This document shows, in pieces, positions 1-64,000 of a stretch of 64,000 nucleotides of DNA. Every line of letters starts with the position of its first letter. Position 1 is the stretch's first letter. The position numbers and the translations under genes were made by a program. The notes beneath the pieces were generated by a model, which searched no databases, was not told where the DNA came from, and saw nothing but the letters and a program-made list of their open reading frames with translations. Source of the DNA: Thuidium tamariscinum (Eukaryota > Streptophyta > Bryopsida > Hypnales > Thuidiaceae); NCBI GenBank assembly GCA_947034885.2, contig OX344753.2, positions 4,774,001 to 4,838,000 of the forward strand, given 5' to 3'.

Positions 1-608
1 AATTTGTGTAATGGGTGATTACAAATTTTTCAATCATTGATCCATATTTCATCAACTTTTGAATGGGCATGTACATCAAGCAATCTCCTCATTGTTGGAT
101 GTTCTAAGAAAAAATAGGAATTCCTTGTTGTTGTCCTTCTCATCTGAACTTGTCTTCTTTTCATAATTCCCTCCACCTCAACGATTGCCCTACACAAAGA
201 AAAACAAGTTTCCCTACAATCAATAGTGACTCCAATAATAATATTATGAACTTCCTATCTCTCCAAAAATAGAAAGCCATTGAAATTAAAATGATTCCAC
301 TCCCATGCCTATTCATTTCATTTTAAAAACACAGGATTCGTGACTTCTCTAAGTCAGTGCTACTCTGAAGTCGGATAACGCATGATTGGAGCCATTGGGC
401 ATTCCGATCTTCTAACTATTCCCAATCCTACCACTCTTTGCGTCGTGCACCCAGTGACCAAAGCCTCCACTAACAAGTCATGTGTAGAAATCAATAGGGA
501 AATCACAAGCCGTAGGAGCGGTGGAATGTTTATTTTTTCATTGAACATTTTTTCACACAGACAGCGGCTGATTCCTCGGGAAATGGACGGCTAATGCCGT
601 GTAACTTA
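1..608. other. Left edge, no gene recognised
   Basis: Unique-looking sequence. Open frames of 60-70 codons on both strands between 360 and 594 overlap each other and match no family I know, so I do not call a gene. Confidence 0.5.
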
Positions 609-878
609 AGGTAGGTACACCCAAAAGCGCCAGTTTCTCTACTGTGCCTAGTTCCTGTTATTATGTTGTTCAAATTTTTTTAGTCTTGTTGGTGAGTGAA
701 AGCATGTTCCAACGCACCAAAGAACAGTGGATTTGGATACCGTATGCAAAAGTTATTAACAGTCAAAGTGTGTTTCTGAAAGCGCCATCTACAGTCTGGG
801 TACATGACTGATTTTGAAAATCTATGCACGTTGTACAGAGCGCTTTAAGGTCAGGAGCCATTTTGGGTGTACCTACCT
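609..878. mobile_element. Small inverted-repeat DNA element, TA target duplication
   Basis: The ends are inverted copies of AGGTAGGTACACCC (609-622 and 865-878) and TA lies directly outside each end (607-608, 879-880). There is no coding capacity in 270 bp. A TA duplication is typical of Tc1/mariner-type (Stowaway-like) MITEs; the assignment is an inference from termini only. The element at 5531-5846 starts with the same AGGTAG and also has TA flanks. Confidence 0.7.
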
Positions 879-880
879 TA

Positions 881-1607
881 CATGAGCAACGTTCGACGTA
901 GCTTACAAATTGCTCCACAACAGAGGGTTCACTGCAACCGGAGACGGTGGAGAGAGTATTTATGTATACAATCGTGCAGCTGCTTTTACTCCAGTAACAT
1001 TTTCACATACCATGAGCTGATGTTGCTGATGTTGCTGATGCTGTAAGCATTATTGAGCTTATTTAGGTTAACCAATTATTAGTAAGCTTCCCACAAACAA
1101 TTTCTCATCGATCAAATTCGGTCATGACAAGCTTCAGCTGCCACAAGTAATGGCAGGTGCCGGGCACTCAGCCAATGTCAAGTTTTTGAATAATTATACG
1201 TAAGAGATTCACACAAACAGTCAGGAGAGTAGCATATACTTGAATCTGATAACCGTCGAAGTTCGGATTACACCCTGAGCTATATTTCTTCCCGGAAACA
1301 TTCAACAACACATGCTCCACTGGGTACACCAAATCAATACATACTCAAATAATTTGATATCTAACCGAAACCGGACCCCTGCTCTTTCCACATAACCTGC
1401 AACGGTGGAGTCTTATTCACTGACACACGGCAACTTCTCATCTTCCTAGCTAGCAAAACGTATGCGAAGTTGCGGTCGGATGCTCGCACTCCAGAATCAT
1501 GAGAAGGCGTAATTCGATCGCTGGCAACCTGCTCGATATCTATGTTTTGAAATTAAGCCCTAAACTGATTGCAGTGTACTTCCATAATGGATTGGAGACT
1601 TGCAAAA
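881..1607. other. Downstream flank of expansin 1, no gene
   Basis: Contains a short run of GCTGATGTT units near 1017-1042 and otherwise unremarkable sequence. It would hold the 3' UTR of the minus-strand expansin gene that ends at 1608. I see no other gene. Confidence 0.5.
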
Positions 1608-3128
1608 TCAGTACATCATTTGCACGTTCCTCTCGTAGAGCTGGCCCGCCTGGAAGTTGTCCGGAATGACTTGGTTGGCGGTGACGGAGTGGCCGTTCAG
1701 CATGGCAGTAATCTTGACCGTGTAAGGCCCTTGGAAAGCCTGCCCGGAGTAATTGATGAGCATCCAGTTGGCGCCCCAGTTGTGCTGCGCCGGTTGCAAG
1801 GAGCCCCCGTTCTGGCCGATCTCCACACTCTGAATGTCGCCGGGGCCGCCCACGTACTTGACGGTGAAGGAGAGCCAGTAGTTGCTGGAGCCCGCGTCTA
1901 CTTTGAGCGCAATGTTCTGGTTGGGGTACGAGCAGGGCACTCGCTTGTACTGAATGTCGTACAAGCCGATGTTGCGAAGGGCGCCGTCTTGGCCAGGGTT
2001 GGCCATGGCGCTGATGGCGGCCCCGCTGAAGTCGAAGGCCGGCTGGTTGGTGCTGCAGTAAGTGCCGCCAGGGCACAAGTCTGTGATGACGATTCGTGTT
2101 GGCGAGGGATTGCAGCTCGGGTATGAGCATTTCACGTCGTAGCATTGGCCGCAGCCCTTGCCGTCCTGGAAGATGGGCGCATTGCCTGCTGCAATCTTGT
2201 TCCCAATCGGAGTACCCGTCAAATCGGTGTAGCCACATGCCCCTCCTGTGCGCATTCAAACAATCACATTTCATCGAACATGCACTAGAATTTGAAAGAC
2301 TGATAACCAATTCGATCATCTCAGGCATTCGAGATTCCAAAGTCAATCTAGCTCGTTAGATTGACGCCACGGAATTTTATGCGCCAAACATTGTGACATA
2401 TATCCGGTTCACTAAGGTCTAATTTGAAGCCACTCTCACAGGTCTAATTTCAGGCCACTCGCAAATGTCTAATTTCAAGCCACTAACTACGACTGACATA
2501 CATTTCTGGTTCAAGCCACGCTTTCTGAACCGCGCCAAAGTAATGGAATCTCGCCAATCAAACGAAATTCACGTTTTCCAAAGTTTTCGAAGAACGTCAC
2601 GAATGTTCTCGGTATCTAGCTCATCGTCAGCTGGAACGTCGCTGTCCAAAGTTCTTAATGAGATCCTAGTTTTTAACCCAAAATACACAGGGTGTTGTAA
2701 ATTGAGAAGTATCATCTGGAGTAGAACGACAAAGTGCTAAACTAGCTCCCGAAAATGCAGTTCCCAAAACTGCAATCTAGATCATACGAGCATCCTCCCT
2801 AGTAACAACCATTTGCACATTGATTGATGAGCTAATTTTGTTATCTAACTGAGCTTCTGGCAACCAGCAAGTCTTCGGTGCATCAGCTACTTGGAACTAA
2901 TTGCAAACTTCAAAGTGATCGAATCCCCGATCGAATACAATGTTCGTCGACATTCAGAGCAAAGAGGTTACCACTAGACCCTTCGCCTTGTGGATCCCCG
3001 TACCAAGTGGCATGTCCAGACAACCAGCTCTCGTCATACCCATTCGCAGCAAGATTCACAGTCACGGATCCAACCAAAGCGACAAGCTCACCCACGAGAA
3101 CCAACATCAACACTCGGCAGGCAGCCAT
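1608..3128 (-). CDS. EXPB: Beta-expansin 1 (two exons)
   Basis: Secreted wall-loosening protein that acts non-hydrolytically on wall polysaccharides at acidic pH. Two exons on the minus strand: 3128-2972 and 2245-1608, with a phase-1 GT-AG intron (donor GT at 2971-2970, acceptor AG at 2247-2246). Joined length is 264 aa, normal for expansins. Exon 1 holds a hydrophobic signal peptide and the motif HATWYGDPQGEGSS; exon 2 continues GGACGYTDL, GCGQCYDV, CPGGTYC (the six-stranded double-psi barrel with its paired cysteines), then VKYVGGPGD, HNWGANW and a C-terminal beta-sandwich (CBM63) ending VQMMY. The GPYT/VIPDNF pattern of the second domain favours the beta over the alpha family. The HFD motif of typical expansins reads AFD here. 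I chose the ATG at 3128 because the signal peptide starts there; an in-frame ATG at 3188 would add 20 residues before it. Confidence 0.93.
2246..2971 (-). other. Intron of expansin 1 with short tandem repeat
   Basis: A 726-bp intron bounded by GT and AG on the minus strand. At about 2414-2487 it contains three degenerate copies of a ~26-bp unit with the core GTCTAATTTCAAGCCACT. No open frame of note. Confidence 0.8.
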
Positions 3129-3638
3129 TACTAAGTTAGCGTCCAAATTCACGTCCCAGCCGAACCACTGAACCGTACTCAGTGACACTACTTCGTGAGA
3201 ACTGCTAACAAAACTGATCGAATGATAAGTTAGAATGACTGAATGACAGTTTCATGAAGTGGCTTTTATTTTTGCATGGCAGAAAAGCTCTCCAAGTGGT
3301 CCATTTTGTTACTAAATTATGTGCTCCAAGTAGGCTGTTACTTCCAGGCAGTGATTCAGTAGAACTCGGGTAACTTCCGCAGATGGGGCGGCATTTTGCC
3401 TATTTTAGAGGCGGCAGATTGCTCGAATTTCTGCCCCTGCGCTCGTGTTTTATTCTTCTTTAACTTATGTATATTTTGACTTTCATTAACATTTTCATTG
3501 TTCGTGTCCGTTTCAGTGAACGCCAGGTCTGGAGTCTTCTTCTTGCGAATGTTTCGGAAGAAGGTATTCATGGCGCCGGCGAAAGGACGAGATGCGGCGG
3601 TTGTAAGCGATAACTGTGGGTCAGTGGGTGTGAATCGT
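3129..3638. promoter_or_regulatory. Upstream region of expansin 1
   Basis: Probable promoter and 5' UTR of the minus-strand expansin. An AT-rich ATAAAAG-like box occurs on the minus strand around 3272-3263, about 140 bp upstream of the ATG. The 71-codon frame at 3571-3356 has low-complexity composition and is not called. Confidence 0.35.
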
Positions 3639-3895
3639 GCCCCGCCTTTGGATGGATGGCGGAATGAGGGAGTCCGTTCTTCATCCGTCTGGGCACGGCT
3701 TGTCTCCGACTTCCCAGTCTCCGTGCGACCTCCTCCGACTTCCCTCCGCGGCCTCCCTGCGAACTTCCGGCGTCCTCTTCCCTGCGAACCTTCTGCGACC
3801 TCCCGCTCAAGATTTTAAGAACAAGCCTCATTACTGTGTGGATTGTGTTTTGATGCGCGGATTGTTTTGATGCTACTGAAAATGTGATGTATTAT

Positions 3896-4371
3896 CCCTA
3901 GGAAGTTTCGAGCCTTTAAAATCATTTGGTCACTACTGCGAGGGTCTGCATTGTGGCTTATCTGGACCTCGAGGAATAGCTGGGTATTTGCTCATGATCG
4001 ATGGCCCACTCTTAATTTTAAAAATGCTCTCTGGGAAAGTATCCTAGATTCTGGTCGCGCAGCACTCCTGAAGACACAGCGTCGAATTCGTCATCAACCC
4101 CAACACACGGATAGACTATGGCTAGAATTCGACCAACTCTGGATGCGTACTCCGACCTTTGCCACTAGAGTTAGTAATTGCATTATTTGGCACCAGAACA
4201 CCCCTCCATCTTCTTGTGCTTTCAACTAGTTTCTTTTGTCTCTAGTTGTTGGTGACCCCGCTCGGTTTACTTCTTCTTGTCCAGCCTTTCGGGGCTTGGC
4301 TGTCTTGTATTGTTTCTTTTTAATTCAATGGGCTTCCATTTGATTCGAAAAAAAAAAAAGAAAAAAAAAAA
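3896..4371 (+). mobile_element. 5'-truncated LINE insertion
   Basis: Flanked by a perfect 18-bp target duplication GAAAATGTGATGTATTAT (3878-3895 and 4372-4389). It ends in a 3' UTR and an A-rich tail (two A runs separated by G, 4347-4371). The only coding remnant is the C-terminal part of ORF2, from about 3911 to 4229: WSLLRGSALWLIWTSRN and, later, LWMRTPTFAT. The same kind of tail (VWMSTPTFGT) occurs in the long LINE at 12188-20453, so both belong to related plant LINEs. Structure is the classic product of target-primed reverse transcription. Confidence 0.9.
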
Positions 4372-4987
4372 GAAAATGTGATGTATTATGAACAAGTTTG
4401 ATTATTATTGTTTTGATGCTACTTGCAAGGGTTATTTCTCAATCTCATTGAAGTCCCATGAAAGTTGGATCTGAAGCTCCGTGAAAGTTGGATCTCAACT
4501 AAGTTTCATTTTTATTGCCTTTGTTAAGCATAGTTGTGCGTTCATCAGTTTTTGATTCATAACATTTACACATATACAATCATCAACACATATTTTCGGC
4601 ACTCAGGCTACTATGTGCTATTCCTTTGTTCTTCATTTCTTGGAGCTCAATATCTGATGCGATGCAATGCCTTGAAACAAGAGGACTGTGTGTAGAATTC
4701 AAACATGGGCCTAAACATTAGCTCCTCCTTTGTAAATCGTCATACCATCTCCAAATGCAAAAAGATGTTGATTAATGCAAGAATGAAGTCTTGAATGTCA
4801 TCTTGTATAGACAAAAGTAGTCAACATTGAGATCTGTTGCAAACTTCTTGGACAATATGTAAATGTTTACCCCAGATGCAGATGCATGTCTAAAAAGTCC
4901 TTTGCTATCAACACTGCAAGATTGTTTTCTCACTATGTGTACTCAGGGCCTATCCTTTTGTTGGTTTCAACGTTATCAAGACCACCT

Positions 4988-5171
4988 ATGGTCAATTTTG
5001 TTAAAATGGCGGTATTCCAATAAAATGACACTACATTCTGTTAAAATGGCACATTTTCTTCCTCTACCTCTAGACCTCTATGTCAAAATGGTATACAAAA
5101 TTTGTCAAAATGGCACTTAAAATTTGTCAAAATGGCACTTGGAATACTGCCATTTTAACGAAATTGACCAT
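4988..5171. mobile_element. MITE, 4-bp TSD family, copy 1
   Basis: 184 bp with ~30-bp inverted ends containing GTTAAAATGGCGGTATTCC, flanked by ACCT on both sides (4984-4987, 5172-5175). Two further copies are at 27332-27642 and 29528-29845, each with its own 4-bp duplication. No coding capacity; interior contains several copies of GTCAAAATGGCA. The superfamily is not fixed by these data. Confidence 0.85.
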
Positions 5172-5530
5172 ACCTCTATTCCTGGTTGCATATAATGTCC
5201 TTCATAATCCAAACCATATCAATAATGATGTTGTAGAGTCTGGAAATCCATACGTCTATTTTCCAAGGAAAGAGGACGCCGGACGTTCGCAGGGAAGAGG
5301 ACGCCAGAGATTCGCAGGGAGGCCGCGGAGGGGAAGTCGCACGGAGGCCGGGAGGTCAGTGCCCAAACGGATGAAGAACGAACCCCTTCATTCCGCCATC
5401 CATCCAAAGGCGGGGCAATGAGGGGGGCAATTTGCCCTGGCCGGTGTGAATCTATGTGGGCTGGAGATTTTCGGTGGAAGAATGTTTGATCTAAAAAATG
5501 CACTGCTGTAGACATTAACTAGAAAAAGTA

Positions 5531-5846
5531 AGGTAGAAGGCTCAGTAATTTCTCATCTAAGGTCTGACACTGAATTTTTGGGAGGTGAAACATCTTGAAA
5601 TATTTTTCAGTACACTTTCCTTGAAAGACAAGTGGAATTGACGTTTAACCTAAGTCGTTTCATATTTTTTGGAGCTTTGTGGAATTAGTTATCAAATTCT
5701 AAAGTTGAAAGGGCATAGGGCTCTAAAATGGTGCCCTAGCTAAAATGTACACTATTGAAGGCTATGAAAAAGAAACATCTTCAAATACTGTACATTTAAG
5801 GTAGGGCATCATTTTAGAACCCGCTCCATTTAAGAGCCTTCTACCT
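5531..5846. mobile_element. Small inverted-repeat DNA element, TA target duplication
   Basis: Ends are AGGTAGAAGGCTC and its inverse, with TA immediately outside (5529-5530, 5847-5848). A second nested inverted repeat built on TGCCCTAGCTAAAATGTACA lies inside (about 5731-5811). Likely the same class as 609-878. Confidence 0.7.
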
Positions 5847-7166
5847 TAGTGTCACTAGAAATTTTCATTTATTCAGTGTCAAAATCGATGCAATGCAATG
5901 ATATTTTGTCTTGCATAGGTAGTGTAAATATTCAACAAATAGTGTGACCATTGGTAAATTGGTGTCACATGCACTAACTAGGTTACATCTATGTAGTTTC
6001 ATGGCATTGGAGAATCAATTCTATTGGAAAAACATTCTAATTTCTAGTTTTTTCCTAGAGGTAATTAACCCACAATTTTGGACTCTTAATTTGACAATGT
6101 ACAATTCTAATATCTCTTCGGTGTCTAGTTTATGGTTTGATGCATGGGTATATATAAGTAGTATGAAGTTTCGATTGCTTTAATTTATGTTGCTCAAGTA
6201 AGTCGACATCCTTGAATGGCCCTAGAACCTTCCCATGCCAATATGCTGAACATGAGCAACTTGGGGAGTGGTTGAGCCCGGGCAACATAATTGCCCCACG
6301 CTTGGCACGAGGAAGCCAAAATCATAGCCACTCATGGCCAAATTTAAGAAACACACACAATCTTGAGGAGTGTTCAAAGTGGATTGCTAAGCAATATAAA
6401 AGACTTTATGTCCCCACCTTTTAGAAAACTTCATTTGAAAAGGTGAAGAGATTCTTTTTGAACTAATAAACTAATAGTTATTAATGAAAATTCAACCACT
6501 TGACAAGTCTCATGATGGGGACATGACTCTTCAAATGAAAAGAAAAGTACGCCAACCCCAAAAAATTCTCCACTTGGTGGCTTCTTCGCCGTCTCTGGCA
6601 TAGAGATGTTCTTATAAGATTATTATAGTAATTTGATACTATAAACTTCATCAACTATCACCCTTTTTTGAATTTTTACTAGGGAGGACATTAAATCCAA
6701 TCATCAAAAGGTGGGCCCCATTAGGTTGGATTTACCTTGGGGGAACACAAGAATTTTTAATTTTTTGCAAATAATTTCTTTTGCAAATTCGAAATGCATA
6801 TTTGCAATGAGAGATTCCAAATTAGGAAGAAGATATGTAAAACATACCCTAGACATGACACAAAATTGGCAGCTTTTTTCATTCTTACCCCAGAGAACCT
6901 AAAATTTACCCTGCTGGGCCTACCTTCAATGGTAGGATTTAGCGTCCTGCTTTTACTTGTACCATTGTTTGTATTCGACTGTTATGTATGTAATGCATTA
7001 TGTTGCTTTTGAAAAGGGATGGGTCAGGCAGCCCTTGAATCACTTGTTTGAGAGAAATAAAAATGAAGGTGGTTAGCAGCATTGAACTTCTGGATTTCAG
7101 TTCAATGCACTTGCAGCACTCAGGCACTCACCTACACTTCAAGATACTTAAATCGGTTGCAGGGCA
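5847..7166. other. AT-rich intergenic sequence, no gene
   Basis: Around 6270-6330 there is text resembling the interior of the TTA-flanked MITE at 10017-10472 (GCCCGGGC..TTGCCCCAC), possibly a degenerate relative. Open frames here are short and match nothing I know. Confidence 0.4.
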
Positions 7167-7899
7167 GGGTGAATGCAAGAAACACCTGTAGTACTTGTTG
7201 CGTTTTACCAAAGTACTCATGACTTTTTCTGGAGTACTTAAAAATTAGAAAATCAATTTGAAAAAAATTTGAAAAATATGAATAATGTATACACCTCTAA
7301 GATGAAGGTTTTCACCAAAGGAAATTTATAGAAAAATTCTCTAAGTAGGAGAACTTAAAAAGCGCCAAACCTCAAGAAAATACATACGTTCATGTTTTAA
7401 TTTGGGAAAAATAGTAAAAATAAGTAAGTACAAAAAAAAAGTGGCCATTTGCAACAACTCTATAGAGATGGTCATTCACCAAAAAAACCACCAAAATAAT
7501 ATTTTATATGCTTCAAAATTCAAGCAAAAAGAAGCTCACTTTGTAGACCTCCACACCATATAAAAATAACTTTTTTTTAAATCCCTCATGTGGAGGGATG
7601 TAAGTCTACTAGAAGACCATCTCATCCAAATTTCATCTCAAAATCATTAAAAAAAAAAGGTACTCCTTAGTACTAAAAACCTCCAAATTCTCATTTGTGA
7701 CATTTAATCACTAGTACTATTTTAGCATTAAACTATTTTTGAAAATTATGAAAAAATTATGTAAAGTGTATGATAGTCATGAGTACCTTCTCTAGAAGTC
7801 TTGAGTCAATTCGAGAAAAAATGCAAAAGTTATGGCTAAAAAACAGATCAGCACTTAGGTTATGACAGAAAATAGTACAAGTGTTTCTTGCATTCACCC
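7167..7899. mobile_element. GGGTGAATGC family non-autonomous element, copy 1
   Basis: Inverted ends GGGTGAATGCAAGAAACACC and GTGTTTCTTGCATTCACCC, 733 bp, flanked by GGCA on each side (7163-7166, 7900-7903), a possible 4-bp target duplication. AT-rich with no coding capacity. Related copies are at about 26151-26880, 27106-28115, 28196-28936 and 39874-40965, and an end fragment is near 59310. Confidence 0.75.
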
Positions 7900-7903
7900 G
7901 GCA

Positions 7904-8240
7904 GCCCCAAATTTTCCACATTATTTAACAGTGACTCTGTGACTTAGGACATATCATAATCATCCACATAGAGTTGAATTACGGAGATATTATTCAAGAA
8001 TATCACAACCTAAGCCACCAAGAAAATATGGAAAAAAACAAAACATTGCATGATAAGATGAGACCCATCACAAAGGTATTTTGTCAAAAAAGATTTGATT
8101 TTACAAATCAATGGGTGCATTTTTTATAGTAATCTTGAAAGTCATCCATCATCTACTTTTTGACCTTCTATATTTATATGATATCCTTCTATGATTAAGG
8201 GATTTAGGATCTTGGGTTAGGAGTAAATCTTTTTCTATGT
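7904..8240. other. Short AT-rich gap, nothing recognised
   Basis: No gene, inverted repeat or tandem repeat that I can support. Confidence 0.4.
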
Positions 8241-8243
8241 TAA

Positions 8244-9200
8244 GACCATCCCCACTGCAGCTCAGAATTTGGCTCAAACTGGGTATTTGGCCGGGTCAGC
8301 CAACTATCTGTACCCCACCCCACGCAAAATCAAACTCAAAATATGGCCGGGCGCGGCCAAATTTACTGGGCAGACGGGAAATACTGAGTTTTACCCAAGG
8401 GCCGGAAGTGAGTTTGACTGCACTTTTGACCCCGAAATCGAGGTACAGACCCTGCTGACCTCCCAATTTCAATTTTTTTTTTCCAAAATGAAATGCTTAA
8501 AAGCAATTTCATGTACAAAAATGAGACAATTCTTATCTCAAAAAAAGATGAGTTTGTAGTCTCTTTTATCCCACATGGATTGAAAATCCTCCTTCCACCC
8601 CAAGAGGATGTAGGGAGTTCCACTTCTCATGGAAACTCATGCCTCCCTACATTCACTATGAAGTGTATGTAGGAAGAAGTGAGTTTGCAATAGAGCAAGG
8701 CTCCTTATATCCCCATGGGGTGGAGGGAGGGGCTCCAACCCATGTGGGATATATGAATTGCAAGTTGTTGGAACTCAAAATTTGAATTTTGAATTTCCAA
8801 ATTTTTTTCATTTTTGAATGAAAAAAATTTGGAAATTCAAAATTCAAATTTTGAGTTCCAACAACTTGCAATTCATATATCCCACATGGGTTGGAGCCCC
8901 TCCCTCCACCCCATGGGGATATAAGGAGCCTTGCTCCATTGCAAACTCAAAATATTTTGAGATCTCTTCAAGGAAAAAGAATGAGACCTTGAAGGAAAAA
9001 AAAGCCCAATGTTTTTGGGTTTTAATTCAAGGCAAAACGAGCTGAAAAATTGATTAAAAGAAATAAAAACATCTTTTAGAGAGTTGCTTGCACTGTTCAG
9101 CAGTGGGGCTCTCCAACTCTGGCCGGGATGGATTGTAATCATCTGCCCTGCAAAGGGTCAGATTTTGAGTCAAATTCTGACCCGCGCGGTGGGGATGCTC
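8244..9200. mobile_element. PIF/Harbinger-type (Tourist-like) MITE with long hairpin
   Basis: Terminal inverted repeats related to GAGCATCCCCAC, flanked by TAA (8241-8243, 9201-9203), the 3-bp TTA/TAA duplication typical of PIF/Harbinger. Inside, 8692-8812 and 8818-8940 are near-perfect inverted copies separated by a few bases, giving a ~120-bp-arm hairpin. No transposase. The same termini and TTA flanks define 10017-10472. Confidence 0.85.
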
Positions 9201-9203
9201 TAA

Positions 9204-9687
9204 CTCCCAAAACTCCTTCACTATGTTTTTGCTAGAAACACCATGAAACTGCCATTTCTATTGCAAGGAGGGGAAAAAAAAACTATAAATTTTTGGCATA
9301 TATCTAATGGTAGGATCTTGTACATAGTTAGGTGGTTAATGGAATCTGGGGTGATAATATTTCCAGAATAAAGACTGAAATCTTAAACTCATCTTTCTTG
9401 GGATGTTGGAAACATGAGTGCAAGGTCAAAGCTAGAGCTGCTGCAAAGCTTGTTAAAATGGCTCAGGATGCCTGAGGTGCACAGCCAGACATGGAAATAA
9501 CAGTAAGTATGCAAGCTTCAATTTTTGCCACAAACTCAGCGAGAGTTGAAAGGAAGTAAATATCATGCATTCGTATCTTAATCAGTCTGCCTCAGTTTCA
9601 TCATCAACATGAAGGCCTTGTTTCTTTTTTGGAAGGGCATGTTATCTCCAATTCTAGCTTTCAATAACTCCTTCAGTTTGATTCATT
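9204..9687. other. Intergenic sequence, no gene
   Basis: Nothing recognisable on either strand. Confidence 0.4.
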
Positions 9688-9691
9688 TTAA

Positions 9692-9914
9692 CCCTTGAAC
9701 AACACCGCGGACGCCAAGCGTCTGCTTAATGACAAAGAATCTTTCCTTCCAAGACAGAAATGCAACATTTCATCCTCGGTATTGGGGGTGGAAAGGGAAG
9801 ATCTTCTACAATACTTTGACTTCCAATGCATATATTTGACTTTTTCAAAATAGGTGATGTCACAAAGGTATCAAAATGTATGGTTTCCGCGGCCACCAGT
9901 CCGTCCTTCAAGAG
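9692..9914. mobile_element. Possible short piggyBac-like MITE
   Basis: Starts CCCTTGAAC after TTAA (9688-9691) and ends TTCAAGAG before TTAA (9915-9918). The 223-bp length matches the better-supported 20547-20768 (222 bp). The right terminus is imperfect, so this is a weak call. Confidence 0.4.
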
Positions 9915-10016
9915 TTAAGGTTATTTTACATAATATCTAAGTTTGTTGACAAGGAAACAACAACACCAATACCAACTAACATTGTAGAGGATCATGTGGA
10001 AAATGAGGTTGATTTA

Positions 10017-10472
10017 GAGCATCCCCACCTCTAGCCTGGGCAAATGGCCCAGCTAGGGAGGACTTAGCGTGCCATCAACGAAGCCCGGGCTTAGCCAAAT
10101 AAATTTGCCCCACGTCAAGCCCACCAACAAGCACGGCAAAGAATCATTTTTGGATTTCAAGGGCCACATCATGGTTGCCGACAAGAATAAACTTTTTTCA
10201 ACTCGAAATGTGCCTCAAATGGAGGAATTAAATACAAAACAAAAGCTCACAAAGCCCGGCCACACACTCACCATTTGGCCATGTCATTATCAAATTTGGC
10301 CTGGCTTGGCCTTCTTCTTGGCTTTGGCGTGCATGCCGTGGGGCAAATAATTTGGCCTGGCTTGGCTTTCTTTTTGGCTTTGGCGTGCGCGCCATGAGGC
10401 AATTAATTTGGCTAGGCTCAGCTACTTGCCTAGTTTGCGCTATAAATAATATGCATTGTCGTAGGGATGCTC
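10017..10472. mobile_element. PIF/Harbinger-type (Tourist-like) MITE
   Basis: Begins GAGCATCCCCAC, ends in its inverse GGGATGCTC, and is flanked by TTA (10014-10016 and 10473-10475). The interior has a ~60-bp tandem duplication (about 10290-10410) with the core TTTGGCCTGGCTTGGC. No coding capacity. Confidence 0.85.
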
Positions 10473-10475
10473 TTA

Positions 10476-12171
10476 GGAGGTGAAGGAGATCTTGCCGAGG
10501 TGAAGGAGATCTTGCCATAGTGGAAGCAGAAGAATCTACAAAAGATAACTTACTATGAGGAGAACCTCTCTCAACCAATAGGTTTGGGACTGGTCCAGGG
10601 ACTGGTCTGATAGCATTAAATAATTAATAGAGGTTTATTGGCTTATAGAGGGGCATTTGTAATCATAAAGTTTGTAATGTGGTCCAATCTAGGACCAATT
10701 TGAATGGTTGAACACATTAGCTTATAGAGATTTATTGGCTTATAAGGTAGAACCACCCATAACCGATCATTTAAGGTATTCTAAATATAATTTGGAGTAG
10801 TGCAAGCAAGGCAAATATTTTGAGAGGTGCAATAATAGAAATGATGGGGATTGCAAAAACTTTGGTAATTTTATTGCATGAATTGAAATTACTACGAATT
10901 TTGAAAGGCAAAAAAATACACTAGACCTATAGCCAACCTATGGACTCTTTTAATTCTAATCATTGAAAAAATTATTTTTGTACTCATTGCTTCCTACTTT
11001 CTTGCACACTACTTTGGAATATGTGCCATGACTCTTTAGTCCCAACTCTAAAAAGGAAAAAAACAAACCATTCTAGCCTTGGTTGGAAATATGTTCATCT
11101 AGAGATGGCTATCGGGTGTTGCATGGTTATGGATGGGTGGACCAACTTAGAGAGGTTCTACTGTATCAATTATGGCAATGGTGGTCAACTTAGAGATTGT
11201 TTTCAGCAAATGGACTATCAATTATTGTTCTCGAAAGTTTTCATACTACTATATGTGAAGATTTGATTTGGCACCCAGAAGACCAAAATTCAGTTCCTAT
11301 GTTGTATTTCGATGGCTCCATGTCACATTAGAGCACTAACAAGATGACACATGTCAGGTTTTTTTTAAATGACTTAGTTTTTGCCAAATTTGACCTTCAC
11401 ATACGGTAGATTCATTTTCTTATTTTAAAATTGTGACACTAAACGAAAGAAATTTCATTTCAATGAGGGGAACAGTTGACCTGCCACACATTAGATTCAT
11501 TTTGAGGTAGACATTGGTTCCCAACAATAACTTGAATTATACAGACTCCAGAGCAAAATGAAGATATCATGTTTCAGTTTCCATTCGGTAAGAGCATTAT
11601 TCTACTGTCATCCATAGGCCTTGCCTGTGATTGCATTCATTTCACCTAGTATACCCATTGTTAAATTTGAACCCTATTTCATCCCTGCACCCAATGCCTA
11701 GAGTAAACTTGCCAATTACTGCACATGCAAATTTCAAGTACTTTCTATGATAAAATAGAGATTTGAATGCTTTGAAATTTGGTGCAATCATTGCATGTTG
11801 TGTTAAGATTCACCTTTGAAAAATGAAATGCAAAAAGATTTCCCTCTTCCTATAAGTTTTATTGCAATTTACTATGTAAAAGACTAAAAGCAAGGAGGTC
11901 AAAATCTGATTAAAATTTATTTACAGCCATTCACCGCACATTCTACGAAGAGCTAAGATTGTGAATGGTGGAAAATGCTCACATGAAGGGGCAAGGAGAG
12001 ATGTGTCATACAGTTACTGTTCAGATATTGGAATTTCCATTGTCCAATGTTTAGATCTGTCTAGTAAATGGCACGTTTACTATACTTCAAAATGCAAGAT
12101 TCCTTTGGGCTGAATACCTTCAGTTAAGACAAGTGCTGTGAGGGTGACGGCTCCTTCAAATTGGCTGCAAC
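10476..12171. other. Intergenic sequence, no gene
   Basis: AT-rich, with only short open frames (for example 11021-11266, 81 codons) that resemble no family I know. Confidence 0.4.
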
Positions 12172-12187
12172 TCCTCAGGTTCAAATT

Positions 12188-12367
12188 AAGTTAGGGTGAG
12201 TGAAAAAGCAACACGCGATGAGAGTCGAGGAGGCGGCAAGACCGGCGGCTAGGGTTAGGGTTACCATAAGTTGATTCAAGATTAGACACACTAACACGCT
12301 TAGACTACTGCTTTTGGAAAGTCCATCCGAACCTCGCTCACCTAGAGAACACGCGGAAAGTAGTTAC
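12188..12367 (+). other. LINE 5' UTR
   Basis: About 180 bp between the target duplication and the first in-frame ATG of ORF1. It includes two GGGTTA units that resemble telomeric repeat by chance. Would contain the internal promoter if the family uses one; no specific motif seen. Confidence 0.5.
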
Positions 12368-13750
12368 ATGAGGCAAGTTATGGCGCACGCGGAGAACACG
12401 GCAATAATGAAGGGACGGCAGCAGGCGCTAGGAGTGAGAGAGGACACTCACAGCACTACGAGTTGGGTCAACTGTCAAGGAAGGGACGTAGCGTCACGCA
12501 GCCCGAGAGGACAACAACGACAGATACCAGACCTGAACAAAGCATCCAGTGAGCTTCCCCCCATTAAAGACACGCGCGCCTCGACAGAAGGGGCGACCGG
12601 ACAAACAAGCAGCGAAGCCAAAGCATCACCCACTGAGGTACATGTGCCCGAGGAGGTAGATGTAGGACTGTCAAGTCAGGCGGAGAAGGTGATTGTTGAG
12701 TTCACGACAGAAGAGAGGAGTATAATACAGGCGCATAGAGACACTGCGAGAGATGTCACGATAATAGGTCAGATAGTCGGTCGATCACCCTCATTCAGAG
12801 ACCTTAACGCATGGGCTCGCGAAACGCTTCATATATCGCTAGAAAAAATTGTCTTACTAGGGAATGGCTACTTTGAGGCCACATTCTCAACAGAAGCAGG
12901 GGCTACATACGCCCTGGATGGGAAATATTACATTGGAGCTACAGAAGTTGTCATGGCGCGCTGGTCACCACTCTTCTCGCCTGAACAAGCGGAGTCCGCA
13001 GCTGAACTACGATACCCGATTTGGGTACAGATACAAGGTCTAGGAAAGCACCTTAGGAACACCAAATGCCTCCAAATCCTAGCTGCAAAGTTAGGGAAGG
13101 TGCTCAAAGTTGAAACTTTAGAATCCTACAGCTCCAAAACAGCAGGCTATAGGATCAAAATTCTCAGAGGAAACATCCATGATCTACCTACTACACTAGT
13201 TATACCAGGTGAGAACCCAGGAGAAGCAACGGAGCACGGACTACTGTTTAGTGGCTTACTAGACCAATGCCGCAGGTGTCGGAAGTTTGGGCACATAGCC
13301 AAACATTCTGACAAACCCAAAAACCCGAAGGAAGGGTGGACATACCAAGCTAAACAAAAGAAGGAGGACGGAAATGAAGGCTCAAACCCCCCATCCAAGG
13401 ACACGGCAAAAAACACGGCTGAAGACAACTCCACAAAAAAAAACCCAATGCAGTCAAGCGCCACGACAAGGAGGGTAGTAACCAGGGAAACAAGCTCACA
13501 CCGCACAACTCACACACCTCTTCATGAGGTTGAGACCAAACAAGGGACAGGGCGACTCCACACCAACAAGGGCAAACATTTGTCAACCAACATTGCGGAA
13601 CGTCAATGGATACAGAAAACAGCTCCAAGTGAATCAGCCAAGCGCCAATCTTGGGCGGACAAGGCAGAAGAAGACATGGACATCGACTTGGTGGAACCAG
13701 CACCAAGACATGAGACGATCAAGGAAACACAACCACCCAACGAGGATTAA
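12368..13750 (+). CDS. LINE ORF1, nucleic-acid-binding protein
   Basis: 460 aa from the ATG at 12368; the frame is open a little further upstream without an ATG. The middle region (from VTIIGQIVGRSPSFRDL through ARWSPLFSPE and YPIWVQIQGLGKHL) fits the DUF4283 fold seen in plant LINE ORF1 proteins, and CRRCRKFGHIAKH at about 13270-13308 is a zinc knuckle in which the last cysteine is replaced. The C-terminal part is basic and rich in K, T and S. ORF1 proteins coat the element RNA and chaperone target-primed reverse transcription. The following ORF starts 65 bp downstream in another frame. Confidence 0.8.
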   Translation: MRQVMAHAENTAIMKGRQQALGVREDTHSTTSWVNCQGRDVASRSPRGQQRQIPDLNKASSELPPIKDTRASTEGATGQTSSEAKASPTEVHVPEEVDVGLSSQAEKVIVEFTTEERSIIQAHRDTARDVTIIGQIVGRSPSFRDLNAWARETLHISLEKIVLLGNGYFEATFSTEAGATYALDGKYYIGATEVVMARWSPLFSPEQAESAAELRYPIWVQIQGLGKHLRNTKCLQILAAKLGKVLKVETLESYSSKTAGYRIKILRGNIHDLPTTLVIPGENPGEATEHGLLFSGLLDQCRRCRKFGHIAKHSDKPKNPKEGWTYQAKQKKEDGNEGSNPPSKDTAKNTAEDNSTKKNPMQSSATTRRVVTRETSSHRTTHTPLHEVETKQGTGRLHTNKGKHLSTNIAERQWIQKTAPSESAKRQSWADKAEEDMDIDLVEPAPRHETIKETQPPNED

Positions 13751-13815
13751 CAAATACGGACAACACAGCAACGCCAAATCCAATAGAGAACAGTGAATCA
13801 GGCGAGCAACTGCTA

Positions 13816-15003
13816 ATGACAATCCGGCCTCCAACTAGACAAGCTTCTATATACGTAGGCATAGTCAGAAGGAAAGGAGATATCACGCAACAGACTCCTC
13901 AGACTCCTCAGAATTCAAGCTCGATGCAGATATCCAGCGATCAACAACCACAACAAGGATACATGGAGGACGACGGCTCGCCGTTACCCACACACAACGC
14001 AGCTGGTTTACCAGATCTGGCGCTTTATCACTCAATAAACTATTCCGAAGGAGAAAGTCAGTATCACGGTCAAGCTTTAAACACGGTGGCCAGCTCAGAG
14101 ACCTATGAAGACACCCAAGAAGAGCAGGAGCAAAGGCAAGCACTGGAGGGAAGGCAGGACGCTGAGGAGATTGAATCCATGTTTGTCTGGCAGCAAACAA
14201 GAAATCGAAGGAAGAAGAAACCCCTACCAATGGGAGGAGTTGCCACAACACTCGCCACACCAACAAAAACCATCAGCAAAGGCAGCTATCACCAACAGAC
14301 CATGCCAAAGGAATTTTTCCTAGCCTTGGAAATTCCCATTCCAGCGCACCAACCACACTGGACCTGCAAAGTGACACCCTTATACGTTAGACACATTCCC
14401 GCTCCTAGATTAGGAACAGGAAGGCACACTACATACTACTTGGTGGATATAACTTCCAAACAACGGAAAGCGGTGCGTATCCATACAGTCACGTGGGACA
14501 CCACCACAACTACCTGGACACTAGAGCTAGCCAGGGAATACCTGCTTGACCAAACAGCAGAAGCCATGCGATCGATCATGTTACATGATAGGAAGTACTC
14601 TCCACTTCGACATTGGGCTGATGCAGCGTGGTTTGTCACCGAAATTGAAGATCAGAAGTGTTGCTTGATCATTCCATACATCGAGGTGGCTACGGACGAC
14701 ATCCGGGTACAAAGGCCAACCAATTATTCCTGGATGCAGTTACCAACCGCTTTAGTGCCAATGTCAGAAATTGCTATGAAAGGACATATTCATCACATCA
14801 CAATACCAGGGCCATTCACTTCAGACCTATTGGAGCAAGGCCTTATGGAGCAGGCACCTATTCCCGAGAACCGGCAACATCAGAAACGCAAGACAACGAC
14901 CATTCCGATTCACACGGAGATTCAACCAAATACATCCCCAACGTACATGACGGACGAAGAACGGGCGCAAAGCCAATTTGCAGAGCAATTGAATTTTGAA
15001 TAA
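13816..15003 (+). CDS. LINE second frame, function not recognised
   Basis: 395 aa from ATG to TAA. The N-terminal 120 residues are Q/E/S rich and probably disordered; the middle contains a compact-looking segment (ALEIPIPAHQPHWTCKVTPLYVRHI through WADAAWFVTEIED). I recognise no domain. It may be a separate ORF or the C-terminal half of ORF1 displaced by a frameshift, because the gap after ORF1 is only 65 bp. Its stop codon overlaps the ORF2 start as TAATG at 15001-15005, which suggests translational coupling. Confidence 0.6.
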   Translation: MTIRPPTRQASIYVGIVRRKGDITQQTPQTPQNSSSMQISSDQQPQQGYMEDDGSPLPTHNAAGLPDLALYHSINYSEGESQYHGQALNTVASSETYEDTQEEQEQRQALEGRQDAEEIESMFVWQQTRNRRKKKPLPMGGVATTLATPTKTISKGSYHQQTMPKEFFLALEIPIPAHQPHWTCKVTPLYVRHIPAPRLGTGRHTTYYLVDITSKQRKAVRIHTVTWDTTTTTWTLELAREYLLDQTAEAMRSIMLHDRKYSPLRHWADAAWFVTEIEDQKCCLIIPYIEVATDDIRVQRPTNYSWMQLPTALVPMSEIAMKGHIHHITIPGPFTSDLLEQGLMEQAPIPENRQHQKRKTTTIPIHTEIQPNTSPTYMTDEERAQSQFAEQLNFE

Positions 15004-15686
15004 TGAAGATGCCACTAACCTGTGTGAGTTATAATGTGCGCACCCTAGGACTCGGAAAGCAAGGAGTTCGAAAGAGAAGAGACATCAAGAACTACATCAA
15101 ATATGCCGATCCCAAACCAGAGGTCATCCTCTTGCAAGAAACCCACTTTGGAATCAAAGACTGCTTGGCCAACACATCACAAATACACCTCAAGGGAGGA
15201 GGACAATACTGGAATGAAGCAAAGTACTCAGCAGCTTCCGGAAGATACACATGGGGAATGGGTATCATTGTAGCAGAAAGGCTGGTTCCCCTCATTGAAG
15301 AACATGGGGTGCTTCTAAGTAGCAGGGCTCAATTCATTACCTTCCGCTTCTCACCTACAGTTAAGATTGGAGTGGTGAACATATACGGGTATAACCAACC
15401 TAAAGCACGAACACGCATGTGGCGACTCTTGGCACAATGTGATCTACCTTCAGCACATTGGATATGGGCAGGAGACTGGAACATGGTGGAACTCGACGCA
15501 GACAGATCAACGACATTCACTGGATCAGCTATAGCCTGCAATGAGCGCAGAGCTTGGAATGAATTCCTTCTAGAGCATGGTCTTAAGGACATATATCACT
15601 CGGAGGACTTCAACAAGACCACAACTAAACACTTCACTTGGCAAGGAATTCGCAACGCAGCACCGATTCTCTCTCGAATTGACTGA
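15003..15686 (+). CDS. LINE ORF2, endonuclease domain
   Basis: APE-type (exonuclease-endonuclease-phosphatase) domain that nicks the target DNA. Visible motifs: SYNVRTLG near the start, LLQETHF (catalytic Glu), GVVNIYGYN, WIWAGDWNMV (the GDWN signature) and, after the frame is cut by TGA at 15684-15686, GISDHAPVH (the SDH motif) in the same frame. ATG at 15003 overlaps the stop of the preceding frame (TAATG). The frame shows further stops at 15855 (TAG) and 16110 (TAA). Confidence 0.88.
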   Translation: MKMPLTCVSYNVRTLGLGKQGVRKRRDIKNYIKYADPKPEVILLQETHFGIKDCLANTSQIHLKGGGQYWNEAKYSAASGRYTWGMGIIVAERLVPLIEEHGVLLSSRAQFITFRFSPTVKIGVVNIYGYNQPKARTRMWRLLAQCDLPSAHWIWAGDWNMVELDADRSTTFTGSAIACNERRAWNEFLLEHGLKDIYHSEDFNKTTTKHFTWQGIRNAAPILSRID

Positions 15687-18600
15687 TTCTATACGTGCCA
15701 AGAAATTCTTAATCTAGGAGGCAACACCGGGGCCTGGCCAACCCTAACGGGCATCTCCGACCACGCACCTGTACATTGCCAGATAAACCAACTACTGCCC
15801 GCCCCTAGGAGACAATCCACATTCCACTCACAACTTTTACACTCTCCCGAAGGATAGGAATGCCTCAAAGCAACCTGGACAGCAGGCATTACAGACCAAC
15901 CAAGCGACACGTGGTCAGGCAAAGTACGAAGAGTAACCTTGCGCACGATGAAATGCAGCGATCAACTGAAGAGAAGAGACGTTGCGGAAAGGAAGAGAAG
16001 CTACAAAGACCAATATAGAGCACTCGAATTGGTGGAAGCCACCCTTCAAGCCAATTGGGAAGATGTCAACGCCAGACAAGCACTCAGCGCTGCCCAACAA
16101 ACGTTACACTAACTTCAAATGGCTAAACAAGACAAATGGAGATCCGAGTTAGATATCAAATGGAACGCAGTTGGAGATTCTTGCTCAAAAGAATTTTTTG
16201 AATTCTACTCTAAACACAGAACAAGGAAGTAGATTAAACAGATCAACCACGAAGGCACACTCACGAACGACCCCAACACGATTAAGAAGGCAATTACTAA
16301 CTTTTATACAGACTTATACGCCCTTGACCAGGATGTGGAGAACAACAACATTGCTCGGGAAAGGTGCCTAAATAGCGTTTCCAACATAGTCACGAGGGAA
16401 CAAAATCAACTACTCACGCAGGACATTTCTATAGAGGAAGTAAAGGCAGCACTGGACCAACTCCCGACCCATAAGGCGCCAGATGAAGATCGATTACCCA
16501 CGGAATTTTTCAAGAAGTTCATCAATCATACAGCACCGGCACTCTAGGAGCTAGCAGCAGAAATGAATCAGACGGATCAACTCCTGCCAAGCATCAAACA
16601 GGGAAAGATAGCTCTCATACCTAAGACTGGAGACCCGCAAACAATCTCCAACTATAGACCCATCACTTTATTTACTTAACACCACGTACAAGATACAGGC
16701 AAAGATTTTGGCAGCAAGATTGAAACCGTTGCTACCAAGCCTCATCAGGCCATCACAAACAAGATTTGTCCCTGGTCGCAGTATTCTTGACAACATCTTC
16801 GCACTTGAAGAATCAATGGAATGGGCTGTAGAATCCAAGCAAAATCTCGCCATCATGCTCCTGGACTTTGAGAAAGCGTTCAACCGAGTCAATTGGACCT
16901 TCCTACAGGCAGTCATGACAAAAATGGGATTTGACAGCACCTTCATCACCTGGACAACCTCGCTTTACCAAGGTGCTAACTCTACGGTCACAGTCAATGG
17001 CGAGAATAGTAAATCGTTCTCATTGGGACGGGTGGTAAGGCAAGGGTGCCCCCTGGCCCCCTACCTATACCTATTAGTGGCTGATGTGTTAGGTTATATG
17101 TTCCATGACCCCGCCTATGGAGTGCAGGGACTGAGATTACCGAATGAGAAGGACAATATCGAAATCCTCTTCGCAGATGACACTTCACTCTCATTGCTAG
17201 GCACTGACGAAAATTAAAATAGGGCTATGGTAGTTTTAAACCTATGCTGTACAGCTTCAGGTAGCAAGATCAACTGGAAGAAAACACACCTCATATGGGC
17301 CTCGTTGGAGGAACGATCATGGACATGGAGGGAGGAACTCGGCGCGATCTGGCTTCAAGAAGGACAAACATGCCGATACTTAGGCGTTCCCATGGGTTTC
17401 AGAGTACCTCAATCAATCCGCAACGAAAAAGTACTTACATTAGTCAGGGATGCCCTAATCTACTGGAGCACAAAGGCGCTCTTGCAAGCTGGGAGACTCC
17501 TGGTGGCCAATCAAGTAATTTTAGCTTCGCTATGGTATCTGGCTTCCACCGCAGACATAGGCTTAAAAACCCTAACCATAGCATAGGGACTAGTCAGAGA
17601 CTATTTATGGTCAGGCAGGAAAGAAGGTAAAACAAGAGCAAGGGTAGCGTGGAATGCGGCGGTGGCACCCTTACTACACGGTGAAATCAAGATTATAGAT
17701 CCTATTGCCCAAACGCAAGCCCTACTCACCAAATTCCTTATTAGGGGACTCCAAGAAGGAGAGGACACTTGGAAAACGTTATTACAGCACAGGGTGAACT
17801 CACTCAGACCTGCAGGAGCGGCAACATGGCCTCAAGGGAAACATTGGCTCATGACCGTCACTCGTATTAAACACAACGGCTCAGCCTTATGGGGAGCTGT
17901 CTGGAGGTCCTGGTGCACTGTGAGGATAGGAATCACGCAGACAGAACCCTACACCCCAGCTGAAATACTCCAACAACATCTATTCGACAATCCCTGGATC
18001 ACGAATCAGGACGACACACTGCTAGGATTTGAAAAAGAAAGTTGTTTTGCCAACTAGGTGAAGAAAGGCATTGAAACCATCCAGCACCTATGGGACTCGG
18101 AGAAGGAAGATTGGAGAACGTCACTTGACCTATTTCGACAGACCAAATCGAGGAAAACCAATGAACTTCGCGAGCTGGCTATCCAATCCATTCCCAAGAA
18201 ACCGAACCAAGGCCTCAACCCAACAGAAGGACATTGGGTCACAACGGACGAACAGGACGACCCCACACAAGTCTACCACATCACTAGAGTACAGCCAGAG
18301 GAGAGGACAACAGACGTCTACAACATCAAGGACAACTCGAGAGACCTAATCAAGACAGGCACGCTTCAGCTCTCGCCCTCAACCGTAATGCACCCAGTCA
18401 GAGTACAAGCCCGAAGCAGCAACAATACCGTTACATTTAACCCACCGCACCCAATCCCGGCAGGCATATCCATCTCTACATTCCAACCAACGCGAATCGT
18501 GAATCTCACCTGGGATCCTGGTGAATGGCGTTGGCGAAGAGCACATTCTGCACAGCAGCTTCACTTCTTCGAATATACCTCCAAGCAAGGATACCAATGC

Positions 18601-20132
18601 GCTCTCCAACATAAAATACAACCCTCCAAGTTTGACACACGCCTTCGATAGCAAGGTCTCTCGGATCGTGAGTGCAAACTCAAGCACCGTAGATTATGGC
18701 ACACTTGGCTTCCCCAAAAGGTAAGCACCTTCCTCTGGCTATTACATAATGAAGGCCTTCCTTTGGGTAGCTGGCTATCAAAGATGAACTGGGATGGGAC
18801 CTGCAAGCTATGTGTACCAGCACAATTAGAAACTACCTCGCACGCCTTTATCGAATGCCCAACGGTCAACCAAGCCTGGCTCCTATACAACAACCTTAGA
18901 CGCAAGCAAGGACTCCCAGTGCTACAGCTCACAACAGAGGATGTTCTGGAAGGCAATACACTTGCAGGGAACGGCTTGGAGCTCAAGAAATTCACCAACA
19001 CATGCTACGCTACATCAGATACACCCTAGGACTTACTTCGTTGTATGCTACTTAGACACATTTGGTGCCAGCGATGCCAAAAGGTGATGAGGAATGAAGA
19101 ATTTCACCTAGGGTCTGCACTTCATGCCGCCTGGAGGACGGTCATACAGATTGGAATAGCGTCATGGCGGCATCTCCTATAGGTATCACAACCTTCTCCC
19201 CAGAAGATCACAATGTTCAAGGCAGTGTGGATGTCTACCCCAACTTTTGGGACATTCATAGATAAACCGGAGTGGAATTTCCTGCCCACCAACGAATTCC
19301 TCCCTCTCCACATGGCCACAAGACCCTCAGCAACTCCCCCAAGACAGAGAGTGCCAACCCTCGACCCCATTCTAGCAACGATCAGCATCAGCCAAGCAAT
19401 TTCGGCTCTTGCGCAACAGGAAGACACGACCGACTTAATCTCACAGGGACATGAATCGATTGACCTTGGAGCCCCGCATCACACATGGATGACAACAATT
19501 CAGCAAGAAGAACACAGAGATTCCACACACGAAGCACTGCGCCCAGAAGTCACAACCTTCGATCCTAGGGCAGTTGCTGAAATCCAGGCGGCAAATATTC
19601 TTCGGGCCATCCTTCAGGATTTAGCACTCAACCCCGACCCACTCTCTGAGCTCAACAGCACTCCACCGAATCCGCATAGCAACCAAGACCAGGAGCTGCT
19701 TCACGTCCAAGACCAAGAGCTGCGCCAGGACCAGGAGCGGCATCACGAACAAGACCTGGAACTTCACACATCCGGGGGCCTCTGCAAAAGATTTTCGAAG
19801 TCCGAGCACACCACACCAGCTCTGACCAAGACCCCGATCACGCACATGGAAATGCTACCAACCACGAATGGGAGGACGAGGGCAAATCTTCCCCACTAGT
19901 TCCCGGCGACAATAACGCACAAATCCATCGCAGGAGAAGGGCGGCAGGAATCCAGGCAACCAAAATTCGACGACTCACTTAGGATCCGAACTCCAATTTC
20001 AACGCCCCAATCATCGCTGGACAAGTCTCCGAACACGTCTCCGAGTCTCCTCCTTGCCGATCCCCGATGCCGGACGACCTCGAACTTCAACAAGCGTTCA
20101 ACTACATCTACCGCGACCTGACAGGTGGCTAA
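15687..20132 (+). pseudogene. LINE ORF2 remainder: reverse transcriptase and C-terminal region, broken
   Basis: Reverse transcriptase motifs in order: KAPDEDRLPTEFFK, NYRPITL, SQTRFVPGRSILDNIF, LDFEKAFNRVNW, GCPLAPYLYLL and the catalytic FADD at 17170-17181. A zinc-binding region follows (CKLC..TSHAFIECP, about 18805-18860). One frameshift lies between 16548 and 16708; the sequence then stays in one frame to about 19800, interrupted by stops at 17215 (TAA), 17584, 18055, 18649 and 19027 (all TAG) and others, with a second frame change near 19800-19900. Most stops would derive from CAG or CAA by C-to-T change. The last part (19213-20132) is Q/D/H rich and unusual in length for a LINE ORF2. Confidence 0.85.
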
Positions 20133-20453
20133 TTTGCTCTGTTTCTGTGTTTTTAGGATTCTGGTACTAGCTTTGTTTTTTTGCCCTTGTTCTCTCTTCG
20201 CTTCCTCTTGCCTTCGGTTCAACTTTGGGGCCCTCCCTGTGCTTTTTTTGTCTCCTGGCTCAGTCCCGGACTCTCCCCGTTTGTTCTTCCTCCTCTCTCC
20301 TCACGCTCAGCCCCACGTTTCCCCCGCTGTGGATTCGCTGGTTCCGTTCCTTGTCCAATCTCGCCTCTGGGCATCCTCTCTCCCTGTCCCTTGGGGCGTG
20401 TACCTGCCTCCGGGCGTTTTTATCAGTAAAGCTCCACCCTTGATGGATCATCA
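20133..20453 (+). other. LINE 3' UTR
   Basis: T- and C-rich sequence after the last coding frame and before the 3' target duplication. It ends without a poly(A) tail. Confidence 0.6.
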
Positions 20454-20546
20454 TCCTCAGGTTCAAATTGTATATTTGAAATGGAACAAAAAGAATCCAA
20501 CAAATCATAAATCTCAGTGTGGTGCCTGCTTTTAAAACTGGATTAA

Positions 20547-20768
20547 CCCTGAAGCGTCTCAATCCTTTTTAGAATTTTCACACAATTTTGCTTATAGCTT
20601 TGTACAGATATATCATTTACCAAAATTTAATGAATTTGGTCCTTAAGGAAGGTTGTCTTTTCTAGATTCAAGTATTACATTTGATAAATGAGAAGTTAAT
20701 TGGATGAAACAGTGCCTCGAAGCCCTCTATTTCATCGTCCAGAATATGGACGTCAGAGCACTTCAGGG
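20547..20768. mobile_element. Short piggyBac-like MITE
   Basis: 222 bp with ends CCCTGAAG and CTTCAGGG, flanked by TTAA on both sides (20543-20546, 20769-20772). TTAA duplication plus CCC termini is the piggyBac signature. No coding capacity. Confidence 0.75.
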
Positions 20769-20772
20769 TTAA

Positions 20773-22026
20773 CTACTCTTGTGCTAGATTGAAGAGAGTA
20801 GGTGCTTCAATCCTATGTTGTGAGAAGGAAAATAGATTTCAGATAGATGCACCCTATAATTCTGTAAGTGCATCCAATGCCATCCTAATGCCATCCATCC
20901 ATTCATTTTGGAACTAGAATGTAGAAGGCCACATGATCTCTTATCACCTCACCCCGATCATGTATTCTCCTGGATTCTTGTTGTGAAATGAATGCATGGA
21001 TGGCATTTGGATGGCACTGGGTGCACAAATGGAATAGGGTGCAACAATCTTAACCCCTAAATGCCCAAGCCTTTTCAAGTGTGTTTTGACTATGAAAAAA
21101 GTGCATGAGCTTGTAGTCATCCCTAGTGAAGCAAATTGATTTTTTTCAAAATCTAACCGCATAGATGTTTAAAGAGCTTGTTTATTAATAAGTACACAAA
21201 TTTTGAGTACAAAATTGCATAGGAGTTGTGAGATTATAACAAGAGAAGAGTACATTTTCTATATTTAGTATATTGCCTTTTCCCACAATGTTTCTCAAAT
21301 TTGCATATAAAGTTTTTTGGGGATTGGAGGTGACATAAACAACTACAAAGAGTGTTAGCACACTAAAATGCATTTCTAAAAAACTTCATTTCACATGAAA
21401 AGCTATTAAATTAATTACACAATCCACCTTGCAATTGTTGAAATGCAATTATTTTTTATAAGTAGAAATTGAAAATAACTCCAAATCAATAGTTGCATGT
21501 TTAAATTTTCAATGGTGAATATCATGAAAACACTTTCCTCTTTCCATTGGAACCATTCTCAAAGCAAATCGATATGTACAATTTCTTAGATCTCAAATCA
21601 AGTGAAATTGCATAAAACTAGGAAATGAAGTAAAATTGGCAAGCTTTACACTTCACTTATGGTACATGTATGCCTTTGAAGACCTCTCAATAATCAAATA
21701 TGTACTTTTTACAGTGAAAAATGAAAGTTTTCAATAGTTAACTCTTAAAATTGTTCGATTTAAAAAAAAAATGGTCATAGGAATTTAACTGCCCATTCAG
21801 AATTGGGCCTGAAATTTAGATCGACCATATATGGTCAATTGAGTAGTTAGGGGGTAATCTCAAAACCTAGTTAAGGTAGCAACATTCATAACCCTTATTA
21901 TACCCATAACCATTTCCTCTAAAATTTTAGAAAATCTTGGAAAAATAATAGATGTAATTACAAGGATGTACTACATTTGAATATGAAACCCTGGTGTTGA
22001 TATTAGGTACATTCATAGTTGGCTCT
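20773..22026. other. AT-rich repeat-derived sequence, no gene
   Basis: Contains one isolated TTAACCCCTAAA terminus near 21049, probably an end of a decayed piggyBac-like copy. Short open frames only. Confidence 0.45.
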
Positions 22027-22030
22027 TTAA

Positions 22031-23221
22031 CCCCTAAAAGACCAAACTACGTTTTTAGGCAACATAGCAATTTTGGGTAGCTCATTATGAATGGAATTTT
22101 TATTTTATTTCTTTGAAATTCTTACATAACATGTATCTAAGGAGTACCTTTAACCCTTGAGCGCCCCAGAGACCAAAATCTGGCCTCTCCAATTTGAAAA
22201 ACTTTCTTGTTTGACTATTATAATCTTTTGCGTGGTATGGTCAAAGGACGTGTCCTTTTCTCCAAACCTCCAGGTCTTTCTTGACTACCAATCGGTACGG
22301 TTGGTTTATGTGGATTTCTTCTTAGAAGAAAGTTTGAGTGGAATGAGTTTGGAAAGGTTTGGATTTCAATGAATTTGCTCTAGGCACTCAGGGGTTAAGA
22401 CACAACAATTTTCATAACTTTTGACTACATGGTAAAAAAGTTATTGCATAATATGTGATTTTCTTTGATCTTTGGGCTGCTTGGGTAGCTCAAAAAACTT
22501 CTTCAAATTTTTTTATTTTAAGAAATAAAAATTTGAAATTGGTTTATTAGAATTTTGTCTAAGTGGAAAGATTTGAATCATTCCATTTTGATCAATGAGC
22601 CAAAAGTTATAAAGAGTTTTAGTTTGGGGTAGTTGGTGGGTAGTTATAGAATCTCTATTCTAGAAAAAAGTTTGAAATTCTATATTTAATTCAATTTCTT
22701 AATATTTTTAAACAAAAAACAAAGCATTGGGTGAAGATAGTTTATTAAAATATTACAACCATTGGGATTGGCACTTTTCACTTGCATAAATAAATTGTTC
22801 ACAATTTAGTATTTTGAAGTATTTTCTACTTCTTTCTACTTACTATTTTTTTCCTATATGTTGTATAATTCCAAATGGTTTGAAATTTTTTGAATATATA
22901 ACTAACTAGCATTGAAAAACGAATCCAAAGAGTAACCACCATTTTGAACATTTTTTCATACAAATGTGACCTTGGGAAGTGTAGCTGCCTGGATTTTTGC
23001 AGGGATAAAAAAAGAATTTTTAGCAATTTAAGTGTTAATATCTTGCAATCTACATGGTGGAAATTTTTGAAATTTTTTCTTCATCTTTTCAAACCACCTT
23101 AATACAAGATCCTTTAATTACATATGTCAAAAAATGTTTTTTTCCTAAAGTTTTGCACTTGTATTAGAAATCGCAATTTTGGAGTGTTTTTGGTGAAAAC
23201 ATAGTCAAAAACCTTTAGGGG
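22031..23221. mobile_element. Longer piggyBac-like non-autonomous element, copy 1
   Basis: Termini CCCCTAAAAGACC and AACCTTTAGGGG, flanked by TTAA (22027-22030, 23222-23225). It contains a nested shorter element (22154-22394). The body is closely related, in inverted orientation, to 24474-25419 and, more distantly, to 57067-57997. AT-rich, no transposase. Confidence 0.75.
22154..22394. mobile_element. Short piggyBac-like MITE nested in a longer one
   Basis: 241 bp, starts CCCTTGAGCGCC and ends GGCACTCAGGGG, with TTAA at 22150-22153 and 22395-22398. It lies inside 22031-23221. Confidence 0.7.
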
Positions 23222-23225
23222 TTAA

Positions 23226-24469
23226 AAATTCAAAAACTTACATTCACAGTGTCCAAATAGTACATTTGATAGTGCAATGAAATGATTTTTCTCTTGCTAA
23301 TAGGGTCTAATAATTTGTTGGATGTCTATAGATAGAAAGTATGTTCAAAACCCTTAAATTGATGATTATAGGTGTTGCTACCTTAGAAGAGCTATTGTAA
23401 GCAATAGCTTGAAAGGCTAGTACTTGAGGGATTCACTTAGTTCTAATACAACAAACTATGTGCAAACAAGTGGTTTCTAATAAACTATATTTTCAACCAA
23501 AATTTTTGAGCATTGTTTGATAATGACTATAGGTTTCTATTGTCAAAATTTCCAACCTAAATCAAATATGAAATGATTTCTAGAAGAGGTTGAAAATGAA
23601 CTAAAATGGCATGTTTTCCAACTCAAATATTTATAGAGAACATATTTAGACAACTTTTGCATCAATATTCAATTCAAAATGAGCTTTCAATAGAATTTTT
23701 TTTTTTCATTTTTTAGACAATTTTTTCTTATATAATATATGGGTGTGAAAATTATTTTTCAGTTCTATAGTGTTTCTTTTTACTTCAAAAATTTGTAATT
23801 AATTATAATATACAAAAAAAAATATCAATATTTCAAAACATAAACTTTCAAAGTAGGAAAATTTGTTCATAATTTTTTTTATTTAATTTTATTTAAAATT
23901 CAAAAAGTATATAGGGGTCCAAAGTTTTGTTTACACATGGTCTTTTAAGGACACTCTTTAGAAGTGAATTCCTTGAGGGCTAATATGATATTTGCCACAA
24001 GTGAGGATGAAGAGGTGAACATATGACCATCATGTAGTAATCAAATTTTAGGTCTTCTTGGTGTGTGTACAACAAATAAGTGTTTGTTGTGTTCTTCAAA
24101 CTTGGTTAGATATCAATTCGAATTCCAATGCTTTATTAGATCCAAAATTGTGTACCAGATTGGAAAATGCCTCAATTGTATGATAAGGTAGAGTTATCCA
24201 TTGTAGTTACCCCATAATATTCTAATAGTGCTTTGCTTTGTTGCGTTTAGACTTTGGCAAATATTTGCAAGAAGGTGGCATGTAAAGGGAGAAAGTGGAG
24301 TTTTTACAATAGTTGATCAATCATTGGCCAAAGTTTGAATAGTGGCTATACATTTTAGATAGATACTTTTAATAGGTAATCATTGTAGTGAGCAATCAAG
24401 TTTAAATAGGGTTGGAAAAAGTCTTTCCAATCCTATTTAGGCTCAACTATACAAGAATATGTCTTTGTT
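23226..24469. other. AT-rich sequence between two inverted element copies, no gene
   Basis: Spacer between the inverted piggyBac-like copies. No coding frame or further clear structure. Confidence 0.4.
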
Positions 24470-24473
24470 TTAA

Positions 24474-25419
24474 CCCCTAAAGGTTTTTGACTATATTTTC
24501 ACTAAAATCACTACAAAACTGGGATTTCTAGTACAAGTGCAATTTTTTTGAATTTATTTTTTTGACGTATTTAACCATAGGATCTTCTAGTTAGGTGGTT
24601 TCAGAAGATGTGGAAAAAATTTCAGAAACTTTCACTATATAGATTGCAAAATGTTAACATTTGAACTAGTAAAAATCCTTTTTTTATCCTTGCAAAAATC
24701 CGGGAAGATGCACTTCACAAGGTCACATTTGTATGAAAAAATACTCAAAATGATGGTACCTATTTAAATTAATTTTACAATTCAAGTTGGCTATATGGTC
24801 AAAAAATTTCAAATCATTTGGAATTGTACAACATATAGGAAAAAAATAGTAAGTAGAAAGAAGTAGAAAATGCTTGAAAATACTAAATTGTGAACAATTT
24901 ATTTATAAAAATGAAAAATGACAATCTCAATGGTTAAAATATTGTACTCTATAATAAAAAATCTTCACCCAATTTTTTAGTTTTTTTCAAAAATATTAAA
25001 AATTTAATTAAATAAAGAATTTCAAACTTTTTTGTAGATTAGAAATCCTATAACTACCCACAAACTACCCCAAACTAAGAGTCCTTATAACTTTTGACTC
25101 ATTTATTGAAATGGAATGATTCAAAGCTTTCTACATAGATAAAAATCTAATAGACCTATTTCAAATTTTTATTTCTTAAAAAAAAAAATTTTCAAGAAGT
25201 TTTTTTCTGCCCAGGTTGCCTCCAGTTCAAAGGAAACAATATATCGTGCCATAACTTTTAAATTGTGTAGTCAAAAGTTATGAAAATTGTTGGGCCTAAC
25301 AACTACTCTTCGAACACATGTTTTGTAAAAATTTCAAAGAAAAAAAATAAAAATTCCATTTGTAGTGAGTTGCCCGAAATTTCTATGTTGCCAAAAAACA
25401 CAGTTCAAGGCTTTAGGGA
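24474..25419. mobile_element. Longer piggyBac-like non-autonomous element, copy 2 (inverted)
   Basis: Starts CCCCTAAAGGTTTTTGAC and ends GGCTTTAGGGA, TTAA flanks at 24470-24473 and 25420-25423. Its sequence is the reverse complement of most of 22031-23221, for example the segment around 24820-25100 against 22620-22870. Confidence 0.75.
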
Positions 25420-25423
25420 TTAA

Positions 25424-26150
25424 TTGTGTACAACTTAATGTAGTAGACCCTATTTGCACTATAATTTGAAACTCATTCTATGTATATCAATAGGGAACAT
25501 TTTAACCTTTCAAGTATATTCTTCTAAAACATAGTGGCTATAAAAAGGCACGGATAGTAACATGGTGCAAATGAGGTATCCTACCTTGTCTAAAAATATG
25601 AATATTCCTTTGAAATTTGTTCTTTCTCTATGAAAGAATTTTAATTTGGAAAAAGAATTTTTTTGAAAATAAATCTATTTCAAAATTATTGTTAACAAAC
25701 TTTATATCAAGATATGATATATGAAATAACCAAATTGAATTCAATGAATTATTCTATCTAAACTTCTTATTAATAACTCTTATAATAACCTCTGAATGAC
25801 CAAGCTATTTCTTTTGACAATAAAGCAATTTTGGCTAGCTCATTATGAATGGAATCTTTATTTATTTTTCCTTTTGAATTTTTATACGACATTAAGACAG
25901 GGTTTTTCTTAAGGGCCTAACGATTTTCATAACGCCTTTTGGAATTTTGTCCAAAAAGTTATCATATGATATGGAGTTTTTTCCTTATCCAAATAGTTCG
26001 GGCTATTTTGGGCAAATAAAAAATAATTTTTCCAAAAACAAAAATTCGAAATTGATTTTTCAATTTATATAAATATGGAAAATTTTGAAGCATTTCATTT
26101 CAATTAGTGAGATGGAAATTATAAGGAGTTTTAGTTTGTAGACACTTATA
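25424..26150. other. AT-rich repeat-derived sequence, no gene
   Basis: 25790-26150 repeats part of the left region of the piggyBac-like family (text similar to 22040-22130 and 22400-22600), so it is a fragment. Nothing coding. Confidence 0.45.
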
Positions 26151-26880
26151 GATTAGGTAATTACAAGAAACACTTGTCAATTTTGTTGTGTTTTCATGAT
26201 TTTTTTGGGAGTACTTTAAAATTAGAAAAATAATTTATAAAAATTTTAAAAAATATTACTAATGCATACACCTTTAAGACAAAGGTAACCACCAAAATAA
26301 ATGTATAGAAAAATCTCTAAGTAGGAGAACTAGAAAAATGCCAAATCTCAAGAAAATACAAACTTTGATGTTTTGATTAGGGAAAAATAGGAAGTTTTTT
26401 TTTAGAATGAAATAAAAATTTTCCATTAGCAAAAACTTTATGGAGATGGATTTTCACCAAAAAACTCACCATAATCATTTTTTAGATGTTTCAAAATGCA
26501 AGTAGAAAGAGGCTAACTTTGTGGACTTCTACACCATATAAAAATAATTATTTTGAAAATTCCTTTGTCTAATAGCTACCAGTCTAGTAGAAGACCATTA
26601 GGCTCCAAATTTAAGCTCCAAATTCATTTTTTGGGGTGCTAGAAAGTATTAAAAACCTCCAAATTGGCAAGTGTGATATGAAATTTGGCTCTATTTTTAA
26701 ATAATTAAATTTTTTTTTAAATCACAAAAAAATTATGCAAGATGTATAATAATTATGAGTACCTTTCATCTAAATCTTGAGTCATTTAGAGCCGAAATAC
26801 AAAAATTATGGCCAAAAAACAAATCAGTACACATCATGTGATGATGTGACCTAAATTAGTACATGTGTTTCTTGCAAATG
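26151..26880. mobile_element. GGGTGAATGC family element, degenerate copy
   Basis: Inner terminal sequence CAAGAAACACTTG at the left and GTGTTTCTTGCAAATGA at the right, with an interior alignable by eye to 7167-7899. Outer ends are decayed; edges are approximate. Confidence 0.55.
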
Positions 26881-27105
26881 AATCATTCAATTTTCCATTC
26901 CAAAATAAAATTTAAAGTCCTTTATCTCAGTCAATTTTCAATATTTTTTGAAAAGAATAAAACTCTAAAATGTAGATTGTTTATTATAACATTAATTACA
27001 AAAATGGAGATTTGGCATTTTTCAATTCTACAACAAAATTCCTAACAATTTTGTATTTTGAATCATTATCTATTTCTTTCTACTTACTATATTTTTCCTA
27101 GTAGC

Positions 27106-28115
27106 TTATTGCAAGAAACACTTATACTATTTAATTTGCATCACATAAAATGTGCTGATCTGTTTTTTGCTATAATTTTTGTGTTTTGATTCTAAATGAC
27201 TCAAGATTTGTAGAAAATGTACTTGTGACTATTATACACGTCATCTTATTTTTTCATAATATAAAAAAATATTTAATTGTTTAAAAATAGACCCCAATTG
27301 AATGTCACATTTGCCAATTTGGAGGGTTTTAATGGGGAATTTCGTTAAAATGGCGGTATTCCACATGCCATTTTCACACCTTGACATCTAGGACAAGTAT
27401 ACATTGCTAATATCTAGGACACTTTTAGATTTCTGAAATCTATGACAAGCATAGATATTAGACCAAACAATCTAAAAAATCTAGGATTGGTATAGATTTC
27501 AAAAATCTAGGAGAGTTGTAGATTTTCAAAATCCAATACAGGTGTAGATCCTAGGATAGAAAAAACGGTTCAGACCGCTCAGTCTAAACTGCTCAAAAGC
27601 GCCAATTTAACGAAATGGCGCCATTTTAACGAAATTTCCCATTTTAGTACTATTTAACACCTTGAAAGTGAATTTTGGAAGAAATAGTCTACTAGTAGAC
27701 TTGTAGATAATGGTTGAAGGAATTTTAAATATAATTATTTTTACGTGGTGTAGAAGTTCACAAAATGAGCCTCCTTTTGTGTGCATTTTGAAAGATGTAA
27801 AAAATGATTTTGGTTAGTTCTTTGGTGAATGACCATCTCCAAAAAGTTGTTGCAAATGCCTTTTATTTTTAGGACTTTTTTTCTATTTTTTCCTAATCAA
27901 ACGTCAAAGTATGTATTTTCTTGAGGTTTGGCACTTTTCAAGTTCTCCTACTTAGAGATTTTTTAAAGAAATTTCTTTTGTTGGTTTTCTTCATCTTAAA
28001 GGTTTATACATTAATCATATTTTTTAAATTTAGAAAATTATTTTTTAATTCTAAAGTACTCTAAAAAGATCATGCAAATGTAACAAATAGTACAAGTGTT
28101 TCTTGCATTCACCCT
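27106..28115. mobile_element. GGGTGAATGC family element with a nested MITE
   Basis: Left end TTGCAAGAAACACTTATAC, right end GTACAAGTGTTTCTTGCAT followed by TCACCC. The MITE 27332-27642 is inserted in it, which dates that MITE as younger than this copy. Confidence 0.65.
27332..27642. mobile_element. MITE, 4-bp TSD family, copy 2
   Basis: Inverted ends around ATTTCGTTAAAATGGCGG and its inverse, flanked by TTTA (27328-27331, 27643-27646). The interior has repeated phrases such as GATTTC..AAATCTAGGA. Non-coding. Confidence 0.82.
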
Positions 28116-28195
28116 ACTTGATATACAATTCCACATGATTTGAGATTTTACAAGTGTGCAACCATCTTGACTTGAAGAATGAATCCAAAGAAGCA

Positions 28196-28936
28196 GGTGG
28201 GCAATTGCAAGAAACACTTGTCCTATTTTCTATCACACCATATGTGCTAATTTGTTTTTTGGCCATAACTTTTGTGTTTTAACTCTAAATGACTTAAGAT
28301 TTATGGGAAAGGTACTGATGACTATCATACAAATTCCTTGATTTTTTTGGTAATTTTCAAAAATAATTCACTATCCAAAAATAGGCCCAAAATGTATGTT
28401 ACACTTGCCAATTTGGAGGTTTTTAGTACTATCGAGTACCTTTTATGAAAAATTACTTTGTGAAATTTTGTGGAGTACTTTGTTCTATAGAAATACAACT
28501 TTCCACTAAAGGAATTTTTAAAATAATTAATTTTGTATGGTGTGGAAGTCTATAAAGTAAACTTCTTTCTGCTTGCATTTTGAAACATATAAAGTATCAT
28601 TTTCATAGGGTTTTTTGTGATTGACCATCTCCATAAAGTTGTTACAAGTGGCCAATTTTTATTTTATTTATTTATTTATTTATACTATTTTAAACTAATT
28701 TTTGAATGAATAAACCTATTTTCTTGAGATTTGTCACTTTTCAAGTTTTCCTACTTAGAGAATTTTTCTATCCATTTCTTTTGGTGAAAACCTTTATCTT
28801 AGAGGTATATACATTAATCATATTTTTAAAATTTTAAGAAAATTAGTTTTCTAATTTTAAAGTATTCCAAAAAAAAATTATGAATATTGTTCTAAACGCA
28901 ACAAATAGTACAAGTGTTTCTTGCAATCACCTAGGT
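28196..28936. mobile_element. GGGTGAATGC family element, copy
   Basis: Left end TTGCAAGAAACACTTGTCC, right end GTACAAGTGTTTCTTGCAAT followed by CACC. Interior alignable by eye to 7167-7899. Confidence 0.65.
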
Positions 28937-29527
28937 GTCAACATAGACATTTTTTCATGCAAATGTGACCTTGTGAAATGCAATTGCTAAGTTTTTTCAC
29001 TAGGCCAAAAAAAAATTTATTCAATTCAAATGCTAAGATCTTGCAACTTCCATGAATGAAAATTTTGAAAATACTTTCTGTAAGTCTATAACTTCTCCAA
29101 ACCATCCAACTATAAGATCTTGTGATTACATGTGTCCCAAAATATTTTTTTTCAAAAATGTGGTACTTATATTAAAGATGGTGGTTTTAAAGAATTTTTA
29201 GTGAAAACATATTGATAAGGAACTTTAGGGGTTAAAACTTAAAAGACATTGTTTAGAAGTTTTGGATTTCAAAATATTTCTTGTATCAACATCATGTAGC
29301 TTGTTCAAATGACCAATCAATGATGAGTTTCTTCACTCCTTAAGACCATGGGCAATGTCAAAGCTAATAAGCTACAACTCAAAAAAATGATCAAACTTTT
29401 CTATATAAAAAATTAAAGTTCAAATTGTGATTCAAGATCCGAAAGCTTAGAACTCTTGAATGCTTTTCATCAAGGTAATGAAATGATATGACATGTCCAT
29501 ATGTAATTTAGTTGAGTGTTGGTTTCT
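28937..29527. other. AT-rich sequence with a piggyBac-like end fragment
   Basis: The stretch to about 29232 resembles the right part of the longer piggyBac-like family and ends ACTTTAGGGG-TTAA. The rest shows nothing. Confidence 0.4.
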
Positions 29528-29845
29528 ATGGTGAATTTCGTTAAAATGGCGGTATTCCTTTTGCCATTTTTCAGATTGTATGGTTTGAAGTCTGAATTGA
29601 AAATTGACATCTAGAAACGGTATAGATTTCAAACATCTAAGACATATGTAAATTTTTAAAATCTATGACAAATTTAGATTTCAAACTATACAAACTAAAA
29701 CATTTTGGATAGGTGTAGATTTCAGACATCTACAACATATGTAGATTTCAAAAATCTATAATTGTTTTAGATTTCAGATTGCGCAGTTTGAACTGTCAAA
29801 AATGTCAAACTAATGGAATACTGCCATTTTAACGAAATTCGCCAT
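29528..29845. mobile_element. MITE, 4-bp TSD family, copy 3
   Basis: Inverted ends around GAATTTCGTTAAAATGGCGG, flanked by TTCT (29524-29527, 29846-29849). Its right end is part of the 67-bp segment that is repeated on the far side of the giant hAT element. Confidence 0.85.
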
Positions 29846-29871
29846 TTCTTCATTTCTTGGACAAGCTTTCA
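29805..29871 (+). repeat. 67-bp direct repeat flanking the giant hAT, left copy
   Basis: Identical to 59147-59213. It covers the right end of the MITE 29528-29845 plus about 26 bp of flank. The exact 8-bp hAT target duplication straddles the inner edge of this repeat, as expected if the element landed on the junction of a pre-existing 64-bp tandem duplication. Confidence 0.9.
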
Positions 29872-29874
29872 AAC
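29867..29874 (+). repeat. Target-site duplication of giant hAT, left
   Basis: TTTCAAAC directly outside the left terminus; identical to 59145-59152. Eight bases is the hallmark of hAT insertion. Confidence 0.92.
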
Positions 29875-29895
29875 CAGGGTTGTTCTGCCGGACAT
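29875..29895 (+). repeat. Left terminal inverted repeat of giant hAT
   Basis: Begins CAGGGTTGTTCTG, then three mismatches and GACAT relative to the complement of the right end. The CAGGG start is common in hAT elements. Confidence 0.9.
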
Positions 29896-29896
29896 T

Positions 29897-29920
29897 GCGA
29901 CATCGCGACATTGCGACGTC
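29897..29920 (+). promoter_or_regulatory. Subterminal GCGAC repeats in 8-bp steps
   Basis: Three consecutive 8-bp units, GCGACATC, GCGACATT and GCGACGTC, start at 29897, 29905 and 29913. hAT transposases are known to bind short subterminal repeats; GCGAC is also the core of the CpG-rich islands. The right end has scattered GCGACA/GACGTC copies (about 59055-59100). Confidence 0.5.
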
Positions 29921-30034
29921 ACGAAACGTCCAGTAGACCCTCCGCGACGTCTATAAAAGTCAAATTTACCTTTGACTTTTTAAAAATTACCACGTGGAAA
30001 ATAATGCCACCTGGATGCCCGCGTGGCAAAAATT

Positions 30035-30356
30035 AGGGCGCATGCGGGTAGGGCGACCGCGGGTAGGGCGACTGCGGATAGGGCGAACGCGGGTCGGGGC
30101 GACTGCGGCTAGGGCGACCACGGGTAGCGGTTTAGCGTGGGGGCGACCGCGCTAGGGGCGACTGCAGGATTAGGCGACCGCGGCTCACCCGAAGTCGCCC
30201 CATGTGCAGCCGCGGTCGCCCTTCAAGGACCCGTGGTCGCCCCCTTCCAATACGCGGTCGCCCTAAGCCGCAGTCGCCTCTAGCCGCAGTCGCCCTGGCG
30301 CCACCCGTGGTCGCCTCTGATTCGCACGCGCCCTGGATTTTACCCGTACTCGCGCC
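30035..30356. promoter_or_regulatory. CpG island A1: repeat array upstream of G1
   Basis: Array of a ~14-bp unit. From 30035 to about 30180 the unit reads GGGCGACCGCGGGTA on the plus strand; from about 30180 onward it is inverted (ACCCGCGGTCGCCC), so the island is head-to-head. The inverted half leads into a TATA box and G1. Unit variants are mostly CG to TG or CA changes. Confidence 0.75.
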
Positions 30357-30363
30357 TATAAAG
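30357..30363 (+). promoter_or_regulatory. TATA box of G1
   Basis: TATAAAG at the gene-proximal edge of island A1, 157 bp before the ATG at 30520. Confidence 0.6.
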
Positions 30364-30519
30364 CCGTGCTCGTACAAGGCATTGGTACCTTAATTCTCCA
30401 TCGAGGCTCTTCGTCTTGCATCCTTCATTGGCTGCATGCATTAACTTCGGGTTGAATAATTACTTCTTTCTTCATCCATCCACGTTTCCTTATTGGTGTT
30501 TTGAACACCAACTTATCTC

Positions 30520-32993
30520 ATGGCTACAGAGCAGACCCCGGAGGTGCCCCCCGTTGTTCCACGCAATACACGAATCACTTATGCTGCGAGGAAGTCTATA
30601 CTAGACAAAATCGGAAGCGCAGAGGCAATACTCATCGCAAGCGATTACACGTGCTGAACAATCCTGATCACCCCGCATTTAAAGGCTGGAGCGAGGAGGA
30701 GGAGCCTTGGTCAATTCAAATGTGCGAAGACTACATTGAATGGTGTCACATTGGGAAATTGTTTCCGGCATGGCGCCATCATCACAATCGGCACACAAAC
30801 AAGGCGAACTTGAAATATTGTGAAAATCCAGCTTTTGTTCAAAGGTGCATCGAAATTTGGCAAGTCCTCTACAACACTCCTTTTGTAGAAAGGAATGAAG
30901 TCACGCTTTCCATTGCTCGAGGAGCGTATGCTGAGGTGGTTCTAAAAAAAGAAGTGGATTGGTCCACCATCAAGGAAAGTATGTATGTTTCACCTCCAGA
31001 AATTGGATCAATACCAAGAGGAGTCTTGAAGTTTCCGGAGGGTGGACTTGGACCAATTCGAAAAGATCCTTTCGATAAGAGTGTCATCGAAGTTATCACA
31101 TCGGAATCTGAAGAAGATAGCGATTCCGATGGCACACATGCTCCAAGGCCAATACGGATTGCTCCACAAATTGCCCCTATACCAATAATTCAAGATCCAG
31201 CTGTCAGAGGAGCTTCATCATCACGAGGACGGAAACCTAGACGCCCCTCTAAGGTTCCACGCTCGCCGAATCAAATCGGACTTGGATCGACCTCAGCAAC
31301 AGTTCGCAGTCCATCATTACCACTGCAAAATGCGACCGATGTCTTCGACTTCGAACCAAATGATGAAACGCCTGTGGATGCGAGTGTTCCTGTTCTTTTA
31401 GCTCAAGGGGATTCAACCACGGCTCTCAATAAGGCTCTTGACCTCTTGAAGACCAAAGACACGACAATTGCTTCACTCCAATCTGATGTGAAGAAATTGC
31501 AATCAAATTTGGACCAGAAGAATGTTCTCATTTTAGAACAAGCCAAAGAACTTCAACGCCTTCGACAAAAACAACATGAGACGATTACTTTGTCAGATAT
31601 GGACGAAGGTTTCATTGAACATGATCCTCATCATTTGGAGAGGGTTGTGGAAGACCTCACTAGCGGTCTCATTGAGTGTACTCCTCCTGGCAAGCGTGTC
31701 AAACGTTCTTCAGTATTGCCAGCTACGATTTTGCCTACCGTCACGGAAGATGCTATCATGGGGGCAGATGGTGTTCACGAGACTCAAGATTCACTTTCAT
31801 TTCCATCACTTCCACTCCCAGTACCGGTACCATCTCCGAAGAAACTAGGCCTTCGAGAGGAAAACAAGATGCTTCATGCATGATTGAATGAGTTGGCAGC
31901 AACATACTATCACTGGAAGGTTGCGTGCATTCTCTCCGTGGACAGATCACAGCAAGTTGCAAAGGAGTTGGACAAAATTTCAAAGAACTTCGTCGCAAAT
32001 GCCCCTAAACGTGAGAATGGACTCACATCGTGGGCATTTATGGAGGACATGTTTCCTGAGAATATGCCTATGTTGAACACCCCTGGAAATGAAGGAATCA
32101 ATTGGACACAGCTTGGTTGGGACCACAAAAACCAGATGTCGTGCCACGTAGATGAGAAACAACGACAACTTTTGTGGCCAAAGCCAGCAACTTTTGTTTT
32201 GGACCATACAAAATGTCCTATATGTCAAGAATCCTTCGGCCCTGAAGGAAGATGGGCACTTGGATCATGCGTGCATGTATACCATCCTCAATGTCTAATT
32301 ACACAATGCCTCATACGGAGACGTTGTGTTATTTGTTCAGCCCCATTCTATGATCGTTTATACGCCTTGTTCAACTTGATGACATATATGCCGCCCTCTT
32401 GGGAACACACAGGTGACACAACTCCGGAGACCAGATTATGGGGACGAGACCTGATTTGGAGTTGGCGACAAGGCCAACATGATCAAGAAAAGGGCACAGA
32501 TAGTTCTCAATTGAATTGGGAAACTGACCCAGAAGAGATCGTGCAAGTTGCATCCAAGCTCATGGGAAACGGTCCACAGAATGAGGGACGAAGGGCATTT
32601 TTTTTCCAATGCCTTGGTGGATTTTTCGATAAACAATCACAAAGCTTCATGTGGGGACGTCATCCGGAATGTCACCGTTGGGATTTTGAAGGAAAAAGAG
32701 TGTGCGACCAGACTGCAAATGCCTCTAAAAAAGATCTTACTAGTATGGCATTGCTGGACTCTACATATGGGCCCTACTACACGAGTCAAACTATTGACTA
32801 TTTGTTGGAGAAACACTCTCCACAGACCATGAGGACCCTCCAAGCCTTGAAGGATTCCAACGTCTTAGAATCCATTCTAAATGCGAATGGACCAGCTTCA
32901 CGCACTCGCGCCAAGCGCAAACTTGTGGTTGGAGAATCATCCAACCACGAGCGTGGTGAATCAAGCAATGCACATGAAGACCCAAATGTTTAG
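30520..32993 (+). pseudogene. G1: unknown N-terminal domain, coiled coil and RING-H2 finger
   Basis: Cargo gene of the giant hAT. The likely start is ATG 30520 in good context (MATEQTPEV..), but the main frame (open from 30501) is a different one and carries no early ATG, so a frameshift near 30600 is implied. The main frame then shows a basic stretch (RQNRKRRGNTHRKR), the domain shared with G2 and G4 (WCHIGKLFP, RHHHNRH, NLKYC, RCIEIW, VDWSTIK; about 30690-30985), a disordered S/P-rich part and a coiled coil (about 31430-31575). A TGA at 31881-31883 interrupts it. The same frame continues to 32993 with a RING-H2 finger at 32214-32336 (C-x2-C-x14-C-x-H-x2-H-x2-C-x10-C-x2-C), a ubiquitin E3 ligase signature. 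If read as one gene it joins the shared domain to an E3 ligase; two adjacent genes is the alternative, but no separate promoter is seen. Confidence 0.75.
32214..32336 (+). other. RING-H2 finger of G1
   Basis: All eight zinc ligands are present in canonical order: CPIC, then C-V-H-V-Y-H-P-Q-C, then CVIC. Expected to recruit an E2 ubiquitin-conjugating enzyme. Confidence 0.85.
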
Positions 32994-34879
32994 GGTTTAA
33001 GATGCTAACTATGGTTCTATAGCTAGCCTCGTAATCATCTAGGTCACTTGTGACTTTTCGTCATACTATATATATAAAAGAAGGCTCTTAGAGTCTTCTT
33101 ATACGATAATACGATGGAACTTCATCACTATTTGCATTGTGAAGTATTAGCCTATGTGTTATTGTTATAGTTTTATTTGATGGATTCTAGTAGGTTTTCT
33201 TCATTAATTGTTATTTCATAACAATTTTGTGTTTATCTCTTTTTAATATATACTTTTTTTTCGGCTTTACCTTACTATATAGAAATTCTATTGTTTGCAC
33301 TTGTCTAAATAGTGAATGGCTTCATTTCTATAAATACGAATTGAATCTTTGTATTAAGGAAATTGATTTGTTTTTTATTCTTGTTTTATAACAAAGTACT
33401 CTTTCATGTTGGATCATGGAAAGAAGTAGCCTACGTCGGTTTTATTTTTGAATGAAAGAAAGGTACTTCGATCATTAAATCCCATACAAGAAGACCGCAT
33501 TTTTTTATTCTAATAATTTATATGATAAATATCAAAAAATGAACAATGAGAGAAGTTGAAGGTTCAAATTTTTTTTTACATACATACTTTTATGGAATAA
33601 TATAGACAAAATATGTCTCATGAATTTTGTTTTTCCATAATTCATTGTTCATTGACATATTAGAGGAAAATTTATTTTCCTAATTTTATGTTCTTTGAAA
33701 ACCATAGGCAAATGTATTTGTAAAACTAGGATTGTACAAATATAGATTCATTTTTCAAAAAATCACGTATTATTTGAATTCTCTACAAAGTCTAGAATCC
33801 ATGTTATAATTAGAAACCATATAATTTGAAACCAAATCAACACACTTCGGACATCCATTAGGTATAATAAATGAATTTTTGAAGGAAATTTCTAAACCAA
33901 AAAAGGGTTGAATTGAAGTTCAATTAAATGTCCAAGAATTGATTTGACATTTGGATCTTTATTTCAAAATTTATGGATAAAAAGGAGAAATAATGTTGAA
34001 GTTTTTGGTAATTTTTTGGCCTTTGAAGCCTTCTATGATTTTTGCACATTACTTTTGATCAGAAGCTTGAAATCTCAATTCTCAAACGGATCTTTGGAAA
34101 AAATAAGTGAACTTTGTCACACAATTTTTTTTAGAAAGTTCTCTTTTTATCAATGACTGTTAATTTACTATGCCAAAAAGATTATCAAAGTTTGCTAAAA
34201 AATATCATAATTTTTTTATTATTACCACAACTGGAAATTGGAAATGTACCTAATCTATTTTTCTTAAAACTCCACTTTCATTCCACCATAAAAACATGAA
34301 GTATTTCTTCTAGCAAATGAATGTAATTAGTATTTTGTATTCTCCATTTATAGGCATTGCATCTCGGAAAACTTTATTTCGAACTTTCGATGGCCATATC
34401 TTTCAATCTGTCCGGTCAAACTTCCTAAACATTTCACCACATGATCTTAGGCAAGCAAAGTACAAGATCCTATGGTTGGATATTATGGAAAAAAAAGTCT
34501 TCTTTTGGATGAATGCAACAGAAATGGCACCACAAAGTAATTTTTCGAAAAATTTGACATTCTTCCTTTAGAAGTTAATCATTATTGGTTCTTTTTTATA
34601 GATAAACATTTGTCATTACAATGTCCTAACTCCTAAACAACAGAAAATAATTGATTTTATATTGATTTGGGTAGGGTTTTCAATTGGTGGAACAATTATT
34701 CAAGTGGTTATGTCCTAAACTATCATAATACTATTTCACATCTTCAATAAAATATCCTCACGACTTGCACATTTTTTCCGAAAATTGCTTTTTACATTAA
34801 TTACCAAAAAATTACATCCTAAAATTAGACACATTTGTCCAAAACGCAAAATCAAAGCACAACCCTATAATACTACACT
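32994..34879. other. AT-rich spacer between convergent G1 and G2
   Basis: Contains the G1 3' flank; 33015-33090 (GCTAGC, then ACTTGTGACTTTT, then TATATATATAAAAG) resembles the G4 3' flank at 48884-48955. The remainder is AT-rich with no gene. Confidence 0.5.
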
Positions 34880-36373
34880 TCAACGTGTGGTATTACAAAA
34901 ATCTTCTTCTTTGGGTTCTGGACCTATCTCTTCAAGGTCTTTACGAGTAACACCTCGAGCTGTAGTACGCACTTTCCACTTCATCCAAGCGTGCTCAAAT
35001 TTAATTTGTGAATCCAATTGTCCCACCTCTTTCACTGATTCCACAAATTTCTTCTCATGTAGCTTTACAAGCTTCCGCAATACTGATACTTCTTCTTCTG
35101 TGGTACCGTATTGAGGAGCCATAGTGAGAAAATCTAGCTCTGAGGCACATTGTAGAGTAGCAACGTAGTTGGTCTTTTCTTCCTCATCTATTTGCCGATT
35201 GAGGACTCTTACGTCATTGTGCACCCGCCAACGTTCGCGTTCAAGAATTCTCAATTTTTGTTGAAGTATGGCATACACGTCCATTGGGTGTCCACGCTTC
35301 TCTTGTTTCTTGTAATAAAGATCTCTACTTTTTTTCATAGAAGCTAGGCGCTCGTCATTTTCAGAGATGGCCCTATGTATGGCCTTCATCTCTTCCTTCA
35401 ACATAGGGATGGTGTGTGCAGTTGTGCCAGCACTAAGTTCCAATGCTCTTATTTGGCGCAATTCTAATACATGTCTTTTCACCAAATCCAAGGCCTCAAT
35501 TGCTGAATCTAATTGAGCTTGGATAATGTCCACACTCTCTTCTCCATCACCTACTCTCCCATCTTGGAGGCCTTCAACAATTTTTTGGCCTACTTCCATA
35601 TGCTCATGACCCTCCCTGACTTGTTTTGGGATGTTTGATGGAGTTCCTCGGTCCTCCACCTTTCTTTTGCCTTTCTTGGCAAGTTCCAACTCCAAGGCCT
35701 TTTTTTGGTCGCCCATGCCAACATCCTCATCGTCGCTCTGGAAATTATACCCATTGTATTCATGGGTGTGTTCATCCGAGCTAGAATTAGGCGACCATAC
35801 TACGTCTTCATCCAAAACAGCTAACTTCCCAGGCTTCACTCGTGCCAATGACTTCTTCACATCAATTGTTTCACCTTCTGCCACAATAGATGCTTCTTCC
35901 ACATGGTCTCCAACTAGAAGCTCCTTCAATGTTGACCAGTCCACTTTTTTCTTCAATATGTTTTCAGCATACACCATTTGGACCAGGAAGAAACAGAAAT
36001 TGTCGTTTCTATATGGCTTGGTCTCCCCATACAACCTCATCCATACTTCCAAGCATCTGAGTGTGAAGTCTTCATCTTTGCAATATGCAAGATTGGCCTT
36101 GTTTTGCCCCAAATGAATCTTGTGGCGCCAATGTGGAAACAACTTGTTGATGTGGCACCAATCAACATATTTGTTGACTGTTTTGTAAGTCCAAGGCTCA
36201 GGTTCAGTCCTCCAACCCAAAAAAGCCTTGATTTTTGGATGTTGAAGGAGAGGCACTCGCTTCTTGTGACATTTCCCCTTCCTTTTACGGTCCTTGTCTC
36301 GAGCTGCCCTCTTCTGTGGTGAAGTCAATGGTTTGCCTGTACTAGGCTGGGCTGCTCCAGTCTCATCCTCCAT
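34880..36373 (-). CDS. G2: paralogue of G1/G4, coiled-coil protein
   Basis: Intact 497-aa frame from ATG 36373 with no intron. Residues 20-40 are strongly basic (KRAARDKDRKRKGKCHKKR), likely a nuclear signal or nucleic-acid contact. Residues ~50-150 form the family domain: W54, WCHINKLFP (72-80), RHKIH (83-87), NLAYC (94-98), RCLEVW (106-111), YAE (135-137) and VDWST (144-148). An acidic linker follows, then coiled-coil heptads over roughly 270-470. Unlike G1, there is no RING. The conserved C and H residues could bind zinc, but I recognise no known family. The island A2 and TATA-like box lie 340 bp upstream. Confidence 0.85.
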   Translation of the reverse strand: MEDETGAAQPSTGKPLTSPQKRAARDKDRKRKGKCHKKRVPLLQHPKIKAFLGWRTEPEPWTYKTVNKYVDWCHINKLFPHWRHKIHLGQNKANLAYCKDEDFTLRCLEVWMRLYGETKPYRNDNFCFFLVQMVYAENILKKKVDWSTLKELLVGDHVEEASIVAEGETIDVKKSLARVKPGKLAVLDEDVVWSPNSSSDEHTHEYNGYNFQSDDEDVGMGDQKKALELELAKKGKRKVEDRGTPSNIPKQVREGHEHMEVGQKIVEGLQDGRVGDGEESVDIIQAQLDSAIEALDLVKRHVLELRQIRALELSAGTTAHTIPMLKEEMKAIHRAISENDERLASMKKSRDLYYKKQEKRGHPMDVYAILQQKLRILERERWRVHNDVRVLNRQIDEEEKTNYVATLQCASELDFLTMAPQYGTTEEEVSVLRKLVKLHEKKFVESVKEVGQLDSQIKFEHAWMKWKVRTTARGVTRKDLEEIGPEPKEEDFCNTTR

Positions 36374-36692
36374 AACTATTGCTACCTGAGTACTATGCTA
36401 CTCTATGGTTAACTTAACTAATTGTTCTACGACTAAAATGTTCTTTTCTAAAAACCTAAATCCCTAGAACAAGCAAACTACACATTTACAAACCTATATG
36501 CATTTACAAAATGTTTTTTTTATAAAAAAAAAAAGGCACATACTCATACATAACAGTATGCCAAGCATGTGCAGAGCTCGAGCGCAAAAATGGCAAATCC
36601 CGACGTGAAGTATGGAATCCCTTGCTCACGGGCACGCAATCAGCCACATCTAAGTGGGTGAAGGTCAATGCGCAAAGCAAGGGAGGTGGACT

Positions 36693-36814
36693 ACGGGTCG
36701 GGGCGACTGCTTAAGTACCCGCAGTCGCCTAGGGCGCGTGCGCAAGGGCGACTGCGCATTCAAGGCGACCGCGAGTCCAGGAAGGTGCGCGTTTGCGGGA
36801 TGGGCGACCGCGCC
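36693..36814. promoter_or_regulatory. CpG island A2: repeat array upstream of G2
   Basis: Short array of the island unit, oriented CGCGGTCGCC toward G2 on the minus strand. A TATA-like TACTTAAG lies at 36717-36710 on the minus strand. The leader 36620-36720 is homologous to 43008-43110 upstream of G3. Confidence 0.7.
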
Positions 36815-38221
36815 TTCGGGTTTGGGGCTTCTAGTTCTTTTGTTGTTTTAACACCTTCATTATCAAATATTATAGTCTTTCACTCTATAAGTGATATTTT
36901 TTTTTTCCTATGCAACCTTTGATGATAATGTTTGTCATTTCTAATCAAGAGTGAAATAATAAAAACTTATGAAAATGTTTACATTCCGTTTTAATGAAAG
37001 CAAATTCGAAGGAGCTCAAAATAGGCCCTGGCCATTTACTGGTTAATGATTAGTTCAGTGACTTCTACGAAGTTAGCATCCCCTAAAGTCGTGAAGTCCC
37101 AAATTTGTAAGAATTTTGTATGGTTGAAATCGAAAAATCCTTTGTGTTGTAACTTTCTATAATCTTTGAAGATAATAGTTCACCAAAAAAAAGATATCTA
37201 TTTTCAATAATTTATTTCTGAGGAACCTCTCATGTATCTAGAAATGGTTTCGCAAGTAGTTAAAAAATAGTAGTCTTCTTCTATATTTACGAAAAAAACA
37301 AATTTGATACTGTATTAAAAGGTTTTAAAACTATTCAAATTATATATGATAAGGGAAATAAATTGTAAATAGGCAAAGGTAGAAAATTATTGTACATGCC
37401 AAAATGGCAAAAAAGTGTTGATGGAATAACATAATTGACCATCCCTATGGTTTAAATGATTTCTAAACAACATAGTTCAGTACTATCTATCATTTTCTTC
37501 CTTCTTTGAAAATATTGCAAACAAAACAAAATAAAGGAATTCAATCTATAATAGTATATAGGATAAAGAAGTTAAATATACCATGAATAAATGAATTCAC
37601 ATCCATTCTTCCAAAATGTAATAAACAAATTATTGTAAAGCATGATGACAAACTCCATTTCCTCATCCAAATATCCAATATGTCAGTAAGCCAATCTAAA
37701 ATCATTAAAGAAAATAAAAAAATATAGTGCCTTTCAATATTTTCTTGGTTTCTCCCATTACAAATTTATAACTTCATTTTGACATTCAAACTTAACCAAT
37801 TAGCTATTCATAAAAGGTAACAAAACCGAATATTTGGAATTAAATTTCGTTTCCATTCAAAATTTCTAAATTGAAATCTTGTACTTTATTCAAGATCTAT
37901 AGCAAAACTATCAAACATGGAATGGCACAAGAAACTTCTCCACACGTAAAGCCATTAACTCCTTAATGACAAGGCGCCAAGGCCTATTTTGAGCTTCTTG
38001 GAATTTGTTGTAAATTGAAAAAATTGTCTACATTTTGACAAGTTCGACAACTTTCTTTTAATTAAAATTGTTCAAATTCTAATTCAAGTATTCAACATGT
38101 TAGATCTTTCAAAGAATTTTATGTTGTAGACCATTTATCGTAAGTTCAAGAAAGACTAGGGTGGCCCGTGCCGTTGCCACGGTCTAAAAGAAAAGAAAAA
38201 AATATTTTTATAAATGTATAA
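36815..38221. other. AT-rich sequence, no gene
   Basis: Nothing coding. Near 38160 there is a GC-rich phrase CCCGTGCCGTTGCCACGG that introduces the tandem repeat starting at 38222. Confidence 0.45.
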
Positions 38222-38512
38222 AAACTTCAAAATTCAATAACTTTCATTTCGTAGGTTGGAACACCGTGAATCAAAGCCCGTGCACCCCTCCTCGCCGAGG
38301 GCTTTCCGACGGTACCAAACAGGCACCCGGGGGACTCACGGTCCGGGAGATCTCAACGTAACATATAGAAACTTCAAAATTCAATAACTTTCATGCCGTA
38401 GATCAGAACACCATGAATCAAAGCCCGTGCACCCCTCCTCGCCGAGGGCTTTCCAATGGTACCAAACACGCACCCGGGGGACTCACGGTCCGGGAGATCT
38501 CAACGTAACAAA
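38222..38512 (+). repeat. Two-copy tandem repeat, 147-bp unit
   Basis: Copies start at 38222 and 38369 and differ at few positions. The second half of each unit is GC-rich (GGCACCCGGGGGACTCACGG) in an AT-rich setting. Function unknown; it does not resemble rRNA or tRNA. Confidence 0.85.
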
Positions 38513-39873
38513 CATCCAAACAAACAAACAGCCTATCTTCATAGGAGGGTTGACCGGTTTTGGTACACTTTGGCCATAGTACTCTTGATTTTCCGGGAGT
38601 ACTTTCAAAATACAAAAACAATTTTTAAAAAATATAAAAATATAGAGAATGTATATTTCTTCTAGAAGAAGATATCCGATGAAGGAAAAGTGTAGAAAAG
38701 GTTTCTAAGTAGGTGAAGTGGTGAACTAGAAAAATACAAATGGCTCATAGAAATAGGCACTTTTATTTTTCAATTTGTAAAAAATAGGGAAATTGGCCAA
38801 ATTGGATCTTAACATTTTTATAAAAACTATATATGTGTAAATTTTCAAATTTTATAAATCTTTTATTATCATTCCATAAATAGAAACATCTTTCCAGAAA
38901 ATTGGAATCATTCTAATTATTTGGTATTTTCTATCATACATTCACACTATAATTCTAGAACTCTAGGTTTAGGGTAATATTTTTCAGATTTATAATAAAT
39001 AAAATTTGAAAATAAAATTAAAGTTTTCTTTGTGTATTAAGAATGAAGACTTAAATTAGTTTTGCCCTATCGGGAATTTGTCATTGAAAATTTCGAGTAA
39101 GTACATTATGTCCCCCTTTGCCCTTCAAGGATTAAGTATTGAATATTAGTTTCTTTTAAGCTTTCTTCATAAATTCATATTTCATAATGATCGGAAATTT
39201 TTAATAGAAAATTCAAATTCTGAATACATGCACTAGTCAATCATGTCAATTCATCTCTAATTCATCTCTAATCTAAAAAATCACCTAAAAATCTTTGCAC
39301 GTAAGGATTGAGGAGCAAAGAAATGGAGGATACAATTATCAAGGACTTTTTAGTTTCACTATACGGATAAAGGCTCATCATATTTTATTTAATTACTACC
39401 AACTTGAACTCTTGAAGTGAATGAAGTCTCAAATATTTGGGTCCTTTGTTGCTTGAAGTCCCATATCTCTTAAGTCTATTTTAAATCTTTAAGGATGTAA
39501 ATTACTAGAGGAAAAAAATCCCTTATACTATAGAGTACTATGGACAAAAAAAACCTATAACATTTTGGGAATTGTAATTTTACTCAATATTGTCTATTAT
39601 TGGGAAAAAAAATTGCACACTAAAGGGCCAACAAACATGTCAATGTCATTGACTTCAAGCAATCAAGTGACTATTTAAAAATATGACAAAATATTTTTAA
39701 AAAAATTAAAAATAAAAAATGACAAAATAATGAAAATCCTTTAACACAATTTAACAAGTAATTTGAACACGTTCACTTTCAACGACACTAGTATGAGAGC
39801 TTGCAACAAAGAGCTTGTGAGCTAAGAGCCATGACTCCATGAGGCATGAGCATGAAATTTGTGAGCATATTAA
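38513..39873. other. AT-rich sequence, no gene
   Basis: No gene, no clear repeat boundary. Confidence 0.4.
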
Positions 39874-40965
39874 GGGTGAATGCACGAAACACTTGTACTA
39901 TTTGTTGCGTTTTTTTGGGTTGACCGCTTTAAGATGGCTCTAACTTTTGAATAAAAAACTAAGTGTCCAAAATAAAAAAACACCTCCTCGATATCTTGAC
40001 TCAAATTATTATTCTTATTTCTTACAAATTAAAAAAAAACATTTGATATTTAAAATTCAATTTTGTTAATTTGTCACACTTTGACATTGTGGGGTTTTTA
40101 GTACTATTTAGAACCCAGAAAACCGAATTTTGAGTTGAATATTTGAGTGGATATTCTATTAGTAGACTTGTAGCTTATCTCCAAAGGAATTATAAAAATA
40201 GTCATTTTTTGGATGTATAGAAGTCCACAAAGAGACCTTCTTTCTACTTGCTTTTTGAAACATATTAAACATTTTTTTGGTGATTTTCTTGGTCAAGCCT
40301 TATCACCAAAAAGTCTTCTCAAATGGCCAATTTTTAGATTTCATTAAATTTGTTTTTTCTATTTTTTACAAATTAAAATGTTGAAGTTGTATTTTTCTTC
40401 ACTAGGATTTTGGACATAGAACACATAGAATTCCGGTGAAGAAAATACATACTTCAATGTTCTAATTAATAAAAAATAAAAAACATTTTTGAAAATAAAA
40501 ATAAAAATTGGCCATTTGAGAAGATTTTTTGGTGATAAGGCTTGACCAAGAAAATCACCAAAAAAATGTTTAATATGTTTCAAAAAGCAAGTAGAAAGAA
40601 GGTCTCTTTGTGGACTTCTATACATCCAAAAAATGACTATTTTTATAATTCCTTTGGAGGTAAGCTATAATTCTACTAAAAAAACATTCTCTCAAAATTT
40701 CAGCTCAAAATTCTTTTTTTGGGGTTCTAAATAGTACTAAAAACCCCTAAATTGGAATATGTGACAAAAAATTGGGGGCTATTTAAAAATAGTAAAATAT
40801 TTTTTTTAAATCTTCAAAAATTCTAAATGATGTATAATAGTTATGAGTACCCATTTTTTAAAATTTGAATCATTTGGAGCTAAAAAAACAAAAGTTATGG
40901 CTAAAAAACTAGTCACCACAAAACATGATGCAACACAGCAGTACAAGTGTTTCATGCAATCACCC
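39874..40965. mobile_element. GGGTGAATGC family element with internal palindrome
   Basis: Ends GGGTGAATGCACGAAACAC and GTGTTTCATGCAATCACCC. Inside, about 40196-40345 and 40500-40635 are inverted copies of each other, so the transcript would fold into a long hairpin. At 1092 bp it is longer than the 733-bp copy at 7167, because of this inverted segment. Nested in the giant hAT. Confidence 0.75.
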
Positions 40966-41260
40966 ATACAGCCTGCGTAATATATTATTTCCCCATACTC
41001 CCCAAAAAGGTGATCTTATGGACTTGATACAAACATGTCATATGACATTTCAACTCACAGTGAAGACAAATTTGACTCCAAGATATTAGATATTTTAACT
41101 TTTAAAATACAATGCATGGAAGGCAATGGTATGTACACTTTGTTTTGCCAAAGAAAAATTTATATATTCGTGTATAGTAATACAAAATGATAGGCTCACA
41201 TTGTTGCCAACAATTTCTTCTAATAGCTCAACAATTTGCCTTCAACTAATGCATTCATCA

Positions 41261-42916
41261 CTACAGGGGGGAATCGCGCAATACAAATGTTGGAGGCTTC
41301 ATATACCATGGAGGCCCCAGGACCAAATTCACCACATCTGTACATGTTGGTCTCTCCTTCAGATCTTCATTTTTGAGTTGGCCCACCTTCATAGCAAAAT
41401 ACCTACATGCATCCATCGTTGTGAATGTCTCTTTGTCAAAAGGATACATATCCCCAATCTTCATAGCTTCCACCAGCTTTCCAATAGAATACGAGTCTGA
41501 CTGCTTTGTATATTTATGCCTCGATTGCATAATTGGTATGCTTGTATCCGAATTAGGTGGTCCAAATGTATAAAACAACTCTGGAGCCACCCACCATCGT
41601 CCCTCTTGTTGCTTCCGTGTCTCTTCCTTGGTAGGATATCCATAGTGCGATGGGGCTTTTTCGTTTACACAGCTTGTAATTCCGAAATCACAAATCCCAA
41701 TGTTGATTATTTCATTTGAATAATCAGGATAGTGCAACAATACATTTCTCGGAGATAAATCGTTGTGTAGCACTGATGATTGGTGCATGAGGTGAGTCAC
41801 GTACACCAAGGTCCATGCCAACTTTGCCTTATGCCTTCGAAAAAGGCTAACTTCCTTTTGTTTCTCTTCAGGAAGTTCTCTGATTCGATGCACTTCGTGC
41901 CATTCAGTAGTTCGTGACACCAGCTTATCCACATTCAGTAAGTCACCCAAATGACCTCCATTCCACCACAATGTATACGCTTCCATGGTAATTGAGTTTA
42001 AGGCAAAAAACTTAATTAAGCCTGCATGATTTAAAGGGCATGCCAAGGCCTCTACGGACCGCTCTACCCGTTGATCACGCAAGTCCTTCATTTTTGGCAT
42101 TTTCCCCGCAAAAGCAATATTTGGTGGAATGGTATCTAGACCTGTTATTCGAACCTTTCGCACCATTCCGTGGCCACCTTCACGAGAAAAACCACCGAGG
42201 GCCTCAACCTTTGCCGTGGGTGGAATCCATATGATACTCACTCCACCATCTCTTGCAAATGCAGCCTTCACAGCGTCATTTTTCCACTTGAAACCCCTTG
42301 ATCCAAACTTTGACAATCTCTTGGCCGCAGTATGCCACCACTCCATCTTCGCACAGAATTCCTTTGCCTCTTCATCTTCCACTCGTCCTGTGATTGGTGC
42401 ACGGAACTCTATCATCAATTTCTTGGTATTAAAAGTTACTGCCTAAATAGTATCAGTCATCCAATCACAAAATCTAGAATTGTACGTTAAGTCCACGTCT
42501 TTGAAGTCCTCTGATTCATAACACTTGCTTAAGATTCGGGCCTCCAAATCCCCCGTCAGCTTCTCCGTACCTGTTCCAGCATCCCTCAAATAGTTTGCCT
42601 CCAAAAATTGTACACTTTTGCCAGCGTACCATTGAAGGCACACCTCGTATGCATACTTCGTATAACTTGAAGGAGGATATGTTGGATCCTTATCATGAGC
42701 AGACCTGGACTTCTTTTTCTTCAATCGAGCTTCATTCCCTGTTGTTTCGCTTGTAAATATAGGCTCTAGAAAGTGTTGTGGATCATCCAAATCCCAAAGG
42801 GATTTTCGCCTCAAGGTACTGGTACCCTCTGTGGGATTAGGCATTTCTGAGAATATTGGATGAGTATCCAAAACACCTTTGTGCCTCACGTCGCCATCTT
42901 CTATTGGGTTGGACAT
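41261..42916 (-). pseudogene. G3: protein-kinase-domain gene, one in-frame stop
   Basis: Cargo gene on the minus strand from ATG 42916. The frame runs 157 codons to TAG at 42445-42443 and continues in the same frame to 41261. The 385 residues counted from the Met at 42418 show a complete kinase core: glycine-rich loop GGFSREGGHG (75-84), a candidate ATP-binding Lys in AFAGKMPKMK, catalytic loop HNDLSPRN (218-225; R of HRD is N), DFG (244-246), APE (278-280), the subdomain IX Asp in SDSYSIG (308) and ERP (355-357). So ATP binding and phosphotransfer look possible. The N-terminal ~250 residues match nothing I know. Whether the TAG inactivates this copy depends on the truncated product. Its island A3 lies about 190 bp upstream. 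Confidence 0.82.
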
Positions 42917-43104
42917 TGCGTGTAATCGAAAGCTTCACCGTAGCTTTGAGGAATATTATAGATCAAAATGACAAAAAAATCCCCCCAAAATCGAATAAAG
43001 GACCCCGGCCCACGGGCATGCATTCAGCCACTCCAAGGCGGGTGAAAGACAATGCGCAAGGCCAAGGCAAGATGGTGAATGCGGTCCCGGAGACTGCTTA
43101 AGTA
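42917..43104 (-). promoter_or_regulatory. Leader and TATA-like box of G3
   Basis: TACTTAAG at 43104-43097 (minus strand) sits at the gene-proximal edge of island A3, about 180 bp before the ATG. The segment 43008-43110 is homologous to the G2 leader (36620-36720), though G2 and G3 proteins are unrelated. Confidence 0.6.
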
Positions 43105-43298
43105 CCCGAAGTCGCCCCAGGCGCGTGCGGATCCAGACGCGACTGTGGGTAGGCGACCTCGGGTGCGTAGGGCGACCGCGGGTAGGGCGACCGCGACTGG
43201 GGGCGACCGCGACTGGAGGGCGACCGCGGCTGGGGGTGACCGCGGCTGGGGGGCGACCGCGGATGGGGGGCGACCGCGGTTGGGGGGCGACTGCGTTT
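43105..43298. promoter_or_regulatory. CpG island A3, main part, upstream of G3
   Basis: Array of GGGCGACCGCGG units on the plus strand, which is the CCGCGGTCGCC orientation relative to G3. Very regular between 43185 and 43290. Confidence 0.75.
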
Positions 43299-43650
43299 GA
43301 GGAGCTCCCTTACTCTGAAGAAAGAGCTTCCTCCACGCAAGGCCGGGAAGGAGGTGTTTATATCGCAAGGCAGTATCAAGGGAGTTGAGAATGAGAATGT
43401 GGTGGAAGTTTTGCTCGGGAAGGCAATTGTGCTGTGCACTGCCAAGTGTCGAGATAATCCCGTGTCGTCGGAGCTGCAAGTGAAAAGTGCTCATCATGTT
43501 TTCAATCGAGTTTATGATGTCTACAACAAAAAACTTCTGAAGATGGATAAAATCGAGAAATTTCTCGTTGAAACTCGAACTTCAACCCTGCTGATAGAGC
43601 ATTGCGAGACACTGGATGAAACCTATTTAGTAAATAGAATATTCTCTTAA
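43299..43650 (+). other. Open frame without ATG between two island halves
   Basis: 117 codons open on the plus strand (KAGKEVFISQGSIKGVENENVV.. to LVNRIFS and TAA). There is no ATG at the start, composition is balanced rather than AT-rich, and it differs from all neighbours. It could be a captured host exon. I recognise no family; it may be chance. Confidence 0.3.
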
Positions 43651-43652
43651 GG

Positions 43653-43860
43653 GGCGACCGAGCCTGGAATGGTAGTGTGTTCTGACGCAACTTGTGGCAC
43701 TGGCGATCGCCCTTGAGGCGCGGTCGCCCCTTACCCGCGGTCGCCTTACTTTCAGGGTTTGCAAATTTTGTTAAGCTTCTTCATGCAGAGGGCTTGCCCC
43801 TTTGGTTCAAAATAAATAAATAAATTGTGAAGCGTGGTCGCTCTAAAGGCGGTCGCTTTA
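43653..43860. promoter_or_regulatory. CpG island A3, second part
   Basis: A few more island units (GGCGCGGTCGCCCC, ACCCGCGGTCGCC) on the right of the open frame, in the opposite orientation to the main part. Confidence 0.55.
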
Positions 43861-45699
43861 CATGACAACTAAAAATTTGTCATTAGGGAATAGTTTAATG
43901 TATTGTATCCTAGTTTTTTAGTAAATGGAAAATCTCATTGTACTAAAATCTAACATTTAATAGAACAAAGCATTTGAGCCAAATGGAGTGAAGAATTAGA
44001 AGAGGTTATACCTTTGCCAAACTAATGCAAATCTTTGAATGCAATTCAATGAACATTCTCCAACTATGAATTTTAAACCTCTAAGTGATTTGAATTTTGT
44101 TTTATCCATAATTGCTCTTTTGAATACAAGTAGTAGATTTTGAGGAAAAAAATGAATTGAGGCACATATAGTTGTAGGATCCTATATTATGCTAGTTTGA
44201 AAAGTGGTGGAGGAAATTTCAAATTTTTCTACCATGAGAATTACCTTGCTATTAACATTTGAATTGGTTGAAATTCTTTTGAGGGCCGTGACATGTAAGA
44301 AAATCTGGAAGTTGCCCTTCATACAATCACATTTATATAAAACAATTGCCGTAAATGGTGGTGCTTATTTATACCAATGTTTAGAGGCAATTGATAATAT
44401 ACTTGAGAACTTTTTAACCATTTGGAAGTGTATAACATTTTGGGAAAACATGGCAAGTAGATAGGAATATTGAATGATTTCAAAGACTAAGTTGTTAGTA
44501 GTTCAATTCTAGAATTGAAAATGCTAATTTCAATGGTTCAAATTTCAAAGAATTATCCTACACATTATATTTTAATTATTGTAATAAATTTTGAATATTG
44601 AATTAAATGAAGAACTTTACAAACCATTGTACAATTTTTTATTTTTTATTTTTTGAACAAATGGGAGATCTATTGCATCCCAAATCCCTCTTAAAACTCG
44701 TGACGGATGCTACTATATGAGCCTAAGAATGTGAGTCCCTAAGACTAGAAGACGATTCACTTATAATATACGTGTCTAGATCATAGAAAAGAGATTTCTA
44801 GTACACTTATGTTATACACACTTATATTATAGGGTATATGTTATAAACACGTTGAAATATTCTATAGTTGTGGCATACCTATTTATACTCTCTTGATCCA
44901 TAATTCCATAAGTGATAATATTATATTTTCTTTACCTTGATAATCTCTGCATTTACCTAGTTAGAACTTGTACGCTTATAATTTTAAGGAATTGTTAAAG
45001 TGTATAAGAACTTGTCCTATCTCAAAAAACTAAAGAGGATTGATATTAATTTGTAAAGGATAAAGGCAAGGATTAGAATAGAAGAAAACTCAAAATAATC
45101 CTTGATATTTTAATAAGATTATAACATATTGTTGGACAATAATACAATATACAATAGCTACATTTTAGAATATTTAAATCCTATAATTTTTCCACTTTGA
45201 ATTTAGATTTTGTAATACTTTATTTTTGAAATGAATTTGCAAAAAATAAAATTAAATATGTATTTGAAAAAATGGAAGAACTATTGTATTAAGATGAATC
45301 CAATATACAAAGCGGCCAAGCTTGAAAAGGGCCGAAAGGCTAGATAGAAAAGGAAATTGAGCACTAAAATCCCCCCCCTTCATGTTCCAAATGATGATAT
45401 CATCAATCCTGTGACCAATAACTAAGGAATCTTTCAATATTTGATCTACGATTTCACCTTAAAGAAAATAATGTTTTGTTCTCTCTAAATAGTTATTTAA
45501 GTAGAGGTTGATTTAAAGTTGACCCCTAACCTCAACTACTAATAGCTTAAAAATTTAATTTTTTTCCGAGAATTCCAAAGGTGAGGTTATATCACTTAAC
45601 ATCTTTTGAATGAGTATTCCAAATAAGGCATCACAGAATTTAATGCATATGAGTTTATGCACAACAAGAACCAATTTTTTTATAAAATAAAACAAATTA

Positions 45700-46165
45700 T
45701 TGGATTGAATGAGGTTCCCAATGCAAACCTCTTTTGAAAAAGAGGGAAATTGTTTTTTTTTATGAAATGAGGTTTGCAATGTAAACCACGCCAAAAAAAG
45801 AGGGAATTGTGTTTTTGAAATAAATGAGGTTTCCAATGGGAACCACATCCAAAAAAATGTGTTTTTGAGTGCAATGAAGTTCTCAGTGGGAACCCTTTAA
45901 AAAAAAGGGGTTCAAGATAAATATGTTTTTGAATTAAATAAGGTTCCTAATGAAAACCCTTACTAAATAATTAAGATATTAGTTTTATAATTAAATGAGG
46001 TTTCTGATGTGAACCTCTTAAAAGAAAATGCACTTTTGAATTTAATGAAGTTATGATGGGAAACTTTCTAAAAAAATAAAAAAATATGTCTTAGAATTAA
46101 ATGAGGTTCCCAATAGAAACCTCCCACAAAAACAAGGCTAATGTGCTTTTGGATTCAGGGTCTTT
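45700..46165 (+). repeat. Degenerate tandem repeat, ~60-bp unit
   Basis: About eight copies of a unit with the core AAATGAGGTTCCCAATG and AACC followed by an A-rich run. Copies differ by many substitutions and small indels. Non-coding. Confidence 0.75.
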
Positions 46166-46990
46166 CACACCATAATCATCATATTCTAAAACCCAAAAAA
46201 GAAATTCATGTTTTATTATGCTCTTGGATGTTGATTGGGGGTCGTAAGGAAAACAAAGAAATGATGTGATTTTGTATTTACAATGGCTCTCAAATGTCAC
46301 CTTCAACTTAAATAAAAAAACAATAAAGAATAGACATGCTTCTATATTTTTTTATGTAAGCAATATGGATCCAAAAAAGAAGGTTGAATAATACTTAGTA
46401 GTCCACTTGGTAGTTATTTTTATATAGAATACTTTTGCAACAATTTCTTTAGTTAGATATTTTTCCCACCAAATTAGATGGTGTACAACTTTGGACATCA
46501 TTATTAATCTATATAAAATGAATCTCAGCTTCCTATGCTCAAAAATTACACACCAAATATTGGTGGAAATGTATACCATTGCATTTTAACTTATATAGGC
46601 ATTCAATTACATTATTGAGCATTTAGCTTTGACATACTTCAGGTCATTACTACACTATTGTAGTTGAATTCATGATTTTTTTTTATTGATACTGAGATTT
46701 TTCTTTTCATTCCTACAATGCATTTTTCTTTCAAGCCTTTCATTGATTGTGTTATTTTTATATTTATTTTCTCATGGAATTTTCTCCAAATGAGCATTCT
46801 TTAGTTAATATGATTTCCCTTTTTATTTTATAAACTTTTATTTTTTGAAAAAATGGGCATTTCCTTGTTCTTTTACACACCATTTCTTCCCATGAATCCT
46901 TTTTTTAGTTCACATCGGCTTCCTTTTCATTTCTACAACTATTTTTCAGAGGGCGAAATCCAAAATTCAGATTTCCTTGGTGAACAACCT
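46166..46990. other. AT-rich sequence, no gene
   Basis: No gene or clear repeat. Confidence 0.4.
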
Positions 46991-47300
46991 GTGGTCGCCC
47001 AAGTCAGAAGGCGGGAAATTCAGAAATAAATGACCTCGTAAAAGGACCCGCGGTCGCCCTACCCGCGGTCGCCACTACTGTGAAGGACCCGCGGTCGCCT
47101 TTCCCGTGGTCGCCCTTCGCGCACTCGCCCAGGCGCGGTCGCCCAGACCGCAAAACAGGTCCTTCAAAGGACCCGCGGTCGCCCTCGTGCGGTCGCCCTT
47201 CCCGCACTCGCCCCACCCGCAGTCGCCCTCGCACGGAACGCACGCGCCCCAGGCGACATCGGGTTTATAAGTGGTCGCCCCATCCGCATTCGCCCACTTG
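46991..47300. promoter_or_regulatory. CpG island A4: repeat array upstream of G4
   Basis: More than ten units of CCCGCGGTCGCC type, nearly all in the orientation of G4. A TTTATAAG box lies at 47264-47271, followed by two further units, and the G4 ATG is at 47461. Confidence 0.75.
47264..47271 (+). promoter_or_regulatory. TATA box of G4
   Basis: TTTATAAG inside the last part of island A4, about 190 bp before the ATG. Confidence 0.55.
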
Positions 47301-47460
47301 CAATTCCAGCGCTGCACACTGCTCTGTCACCCGCTTCTCGTGGCTGACTGCATGTCCAGTACTTGGTTTTTTTTTACTGTGATTGTGTGGTTCGTGCATC
47401 TATTGGGGCAGCTATTGTCGCATTTTGGTATTTCTTAATACCTCCATCTACTTCAATCCA

Positions 47461-48858
47461 ATGGACGCCACCCGGAGGAACCGTAAAGCCAAAGGCAAGA
47501 TGCAAAAAAGACAACGACACGTCCTTGTGGACTCTAATGTCGTGGCTCATGGAGGTTGGGAGAGGATCAAAGGCTTTTGGACCGCGACCACTTGTAGGGC
47601 ATTTGTACAATGGTGCCACATCGATAAGCTTTTCCCCTATCATCGACACAAAATCCACTTGAAGTCAAACATGGCAAATCTTCATGCTTGCACTCACGAT
47701 GGATTTGTACAAAGATGTATCGAAGTATATCGATACTTGTACAAGACACGAAGTGTGCCTCGGAATGAAATTCCCTTGTTTCTGTGTGAGATGGTGTACG
47801 CGGAAGTTATTTTTCGACGAAGGGTGGATTGGAGCACCATTAAGGGAGCAAAGCTTGTCCAAAAACCGTCAACCAAGGACATTCCTAGGGCGGGTCCCTC
47901 CCAAAACCCACGTGAAGGTTTAGGGAAAAAGATTTTCATCAAGAATGAAGTTCCGAACAATGAGTTCGTGTGGTCGGATCACGAAAGTAGTGAAGATGAG
48001 TTGATGGATGTTGGACTGCCACATGTGGGTGAGACATTGGCTAATTTGGAGCCTTTGGAGGAGGGGGAAGTGGAGGCGGGCCCCACGTTGACATTGCCTT
48101 CATTGGAAGGGATGCCAAGAATTGAAGGATCTGTTGAAGCTGCAAGTGTGGAGGCCAATGAAGATATTCCATTGAACGACTTTTATAAAGTTCAATTGAA
48201 GAGTGTGCTTGAAGAGTTGGATAGAGCAAATGAAGAGAAAAGGACTTTGGAGGAAGGGGCAGTGACTGATACTTCTGATGATGTTCCAACCCTTCAAGCC
48301 CTCATTGAATCGGGACGAATTCAGTTGTCCAAGCAACATGAGCAAATCTTGAACTTGGAAGCATTCTATCTGAACTTCTCCGTTTCAGGGGGTGAAGGTT
48401 CTAGTTCTTCAACTAACAAATTTGTAGAAGAACGATTGGCTAAACTCAAGGAAGATTGTCACATCGAAGCTGACTGCTTGGAAAATGAAAAAAGATCTCT
48501 TGAAAGTGCACAATCAAAATTACGTGACCTTCAGAAAATGAAGGACAAAGCCCCTCTTGATCGTATTGTTGATATACAAGATTCTGAAGATCATGAGAGG
48601 CAACATGAGACATTGAAGTTGGAAGCAGAGGACCTAAAGAAGAAGTTAGCCCATGCTCTCGCATTGGAAAGTGATGTGGCCGGGGAAGTGGAGAAGAAGA
48701 AGATGAATTTGCTCAATGCACTGAATTTGAAGAAAGAGTACATGAAAAATAAATGGTGGGATTTTCCTCTTCAATCCAATTTGGATAGTGCCTACAAGGA
48801 GGCGAAGAAAGACTTGGAAGCTAAGAAAAGGCTAAAGACAGATGAACAAAGCAAGTAG
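47461..48858 (+). CDS. G4: paralogue of G1/G2, coiled-coil protein
   Basis: Intact 465-aa frame from ATG 47461 (the frame is open upstream to 47383 without an ATG). The N-terminus is basic (RRNRKAKGKMQKRQR). Residues ~30-130 hold the family domain: WCHIDKLFP (51-59), RHKIH (62-66), NLHAC (73-77), RCIEVY (85-90), RNE (101-103), YAE (113-115) and VDWSTIK (122-128). After an acidic linker there are heptad-rich coiled coils, roughly 245-275 and 340-460. No RING. The 3' flank is similar to that of G1, so G1 and G4 probably arose by duplication with flanks. The role is unknown; a DNA- or transposase-associated oligomeric protein is only a guess. Confidence 0.85.
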   Translation: MDATRRNRKAKGKMQKRQRHVLVDSNVVAHGGWERIKGFWTATTCRAFVQWCHIDKLFPYHRHKIHLKSNMANLHACTHDGFVQRCIEVYRYLYKTRSVPRNEIPLFLCEMVYAEVIFRRRVDWSTIKGAKLVQKPSTKDIPRAGPSQNPREGLGKKIFIKNEVPNNEFVWSDHESSEDELMDVGLPHVGETLANLEPLEEGEVEAGPTLTLPSLEGMPRIEGSVEAASVEANEDIPLNDFYKVQLKSVLEELDRANEEKRTLEEGAVTDTSDDVPTLQALIESGRIQLSKQHEQILNLEAFYLNFSVSGGEGSSSSTNKFVEERLAKLKEDCHIEADCLENEKRSLESAQSKLRDLQKMKDKAPLDRIVDIQDSEDHERQHETLKLEAEDLKKKLAHALALESDVAGEVEKKKMNLLNALNLKKEYMKNKWWDFPLQSNLDSAYKEAKKDLEAKKRLKTDEQSK

Positions 48859-49314
48859 AATGTTGTATAATCTTTTGGGGGGCTAGCAATGCTAGCATTT
48901 TTTGGAGGACTTATGACTTTTGTAAACATCTATATATAAAAAGGCTACTATTATTTTTTAGTATTATTTTGCAAACTTGGGGTGTTTCATTTCTATCATT
49001 GATGTGTATGGATGCAAAAGAATTCATATTCCTTTGTTTGCATGTTGATGGGTTTTTTTTAAACATCCAAAATGCTCATTCAATCTTTCAAAAAGCATCT
49101 CCATAAAATGCTCAATATGTAATATGTAGACATTTCAAATTTTTATGAAGAAAGTGTCCATATCTAAATTTCATAAAATAGATGTTTCTTTCAATTAATA
49201 CATTTTTGTACATGCAACTTTCATATTCCTTTTTAGTTTTTAGGAATAGGATAATATTTCATATGCTTCATCAATTTTCTTTAAATTATAAGCATACAAA
49301 TTTAAACTGTACAT
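48859..49314. other. G4 3' flank, no gene
   Basis: 48884-48955 resembles the G1 3' flank (GCTAGC, ATGACTTTT, TATATATAAAAA). Further on only AT-rich sequence. Confidence 0.45.
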
Positions 49315-50484
49315 ATTAGAGGTTATGAAGGTAAAGAAAATAGAATATTATCACTTATGGATGACAGATTATAATGTTTGATCACGACTTCACGAGTGTG
49401 TTAAATTTACAAAACACATGCACAGTCTTACAATCCTCTTTTCATATGTTCAATTTAAAAAATTTGGTCATCGAAAAAATGAGATACAAACATTGGAGAT
49501 GCATACATTGGAGACGCATAACCCCAATAAGTTTTGGGCTTTGAAATAAGTGCTCTACAAATTTTCAAAATAAATTTAAAATGTGAATTTCTTAATTTGA
49601 TTTTGTTACTAAAATGCTAGCATGAGAAGATAGAAATGCAAGTATGTAAGCCTTGATTATAGATATAAGTAGGTATCCCACAACTATTGAATATTTCAAT
49701 GTGTTTATAACATATGCACCAATAATATAAGTGTGTATAGTATAATCAAACTAGAAATCTCTAATTATAAAAAGTTTCTATGATTTAAACACCTATACTA
49801 TAGGTGAATAGTCTTGGGGATTCACATTTTTAGACTCATATAGTAGCATCTATCATGATCGCTAAGAGGTATTTTGATTAAGGGTTGTTAGGGATTTCCT
49901 AGTTTTCTAATCAACAAATGCACAATAAATTCTGTAAAGTTCTTCATTTAATTCAATATTCGAAATCTATAACAAAAATTGAAATATTAGATGCAGGATA
50001 ATAATTACCATTGGAATTGGCATTTTCAATTCTATATAATTCAACTCTTAACAACTTACTATTTGAAATCATTCTATATTCCTATGTACTGACATATATT
50101 TTCCAAAAATGTTATACACTTGTAGTTTGCCTAAAAAAAATTTCAAGCATCTTATGAATTGCCTTTGAACATTGGTAATTTGGTATAGAAAAGAAACACC
50201 ATTACGACAATTATTTTAGACAAATGTGATTGTATGAAGTGCAACTTCCTAGGTTTTCATACATCACAAGGCCCTCAAAAGAATTACAATCAATTCAAAT
50301 GTTAATATCTTGGCAATTTTCATAGTAGAAAATTGGTTAACTTTCCTCCACATCTTCTCAAACTAGTGTAATATAGGATCTTACAATTATATGTGCCTAA
50401 ATTCATATTTTTTCCTAAAATCTATTACTTGAATTAAAAATAGCAATTGTCAAAACTACCTGATTCAAATCACCTAAAGGCTTA

Positions 50485-51690
50485 AAATTCATTTTTGGAG
50501 TGTGTCCATTGAATTGCATTCAAATATTTGTATTAGTTTCACTATAGTATAACTTATTTTTATTGTTCACCCCTTCTGGCTCAAATGTTTTTGGTCTAAA
50601 TGTTCATTTCTAATACAATGGTGTTTGCCATTTACTAAAAGATATATGTATAACTTCAATTTTTAATTTTTAATTTTGCAACATTGAAGTAGCATTCTGC
50701 TCAAGTGTCTATTAACTACAAATTTTTTATGCAATAGTAATATTGCATTCCTTTAATCCCTACAAGACTAAAACGGTTTTGACAATGGAGGATTTCAATC
50801 AATTCTATCCTTCCATATTTTTGGGCACATAGGTGTTATCATTTTTTAAAATTTTAACTGTACAAAAGTAAAAATTATTATATCTAGCATGTATGGAATT
50901 AATTGTAGAACATTTCAATGGTTAGATCTTTACATTATAGCAATTCTTGATGATCAACATCATGGGCCACAAACGTAGTTTTGGGAGAAACAAATTTATA
51001 AAAAGATGAATATAGATTTTTTAACCCCTTAGAAAAATTTATTTGGAGTCTAAAGATAATTTAGTATTACCATATTGAAATTTGCTTCACCCTTAATTAT
51101 TCCTAAAGATCTTTTGTTGAACATTTTTTAGATCTTAAATTATATGTTCTTGGAGTATTATATTCAATAAAACCGAAATCCTTAATTATCCCTAAACTTC
51201 CATTGTCCCTCTACTTTGGAATGTTATTTATCTAGAAATATAATTGATATTTCAATTATAACTTTAGAATGGAAGTTATATAGCAAAAAAAAAACCATTT
51301 ACCTAAACCCTTAAATCATGAGAAGCCTACACAAAGGCTTCAAATAAGGATTAAACACAAAATACTATGACATGAGATTGGATTCATTTTTATGGAAACC
51401 TCCTACTCATTTGACTTGGAGTAAAGTTCTTCTCAAATTGTACACAACATTGTTATCATTTGGTCAATGCAAGCATCTTTACAATAAATACTTGTCCTTA
51501 AGATGCATTCAACATAATCCATTATTGCAACTAAATCCACATAAATTTTGGAGGCTAAGATATCCTCTTTAGGATACTATCTAATTGCTTAGATCAATGT
51601 CATTAAGGTCCATGATAGAGCTAAAAAGGTAACTTAAATTTCTAATATTTTATTTGTAAATGTCCTTCTATTTCCACATTCTTGGATAAG
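50485..51690. other. AT-rich sequence, no gene
   Basis: Contains isolated family-like fragments but no complete element I can bound. The 66-codon frame at 51372-51572 is not supported. Confidence 0.4.
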
Positions 51691-52345
51691 TGCCATATTT
51701 TTTCAATTTTGTCTTCCCATTTTTCTTCAACTAATCTAAGTCTAATATTGAAATCTCAAAAATATTACATTCCCTTCTTTTTTTTAAAGTACTAGGGGGG
51801 GGGGGGGTATCCATTGAATTTTAATAGAAACTCTATCTCCATAATGTTTTGGTAGTAGTTCAAGTATACATTTTGGGATAAGTATCATTTTTTAAAATTC
51901 TGTCTTCCCATTTTTTTTTCAACTGATCGAAGTCTAATTTTGAGATCTCAAAAATATTACATTTCCTTTTTTTTTAAAGTACTAGGGGGGGGATCCATTG
52001 AATTTTAATAGAAACTCTATCTCCATAATGTTTTGGTAGAAGTTCAAGTTTACATTTTTGAATAAGTGTCATTTTTAAAAATTTTGTCTTCCCATTTTTT
52101 TCCCCAATAATCTAAGTCTAATATTGAGATCTCAAAAATATTACATTTCCTTTTTTTTTAAAGTACTAGGGGGGGGGGGTCCATTGAATTTTAATAGAAA
52201 CTCTATCTCCATAATGTTTTGGTAGAAGTTCAAGTATACATTTTTGAATAACTGTCATTTTTAAAAATTTTGTCTTCCCATTTTTTTTCCCACTAATCTA
52301 AGTCTAATACTGAGATCCCAAAAATATTACATTCCCTTTGTTTCA
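51691..52345 (+). repeat. Minisatellite, ~187-bp unit with long G runs
   Basis: Anchor GTCTTCCCATTTTT recurs at 51711, 51902, 52086 and 52272 (spacing 191, 184, 186). Each full unit contains GTACTAG followed by an uninterrupted G run of varying length (about 8 to 14). About 3.5 copies. Confidence 0.88.
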
Positions 52346-52794
52346 TATTGAGATTTGCTTCACCCTTACAAGAAATTGCCATTGAAAACTTTGAAGATGA
52401 CACATTGTATCTTCTTAGTCCTTTAGGGATTAAGCATTTGAAATATCATGAAATTGAGGGTTGTCCTCCTCCATAATTGAGCTCTCATAGAACTCAACAT
52501 TCCTAAGTAAAAGTATGATATTTTTTATTGAGGTTTGAAGGTTCATGATTTCTTGGAGAAAGAGCCAATAGGGCTTGGTGGTGAAGGGGTTGGAAATACC
52601 TTTAAAAGCTTCTATGTGCATGAAATGGTAAATCACTTTGGAGTAACTATTGCTACATAGTAATTTAGATGCTGCTTTTAATGAGAATGAAGTGGGATAT
52701 AATGTGGAACTAGGAGGAATCTCCGAATCTCTCAAATAATACTTGTTACAGCTAGGTTAATAACTGTCCACCTTGCTCAGGCCAGCTGGTCCTG
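52346..52794. other. AT-rich sequence, no supported gene
   Basis: An antisense frame of 101 codons (52735-52430) has no recognisable domain and is not called. Confidence 0.4.
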
Positions 52795-53227
52795 TAAGGC
52801 AACCGCGTGTACAGCAACCGCGCTTTCCAAAAATTGAAAACCTGCAAAGGTGCGACCGCGGGTCAGGGGCGACCTCGGGTGCCAGAACTGCCGCCCGCCA
52901 CCTCCATGCGCGGTCGCCCGTCCGGGGAGTGCGACCGCGGGTCAGGGGCGACCTCGGGTGCCAGAACTACCGCCCGACACCTCCAAGCGCGGTCGCCCGT
53001 CCGGGGAGTGCGACCGCGCTTGGGGCAATCGCGGGTCATTTTTTGCAGTTCCTCACCCTGTCCCGCGGTTGCCCTTCCACGCGCGGTCGCCCCACTACCC
53101 GCGGTCGCCCTCGTATGTGCGGTCGTCCTTGCAGGCGCCGTCGCCCCCATTACCCGCGGTCGCCCATTACCCGCGGTCGCCCTGTTCACCCAAAGTCGCC
53201 CTGTACCCGCAGTCGCCCCTGTGGCGA
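52795..53227. promoter_or_regulatory. CpG island A5: repeat array upstream of the transposase
   Basis: Largest island. It includes a perfect-looking 79-bp tandem duplication (52851-52929 and 52930-53008) and then a run of CCCGCGGTCGCC units in the orientation of the gene (53060-53222). Confidence 0.75.
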
Positions 53228-53232
53228 CAGAG

Positions 53233-53239
53233 TATAAAG
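53233..53239 (+). promoter_or_regulatory. TATA box of the transposase gene
   Basis: TATAAAG at the edge of island A5, 227 bp before the ATG at 53466. The heptamer is identical to that of G1. Confidence 0.6.
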
Positions 53240-53465
53240 CTGCAGCTGAAACACTGAGGGATTACCTTGCTTCAGTGATTAGACTCTAGCCTTGAACCTT
53301 CGAAAGAGGCTTCTTGCGGATGTTTTGGTTCATTGGAGGGCAAGAGCCTTGCTTTGAGGGGGTTTAAAAACCCTCTCACAGTAGGTAGCATTGTCATAAC
53401 TTTTTCCTCGTTACTGGATTCTTGGATCGATTTTTTGGGGGTGAAACTCATTGTGGATTCACACC

Positions 53466-56400
53466 ATGGTTGTCCCAGGTGGTGGTCAAGGTCGGCCCGA
53501 TACGCGTAGGGCTACAAAAGATTGGGACCCTTGGCTTATACCATGCGTTCCAAATGATCATTCACCCTATCCTCGGAAATGCTTGTTTTGCGGGTGGAGC
53601 AAAGTCTTTGTGCGGAAAAGGGCATTTAGTCACTTTGGATATGGTGGCTCGGCAACAGCAGAACGTTGTCCAAAAATCCCTAGAAGTGCACGTGAAAAGT
53701 TTATGACTTGCGGCGGAAACGTTCCAAAAGCCATGAGCTTTGAAGAATTGTTTGAAACACCATTTGTGGGCAATGAGGCCATTGGTGTGGCACAATCCCT
53801 CATTCAAGAGGTAGAGGGTGGTGAGGTGGGTGGTTCTTCAAATTCAACGGGTCCAACCGGCCCGACAAACCCTACCCCAGATTCAGTGGATTCTACTCCA
53901 AGTACGGTTGACAGAACAGGAAGCCGCCCTGTGGTTTCTCGTCAAAGAAGTATGGATGAAGCATTACAAATAGGCTTGAGACAAAAGTTGGATGCGACGT
54001 GGGCTTCATTTTTTTATGAAGCCAATATTGCATTCAACGTCACGCGACACCCTGCATTTATAAATGCAGTGAAGGAAACTGCAGCAGCTGGAATTTTATA
54101 TCGTCCACCAGCATTCAACGCGTTGCGTACCAGGATGATTGATGTGAAGAAAGAAGTTGTCCAAAAAATGGTCAATGACTGGACAAAGAACTCTATTGCG
54201 CAATATGGAGCAACTATTTGTTCAGATGGGTGGTCAGATACCAATAGGCGGCCGTTGATGAATGTGATGCTCGTTTGTCCAGCAGGGGATGTGTTTTTGG
54301 GATCAGAGGACAGTACGGGAGCGAAGAAGGACATTGCCTACACGACAGCTTTAATGTCGAAGTACATAGACAAGGCCGGTCCTTCAAATATTGTGCAATT
54401 GTGTACAGACAATGCTTCAGTAATGATTGGAACTATGTCATGTTTGTTACTGAAATATCCCCACATGTACAAACAAGGGTGTGTGGCTCACATCTTGGAT
54501 TTGCTTTTGGAAGATTGGGGAAAGTCTCAAACGATGAAGGATTTGGTAAGCGAGTGTAGGACAATGGTGAAGCATATCAGGAAATACCATTTCACTATGG
54601 CTTTGTTTCGGAAACATTCTCCAAACAAAATGCTTAGGCTGCCTACTTTGACACGGTTTGCCACCAATTTCCTTATGGTAGACCGCCTGCTCGATTGCAA
54701 ACAAGCTTTGCAAACCGTGGTTGCAGATGACGCTTACATGACCTTCGAGTTCAGTTTGCAGAATCGGACTAATGGAGGTACCATTAGGCGCAAAGCAATG
54801 GATGTTCGGCTAAACATTCATTCTGAAAGGTTTTGGTCAAAATGCAAGAATTTCGTGTTTATGATAGAGCCAGTACTCGTTGCTCTACGACACTTTGATG
54901 GCAAAAAACCAGCAATGCCAAAAGCTTGGTTGATAATGTTCGAGTTGAAGAAACACGTGTATGCTCTCAGGGATCCTCCATTTCTTTTAGACCCTGTGGT
55001 TGCAACGCGTTACGAGAAGAAATTTGAAGCTCGTTGGAAGTTAATGCGAACGGACCTCCACTATGCAGGAGCACTCTTGAATCCGTTTTTGGCAGGAGTA
55101 GAAGAAATTCAAAACGATGGGGCGACCAAAGCAGCTTTGAATCGAGTCATACGAAAACTAGCTCCATTATTAGGAGTTTCAGTGGTCGTGGCAATGCAAG
55201 AGCTTGTCAAATTTGAGGAGAAGACAGGGCCATTTGATCCCCGAGAAGAGGTTCTCGACATCACAGAGACCAATTTAGAACCTCATCAATGGTGGAATCA
55301 TGTAGGCGGCGATGCTCTTCCGAAGATTGCAAAGAGAATTCTAGGGTTGACTTGTTCAGCATCTTCATGTGAACGAAACTGGAGCATGTATTCATTCGTG
55401 CACAGTAAAACGCGAAATCGTTTGACCACAAAGAAGGCTCAAGATTTGGTGTACATTTATGCTAACTGCCACTTGGAACGTCAAAAGCGTGGGTACAATG
55501 CTGCTCAATTTTATGAAAGGGTCCTCGTGGATGGAGACACTGATGAAGAGAGGGACGAGCCTATGCCTTCAGGATCGGAGGACGAGGGTTATTTTGATTT
55601 TATCGAAGATAATTTAGTCCGAAGAGAAGAAGAAGATCTCTTGCGCGATCACAATGAATGGGCAGATATGGTCCCACCTCCACCAAGTCCACCGCCATAT
55701 CGATATGGAAACACATTTGCAAGTGGCAATGATGCGGAAGGTGTTGCTGAGGAAGAACTTTTTCGTTCTCCAGAGCGGAACCCTGATGATGCGTGGGTCG
55801 GAAATTGGGGCACAGTTTCACCACGAACTGCGGCAAGAACACCTTCTGACAACAACGAACAAGCAGATAATCAAATGCCTGCCTCAGATGTTCAAGAAAC
55901 ATCTCCAGTACCAACATCTCCAGTACCAACACGTATTCCTTCAAGCAGAGCAATGAATATTGGAAACATTGCACCAATCAATGCGGGAATTGAAGTAGAA
56001 GAAGAGGTGGATCACATTGAAGAGGTTGTAGAAGAAGTAACTCCTATTTCGGTAGCAATGAATTCACCGACCATACAAACAACGGAGGCAGCTGAGTATG
56101 ATTCAGATGCGCCACTGAATACCATCCTCAACCGTAGTCGGAACGTTTCCTTGACTCGAGGTGGACATACAGGGCAGACTACAGTCAGAAGGTCAGTCAC
56201 AACTCCTTCTATAAGGGGCCGTGTGTCCAGAGGGGAAGATACAAGCCAAGGTAGAGTCAGAAGATCGGCCCCTAGTTCATCGACAAGGACGCCTTTAGAT
56301 GGAGGTCCACTATCCAGCATCAATGAAGAAGTCCCCGAGTCCGCTCCACAAGCCACCCAACCAACTCCAGTGTCTGAGCCAAGAGAAATATCGTTGGAAG

Positions 56401-56732
56401 AACGACTACGCAACAGCAACAATAGAGACAGAAGTAAAAAAAGGCGCATTAGAAGAGTAGATGAAAGGACACACAAACATCCGAAGCGCGCAAATCAAAT
56501 TGTGGAACCTTGTAGGCTTGGGGCAGGGTGCTCCACGCAAGCAGTCCAGCAATCAAGCCAATCAATAGCGGTTCAAGCAGGTCCTGAATCTGTAGTTGAT
56601 GGAATTATTGATGCAACGCGTCCCACAAAACGACTAGTCCAGACTGCGATTCCTGGTGGTCAAGACATAGTTGTGCGGAATTTGACCTCGGAGGTGGAAA
56701 GAGAAATACGACCAGAACCAATAACAAGATAA
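53466..56732 (+). CDS. G5: hAT transposase (BED finger, DUF659, dimerisation domain)
   Basis: 1088 aa from ATG 53466 (ACCATGG context; the frame is open slightly upstream without ATG). It cuts and pastes the element. A BED-like zinc finger has C39, C42, H56 and C68. The DUF659/RNase-H-like core has CSDGWSD (first catalytic Asp near 254/258), CTDNAS (Asp 315) and the hAT C..H signature in GCVAHILD (339-342). The C-terminal hAT dimerisation region holds HQWW and SSCERNWSMYS, with the presumed catalytic Glu 636. About 400 further residues, acidic and S/P/E-rich with arginine patches, extend beyond the usual length (600-800 aa). TAA at 56730-56732 ends the frame, but the same frame continues for 50 acidic codons to 56885, so the original protein may have been longer. 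All core motifs are intact; this copy may be catalytically competent. Confidence 0.92.
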   Translation: MVVPGGGQGRPDTRRATKDWDPWLIPCVPNDHSPYPRKCLFCGWSKVFVRKRAFSHFGYGGSATAERCPKIPRSAREKFMTCGGNVPKAMSFEELFETPFVGNEAIGVAQSLIQEVEGGEVGGSSNSTGPTGPTNPTPDSVDSTPSTVDRTGSRPVVSRQRSMDEALQIGLRQKLDATWASFFYEANIAFNVTRHPAFINAVKETAAAGILYRPPAFNALRTRMIDVKKEVVQKMVNDWTKNSIAQYGATICSDGWSDTNRRPLMNVMLVCPAGDVFLGSEDSTGAKKDIAYTTALMSKYIDKAGPSNIVQLCTDNASVMIGTMSCLLLKYPHMYKQGCVAHILDLLLEDWGKSQTMKDLVSECRTMVKHIRKYHFTMALFRKHSPNKMLRLPTLTRFATNFLMVDRLLDCKQALQTVVADDAYMTFEFSLQNRTNGGTIRRKAMDVRLNIHSERFWSKCKNFVFMIEPVLVALRHFDGKKPAMPKAWLIMFELKKHVYALRDPPFLLDPVVATRYEKKFEARWKLMRTDLHYAGALLNPFLAGVEEIQNDGATKAALNRVIRKLAPLLGVSVVVAMQELVKFEEKTGPFDPREEVLDITETNLEPHQWWNHVGGDALPKIAKRILGLTCSASSCERNWSMYSFVHSKTRNRLTTKKAQDLVYIYANCHLERQKRGYNAAQFYERVLVDGDTDEERDEPMPSGSEDEGYFDFIEDNLVRREEEDLLRDHNEWADMVPPPPSPPPYRYGNTFASGNDAEGVAEEELFRSPERNPDDAWVGNWGTVSPRTAARTPSDNNEQADNQMPASDVQETSPVPTSPVPTRIPSSRAMNIGNIAPINAGIEVEEEVDHIEEVVEEVTPISVAMNSPTIQTTEAAEYDSDAPLNTILNRSRNVSLTRGGHTGQTTVRRSVTTPSIRGRVSRGEDTSQGRVRRSAPSSSTRTPLDGGPLSSINEEVPESAPQATQPTPVSEPREISLEERLRNSNNRDRSKKRRIRRVDERTHKHPKRANQIVEPCRLGAGCSTQAVQQSSQSIAVQAGPESVVDGIIDATRPTKRLVQTAIPGGQDIVVRNLTSEVEREIRPEPITR

Positions 56733-56885
56733 GAGGACAAGAATGACAGCTCAAGCCACGATAGCGACACAGACGCTGATTACGCATCGCGCGAAGATAC
56801 GGACCCTGATGCTGACGAAGTGCAGAACGATTCAGATTTTTGTTTGGAACTAGATATTAGTCCAATTGTTTGGAAGGTAAATTAG
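56733..56885 (+). other. In-frame acidic continuation after the transposase stop
   Basis: Fifty codons rich in D, E and S (HDSDTDAD, EDTDPDADE) followed by TAG at 56883-56885. The composition matches the acidic tail before the stop, which suggests the TAA at 56730 replaced a sense codon. Confidence 0.5.
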
Positions 56886-57066
56886 TCCCACTATATCTTC
56901 CAAAAATGTTTTTTTGAAAAGATTTCTAGCGGAAGTTTATAGCCTAGTAGTTTAGTACCTTACATATTGATATGTTGTAGCACCTTACTAGGCATTTTCA
57001 TCGTATTTCGACATATTAACTTTGGGGTTATTTTATTATTTTCTAGCCTTTGGTTTAGTTAGTTAA
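56886..57066. other. Transposase 3' flank
   Basis: Short AT-rich sequence before the nested element. No specific terminator motif identified. Confidence 0.4.
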
Positions 57067-57997
57067 CCTCATAGATTTTTAACTAAGTATATTTCTACCC
57101 AAATTGCTCCAAAATTGCGTTTTGTAATACAAGTGCAATGTTTTTGAAATTTTTGTTGTCACATATGAAATGGTGAGATATTCTTGTGGGATGGTTTCAG
57201 AAGATGTGGAGAAAATCTTCACCATGTACATTGCAAGATATTAACATTTGTACTAGCAAAACCCCTTTTTTTCCGGCAATTGGCCAATTGCCCTTGACAA
57301 GGTGATATTAGTATAAAAAACACTCAAAATTGATGGTTATTCTTTAAACTCATATTAGAATCAAAGTGGTATGTATGCTCTACATTCTACAAATTTGTAA
57401 TCATTTGTAATTGTTCAACATATGGGAGAAAAAACATTAAGTTAGAAACCAACAAAAAAATAGAAAATGCTTGAAAATACTAAGTTGTCAACAAATTATT
57501 TATAAAAATGACAAATGCCAATTACTTTAGTTAAAGTATTGTAAGAAACAATCTTCATCCAATGTTTCACTTTTTTTTCAAAAATATAAAAAATTGAATG
57601 GAATAAAGAATTTCAAACTTTTTTGGTAGAGTAGAGATTCTATAAGTACCCATTGACTACCCCAAACTAAAATTCCTCATAACTTTTGACTCATGTATTG
57701 AAATGGAATGATTCAAAGGTTTACACATAGATAAAAATCTAATAAAGATATTTCAAATTTTTATTTCTTAATGTCACAATTTCTAAAGAAGTTTTTTTTT
57801 GGTGCCCGGGCTACGCACAATTTTAAAGGAAACAACACGTCATGTCCTAACTTTTTGATCGTGTAGTCAAAAGGGATTATATTGTTGGTCCTTTTCCCCT
57901 AAGTTGCGGGCACATGTTGTGTCAAAATTTCAAAGAAAAGAAAATTAAATTCAATAGGTAGTAAGATCCCTAGAAATGCAATTCGGGGCTTTACGGG
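57067..57997. mobile_element. Longer piggyBac-like non-autonomous element, copy 3
   Basis: TTAA flanks at 57063-57066 and 57998-58001, left terminus CCTCATAGATTTTTAACT, right terminus GGCTTTACGGG. The body aligns by eye with 24474-25419 in the same orientation. Nested in the giant hAT. Confidence 0.65.
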
Positions 57998-58001
57998 TTA
58001 A

Positions 58002-58663
58002 TGATTGTGTCAATTCAATTCAATACACCACAAACACAAAGGTCCTTTAGAGGCACACCCTCACACCCCTACAAGAAAAAAATTCAAAATGTATAATATA
58101 TTGTTGATATTTAAAATGAAAACTACAATGAAGTGTAGACCTGTAGTAATAATCAAGGATTGTAGTTTAAAAGGTCACAATGCTATAAATAAACTTTGAA
58201 AATGGTAGTTATATTTTAAAACCATTCTATAAGGCAAGCTCGGTATACGCTTCAAACAAAATTAAAGTCTATTGGAATTGTACATTATATAGGAAAAAGA
58301 TTGTAGAGTACATTTTGAGAAGCGATAAATTGACCGGGGTTATGCTTGTAAAGCCCTTTCATCCCGTTTTTTTTAATCATAAACTTTTTAGATTAGACTT
58401 GTAAACGGAGGGTTGAATGACTTCAAATCTCTTTGGCAATTTGGACACTATAGTGATTAGACATTATAATCTTTCAATCCATAAGTGATATATGTTTTGT
58501 TCTCCTAAATGATCTCTGACATGTCTAGTTTGAATTAGAATGGTTACATTTAAAATTTTCTTTCTTAAAGCTCATCATGAAGTAATTTTTTTCTTCACTT
58601 TAGAAATTAGAACAAATTCCTAGAAACTCCCCCAAAGGCTTTGAGCATTTAGGGGTAAAAAAC
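58002..58663. other. AT-rich sequence, no gene
   Basis: Ends close to a GCATTTAGGGG fragment near 58645, a probable decayed piggyBac-like end. Confidence 0.4.
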
Positions 58664-58968
58664 ACCTGCGGTCGCCATCAAAGACAGAGGCGTGGTCGCC
58701 CTGCACCCGAGGTCGCCCCTAACCAGAAGTCGCCCTTCTCTTGTACCCGAGGTCGTCCTATACCCGAAGTCGCCCTTCCATTGCACCCGCGGTCGCAAAA
58801 GAGACGCAGTCGCGCTGGATTTTTAACCCGCGGTCGCGCCTGAGCCCGGTACTCGTGGTCGCCTCTGCACCCGCTGTCGCCTACCCGCAGTCGCCTTGAA
58901 AATCGGATGCGCGGTCGCCCTTACCAGAGACGCGGTCGCCCTACCCGTAGTCGCCCTGCCTCGTTTTC
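58664..58968. promoter_or_regulatory. CpG island A6 near the right end of the giant hAT
   Basis: About fifteen units of the CCCGCGGTCGCC type with many CG-to-CA/TG variants (CCGAGGTCG, CCGAAGTCG). No gene follows, so a promoter role is unlikely here; a subterminal binding region or a relic promoter is possible. Confidence 0.65.
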
Positions 58969-59123
58969 TACGTCAGCGTGGACAGCCTGCCACGTAGGCA
59001 AAAACTTCTTACTTCGCGGTAAAAAAATTTACCCTTGCGCGACGGGACGGGACGGGGTAGCGACAGGTTGTCTTATACGACACGCGACATCGGACGTCTA
59101 ACACGACGCCGAAACCCAAAAAT

Positions 59124-59144
59124 ATGTCTAACAGAACAACCCTG
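59124..59144 (-). repeat. Right terminal inverted repeat of giant hAT
   Basis: Complement reads CAGGGTTGTTCTG, then three mismatches, then GACAT, matching the left end at 18 of 21 positions. Confidence 0.9.
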
Positions 59145-59152
59145 TTTCAAAC
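59145..59152 (+). repeat. Target-site duplication of giant hAT, right
   Basis: TTTCAAAC, identical to 29867-29874. Confidence 0.92.
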
Positions 59153-59213
59153 TAATGGAATACTGCCATTTTAACGAAATTCGCCATTTCTTCATTTCTT
59201 GGACAAGCTTTCA
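59147..59213 (+). repeat. 67-bp direct repeat flanking the giant hAT, right copy
   Basis: Identical to 29805-29871; contains the right end of the 4-bp-TSD MITE without its left part. Confidence 0.9.
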
Positions 59214-60660
59214 TGAAGATTCTTTGGAAATCCAGCTGTTTCAGTTTTAGTTGGATATGTCATGTAAGAGTTAAGGATAATGATAACCCAATTTTTCAAA
59301 AAATATAAAGAGGTCATTGAAAGAAACACTTGTCCTATTTTTTGTCACACATTGGGTGTTATCAATTTTTGGCCATAACTTTTGCATTTTGGCTCCAAAT
59401 GATTCAAAATCTATAAACAAGGTACCTATGACAGTATGACTATTATATAAATTGTATAATTTTTTTGAATTAAAAAATTTACTATTTAATAATAGCCCCT
59501 AATATAGTGATATTATGTCAAACTTGCCATTTTGATTTTTTTAATACATCATCTGCCCATTAATTTAAAAAAGTGACTTTGGTACTCATCATTTCTTGCA
59601 AGAAACAGGTCACGGTGCTGCCGTGTTGCAGCTCAACCTTAAAATTTTAAAGATTTTCTGTCACAAATGAACAAATGTACTAATGTAGTGAGAGTGGGCA
59701 GAAACTGTCGCCATGACTCTGCACTTCACAGTAAGTAAGTCGGTCATTGACTTTAAACCGAAAGACTGCAATTGACATCCTGTTCCGCACATATCCTACA
59801 TTCCTACTCTCTTGAAGAACAAACAAGCAGGATGTCCACAGATATTTGACATTTACACTTCCAGCACTTTGTATTTTCAGGCGCTCTCTCTCAACATGGA
59901 GCTGATGGAATCATGGAAGTGACCCTAATTAATTGAAAATTTTCAAAGTTCCTGGACATGATTACCTTCTACGTCTCAAAATTTCCATGTCTAAATCGCA
60001 ATAATGTTCAAGGGTTCACATTCACAAAGTAAAAGCCACTCAAGATTGTCTCCATACCACCATCTAGTTACTTCAACAGTTAAGAGCCTGCAACGTTTCT
60101 ATTTTCATTCCGACTCAAATGAAGGAGAGCCCGCAGCACTTACAAAATGATTGACAGTCCAAGGCCTCCAAGCCACGGATGGCACATTTTATTGCACATA
60201 ACATGCCACAGATTTTGAATCCAAGGACATAGTCCTAAAAACCTCCTCCTTGGGCACACACGAAGTATCTCACAAGAGGGTACAACACTGTAATGACTAG
60301 AAAGAACGTAGGAATAATAAGTATAAGCCTATAAGGATCCCTAAGTATGCGGGATTCTCCATCTGTCTAAGTTTACACTCCACTATGGTTCCAAAGCCGG
60401 GTCGCAGGCCGCTCCGAACCATGCCCATTCATCGGGAGTCTCGCCGAGATGCAACTTGTTTTCTGCACCCGGAGACTCACCACCTCAACCTACCAAAATC
60501 GAAAGACAAAATTACAGTCTATGGGGTGAGCATGCGGAGGCCGCGATCTCTGACTTGGTTGCAACTCAATGATCGATGAGAACCACTGTGATAGAACAGT
60601 AATAAGAATACTAAGGAGGAATAAATTGAAAGCCTAGCTGTTCTATAATTAATGTAAGCT
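59214..60660. other. Flank between the giant hAT and expansin 2, no gene
   Basis: 59310-59612 resembles a fragment of the GGGTGAATGC family (AAGAAACACTTGTCC). The rest is not AT-rich and looks like ordinary host DNA; the only frames are short. A downstream part of the expansin 2 transcript may reach in. Confidence 0.45.
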
Positions 60661-60667
60661 GCGTGAA

Positions 60668-60816
60668 GCACTAGGACGCCATTGTGCACTACGGAAACAT
60701 ATGGACTGCCAGATTCGACGAAGTAATTCGGACTGACATGATTCGCCACCGCGTAGTACATGTCTGTTCAGCTTCGACATCACCTTGATATCAAACGAAC
60801 CCTTGACGGTTTCCCA
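60668..60816 (-). pseudogene. Partial duplicate of the expansin 2 3' end
   Basis: About 150 bp repeat the last ~48 codons and stop of expansin 2 (60868-61010), offset 200 bp downstream on the same strand. It reads AVANHVSPNYF where the gene reads AVANHVIPNYF, with small indels that disturb the frame. It has no promoter or upstream exon and is a fragment. Confidence 0.88.
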
Positions 60817-60870
60817 CCGCAGAGTTTTACCATGTGAGACATGGTAACATGTCCGTAGAAGAAGCCGGCA

Positions 60871-62223
60871 CTAGTACGCCATTTGCACTCTAGAAACATA
60901 TGTCGTCCCAGGTCCGAAGTAATTCGGAATGACATGATTCGCCACCGCGTAGTGTCTGTTCAGCTTCGACACCACCTTGATATCAAACGGCCCCTTGAAC
61001 GGTTTCCCGTCGTAGTTCTGGAGCATCCAGTTCGCCCCCCAGTTGTGTTGCATGGGTTGGAAGTAGTACTTGTTTGCCATCCGGATGTACACGGCTCCGA
61101 CGTCCCCAGGTCCGCCCACGTACTTCACGAGGAGGCTGAGCCAGTACGGGCTGGATCCCGGGTCCACTTTGAAGGCTATGTTCTGGCCTTTGTACCTGCA
61201 AGGGATTCGCTTGTAGAGGAGGTTGTACAAACCCCGGGTGCGCAGCTGGGCTGCTTTGCCAGGGAGAGCCAGAGCGTTGATAGCCGCGCCGCTGAAGTCG
61301 AACGCGGGCTTGCCGGAACTGCAGTAAGTGCCGCCCGGGCAGAAGTCCGTCACCACGACATTGGTGCCGTAGCTGTTGCAGAGACGGGGCTGGGACTTGC
61401 TGTCGGTGCAGCGGATCTGGTAGCATTGGCCACAGCCCAGACCGTTCTGGTAAACGACCGGACTGCCTGCAACGATCTTGGGCCCGTATGGTGTACCCGA
61501 CAGCTTTGTGTAGCCGCAGTTTCCACCTGCATACGTGATCACATTATCACAAGGTCCAATTCAAGTTGTTCAGAATCACCTGATGGTCTGCATGCTCAGA
61601 TTCATTTCAACACTTCTCTCTTGACATCACAGGGATTTATAGCACCACCTGGAACTTTAGGGGGGAAAGTGAGCTAGGCCACAAGTGGATAATTGGCCTG
61701 TTTCACTTTCCCCACGCGTACACCTTCCCTGGGAATGAACATTCGAATGATCGATTTTTGCGATCGACCAACGTACGTCGCTCAGAAGAATGTGGTTTGA
61801 TACATCCACAACACTCCAGAAGACTAGAATTATATCAGAACAGTGAATATGGTGAGGGACGTTCATACCACGAAACACTAAAAAGATCAGATCGCTGACG
61901 TAAGGAATGGTTTATTACATTCTGTTCATCACTAATTGTCAGCTGCAGTAAGTGCATAACACTCAGAATCAAGAGCACGTGATTGGTAAAATGCACTGAT
62001 ACATGTACAAGCTCGAAGTTCATTGCAATAATGCATGATGTTGAGGAAGTGGACGAGATAGGATGTGAGCGCAGTACTTACCACTGGAGCCTTCGCCGTA
62101 AGGATCGCCATACCAGGTGCCGTGACCGACCACCCAATTCTCATTGTACCCTTGCGACGCCAACCATCCAGCCTGAGCAACAGGCAGGCTCAGGAGGCTC
62201 AACAGCAACCACATCGCAGCCAT
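60871..62223 (-). CDS. EXPB: Beta-expansin 2 (two exons)
   Basis: Secreted wall-loosening protein. Exons 62223-62082 and 61526-60871 on the minus strand, phase-1 GT-AG intron (GTAAGT donor at 62081, AG at 61528-61527), 265 aa. A clear signal peptide ends at AQA (residue 18). Then HGTWYGDPYGEGSSGGNCGYTKL, GCGQCYQIRC, CPGGTYC, YKRIPCRYKGQN, VKYVGGPGDV, QHNWGANW, KPFKGPFDI, VIPNYF and VQMAY, which together give the double-psi barrel plus CBM63 beta-sandwich. The intron position is identical to expansin 1, so the two are paralogues. The HFD motif is AFD, as in expansin 1. Confidence 0.94.
61527..62081 (-). other. Intron of expansin 2
   Basis: 555 bp, GT-AG, phase 1. No repeat or gene seen inside. 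Confidence 0.85.
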
Positions 62224-62395
62224 GGAGGTACACTTCTAAACTCTCTGCACCCAGCAGATTCAGAATCGTTCTGGAACGAAAACCAGGGCTAGAGCGTCAT
62301 CGATCAGTAACATGCAGGTCAGTCGCACTCACTGTTGGAGCTGCTCTAGTGCAGGAATTAGTAAGACATAATGGCGATCAGATGATCAGGTGGAG

Positions 62396-62402
62396 TATAT
62401 AA
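62396..62402 (-). promoter_or_regulatory. TATA box of expansin 2
   Basis: TTATATA on the minus strand, about 175 bp upstream of the ATG at 62223, in an otherwise balanced promoter region. Confidence 0.55.
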
Positions 62403-64000
62403 TGTGTGGGAGTGGTGGCGGGAGTGGATCGATGTGATTGCGGGAAGGTTACTAATAAAGTGTTATTATTGTCATGGAGAGTTTAGTATTTTGAACCAGA
62501 GAGCGCCAAGTAGAAGTTATAAATAGTCTTCGGTTAGAGAATCCAATCGTCCCTGAGCCAGACCGTGACTGCCGGTGTAAGATGCGGGAACAGAGGTTGA
62601 CCGACTGCCTACCACCGGTAACGCCGAAGCAGCCTGGAAATAACCAAGAAATGCCGAACTTGCGGTGCAACTATTTGGGACCGGGTTATATTATGAAGGT
62701 CAACTTAATACTTTTTAATCTTTTATAAATGGCTCATACACAGTTGCAGATCAACTTTGTCCACCCAACTTTACTGACTCCTGGGAGACAACATTTGAAA
62801 ATTACTAAGATGGAATTCGAACGGTGGTTTGAGTCTCTAGGAAACTTCAGCTGCAAAACTTGAATGGGAAGTGTGCAGATTGCAAAGACTGTTATGTTCT
62901 GCACTTTTCCGGTATCTCAGAAATCTGGTCACTTGCAGGCTTGGACACATCATTTTTACGAATTTAAGATTTCAAGTCTAAATTTGAAGTGAAATTTGTG
63001 ATTGAAGAGATGAACTTTGATCAGGATAGCCGTTTTCAGTAATAAAAACAGTAAAGGGTCGTCTAACTGTCTAAGTTGCGTTCATATTTACATTACTTAC
63101 AAATAACAAACCAGCTGATGAAACTATTATTAAGATGTGCATGGTGCGCAAACGGAGAAGAGTTATGCACGAACCGAGCTTGAAGCTCAGATTATTTGCA
63201 ATGCAGTACAAGATGAAGGCAAGCTTGGATCGTGTTGTGATCCATTTAATTACATATCTTAATTTGGATTATACGTATGTACAACACTACTTCAGCAACA
63301 GCTTGCACCACCCTCTTGCTTAATTTTCCCAAAACTCAGTGGTTCCATGCAGAAGCCTAAAGGAAAGTCGAATCTGGAGGACCAGCAGTGGTGGCCTGTG
63401 GTGCACTGGTGCAACATTGGTTTTGGGAAGCAGAATGTCCTTGCTTTCCATTTTTCAGTATTCCGGTGGGGAATTTCAAGGAAGCACAATGTCGAAAATT
63501 GTGGCGAACACTGCTTAGTGGAAACATATCGACGTAGCAGCTTGTCCGACCAAATTAGCGTGTCCGGAAAACGAGTCGTGAGAATTTGTCACTAGAGGAA
63601 ATGAACCGGATGATTTTGATAGGGAGCTCAGGATGCAATATATCCTTCGGGAAAAAACCAGGCTCCTTCTGCTACAGAGGAGGCAAAATTATTATTGCCG
63701 AGGGCCTGCAGCTCCATCAAAACCTTCCGGACCCCCCCAAGTCGTCCCACCAGACTTCTGCCCCATTTCAAGGTCGGACACTACTATCATCAACCTCTGC
63801 TGTCCTTGCTGTGTACTTCACAGCCCATCTGCACTCGACAGCAGGGCACCAGGCAACAACCGGCAAAGCTCTCGATCACTGCATGAGTGCAAGAGCGCAA
63901 GGATTCCATAGTCCATACTAATCCCGTTGATGCAGAAAAGTAGTAAAAAAAAAAATAGAAAAAGGAAAGTGCAGTTTGCTCTAATAATCCATTATTCATT
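62403..64000. other. Right edge, no gene recognised
   Basis: Upstream region of expansin 2 followed by sequence with several overlapping short frames (for example 63347-63595 and 63586-63921). None shows a domain or a clear splice structure. Confidence 0.45.

Follow-up and report, generated by a model that had tools for sequence, protein, structure and literature searches.

A 29.3-kb hAT element in Thuidium tamariscinum with arrays of one 15-bp motif upstream of its five genes and near both ends

The element and its borders

Positions 29875-59144 of the 64-kb window (the whole stretch of DNA analysed) hold a 29,270-bp element that is bounded by inverted termini and an 8-bp duplication and carries an open hAT transposase frame. 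The left terminal inverted repeat, CAGGGTTGTTCTG (29875..29887, plus strand), starts CAGGG and matches the reverse complement of the right end at 13/13 bp, the right repeat (59132..59144, minus strand) being its exact reverse complement. The target site duplication TTTCAAAC is an exact 8-bp match at the left (29867..29874, plus) and right (59145..59152, plus) borders. Within the window the 13-mer terminus, allowing one mismatch, occurs at the two element ends only, which speaks against one separate nested hAT per gene. The whole window was also scanned for exact inverted termini of 11 bp that are separated by more than 200 bp and flanked by exact 8-bp repeats. Two pairs were recovered: the element itself and a pair at 7676-28423. 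The latter has a palindromic 8-mer and is accounted for by its position within two copies of a dispersed repeat in inverted orientation.

The flanks of the element are themselves repetitive. Self-BLAST identifies a perfect 67-bp direct repeat (67/67 bp identical) at 29805..29871 and 59147..59213, both on the plus strand, and removing the element and one copy of TTTCAAAC in silico leaves a two-copy 64-bp tandem repeat with the insertion point at its junction. A single long target duplication of 67 bp was considered and rejected, for this repeat is 3 bases (left) and 2 bases (right) off the element ends whereas TTTCAAAC abuts both; despite the tandem-repeat target, an 8-bp duplication is the simplest reading. 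The first-pass annotation had taken matching termini, an exact 8-bp duplication and an internal hAT transposase to define one element. All three were confirmed, with termini of 13 bp, and the duplication is exact at both borders as claimed, with the correction that it sits at the junction of a 64-bp target tandem repeat.

The 8-bp duplication, the short terminal inverted repeats and a transposase with a C-terminal dimerisation domain are those of the hAT superfamily; CAGGG termini and an 8-bp rather than a 3-bp duplication do not fit CACTA (Spm/En) elements. Because the termini, the duplication, a transposase above Pfam cut-offs and a motif common to the ends and all five genes coincide, even the one copy at hand gives good support for a single giant hAT element. 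It is about six times the length of the 4.6-kb Ac (PMC3260210), consistent with an initial estimate of five to ten times the usual hAT length. Some 3,299 bp of the element resemble window DNA outside it, and nested repeats therefore contribute to its length. Two dispersed-repeat segments, both similar to DNA outside the element, at 39873..40966 and 57063..57965 (the latter 75% identical to 24470-25369 outside), are probably nested. Elsewhere in the window, a LINE with DUF4283 and zf-RVT neighbours the element, and expansins are also present; both are typical of land plants.

Gene content

Five genes can be recognised: a hAT transposase, a protein kinase and three paralogues (genes 1-3), the first of which includes a RING frame. 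The transposase is a single open frame of 1095 aa (53445..56732, plus strand; first Met at 53466) with Pfam matches to DUF659 (PF04937; 110.7 bits, cut-off 34.7) and Dimer_Tnp_hAT (PF05699; 31.1 bits, cut-off 21.4) and no zf-BED match at E up to 1. It has a CxxC pair at residue 46, and acidic motifs at residues 259 and 320 are putative candidates for DDE catalytic residues. Its best PDB match (E 0.068) covers residues 600-671 only. The kinase frame (41261..42442, minus strand; Pkinase, 45.9 bits in Pfam) has the glycine-rich loop, Lys, HxD...N, DFG and APE motifs of protein kinases and is preceded in phase by a 163-aa frame (42443..42934, minus) with one TAG between.

Gene 1 begins with a 5' half (30456..31883, plus strand) that comprises the shared paralogue domain and a long tail and ends at an in-frame TGA; its first Met lies inside the domain, with no in-frame Met before it. 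The 3' half continues in the same frame (31884..32993, plus) and carries a RING finger (zf-RING_2; E 4e-5, 24.2 bits against a cut-off of 27.3). Gene 2 is a 505-aa open frame (34880..36397, minus; first Met at residue 9) and gene 3 a 491-aa open frame (47383..48858, plus; first Met at residue 27). The count of five genes in the first-pass annotation thus stands if the RING frame is taken as the 3' half of paralogue 1. The kinase and paralogues that it listed are borne out, and its separate RING-finger gene is not, that frame being in phase with paralogue 1 after the TGA. Because two of the five genes, gene 1 (TGA) and the kinase gene (TAG), hold in-frame stops in the sequenced copy, it is doubtful that this copy is autonomous today, unless the stops are spliced out with introns, and it may be partly decayed.

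The three paralogues have in common a domain of about 120 residues in which 37 of 120 columns are invariant while synonymous sites are saturated (pS 0.77-0.84, pN 0.39-0.41), and this indicates purifying selection on the domain since an old duplication. The paralogues belong to an undescribed protein family without a convincing Pfam or PDB match: a Pfam search of the domain at E up to 10 gave a chance-level match in one of the three members only (E 0.15), and the PDB sequence search a single, unrelated match (E 1.8). Two versions of the domain, each represented by three sequences, were modelled by AlphaFold2 with low confidence (mean pLDDT 59.6 and 53.5), and a Foldseek search with the first of these models returned a best E of 2.8, which is not significant and is given no weight. 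In IMG/VR, pattern matches to the paralogue domain (53) and the transposase (6) were not confirmed, and the kinase and the RING half had none; among 31 pattern matches to this domain in contigs from genomes of bacteria and archaea there was no relative. Both collections are of non-plant sequence, where absence says little.

One motif before every gene and near both ends

A 15-bp unit, ACCCGCGGTCGCCCT, is confined largely to the element. At up to 3 mismatches it occurs 67 times inside and never in the 34.7 kb of the window outside, and at up to 4 mismatches 81 times inside and 4 times outside. The motif CGNRGTCGCC is found 52 times inside the element and nowhere else in the window; it was absent from 48 of 50 dinucleotide shuffles of the element and occurred once in each of the other two, statistics that are no independent test given that the motif came from an enrichment search of the same window.

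Each of the five genes has an array of the unit upstream, and the two ends carry mirror-image arrays. Seven sense units precede gene 1 (30187..30317, plus strand), whose TATA-like box is CGCCTATAAAGCC (30353..30365, plus). The array of gene 2 together with its core occupies 36684..36815 (minus), with three of four upstream units in sense orientation and the core GGGTACTTAAGCAG at 36707-36720 (minus). Similarly, the array and core of the kinase gene span 43094..43298 (minus), with nine of ten upstream units in sense and the core, again GGGTACTTAAGCAG, at 43094-43107 (minus). These two cores read TACTTAAG, with no TATA consensus, and all boxes are putative. Even gene 2 and the kinase gene, with no match between their coding regions, have core promoter and leader sequence in common. 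Upstream of gene 3 (array 46987..47229, plus; TATA-like core CGGGTTTATAAGTGG at 47260..47274, plus) ten of the eleven units that lie no more than 450 bp from the TATA-like box have sense orientation, and before the transposase gene (array 52796..53219, plus; TATA-like box CAGAGTATAAAGCTG at 53228..53242, plus) the proportion is 11 of 18.

Orientation at the ends is uniform, as opposed to mixed at the transposase. The left-end array (30035..30185, minus strand; inner limit set at the strand switch) points outward with 9/9 units minus, and the right-end array (58664..58957, plus strand) points outward with 15/15 units plus. From terminus to outward array the distance is about 160 bp on the left and 187 bp on the right. 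Next to the left TIR there is another repeat, CGACRT, with four copies in the first 100 bp and only one in the last 150 bp. An extra cluster of five units, four plus and one minus, is tied to no gene (43651..43844, plus strand); a repeat at 43916-44887, also inside the element, adjoins it. Altogether 74 of the 81 units found at up to 4 mismatches belong either to the right-end array or to the 450 bp preceding one of the five TATA-like boxes, and among 200,000 random placements of five points not one gave every gene a point in the 500 bp upstream of it. The tandem periods of the arrays are 15-18 bp, with some of 31-40 and 79 bp.

Within the unit, the CpG at positions 10-11 is intact in 89 of 98 copies versus 47 of 98 for that at positions 6-7, a contrast nearly absent from the transposase array (16/20 versus 15/20). 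The observed/expected CpG ratio is 1.11-1.29 in six arrays as against 0.25 in the flank at 20.5-29.8 kb, and is moderate in other GC-rich or flanking DNA (0.84-0.87 in the expansins, 0.57 in the right flank). Recent amplification of tandem arrays evolving in concert could account for both the uniformity of the motif and its high CpG.

A proposed shared cis code and its place among known elements

That one motif stands ahead of each gene and recurs close to the two ends points to joint control of all the genes by the element. Because ACCCGCGGTCGCCCT arrays precede all five genes and are mirrored at the ends, the kinase gene and all three paralogues seem to belong to the element itself and to obey a single cis-regulatory system, and with the element's own promoter arrays before them, "cargo" is probably the wrong word for the extra genes. 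We consider it likely that this is one giant hAT transposon with its own five-gene programme wired to a shared cis code, and with an element protein that would bind the arrays. Its own transposase would move the element through the 13-bp termini, creating 8-bp target duplications, while the arrays just upstream of the TATA-like boxes would wire the five genes to the shared code. Of the proteins encoded, the paralogue family is the first candidate for binding the arrays, and such binding could switch on, or keep unsilenced, all element genes together, and might also mark or bridge the two ends for transposition. The roles of TNPA (Spm) and VANC (VANDAL) would then be combined on a hAT backbone, and, speculatively, the host's silencing machinery might be a target of the kinase and the RING part. 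A fuller version, in which a hAT has independently evolved an element-wide regulon where a multi-copy DNA-binding family reads the 15-bp code at all promoters and ends, achieves VANC-like escape from silencing, licenses transposition of 29 kb and deploys a kinase and a RING-type ligase against host silencing or repair, is offered as a tentative possibility that we would not favour as it stands.

The arrays might instead be ordinary hAT subterminal transposase sites, as AAACGG is in Ac, that were copied into promoters and provide autoregulation while the paralogues do something else. In favour of this are the mirror-image arrays at both ends, and hAT transposases do bind short repeated subterminal motifs (PMC3143072, PMC3260210), as described for Herves in an account that also cites Ac, Tol2 and Tag1 (PMC3143072). 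However, the outward arrays begin well inside the termini, the left end nearest the TIR bears CGACRT instead, and three retained paralogues would be left without a role, so that this explanation, while credible, seems unlikely. Nor is it probable that slippage and gene conversion spread the arrays as GC-rich minisatellites devoid of regulatory function: although they are tandem, with the periods given above, and tandem arrays can homogenise unaided, this would not explain why they stand ahead of each of the five genes, why they are oriented as they are at the ends, or why one CpG of the unit is kept more often than the other.

Other explanations concern the genes and borders. It is improbable that a hAT captured host genes as passengers, with the kinase and paralogues playing no part in its life cycle. 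Ds occasionally captures gene fragments, in what the cited passage calls a rare feature of the hAT superfamily (PMC3260210), and stops interrupt two of the five genes; yet all five have an array that is absent from the window outside the element, and the paralogue domain bears the mark of purifying selection since its old duplication. A chance pairing or rearrangement, in which ends from separate short hAT elements bracket unrelated DNA, could draw on the single copy seen and on flanks that form a tandem repeat, so that part of their match may predate insertion. It is nevertheless very improbable in view of exact termini with matching 8-mers directly at both ends, a single motif in the mirror-image end arrays and in the interior, and the lack in the window of any further copy of the 13-mer at up to one mismatch.

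VANDALs are Mutator-type elements. Like them, the element has dense noncoding arrays of a motif that, at up to 3 mismatches, no other part of this window contains, but the transposase here matches hAT rather than Mutator-type families, and neither DUF1985 nor DUF287 (VANC) was among the Pfam matches of the paralogue frames (E up to 1) or domain (E up to 10). Read as one giant hAT with a shared cis code, the element has features of several other systems. With Ac/Ds and plant hATs it has in common the 8-bp duplication, termini of similar length (11 bp in Ac), repeated subterminal motifs and a hAT transposase, but Ac as described is 4.6 kb with a single transcript whereas this element is 29.3 kb with five genes and the motif before each (PMC3260210). 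Arabidopsis VANDAL21 and VANC21 offer a dense, same-orientation, tandem and noncoding short motif particular to one element family, and genes beside the transposase; binding and loss of methylation were shown there (PMC5735166), whereas the present element is a hAT for which binding of the arrays is a prediction. Spm/En, with its TNPA, and Tgmt*, a soybean CACTA element of 20.5 kb, are likewise large plant DNA transposons with subterminal repeat arrays, and besides a transposase they encode a DNA-binding protein, for which there is here a candidate; they differ in their CACTA termini and three-base duplication, and the cited passages place the arrays at the ends and mention no kinase or RING gene (PMC2613891).

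Fungal ToxhAT (14.3 kb) is also an unusually large hAT-type element whose terminal inverted repeats enclose several genes, but it has 74-bp termini, no target duplication was found, and it is a composite of at least two transposons, with no gene-wide promoter motif mentioned in the passages cited (PMC6737239). Starships too are giant eukaryotic transposons with many genes, but they are fungal and classified by a tyrosine recombinase (PMC12134995), the Starship captain, to which seven frames of this element gave no Pfam match at E up to 1. Among top-ranked open-licence PMC literature, no plant hAT of such size and gene set was found.

The best-known plant hAT, Ac, has one gene and motifs at its ends. 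If the reading given here is true, the familiar hAT superfamily can build a multi-gene, virus-like programme, with the paralogue domain as a candidate for a new class of DNA-binding proteins that recognise specific sequences, and the element would provide a second, independent case beside the VANDALs for the evasion of silencing by means of sequence-specific proteins.

Borders, insertion site and size of the element

The giant hAT transposon at 29875–59144, known from one copy, spans 29,270 bp in full. Exact inverted repeats bound it, CAGGGTTGTTCTG on the plus strand at 29875–29887 and the exact reverse complement at 59132–59144, and the 8-bp duplication TTTCAAAC abuts it directly on both outer sides, as the first-pass annotation had proposed of its termini and target site. 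A scan of the window for pairs of exact inverted termini of 11 bp, separated by more than 200 bp and flanked by exact 8-bp repeats, returned two, the element's own and 7676–28423; the latter lies within a pair of inverted copies of a dispersed repeat, and its 8-mer is palindromic. An AT-rich dispersed repeat family (7168–7892, 26154–26880, 28202–28931 and 40028–40966) is represented both within the element and beyond it, with some copies mutually inverted.

The flanks form a perfect 67-bp direct repeat that stops short of the element ends, by three bases on the left and by two on the right. Joined without the element and one 8-mer, they yield a 64-bp tandem repeat of two copies, and the element therefore inserted at a repeat junction. 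We regard the 8-bp duplication as the genuine footprint of insertion, since it, unlike the longer flank repeat, meets each end exactly.

By BLAST, 3,299 bp of the element resemble window DNA outside it, and an inverted ∼1-kb repeat pair (43916–44887 and 49664–50640, 77 per cent identical), flanking gene 3 on either side, is probably nested as well; counting both as nested, we estimate the element proper at roughly 25 kb. Tandem repeats also occur within it (147 bp, two copies, 38217–38510; 186 bp, 3.6 copies, 51676–52343). In the surroundings, a LINE-type retrotransposon at 12275–19029 matches DUF4283, endonuclease, reverse transcriptase and zf-RVT in several frames. Two minus-strand expansin genes (DPBB_1 and Expansin_C; 1608–2255 and 60871–61560) lie ∼59 kb from each other, one on each side of the repeat-rich stretch, and a local duplication (60668–60815 and 60868–61008, 85 per cent) lies beside and within the second.

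Coding content

The internal hAT transposase read in the first pass is borne out by a single 1095-residue frame (53445–56732, first Met 53466) whose scores exceed curated cut-offs both for DUF659 (110.7 bits) and for the hAT dimerisation domain (31.1 bits). By the features tested, the element is a hAT. The kinase gene likewise stands, on the minus strand at 41261–42442 (Pkinase, 45.9 bits); the glycine-rich loop, lysine, HND...N, DFG and APE motifs customary in protein kinases were located in the frame. An in-phase 163-residue frame lies upstream, separated by one TAG.

In-frame stops thus occur in two of the genes, the kinase gene and gene 1 (a TGA). The RING finger announced earlier is present as a match (E 4e-5; 24.2 bits, below the cut-off of 27.3), not as a gene of its own: it shares the frame of paralogue 1, past that TGA. 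This frame has no Met ahead of the paralogue domain, and an ATG at 30520 is in a different frame that stops after 45 codons; the TGA and the missing Met could reflect introns or decay.

The three paralogues, gene 1 (30456–31883), gene 2 (34880–36397, minus) and gene 3 (47383–48858), have in common a domain of 120 alignment columns, 37 of them invariant. Against Pfam at E up to 10, two of the three domains had no match and the third a chance-level one (CDGP, E 0.15); whole frames gave weak sub-cut-off matches (best E 0.026), mostly in coiled-coil-like regions outside the domain. The sole PDB match by sequence was unrelated (E 1.8), and the predicted fold is of low confidence. Saturated synonymous sites (pS 0.77–0.84) with pN of 0.39–0.41 mark the paralogues, as judged from substitutions, as old duplicates under purifying selection.

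A 15-bp unit at the ends and promoters

Among words enriched inside the element versus the rest of the window, CGNRGTCGCC has 52 occurrences inside and 0 elsewhere, and in 50 dinucleotide shuffles of the element it appeared 0 times in 48 and once in two; these figures describe the motif and are no independent test of it, because it was discovered in the same sequence. The full unit, ACCCGCGGTCGCCCT, is tandem with spacing mostly of 15–18 bp. Inside versus outside the element it numbers 67 versus 0 at up to three mismatches, 81 versus 4 at four, 98 versus 19 at five and 183 versus 138 at six, so only closer matches discriminate.

At up to four mismatches, 74 of the 81 units belong to the right-end array or stand no more than 450 bp upstream of the TATA-like box of any of the five genes; the remaining seven comprise two that closely follow such boxes and a cluster of five at 43651–43844. 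Units mostly follow gene sense, with 3 of 4 at gene 2, 9 of 10 at the kinase gene, 10 of 11 at gene 3 and 11 of 18 at the transposase gene. Upstream of gene 1, 7 of 16 are sense and the other nine form the left-end array, whose inner limit was placed at the strand switch. The end arrays are mirror images, with outward-facing units in 9/9 (left) and 15/15 (right). Array centres, picked by eye, fall 206–416 bp ahead of gene starts; when five points were placed at random 200,000 times, not once did every gene have a point in the 500 bp upstream of it, which is illustrative only. The cluster at 43651–43844 (four of five units on the plus strand, no gene assigned, the repeat at 43916–44887 directly to its right) may be the remnant promoter of a sixth gene since lost. 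Near the left terminus, CGACRT (29898–29950) has four copies in the first 100 bp versus one in the element's last 150 bp, a possible separate transposase site.

In the transposase gene and in genes 1 and 3 the TATA-like boxes read TATAAAG or TTTATAAG; gene 2 and the kinase gene have TACTTAAG instead. The latter two, whose coding frames yielded no mutual match, have in common the array, the core GGGTACTTAAGCAG and a leader (72 per cent over ∼190 bp), as would be expected had a promoter module been copied.

Among 98 units (up to five mismatches, every position weighted equally; 92 in seven clusters, six scattered), the CpG is intact in 89 at positions 10–11, 78 at 4–5 and 47 at 6–7, and 30 of the 51 losses at 6–7 are TG or CA. 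The Fisher p of 5e-11 for 10–11 against 6–7 exaggerates the contrast, because units within an array are not independent; per cluster, retention at 10–11 is at least that at 6–7 in seven of seven, by only 16 versus 15 of 20 in the transposase array. TCGCC looks like a constrained core, because deamination acting uniformly would not remove one CpG and leave another intact. CpG observed/expected is 1.11–1.29 in six arrays. Outside the element it is 0.25 (flank, 20.5–29.8 kb), 0.39 (flank, 4–12 kb), 0.57 (right flank), 0.63 (LINE) and 0.84–0.87 (expansins); within, it is 0.18–0.29 in three repeat-rich stretches, 0.48–0.69 in three others and 0.44–0.75 in genes. Such values would fit arrays that escape methylation, and could instead arise from recent amplification or from the motif's own composition.

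Proposed working and known systems

One hAT element with its own transposase frame, and with arrays common to ends and promoters, is directly observed or well supported. In the likeliest working, some element-encoded protein would bind the arrays; binding would maintain gene activity against silencing and, at the mirror-image end arrays, help unite the ends of a 29-kb element. The kinase and RING finger might, speculatively, act against host factors.

VANDAL21 is a Mutator-type element, whereas the present one is a hAT; dense motif arrays occur in both. No VANC domain was found by Pfam in the paralogues. VANDAL21 noncoding DNA carries dense same-orientation arrays bound by VANC21 (PMC5735166), and the 20.5-kb CACTA element Tgmt* has subterminal arrays (PMC2613891). 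Ac measures 4.6 kb and has a single transcript; its termini are 11 bp long, its target duplications 8 bp, and it carries subterminal hexamers. The authors of that account describe gene capture as rare in the hAT superfamily (PMC3260210). The fungal hAT-type ToxhAT reaches 14.3 kb without target duplications (PMC6737239), and a word search through the main text of a review on giant eukaryotic transposons found none beginning 'hAT' (PMC6431247).

The main rival for the binder is the transposase itself, with precedents in Ac (PMC3260210) and Herves (PMC3143072). The paralogues would be the first candidates, because TNPA in Spm, separate from the transposase (PMC2613891), and VANC in VANDALs (PMC5735166) are separate element-encoded binders. 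By its anatomy, the element would thus work like a VANC or TNPA system while being a member of neither.
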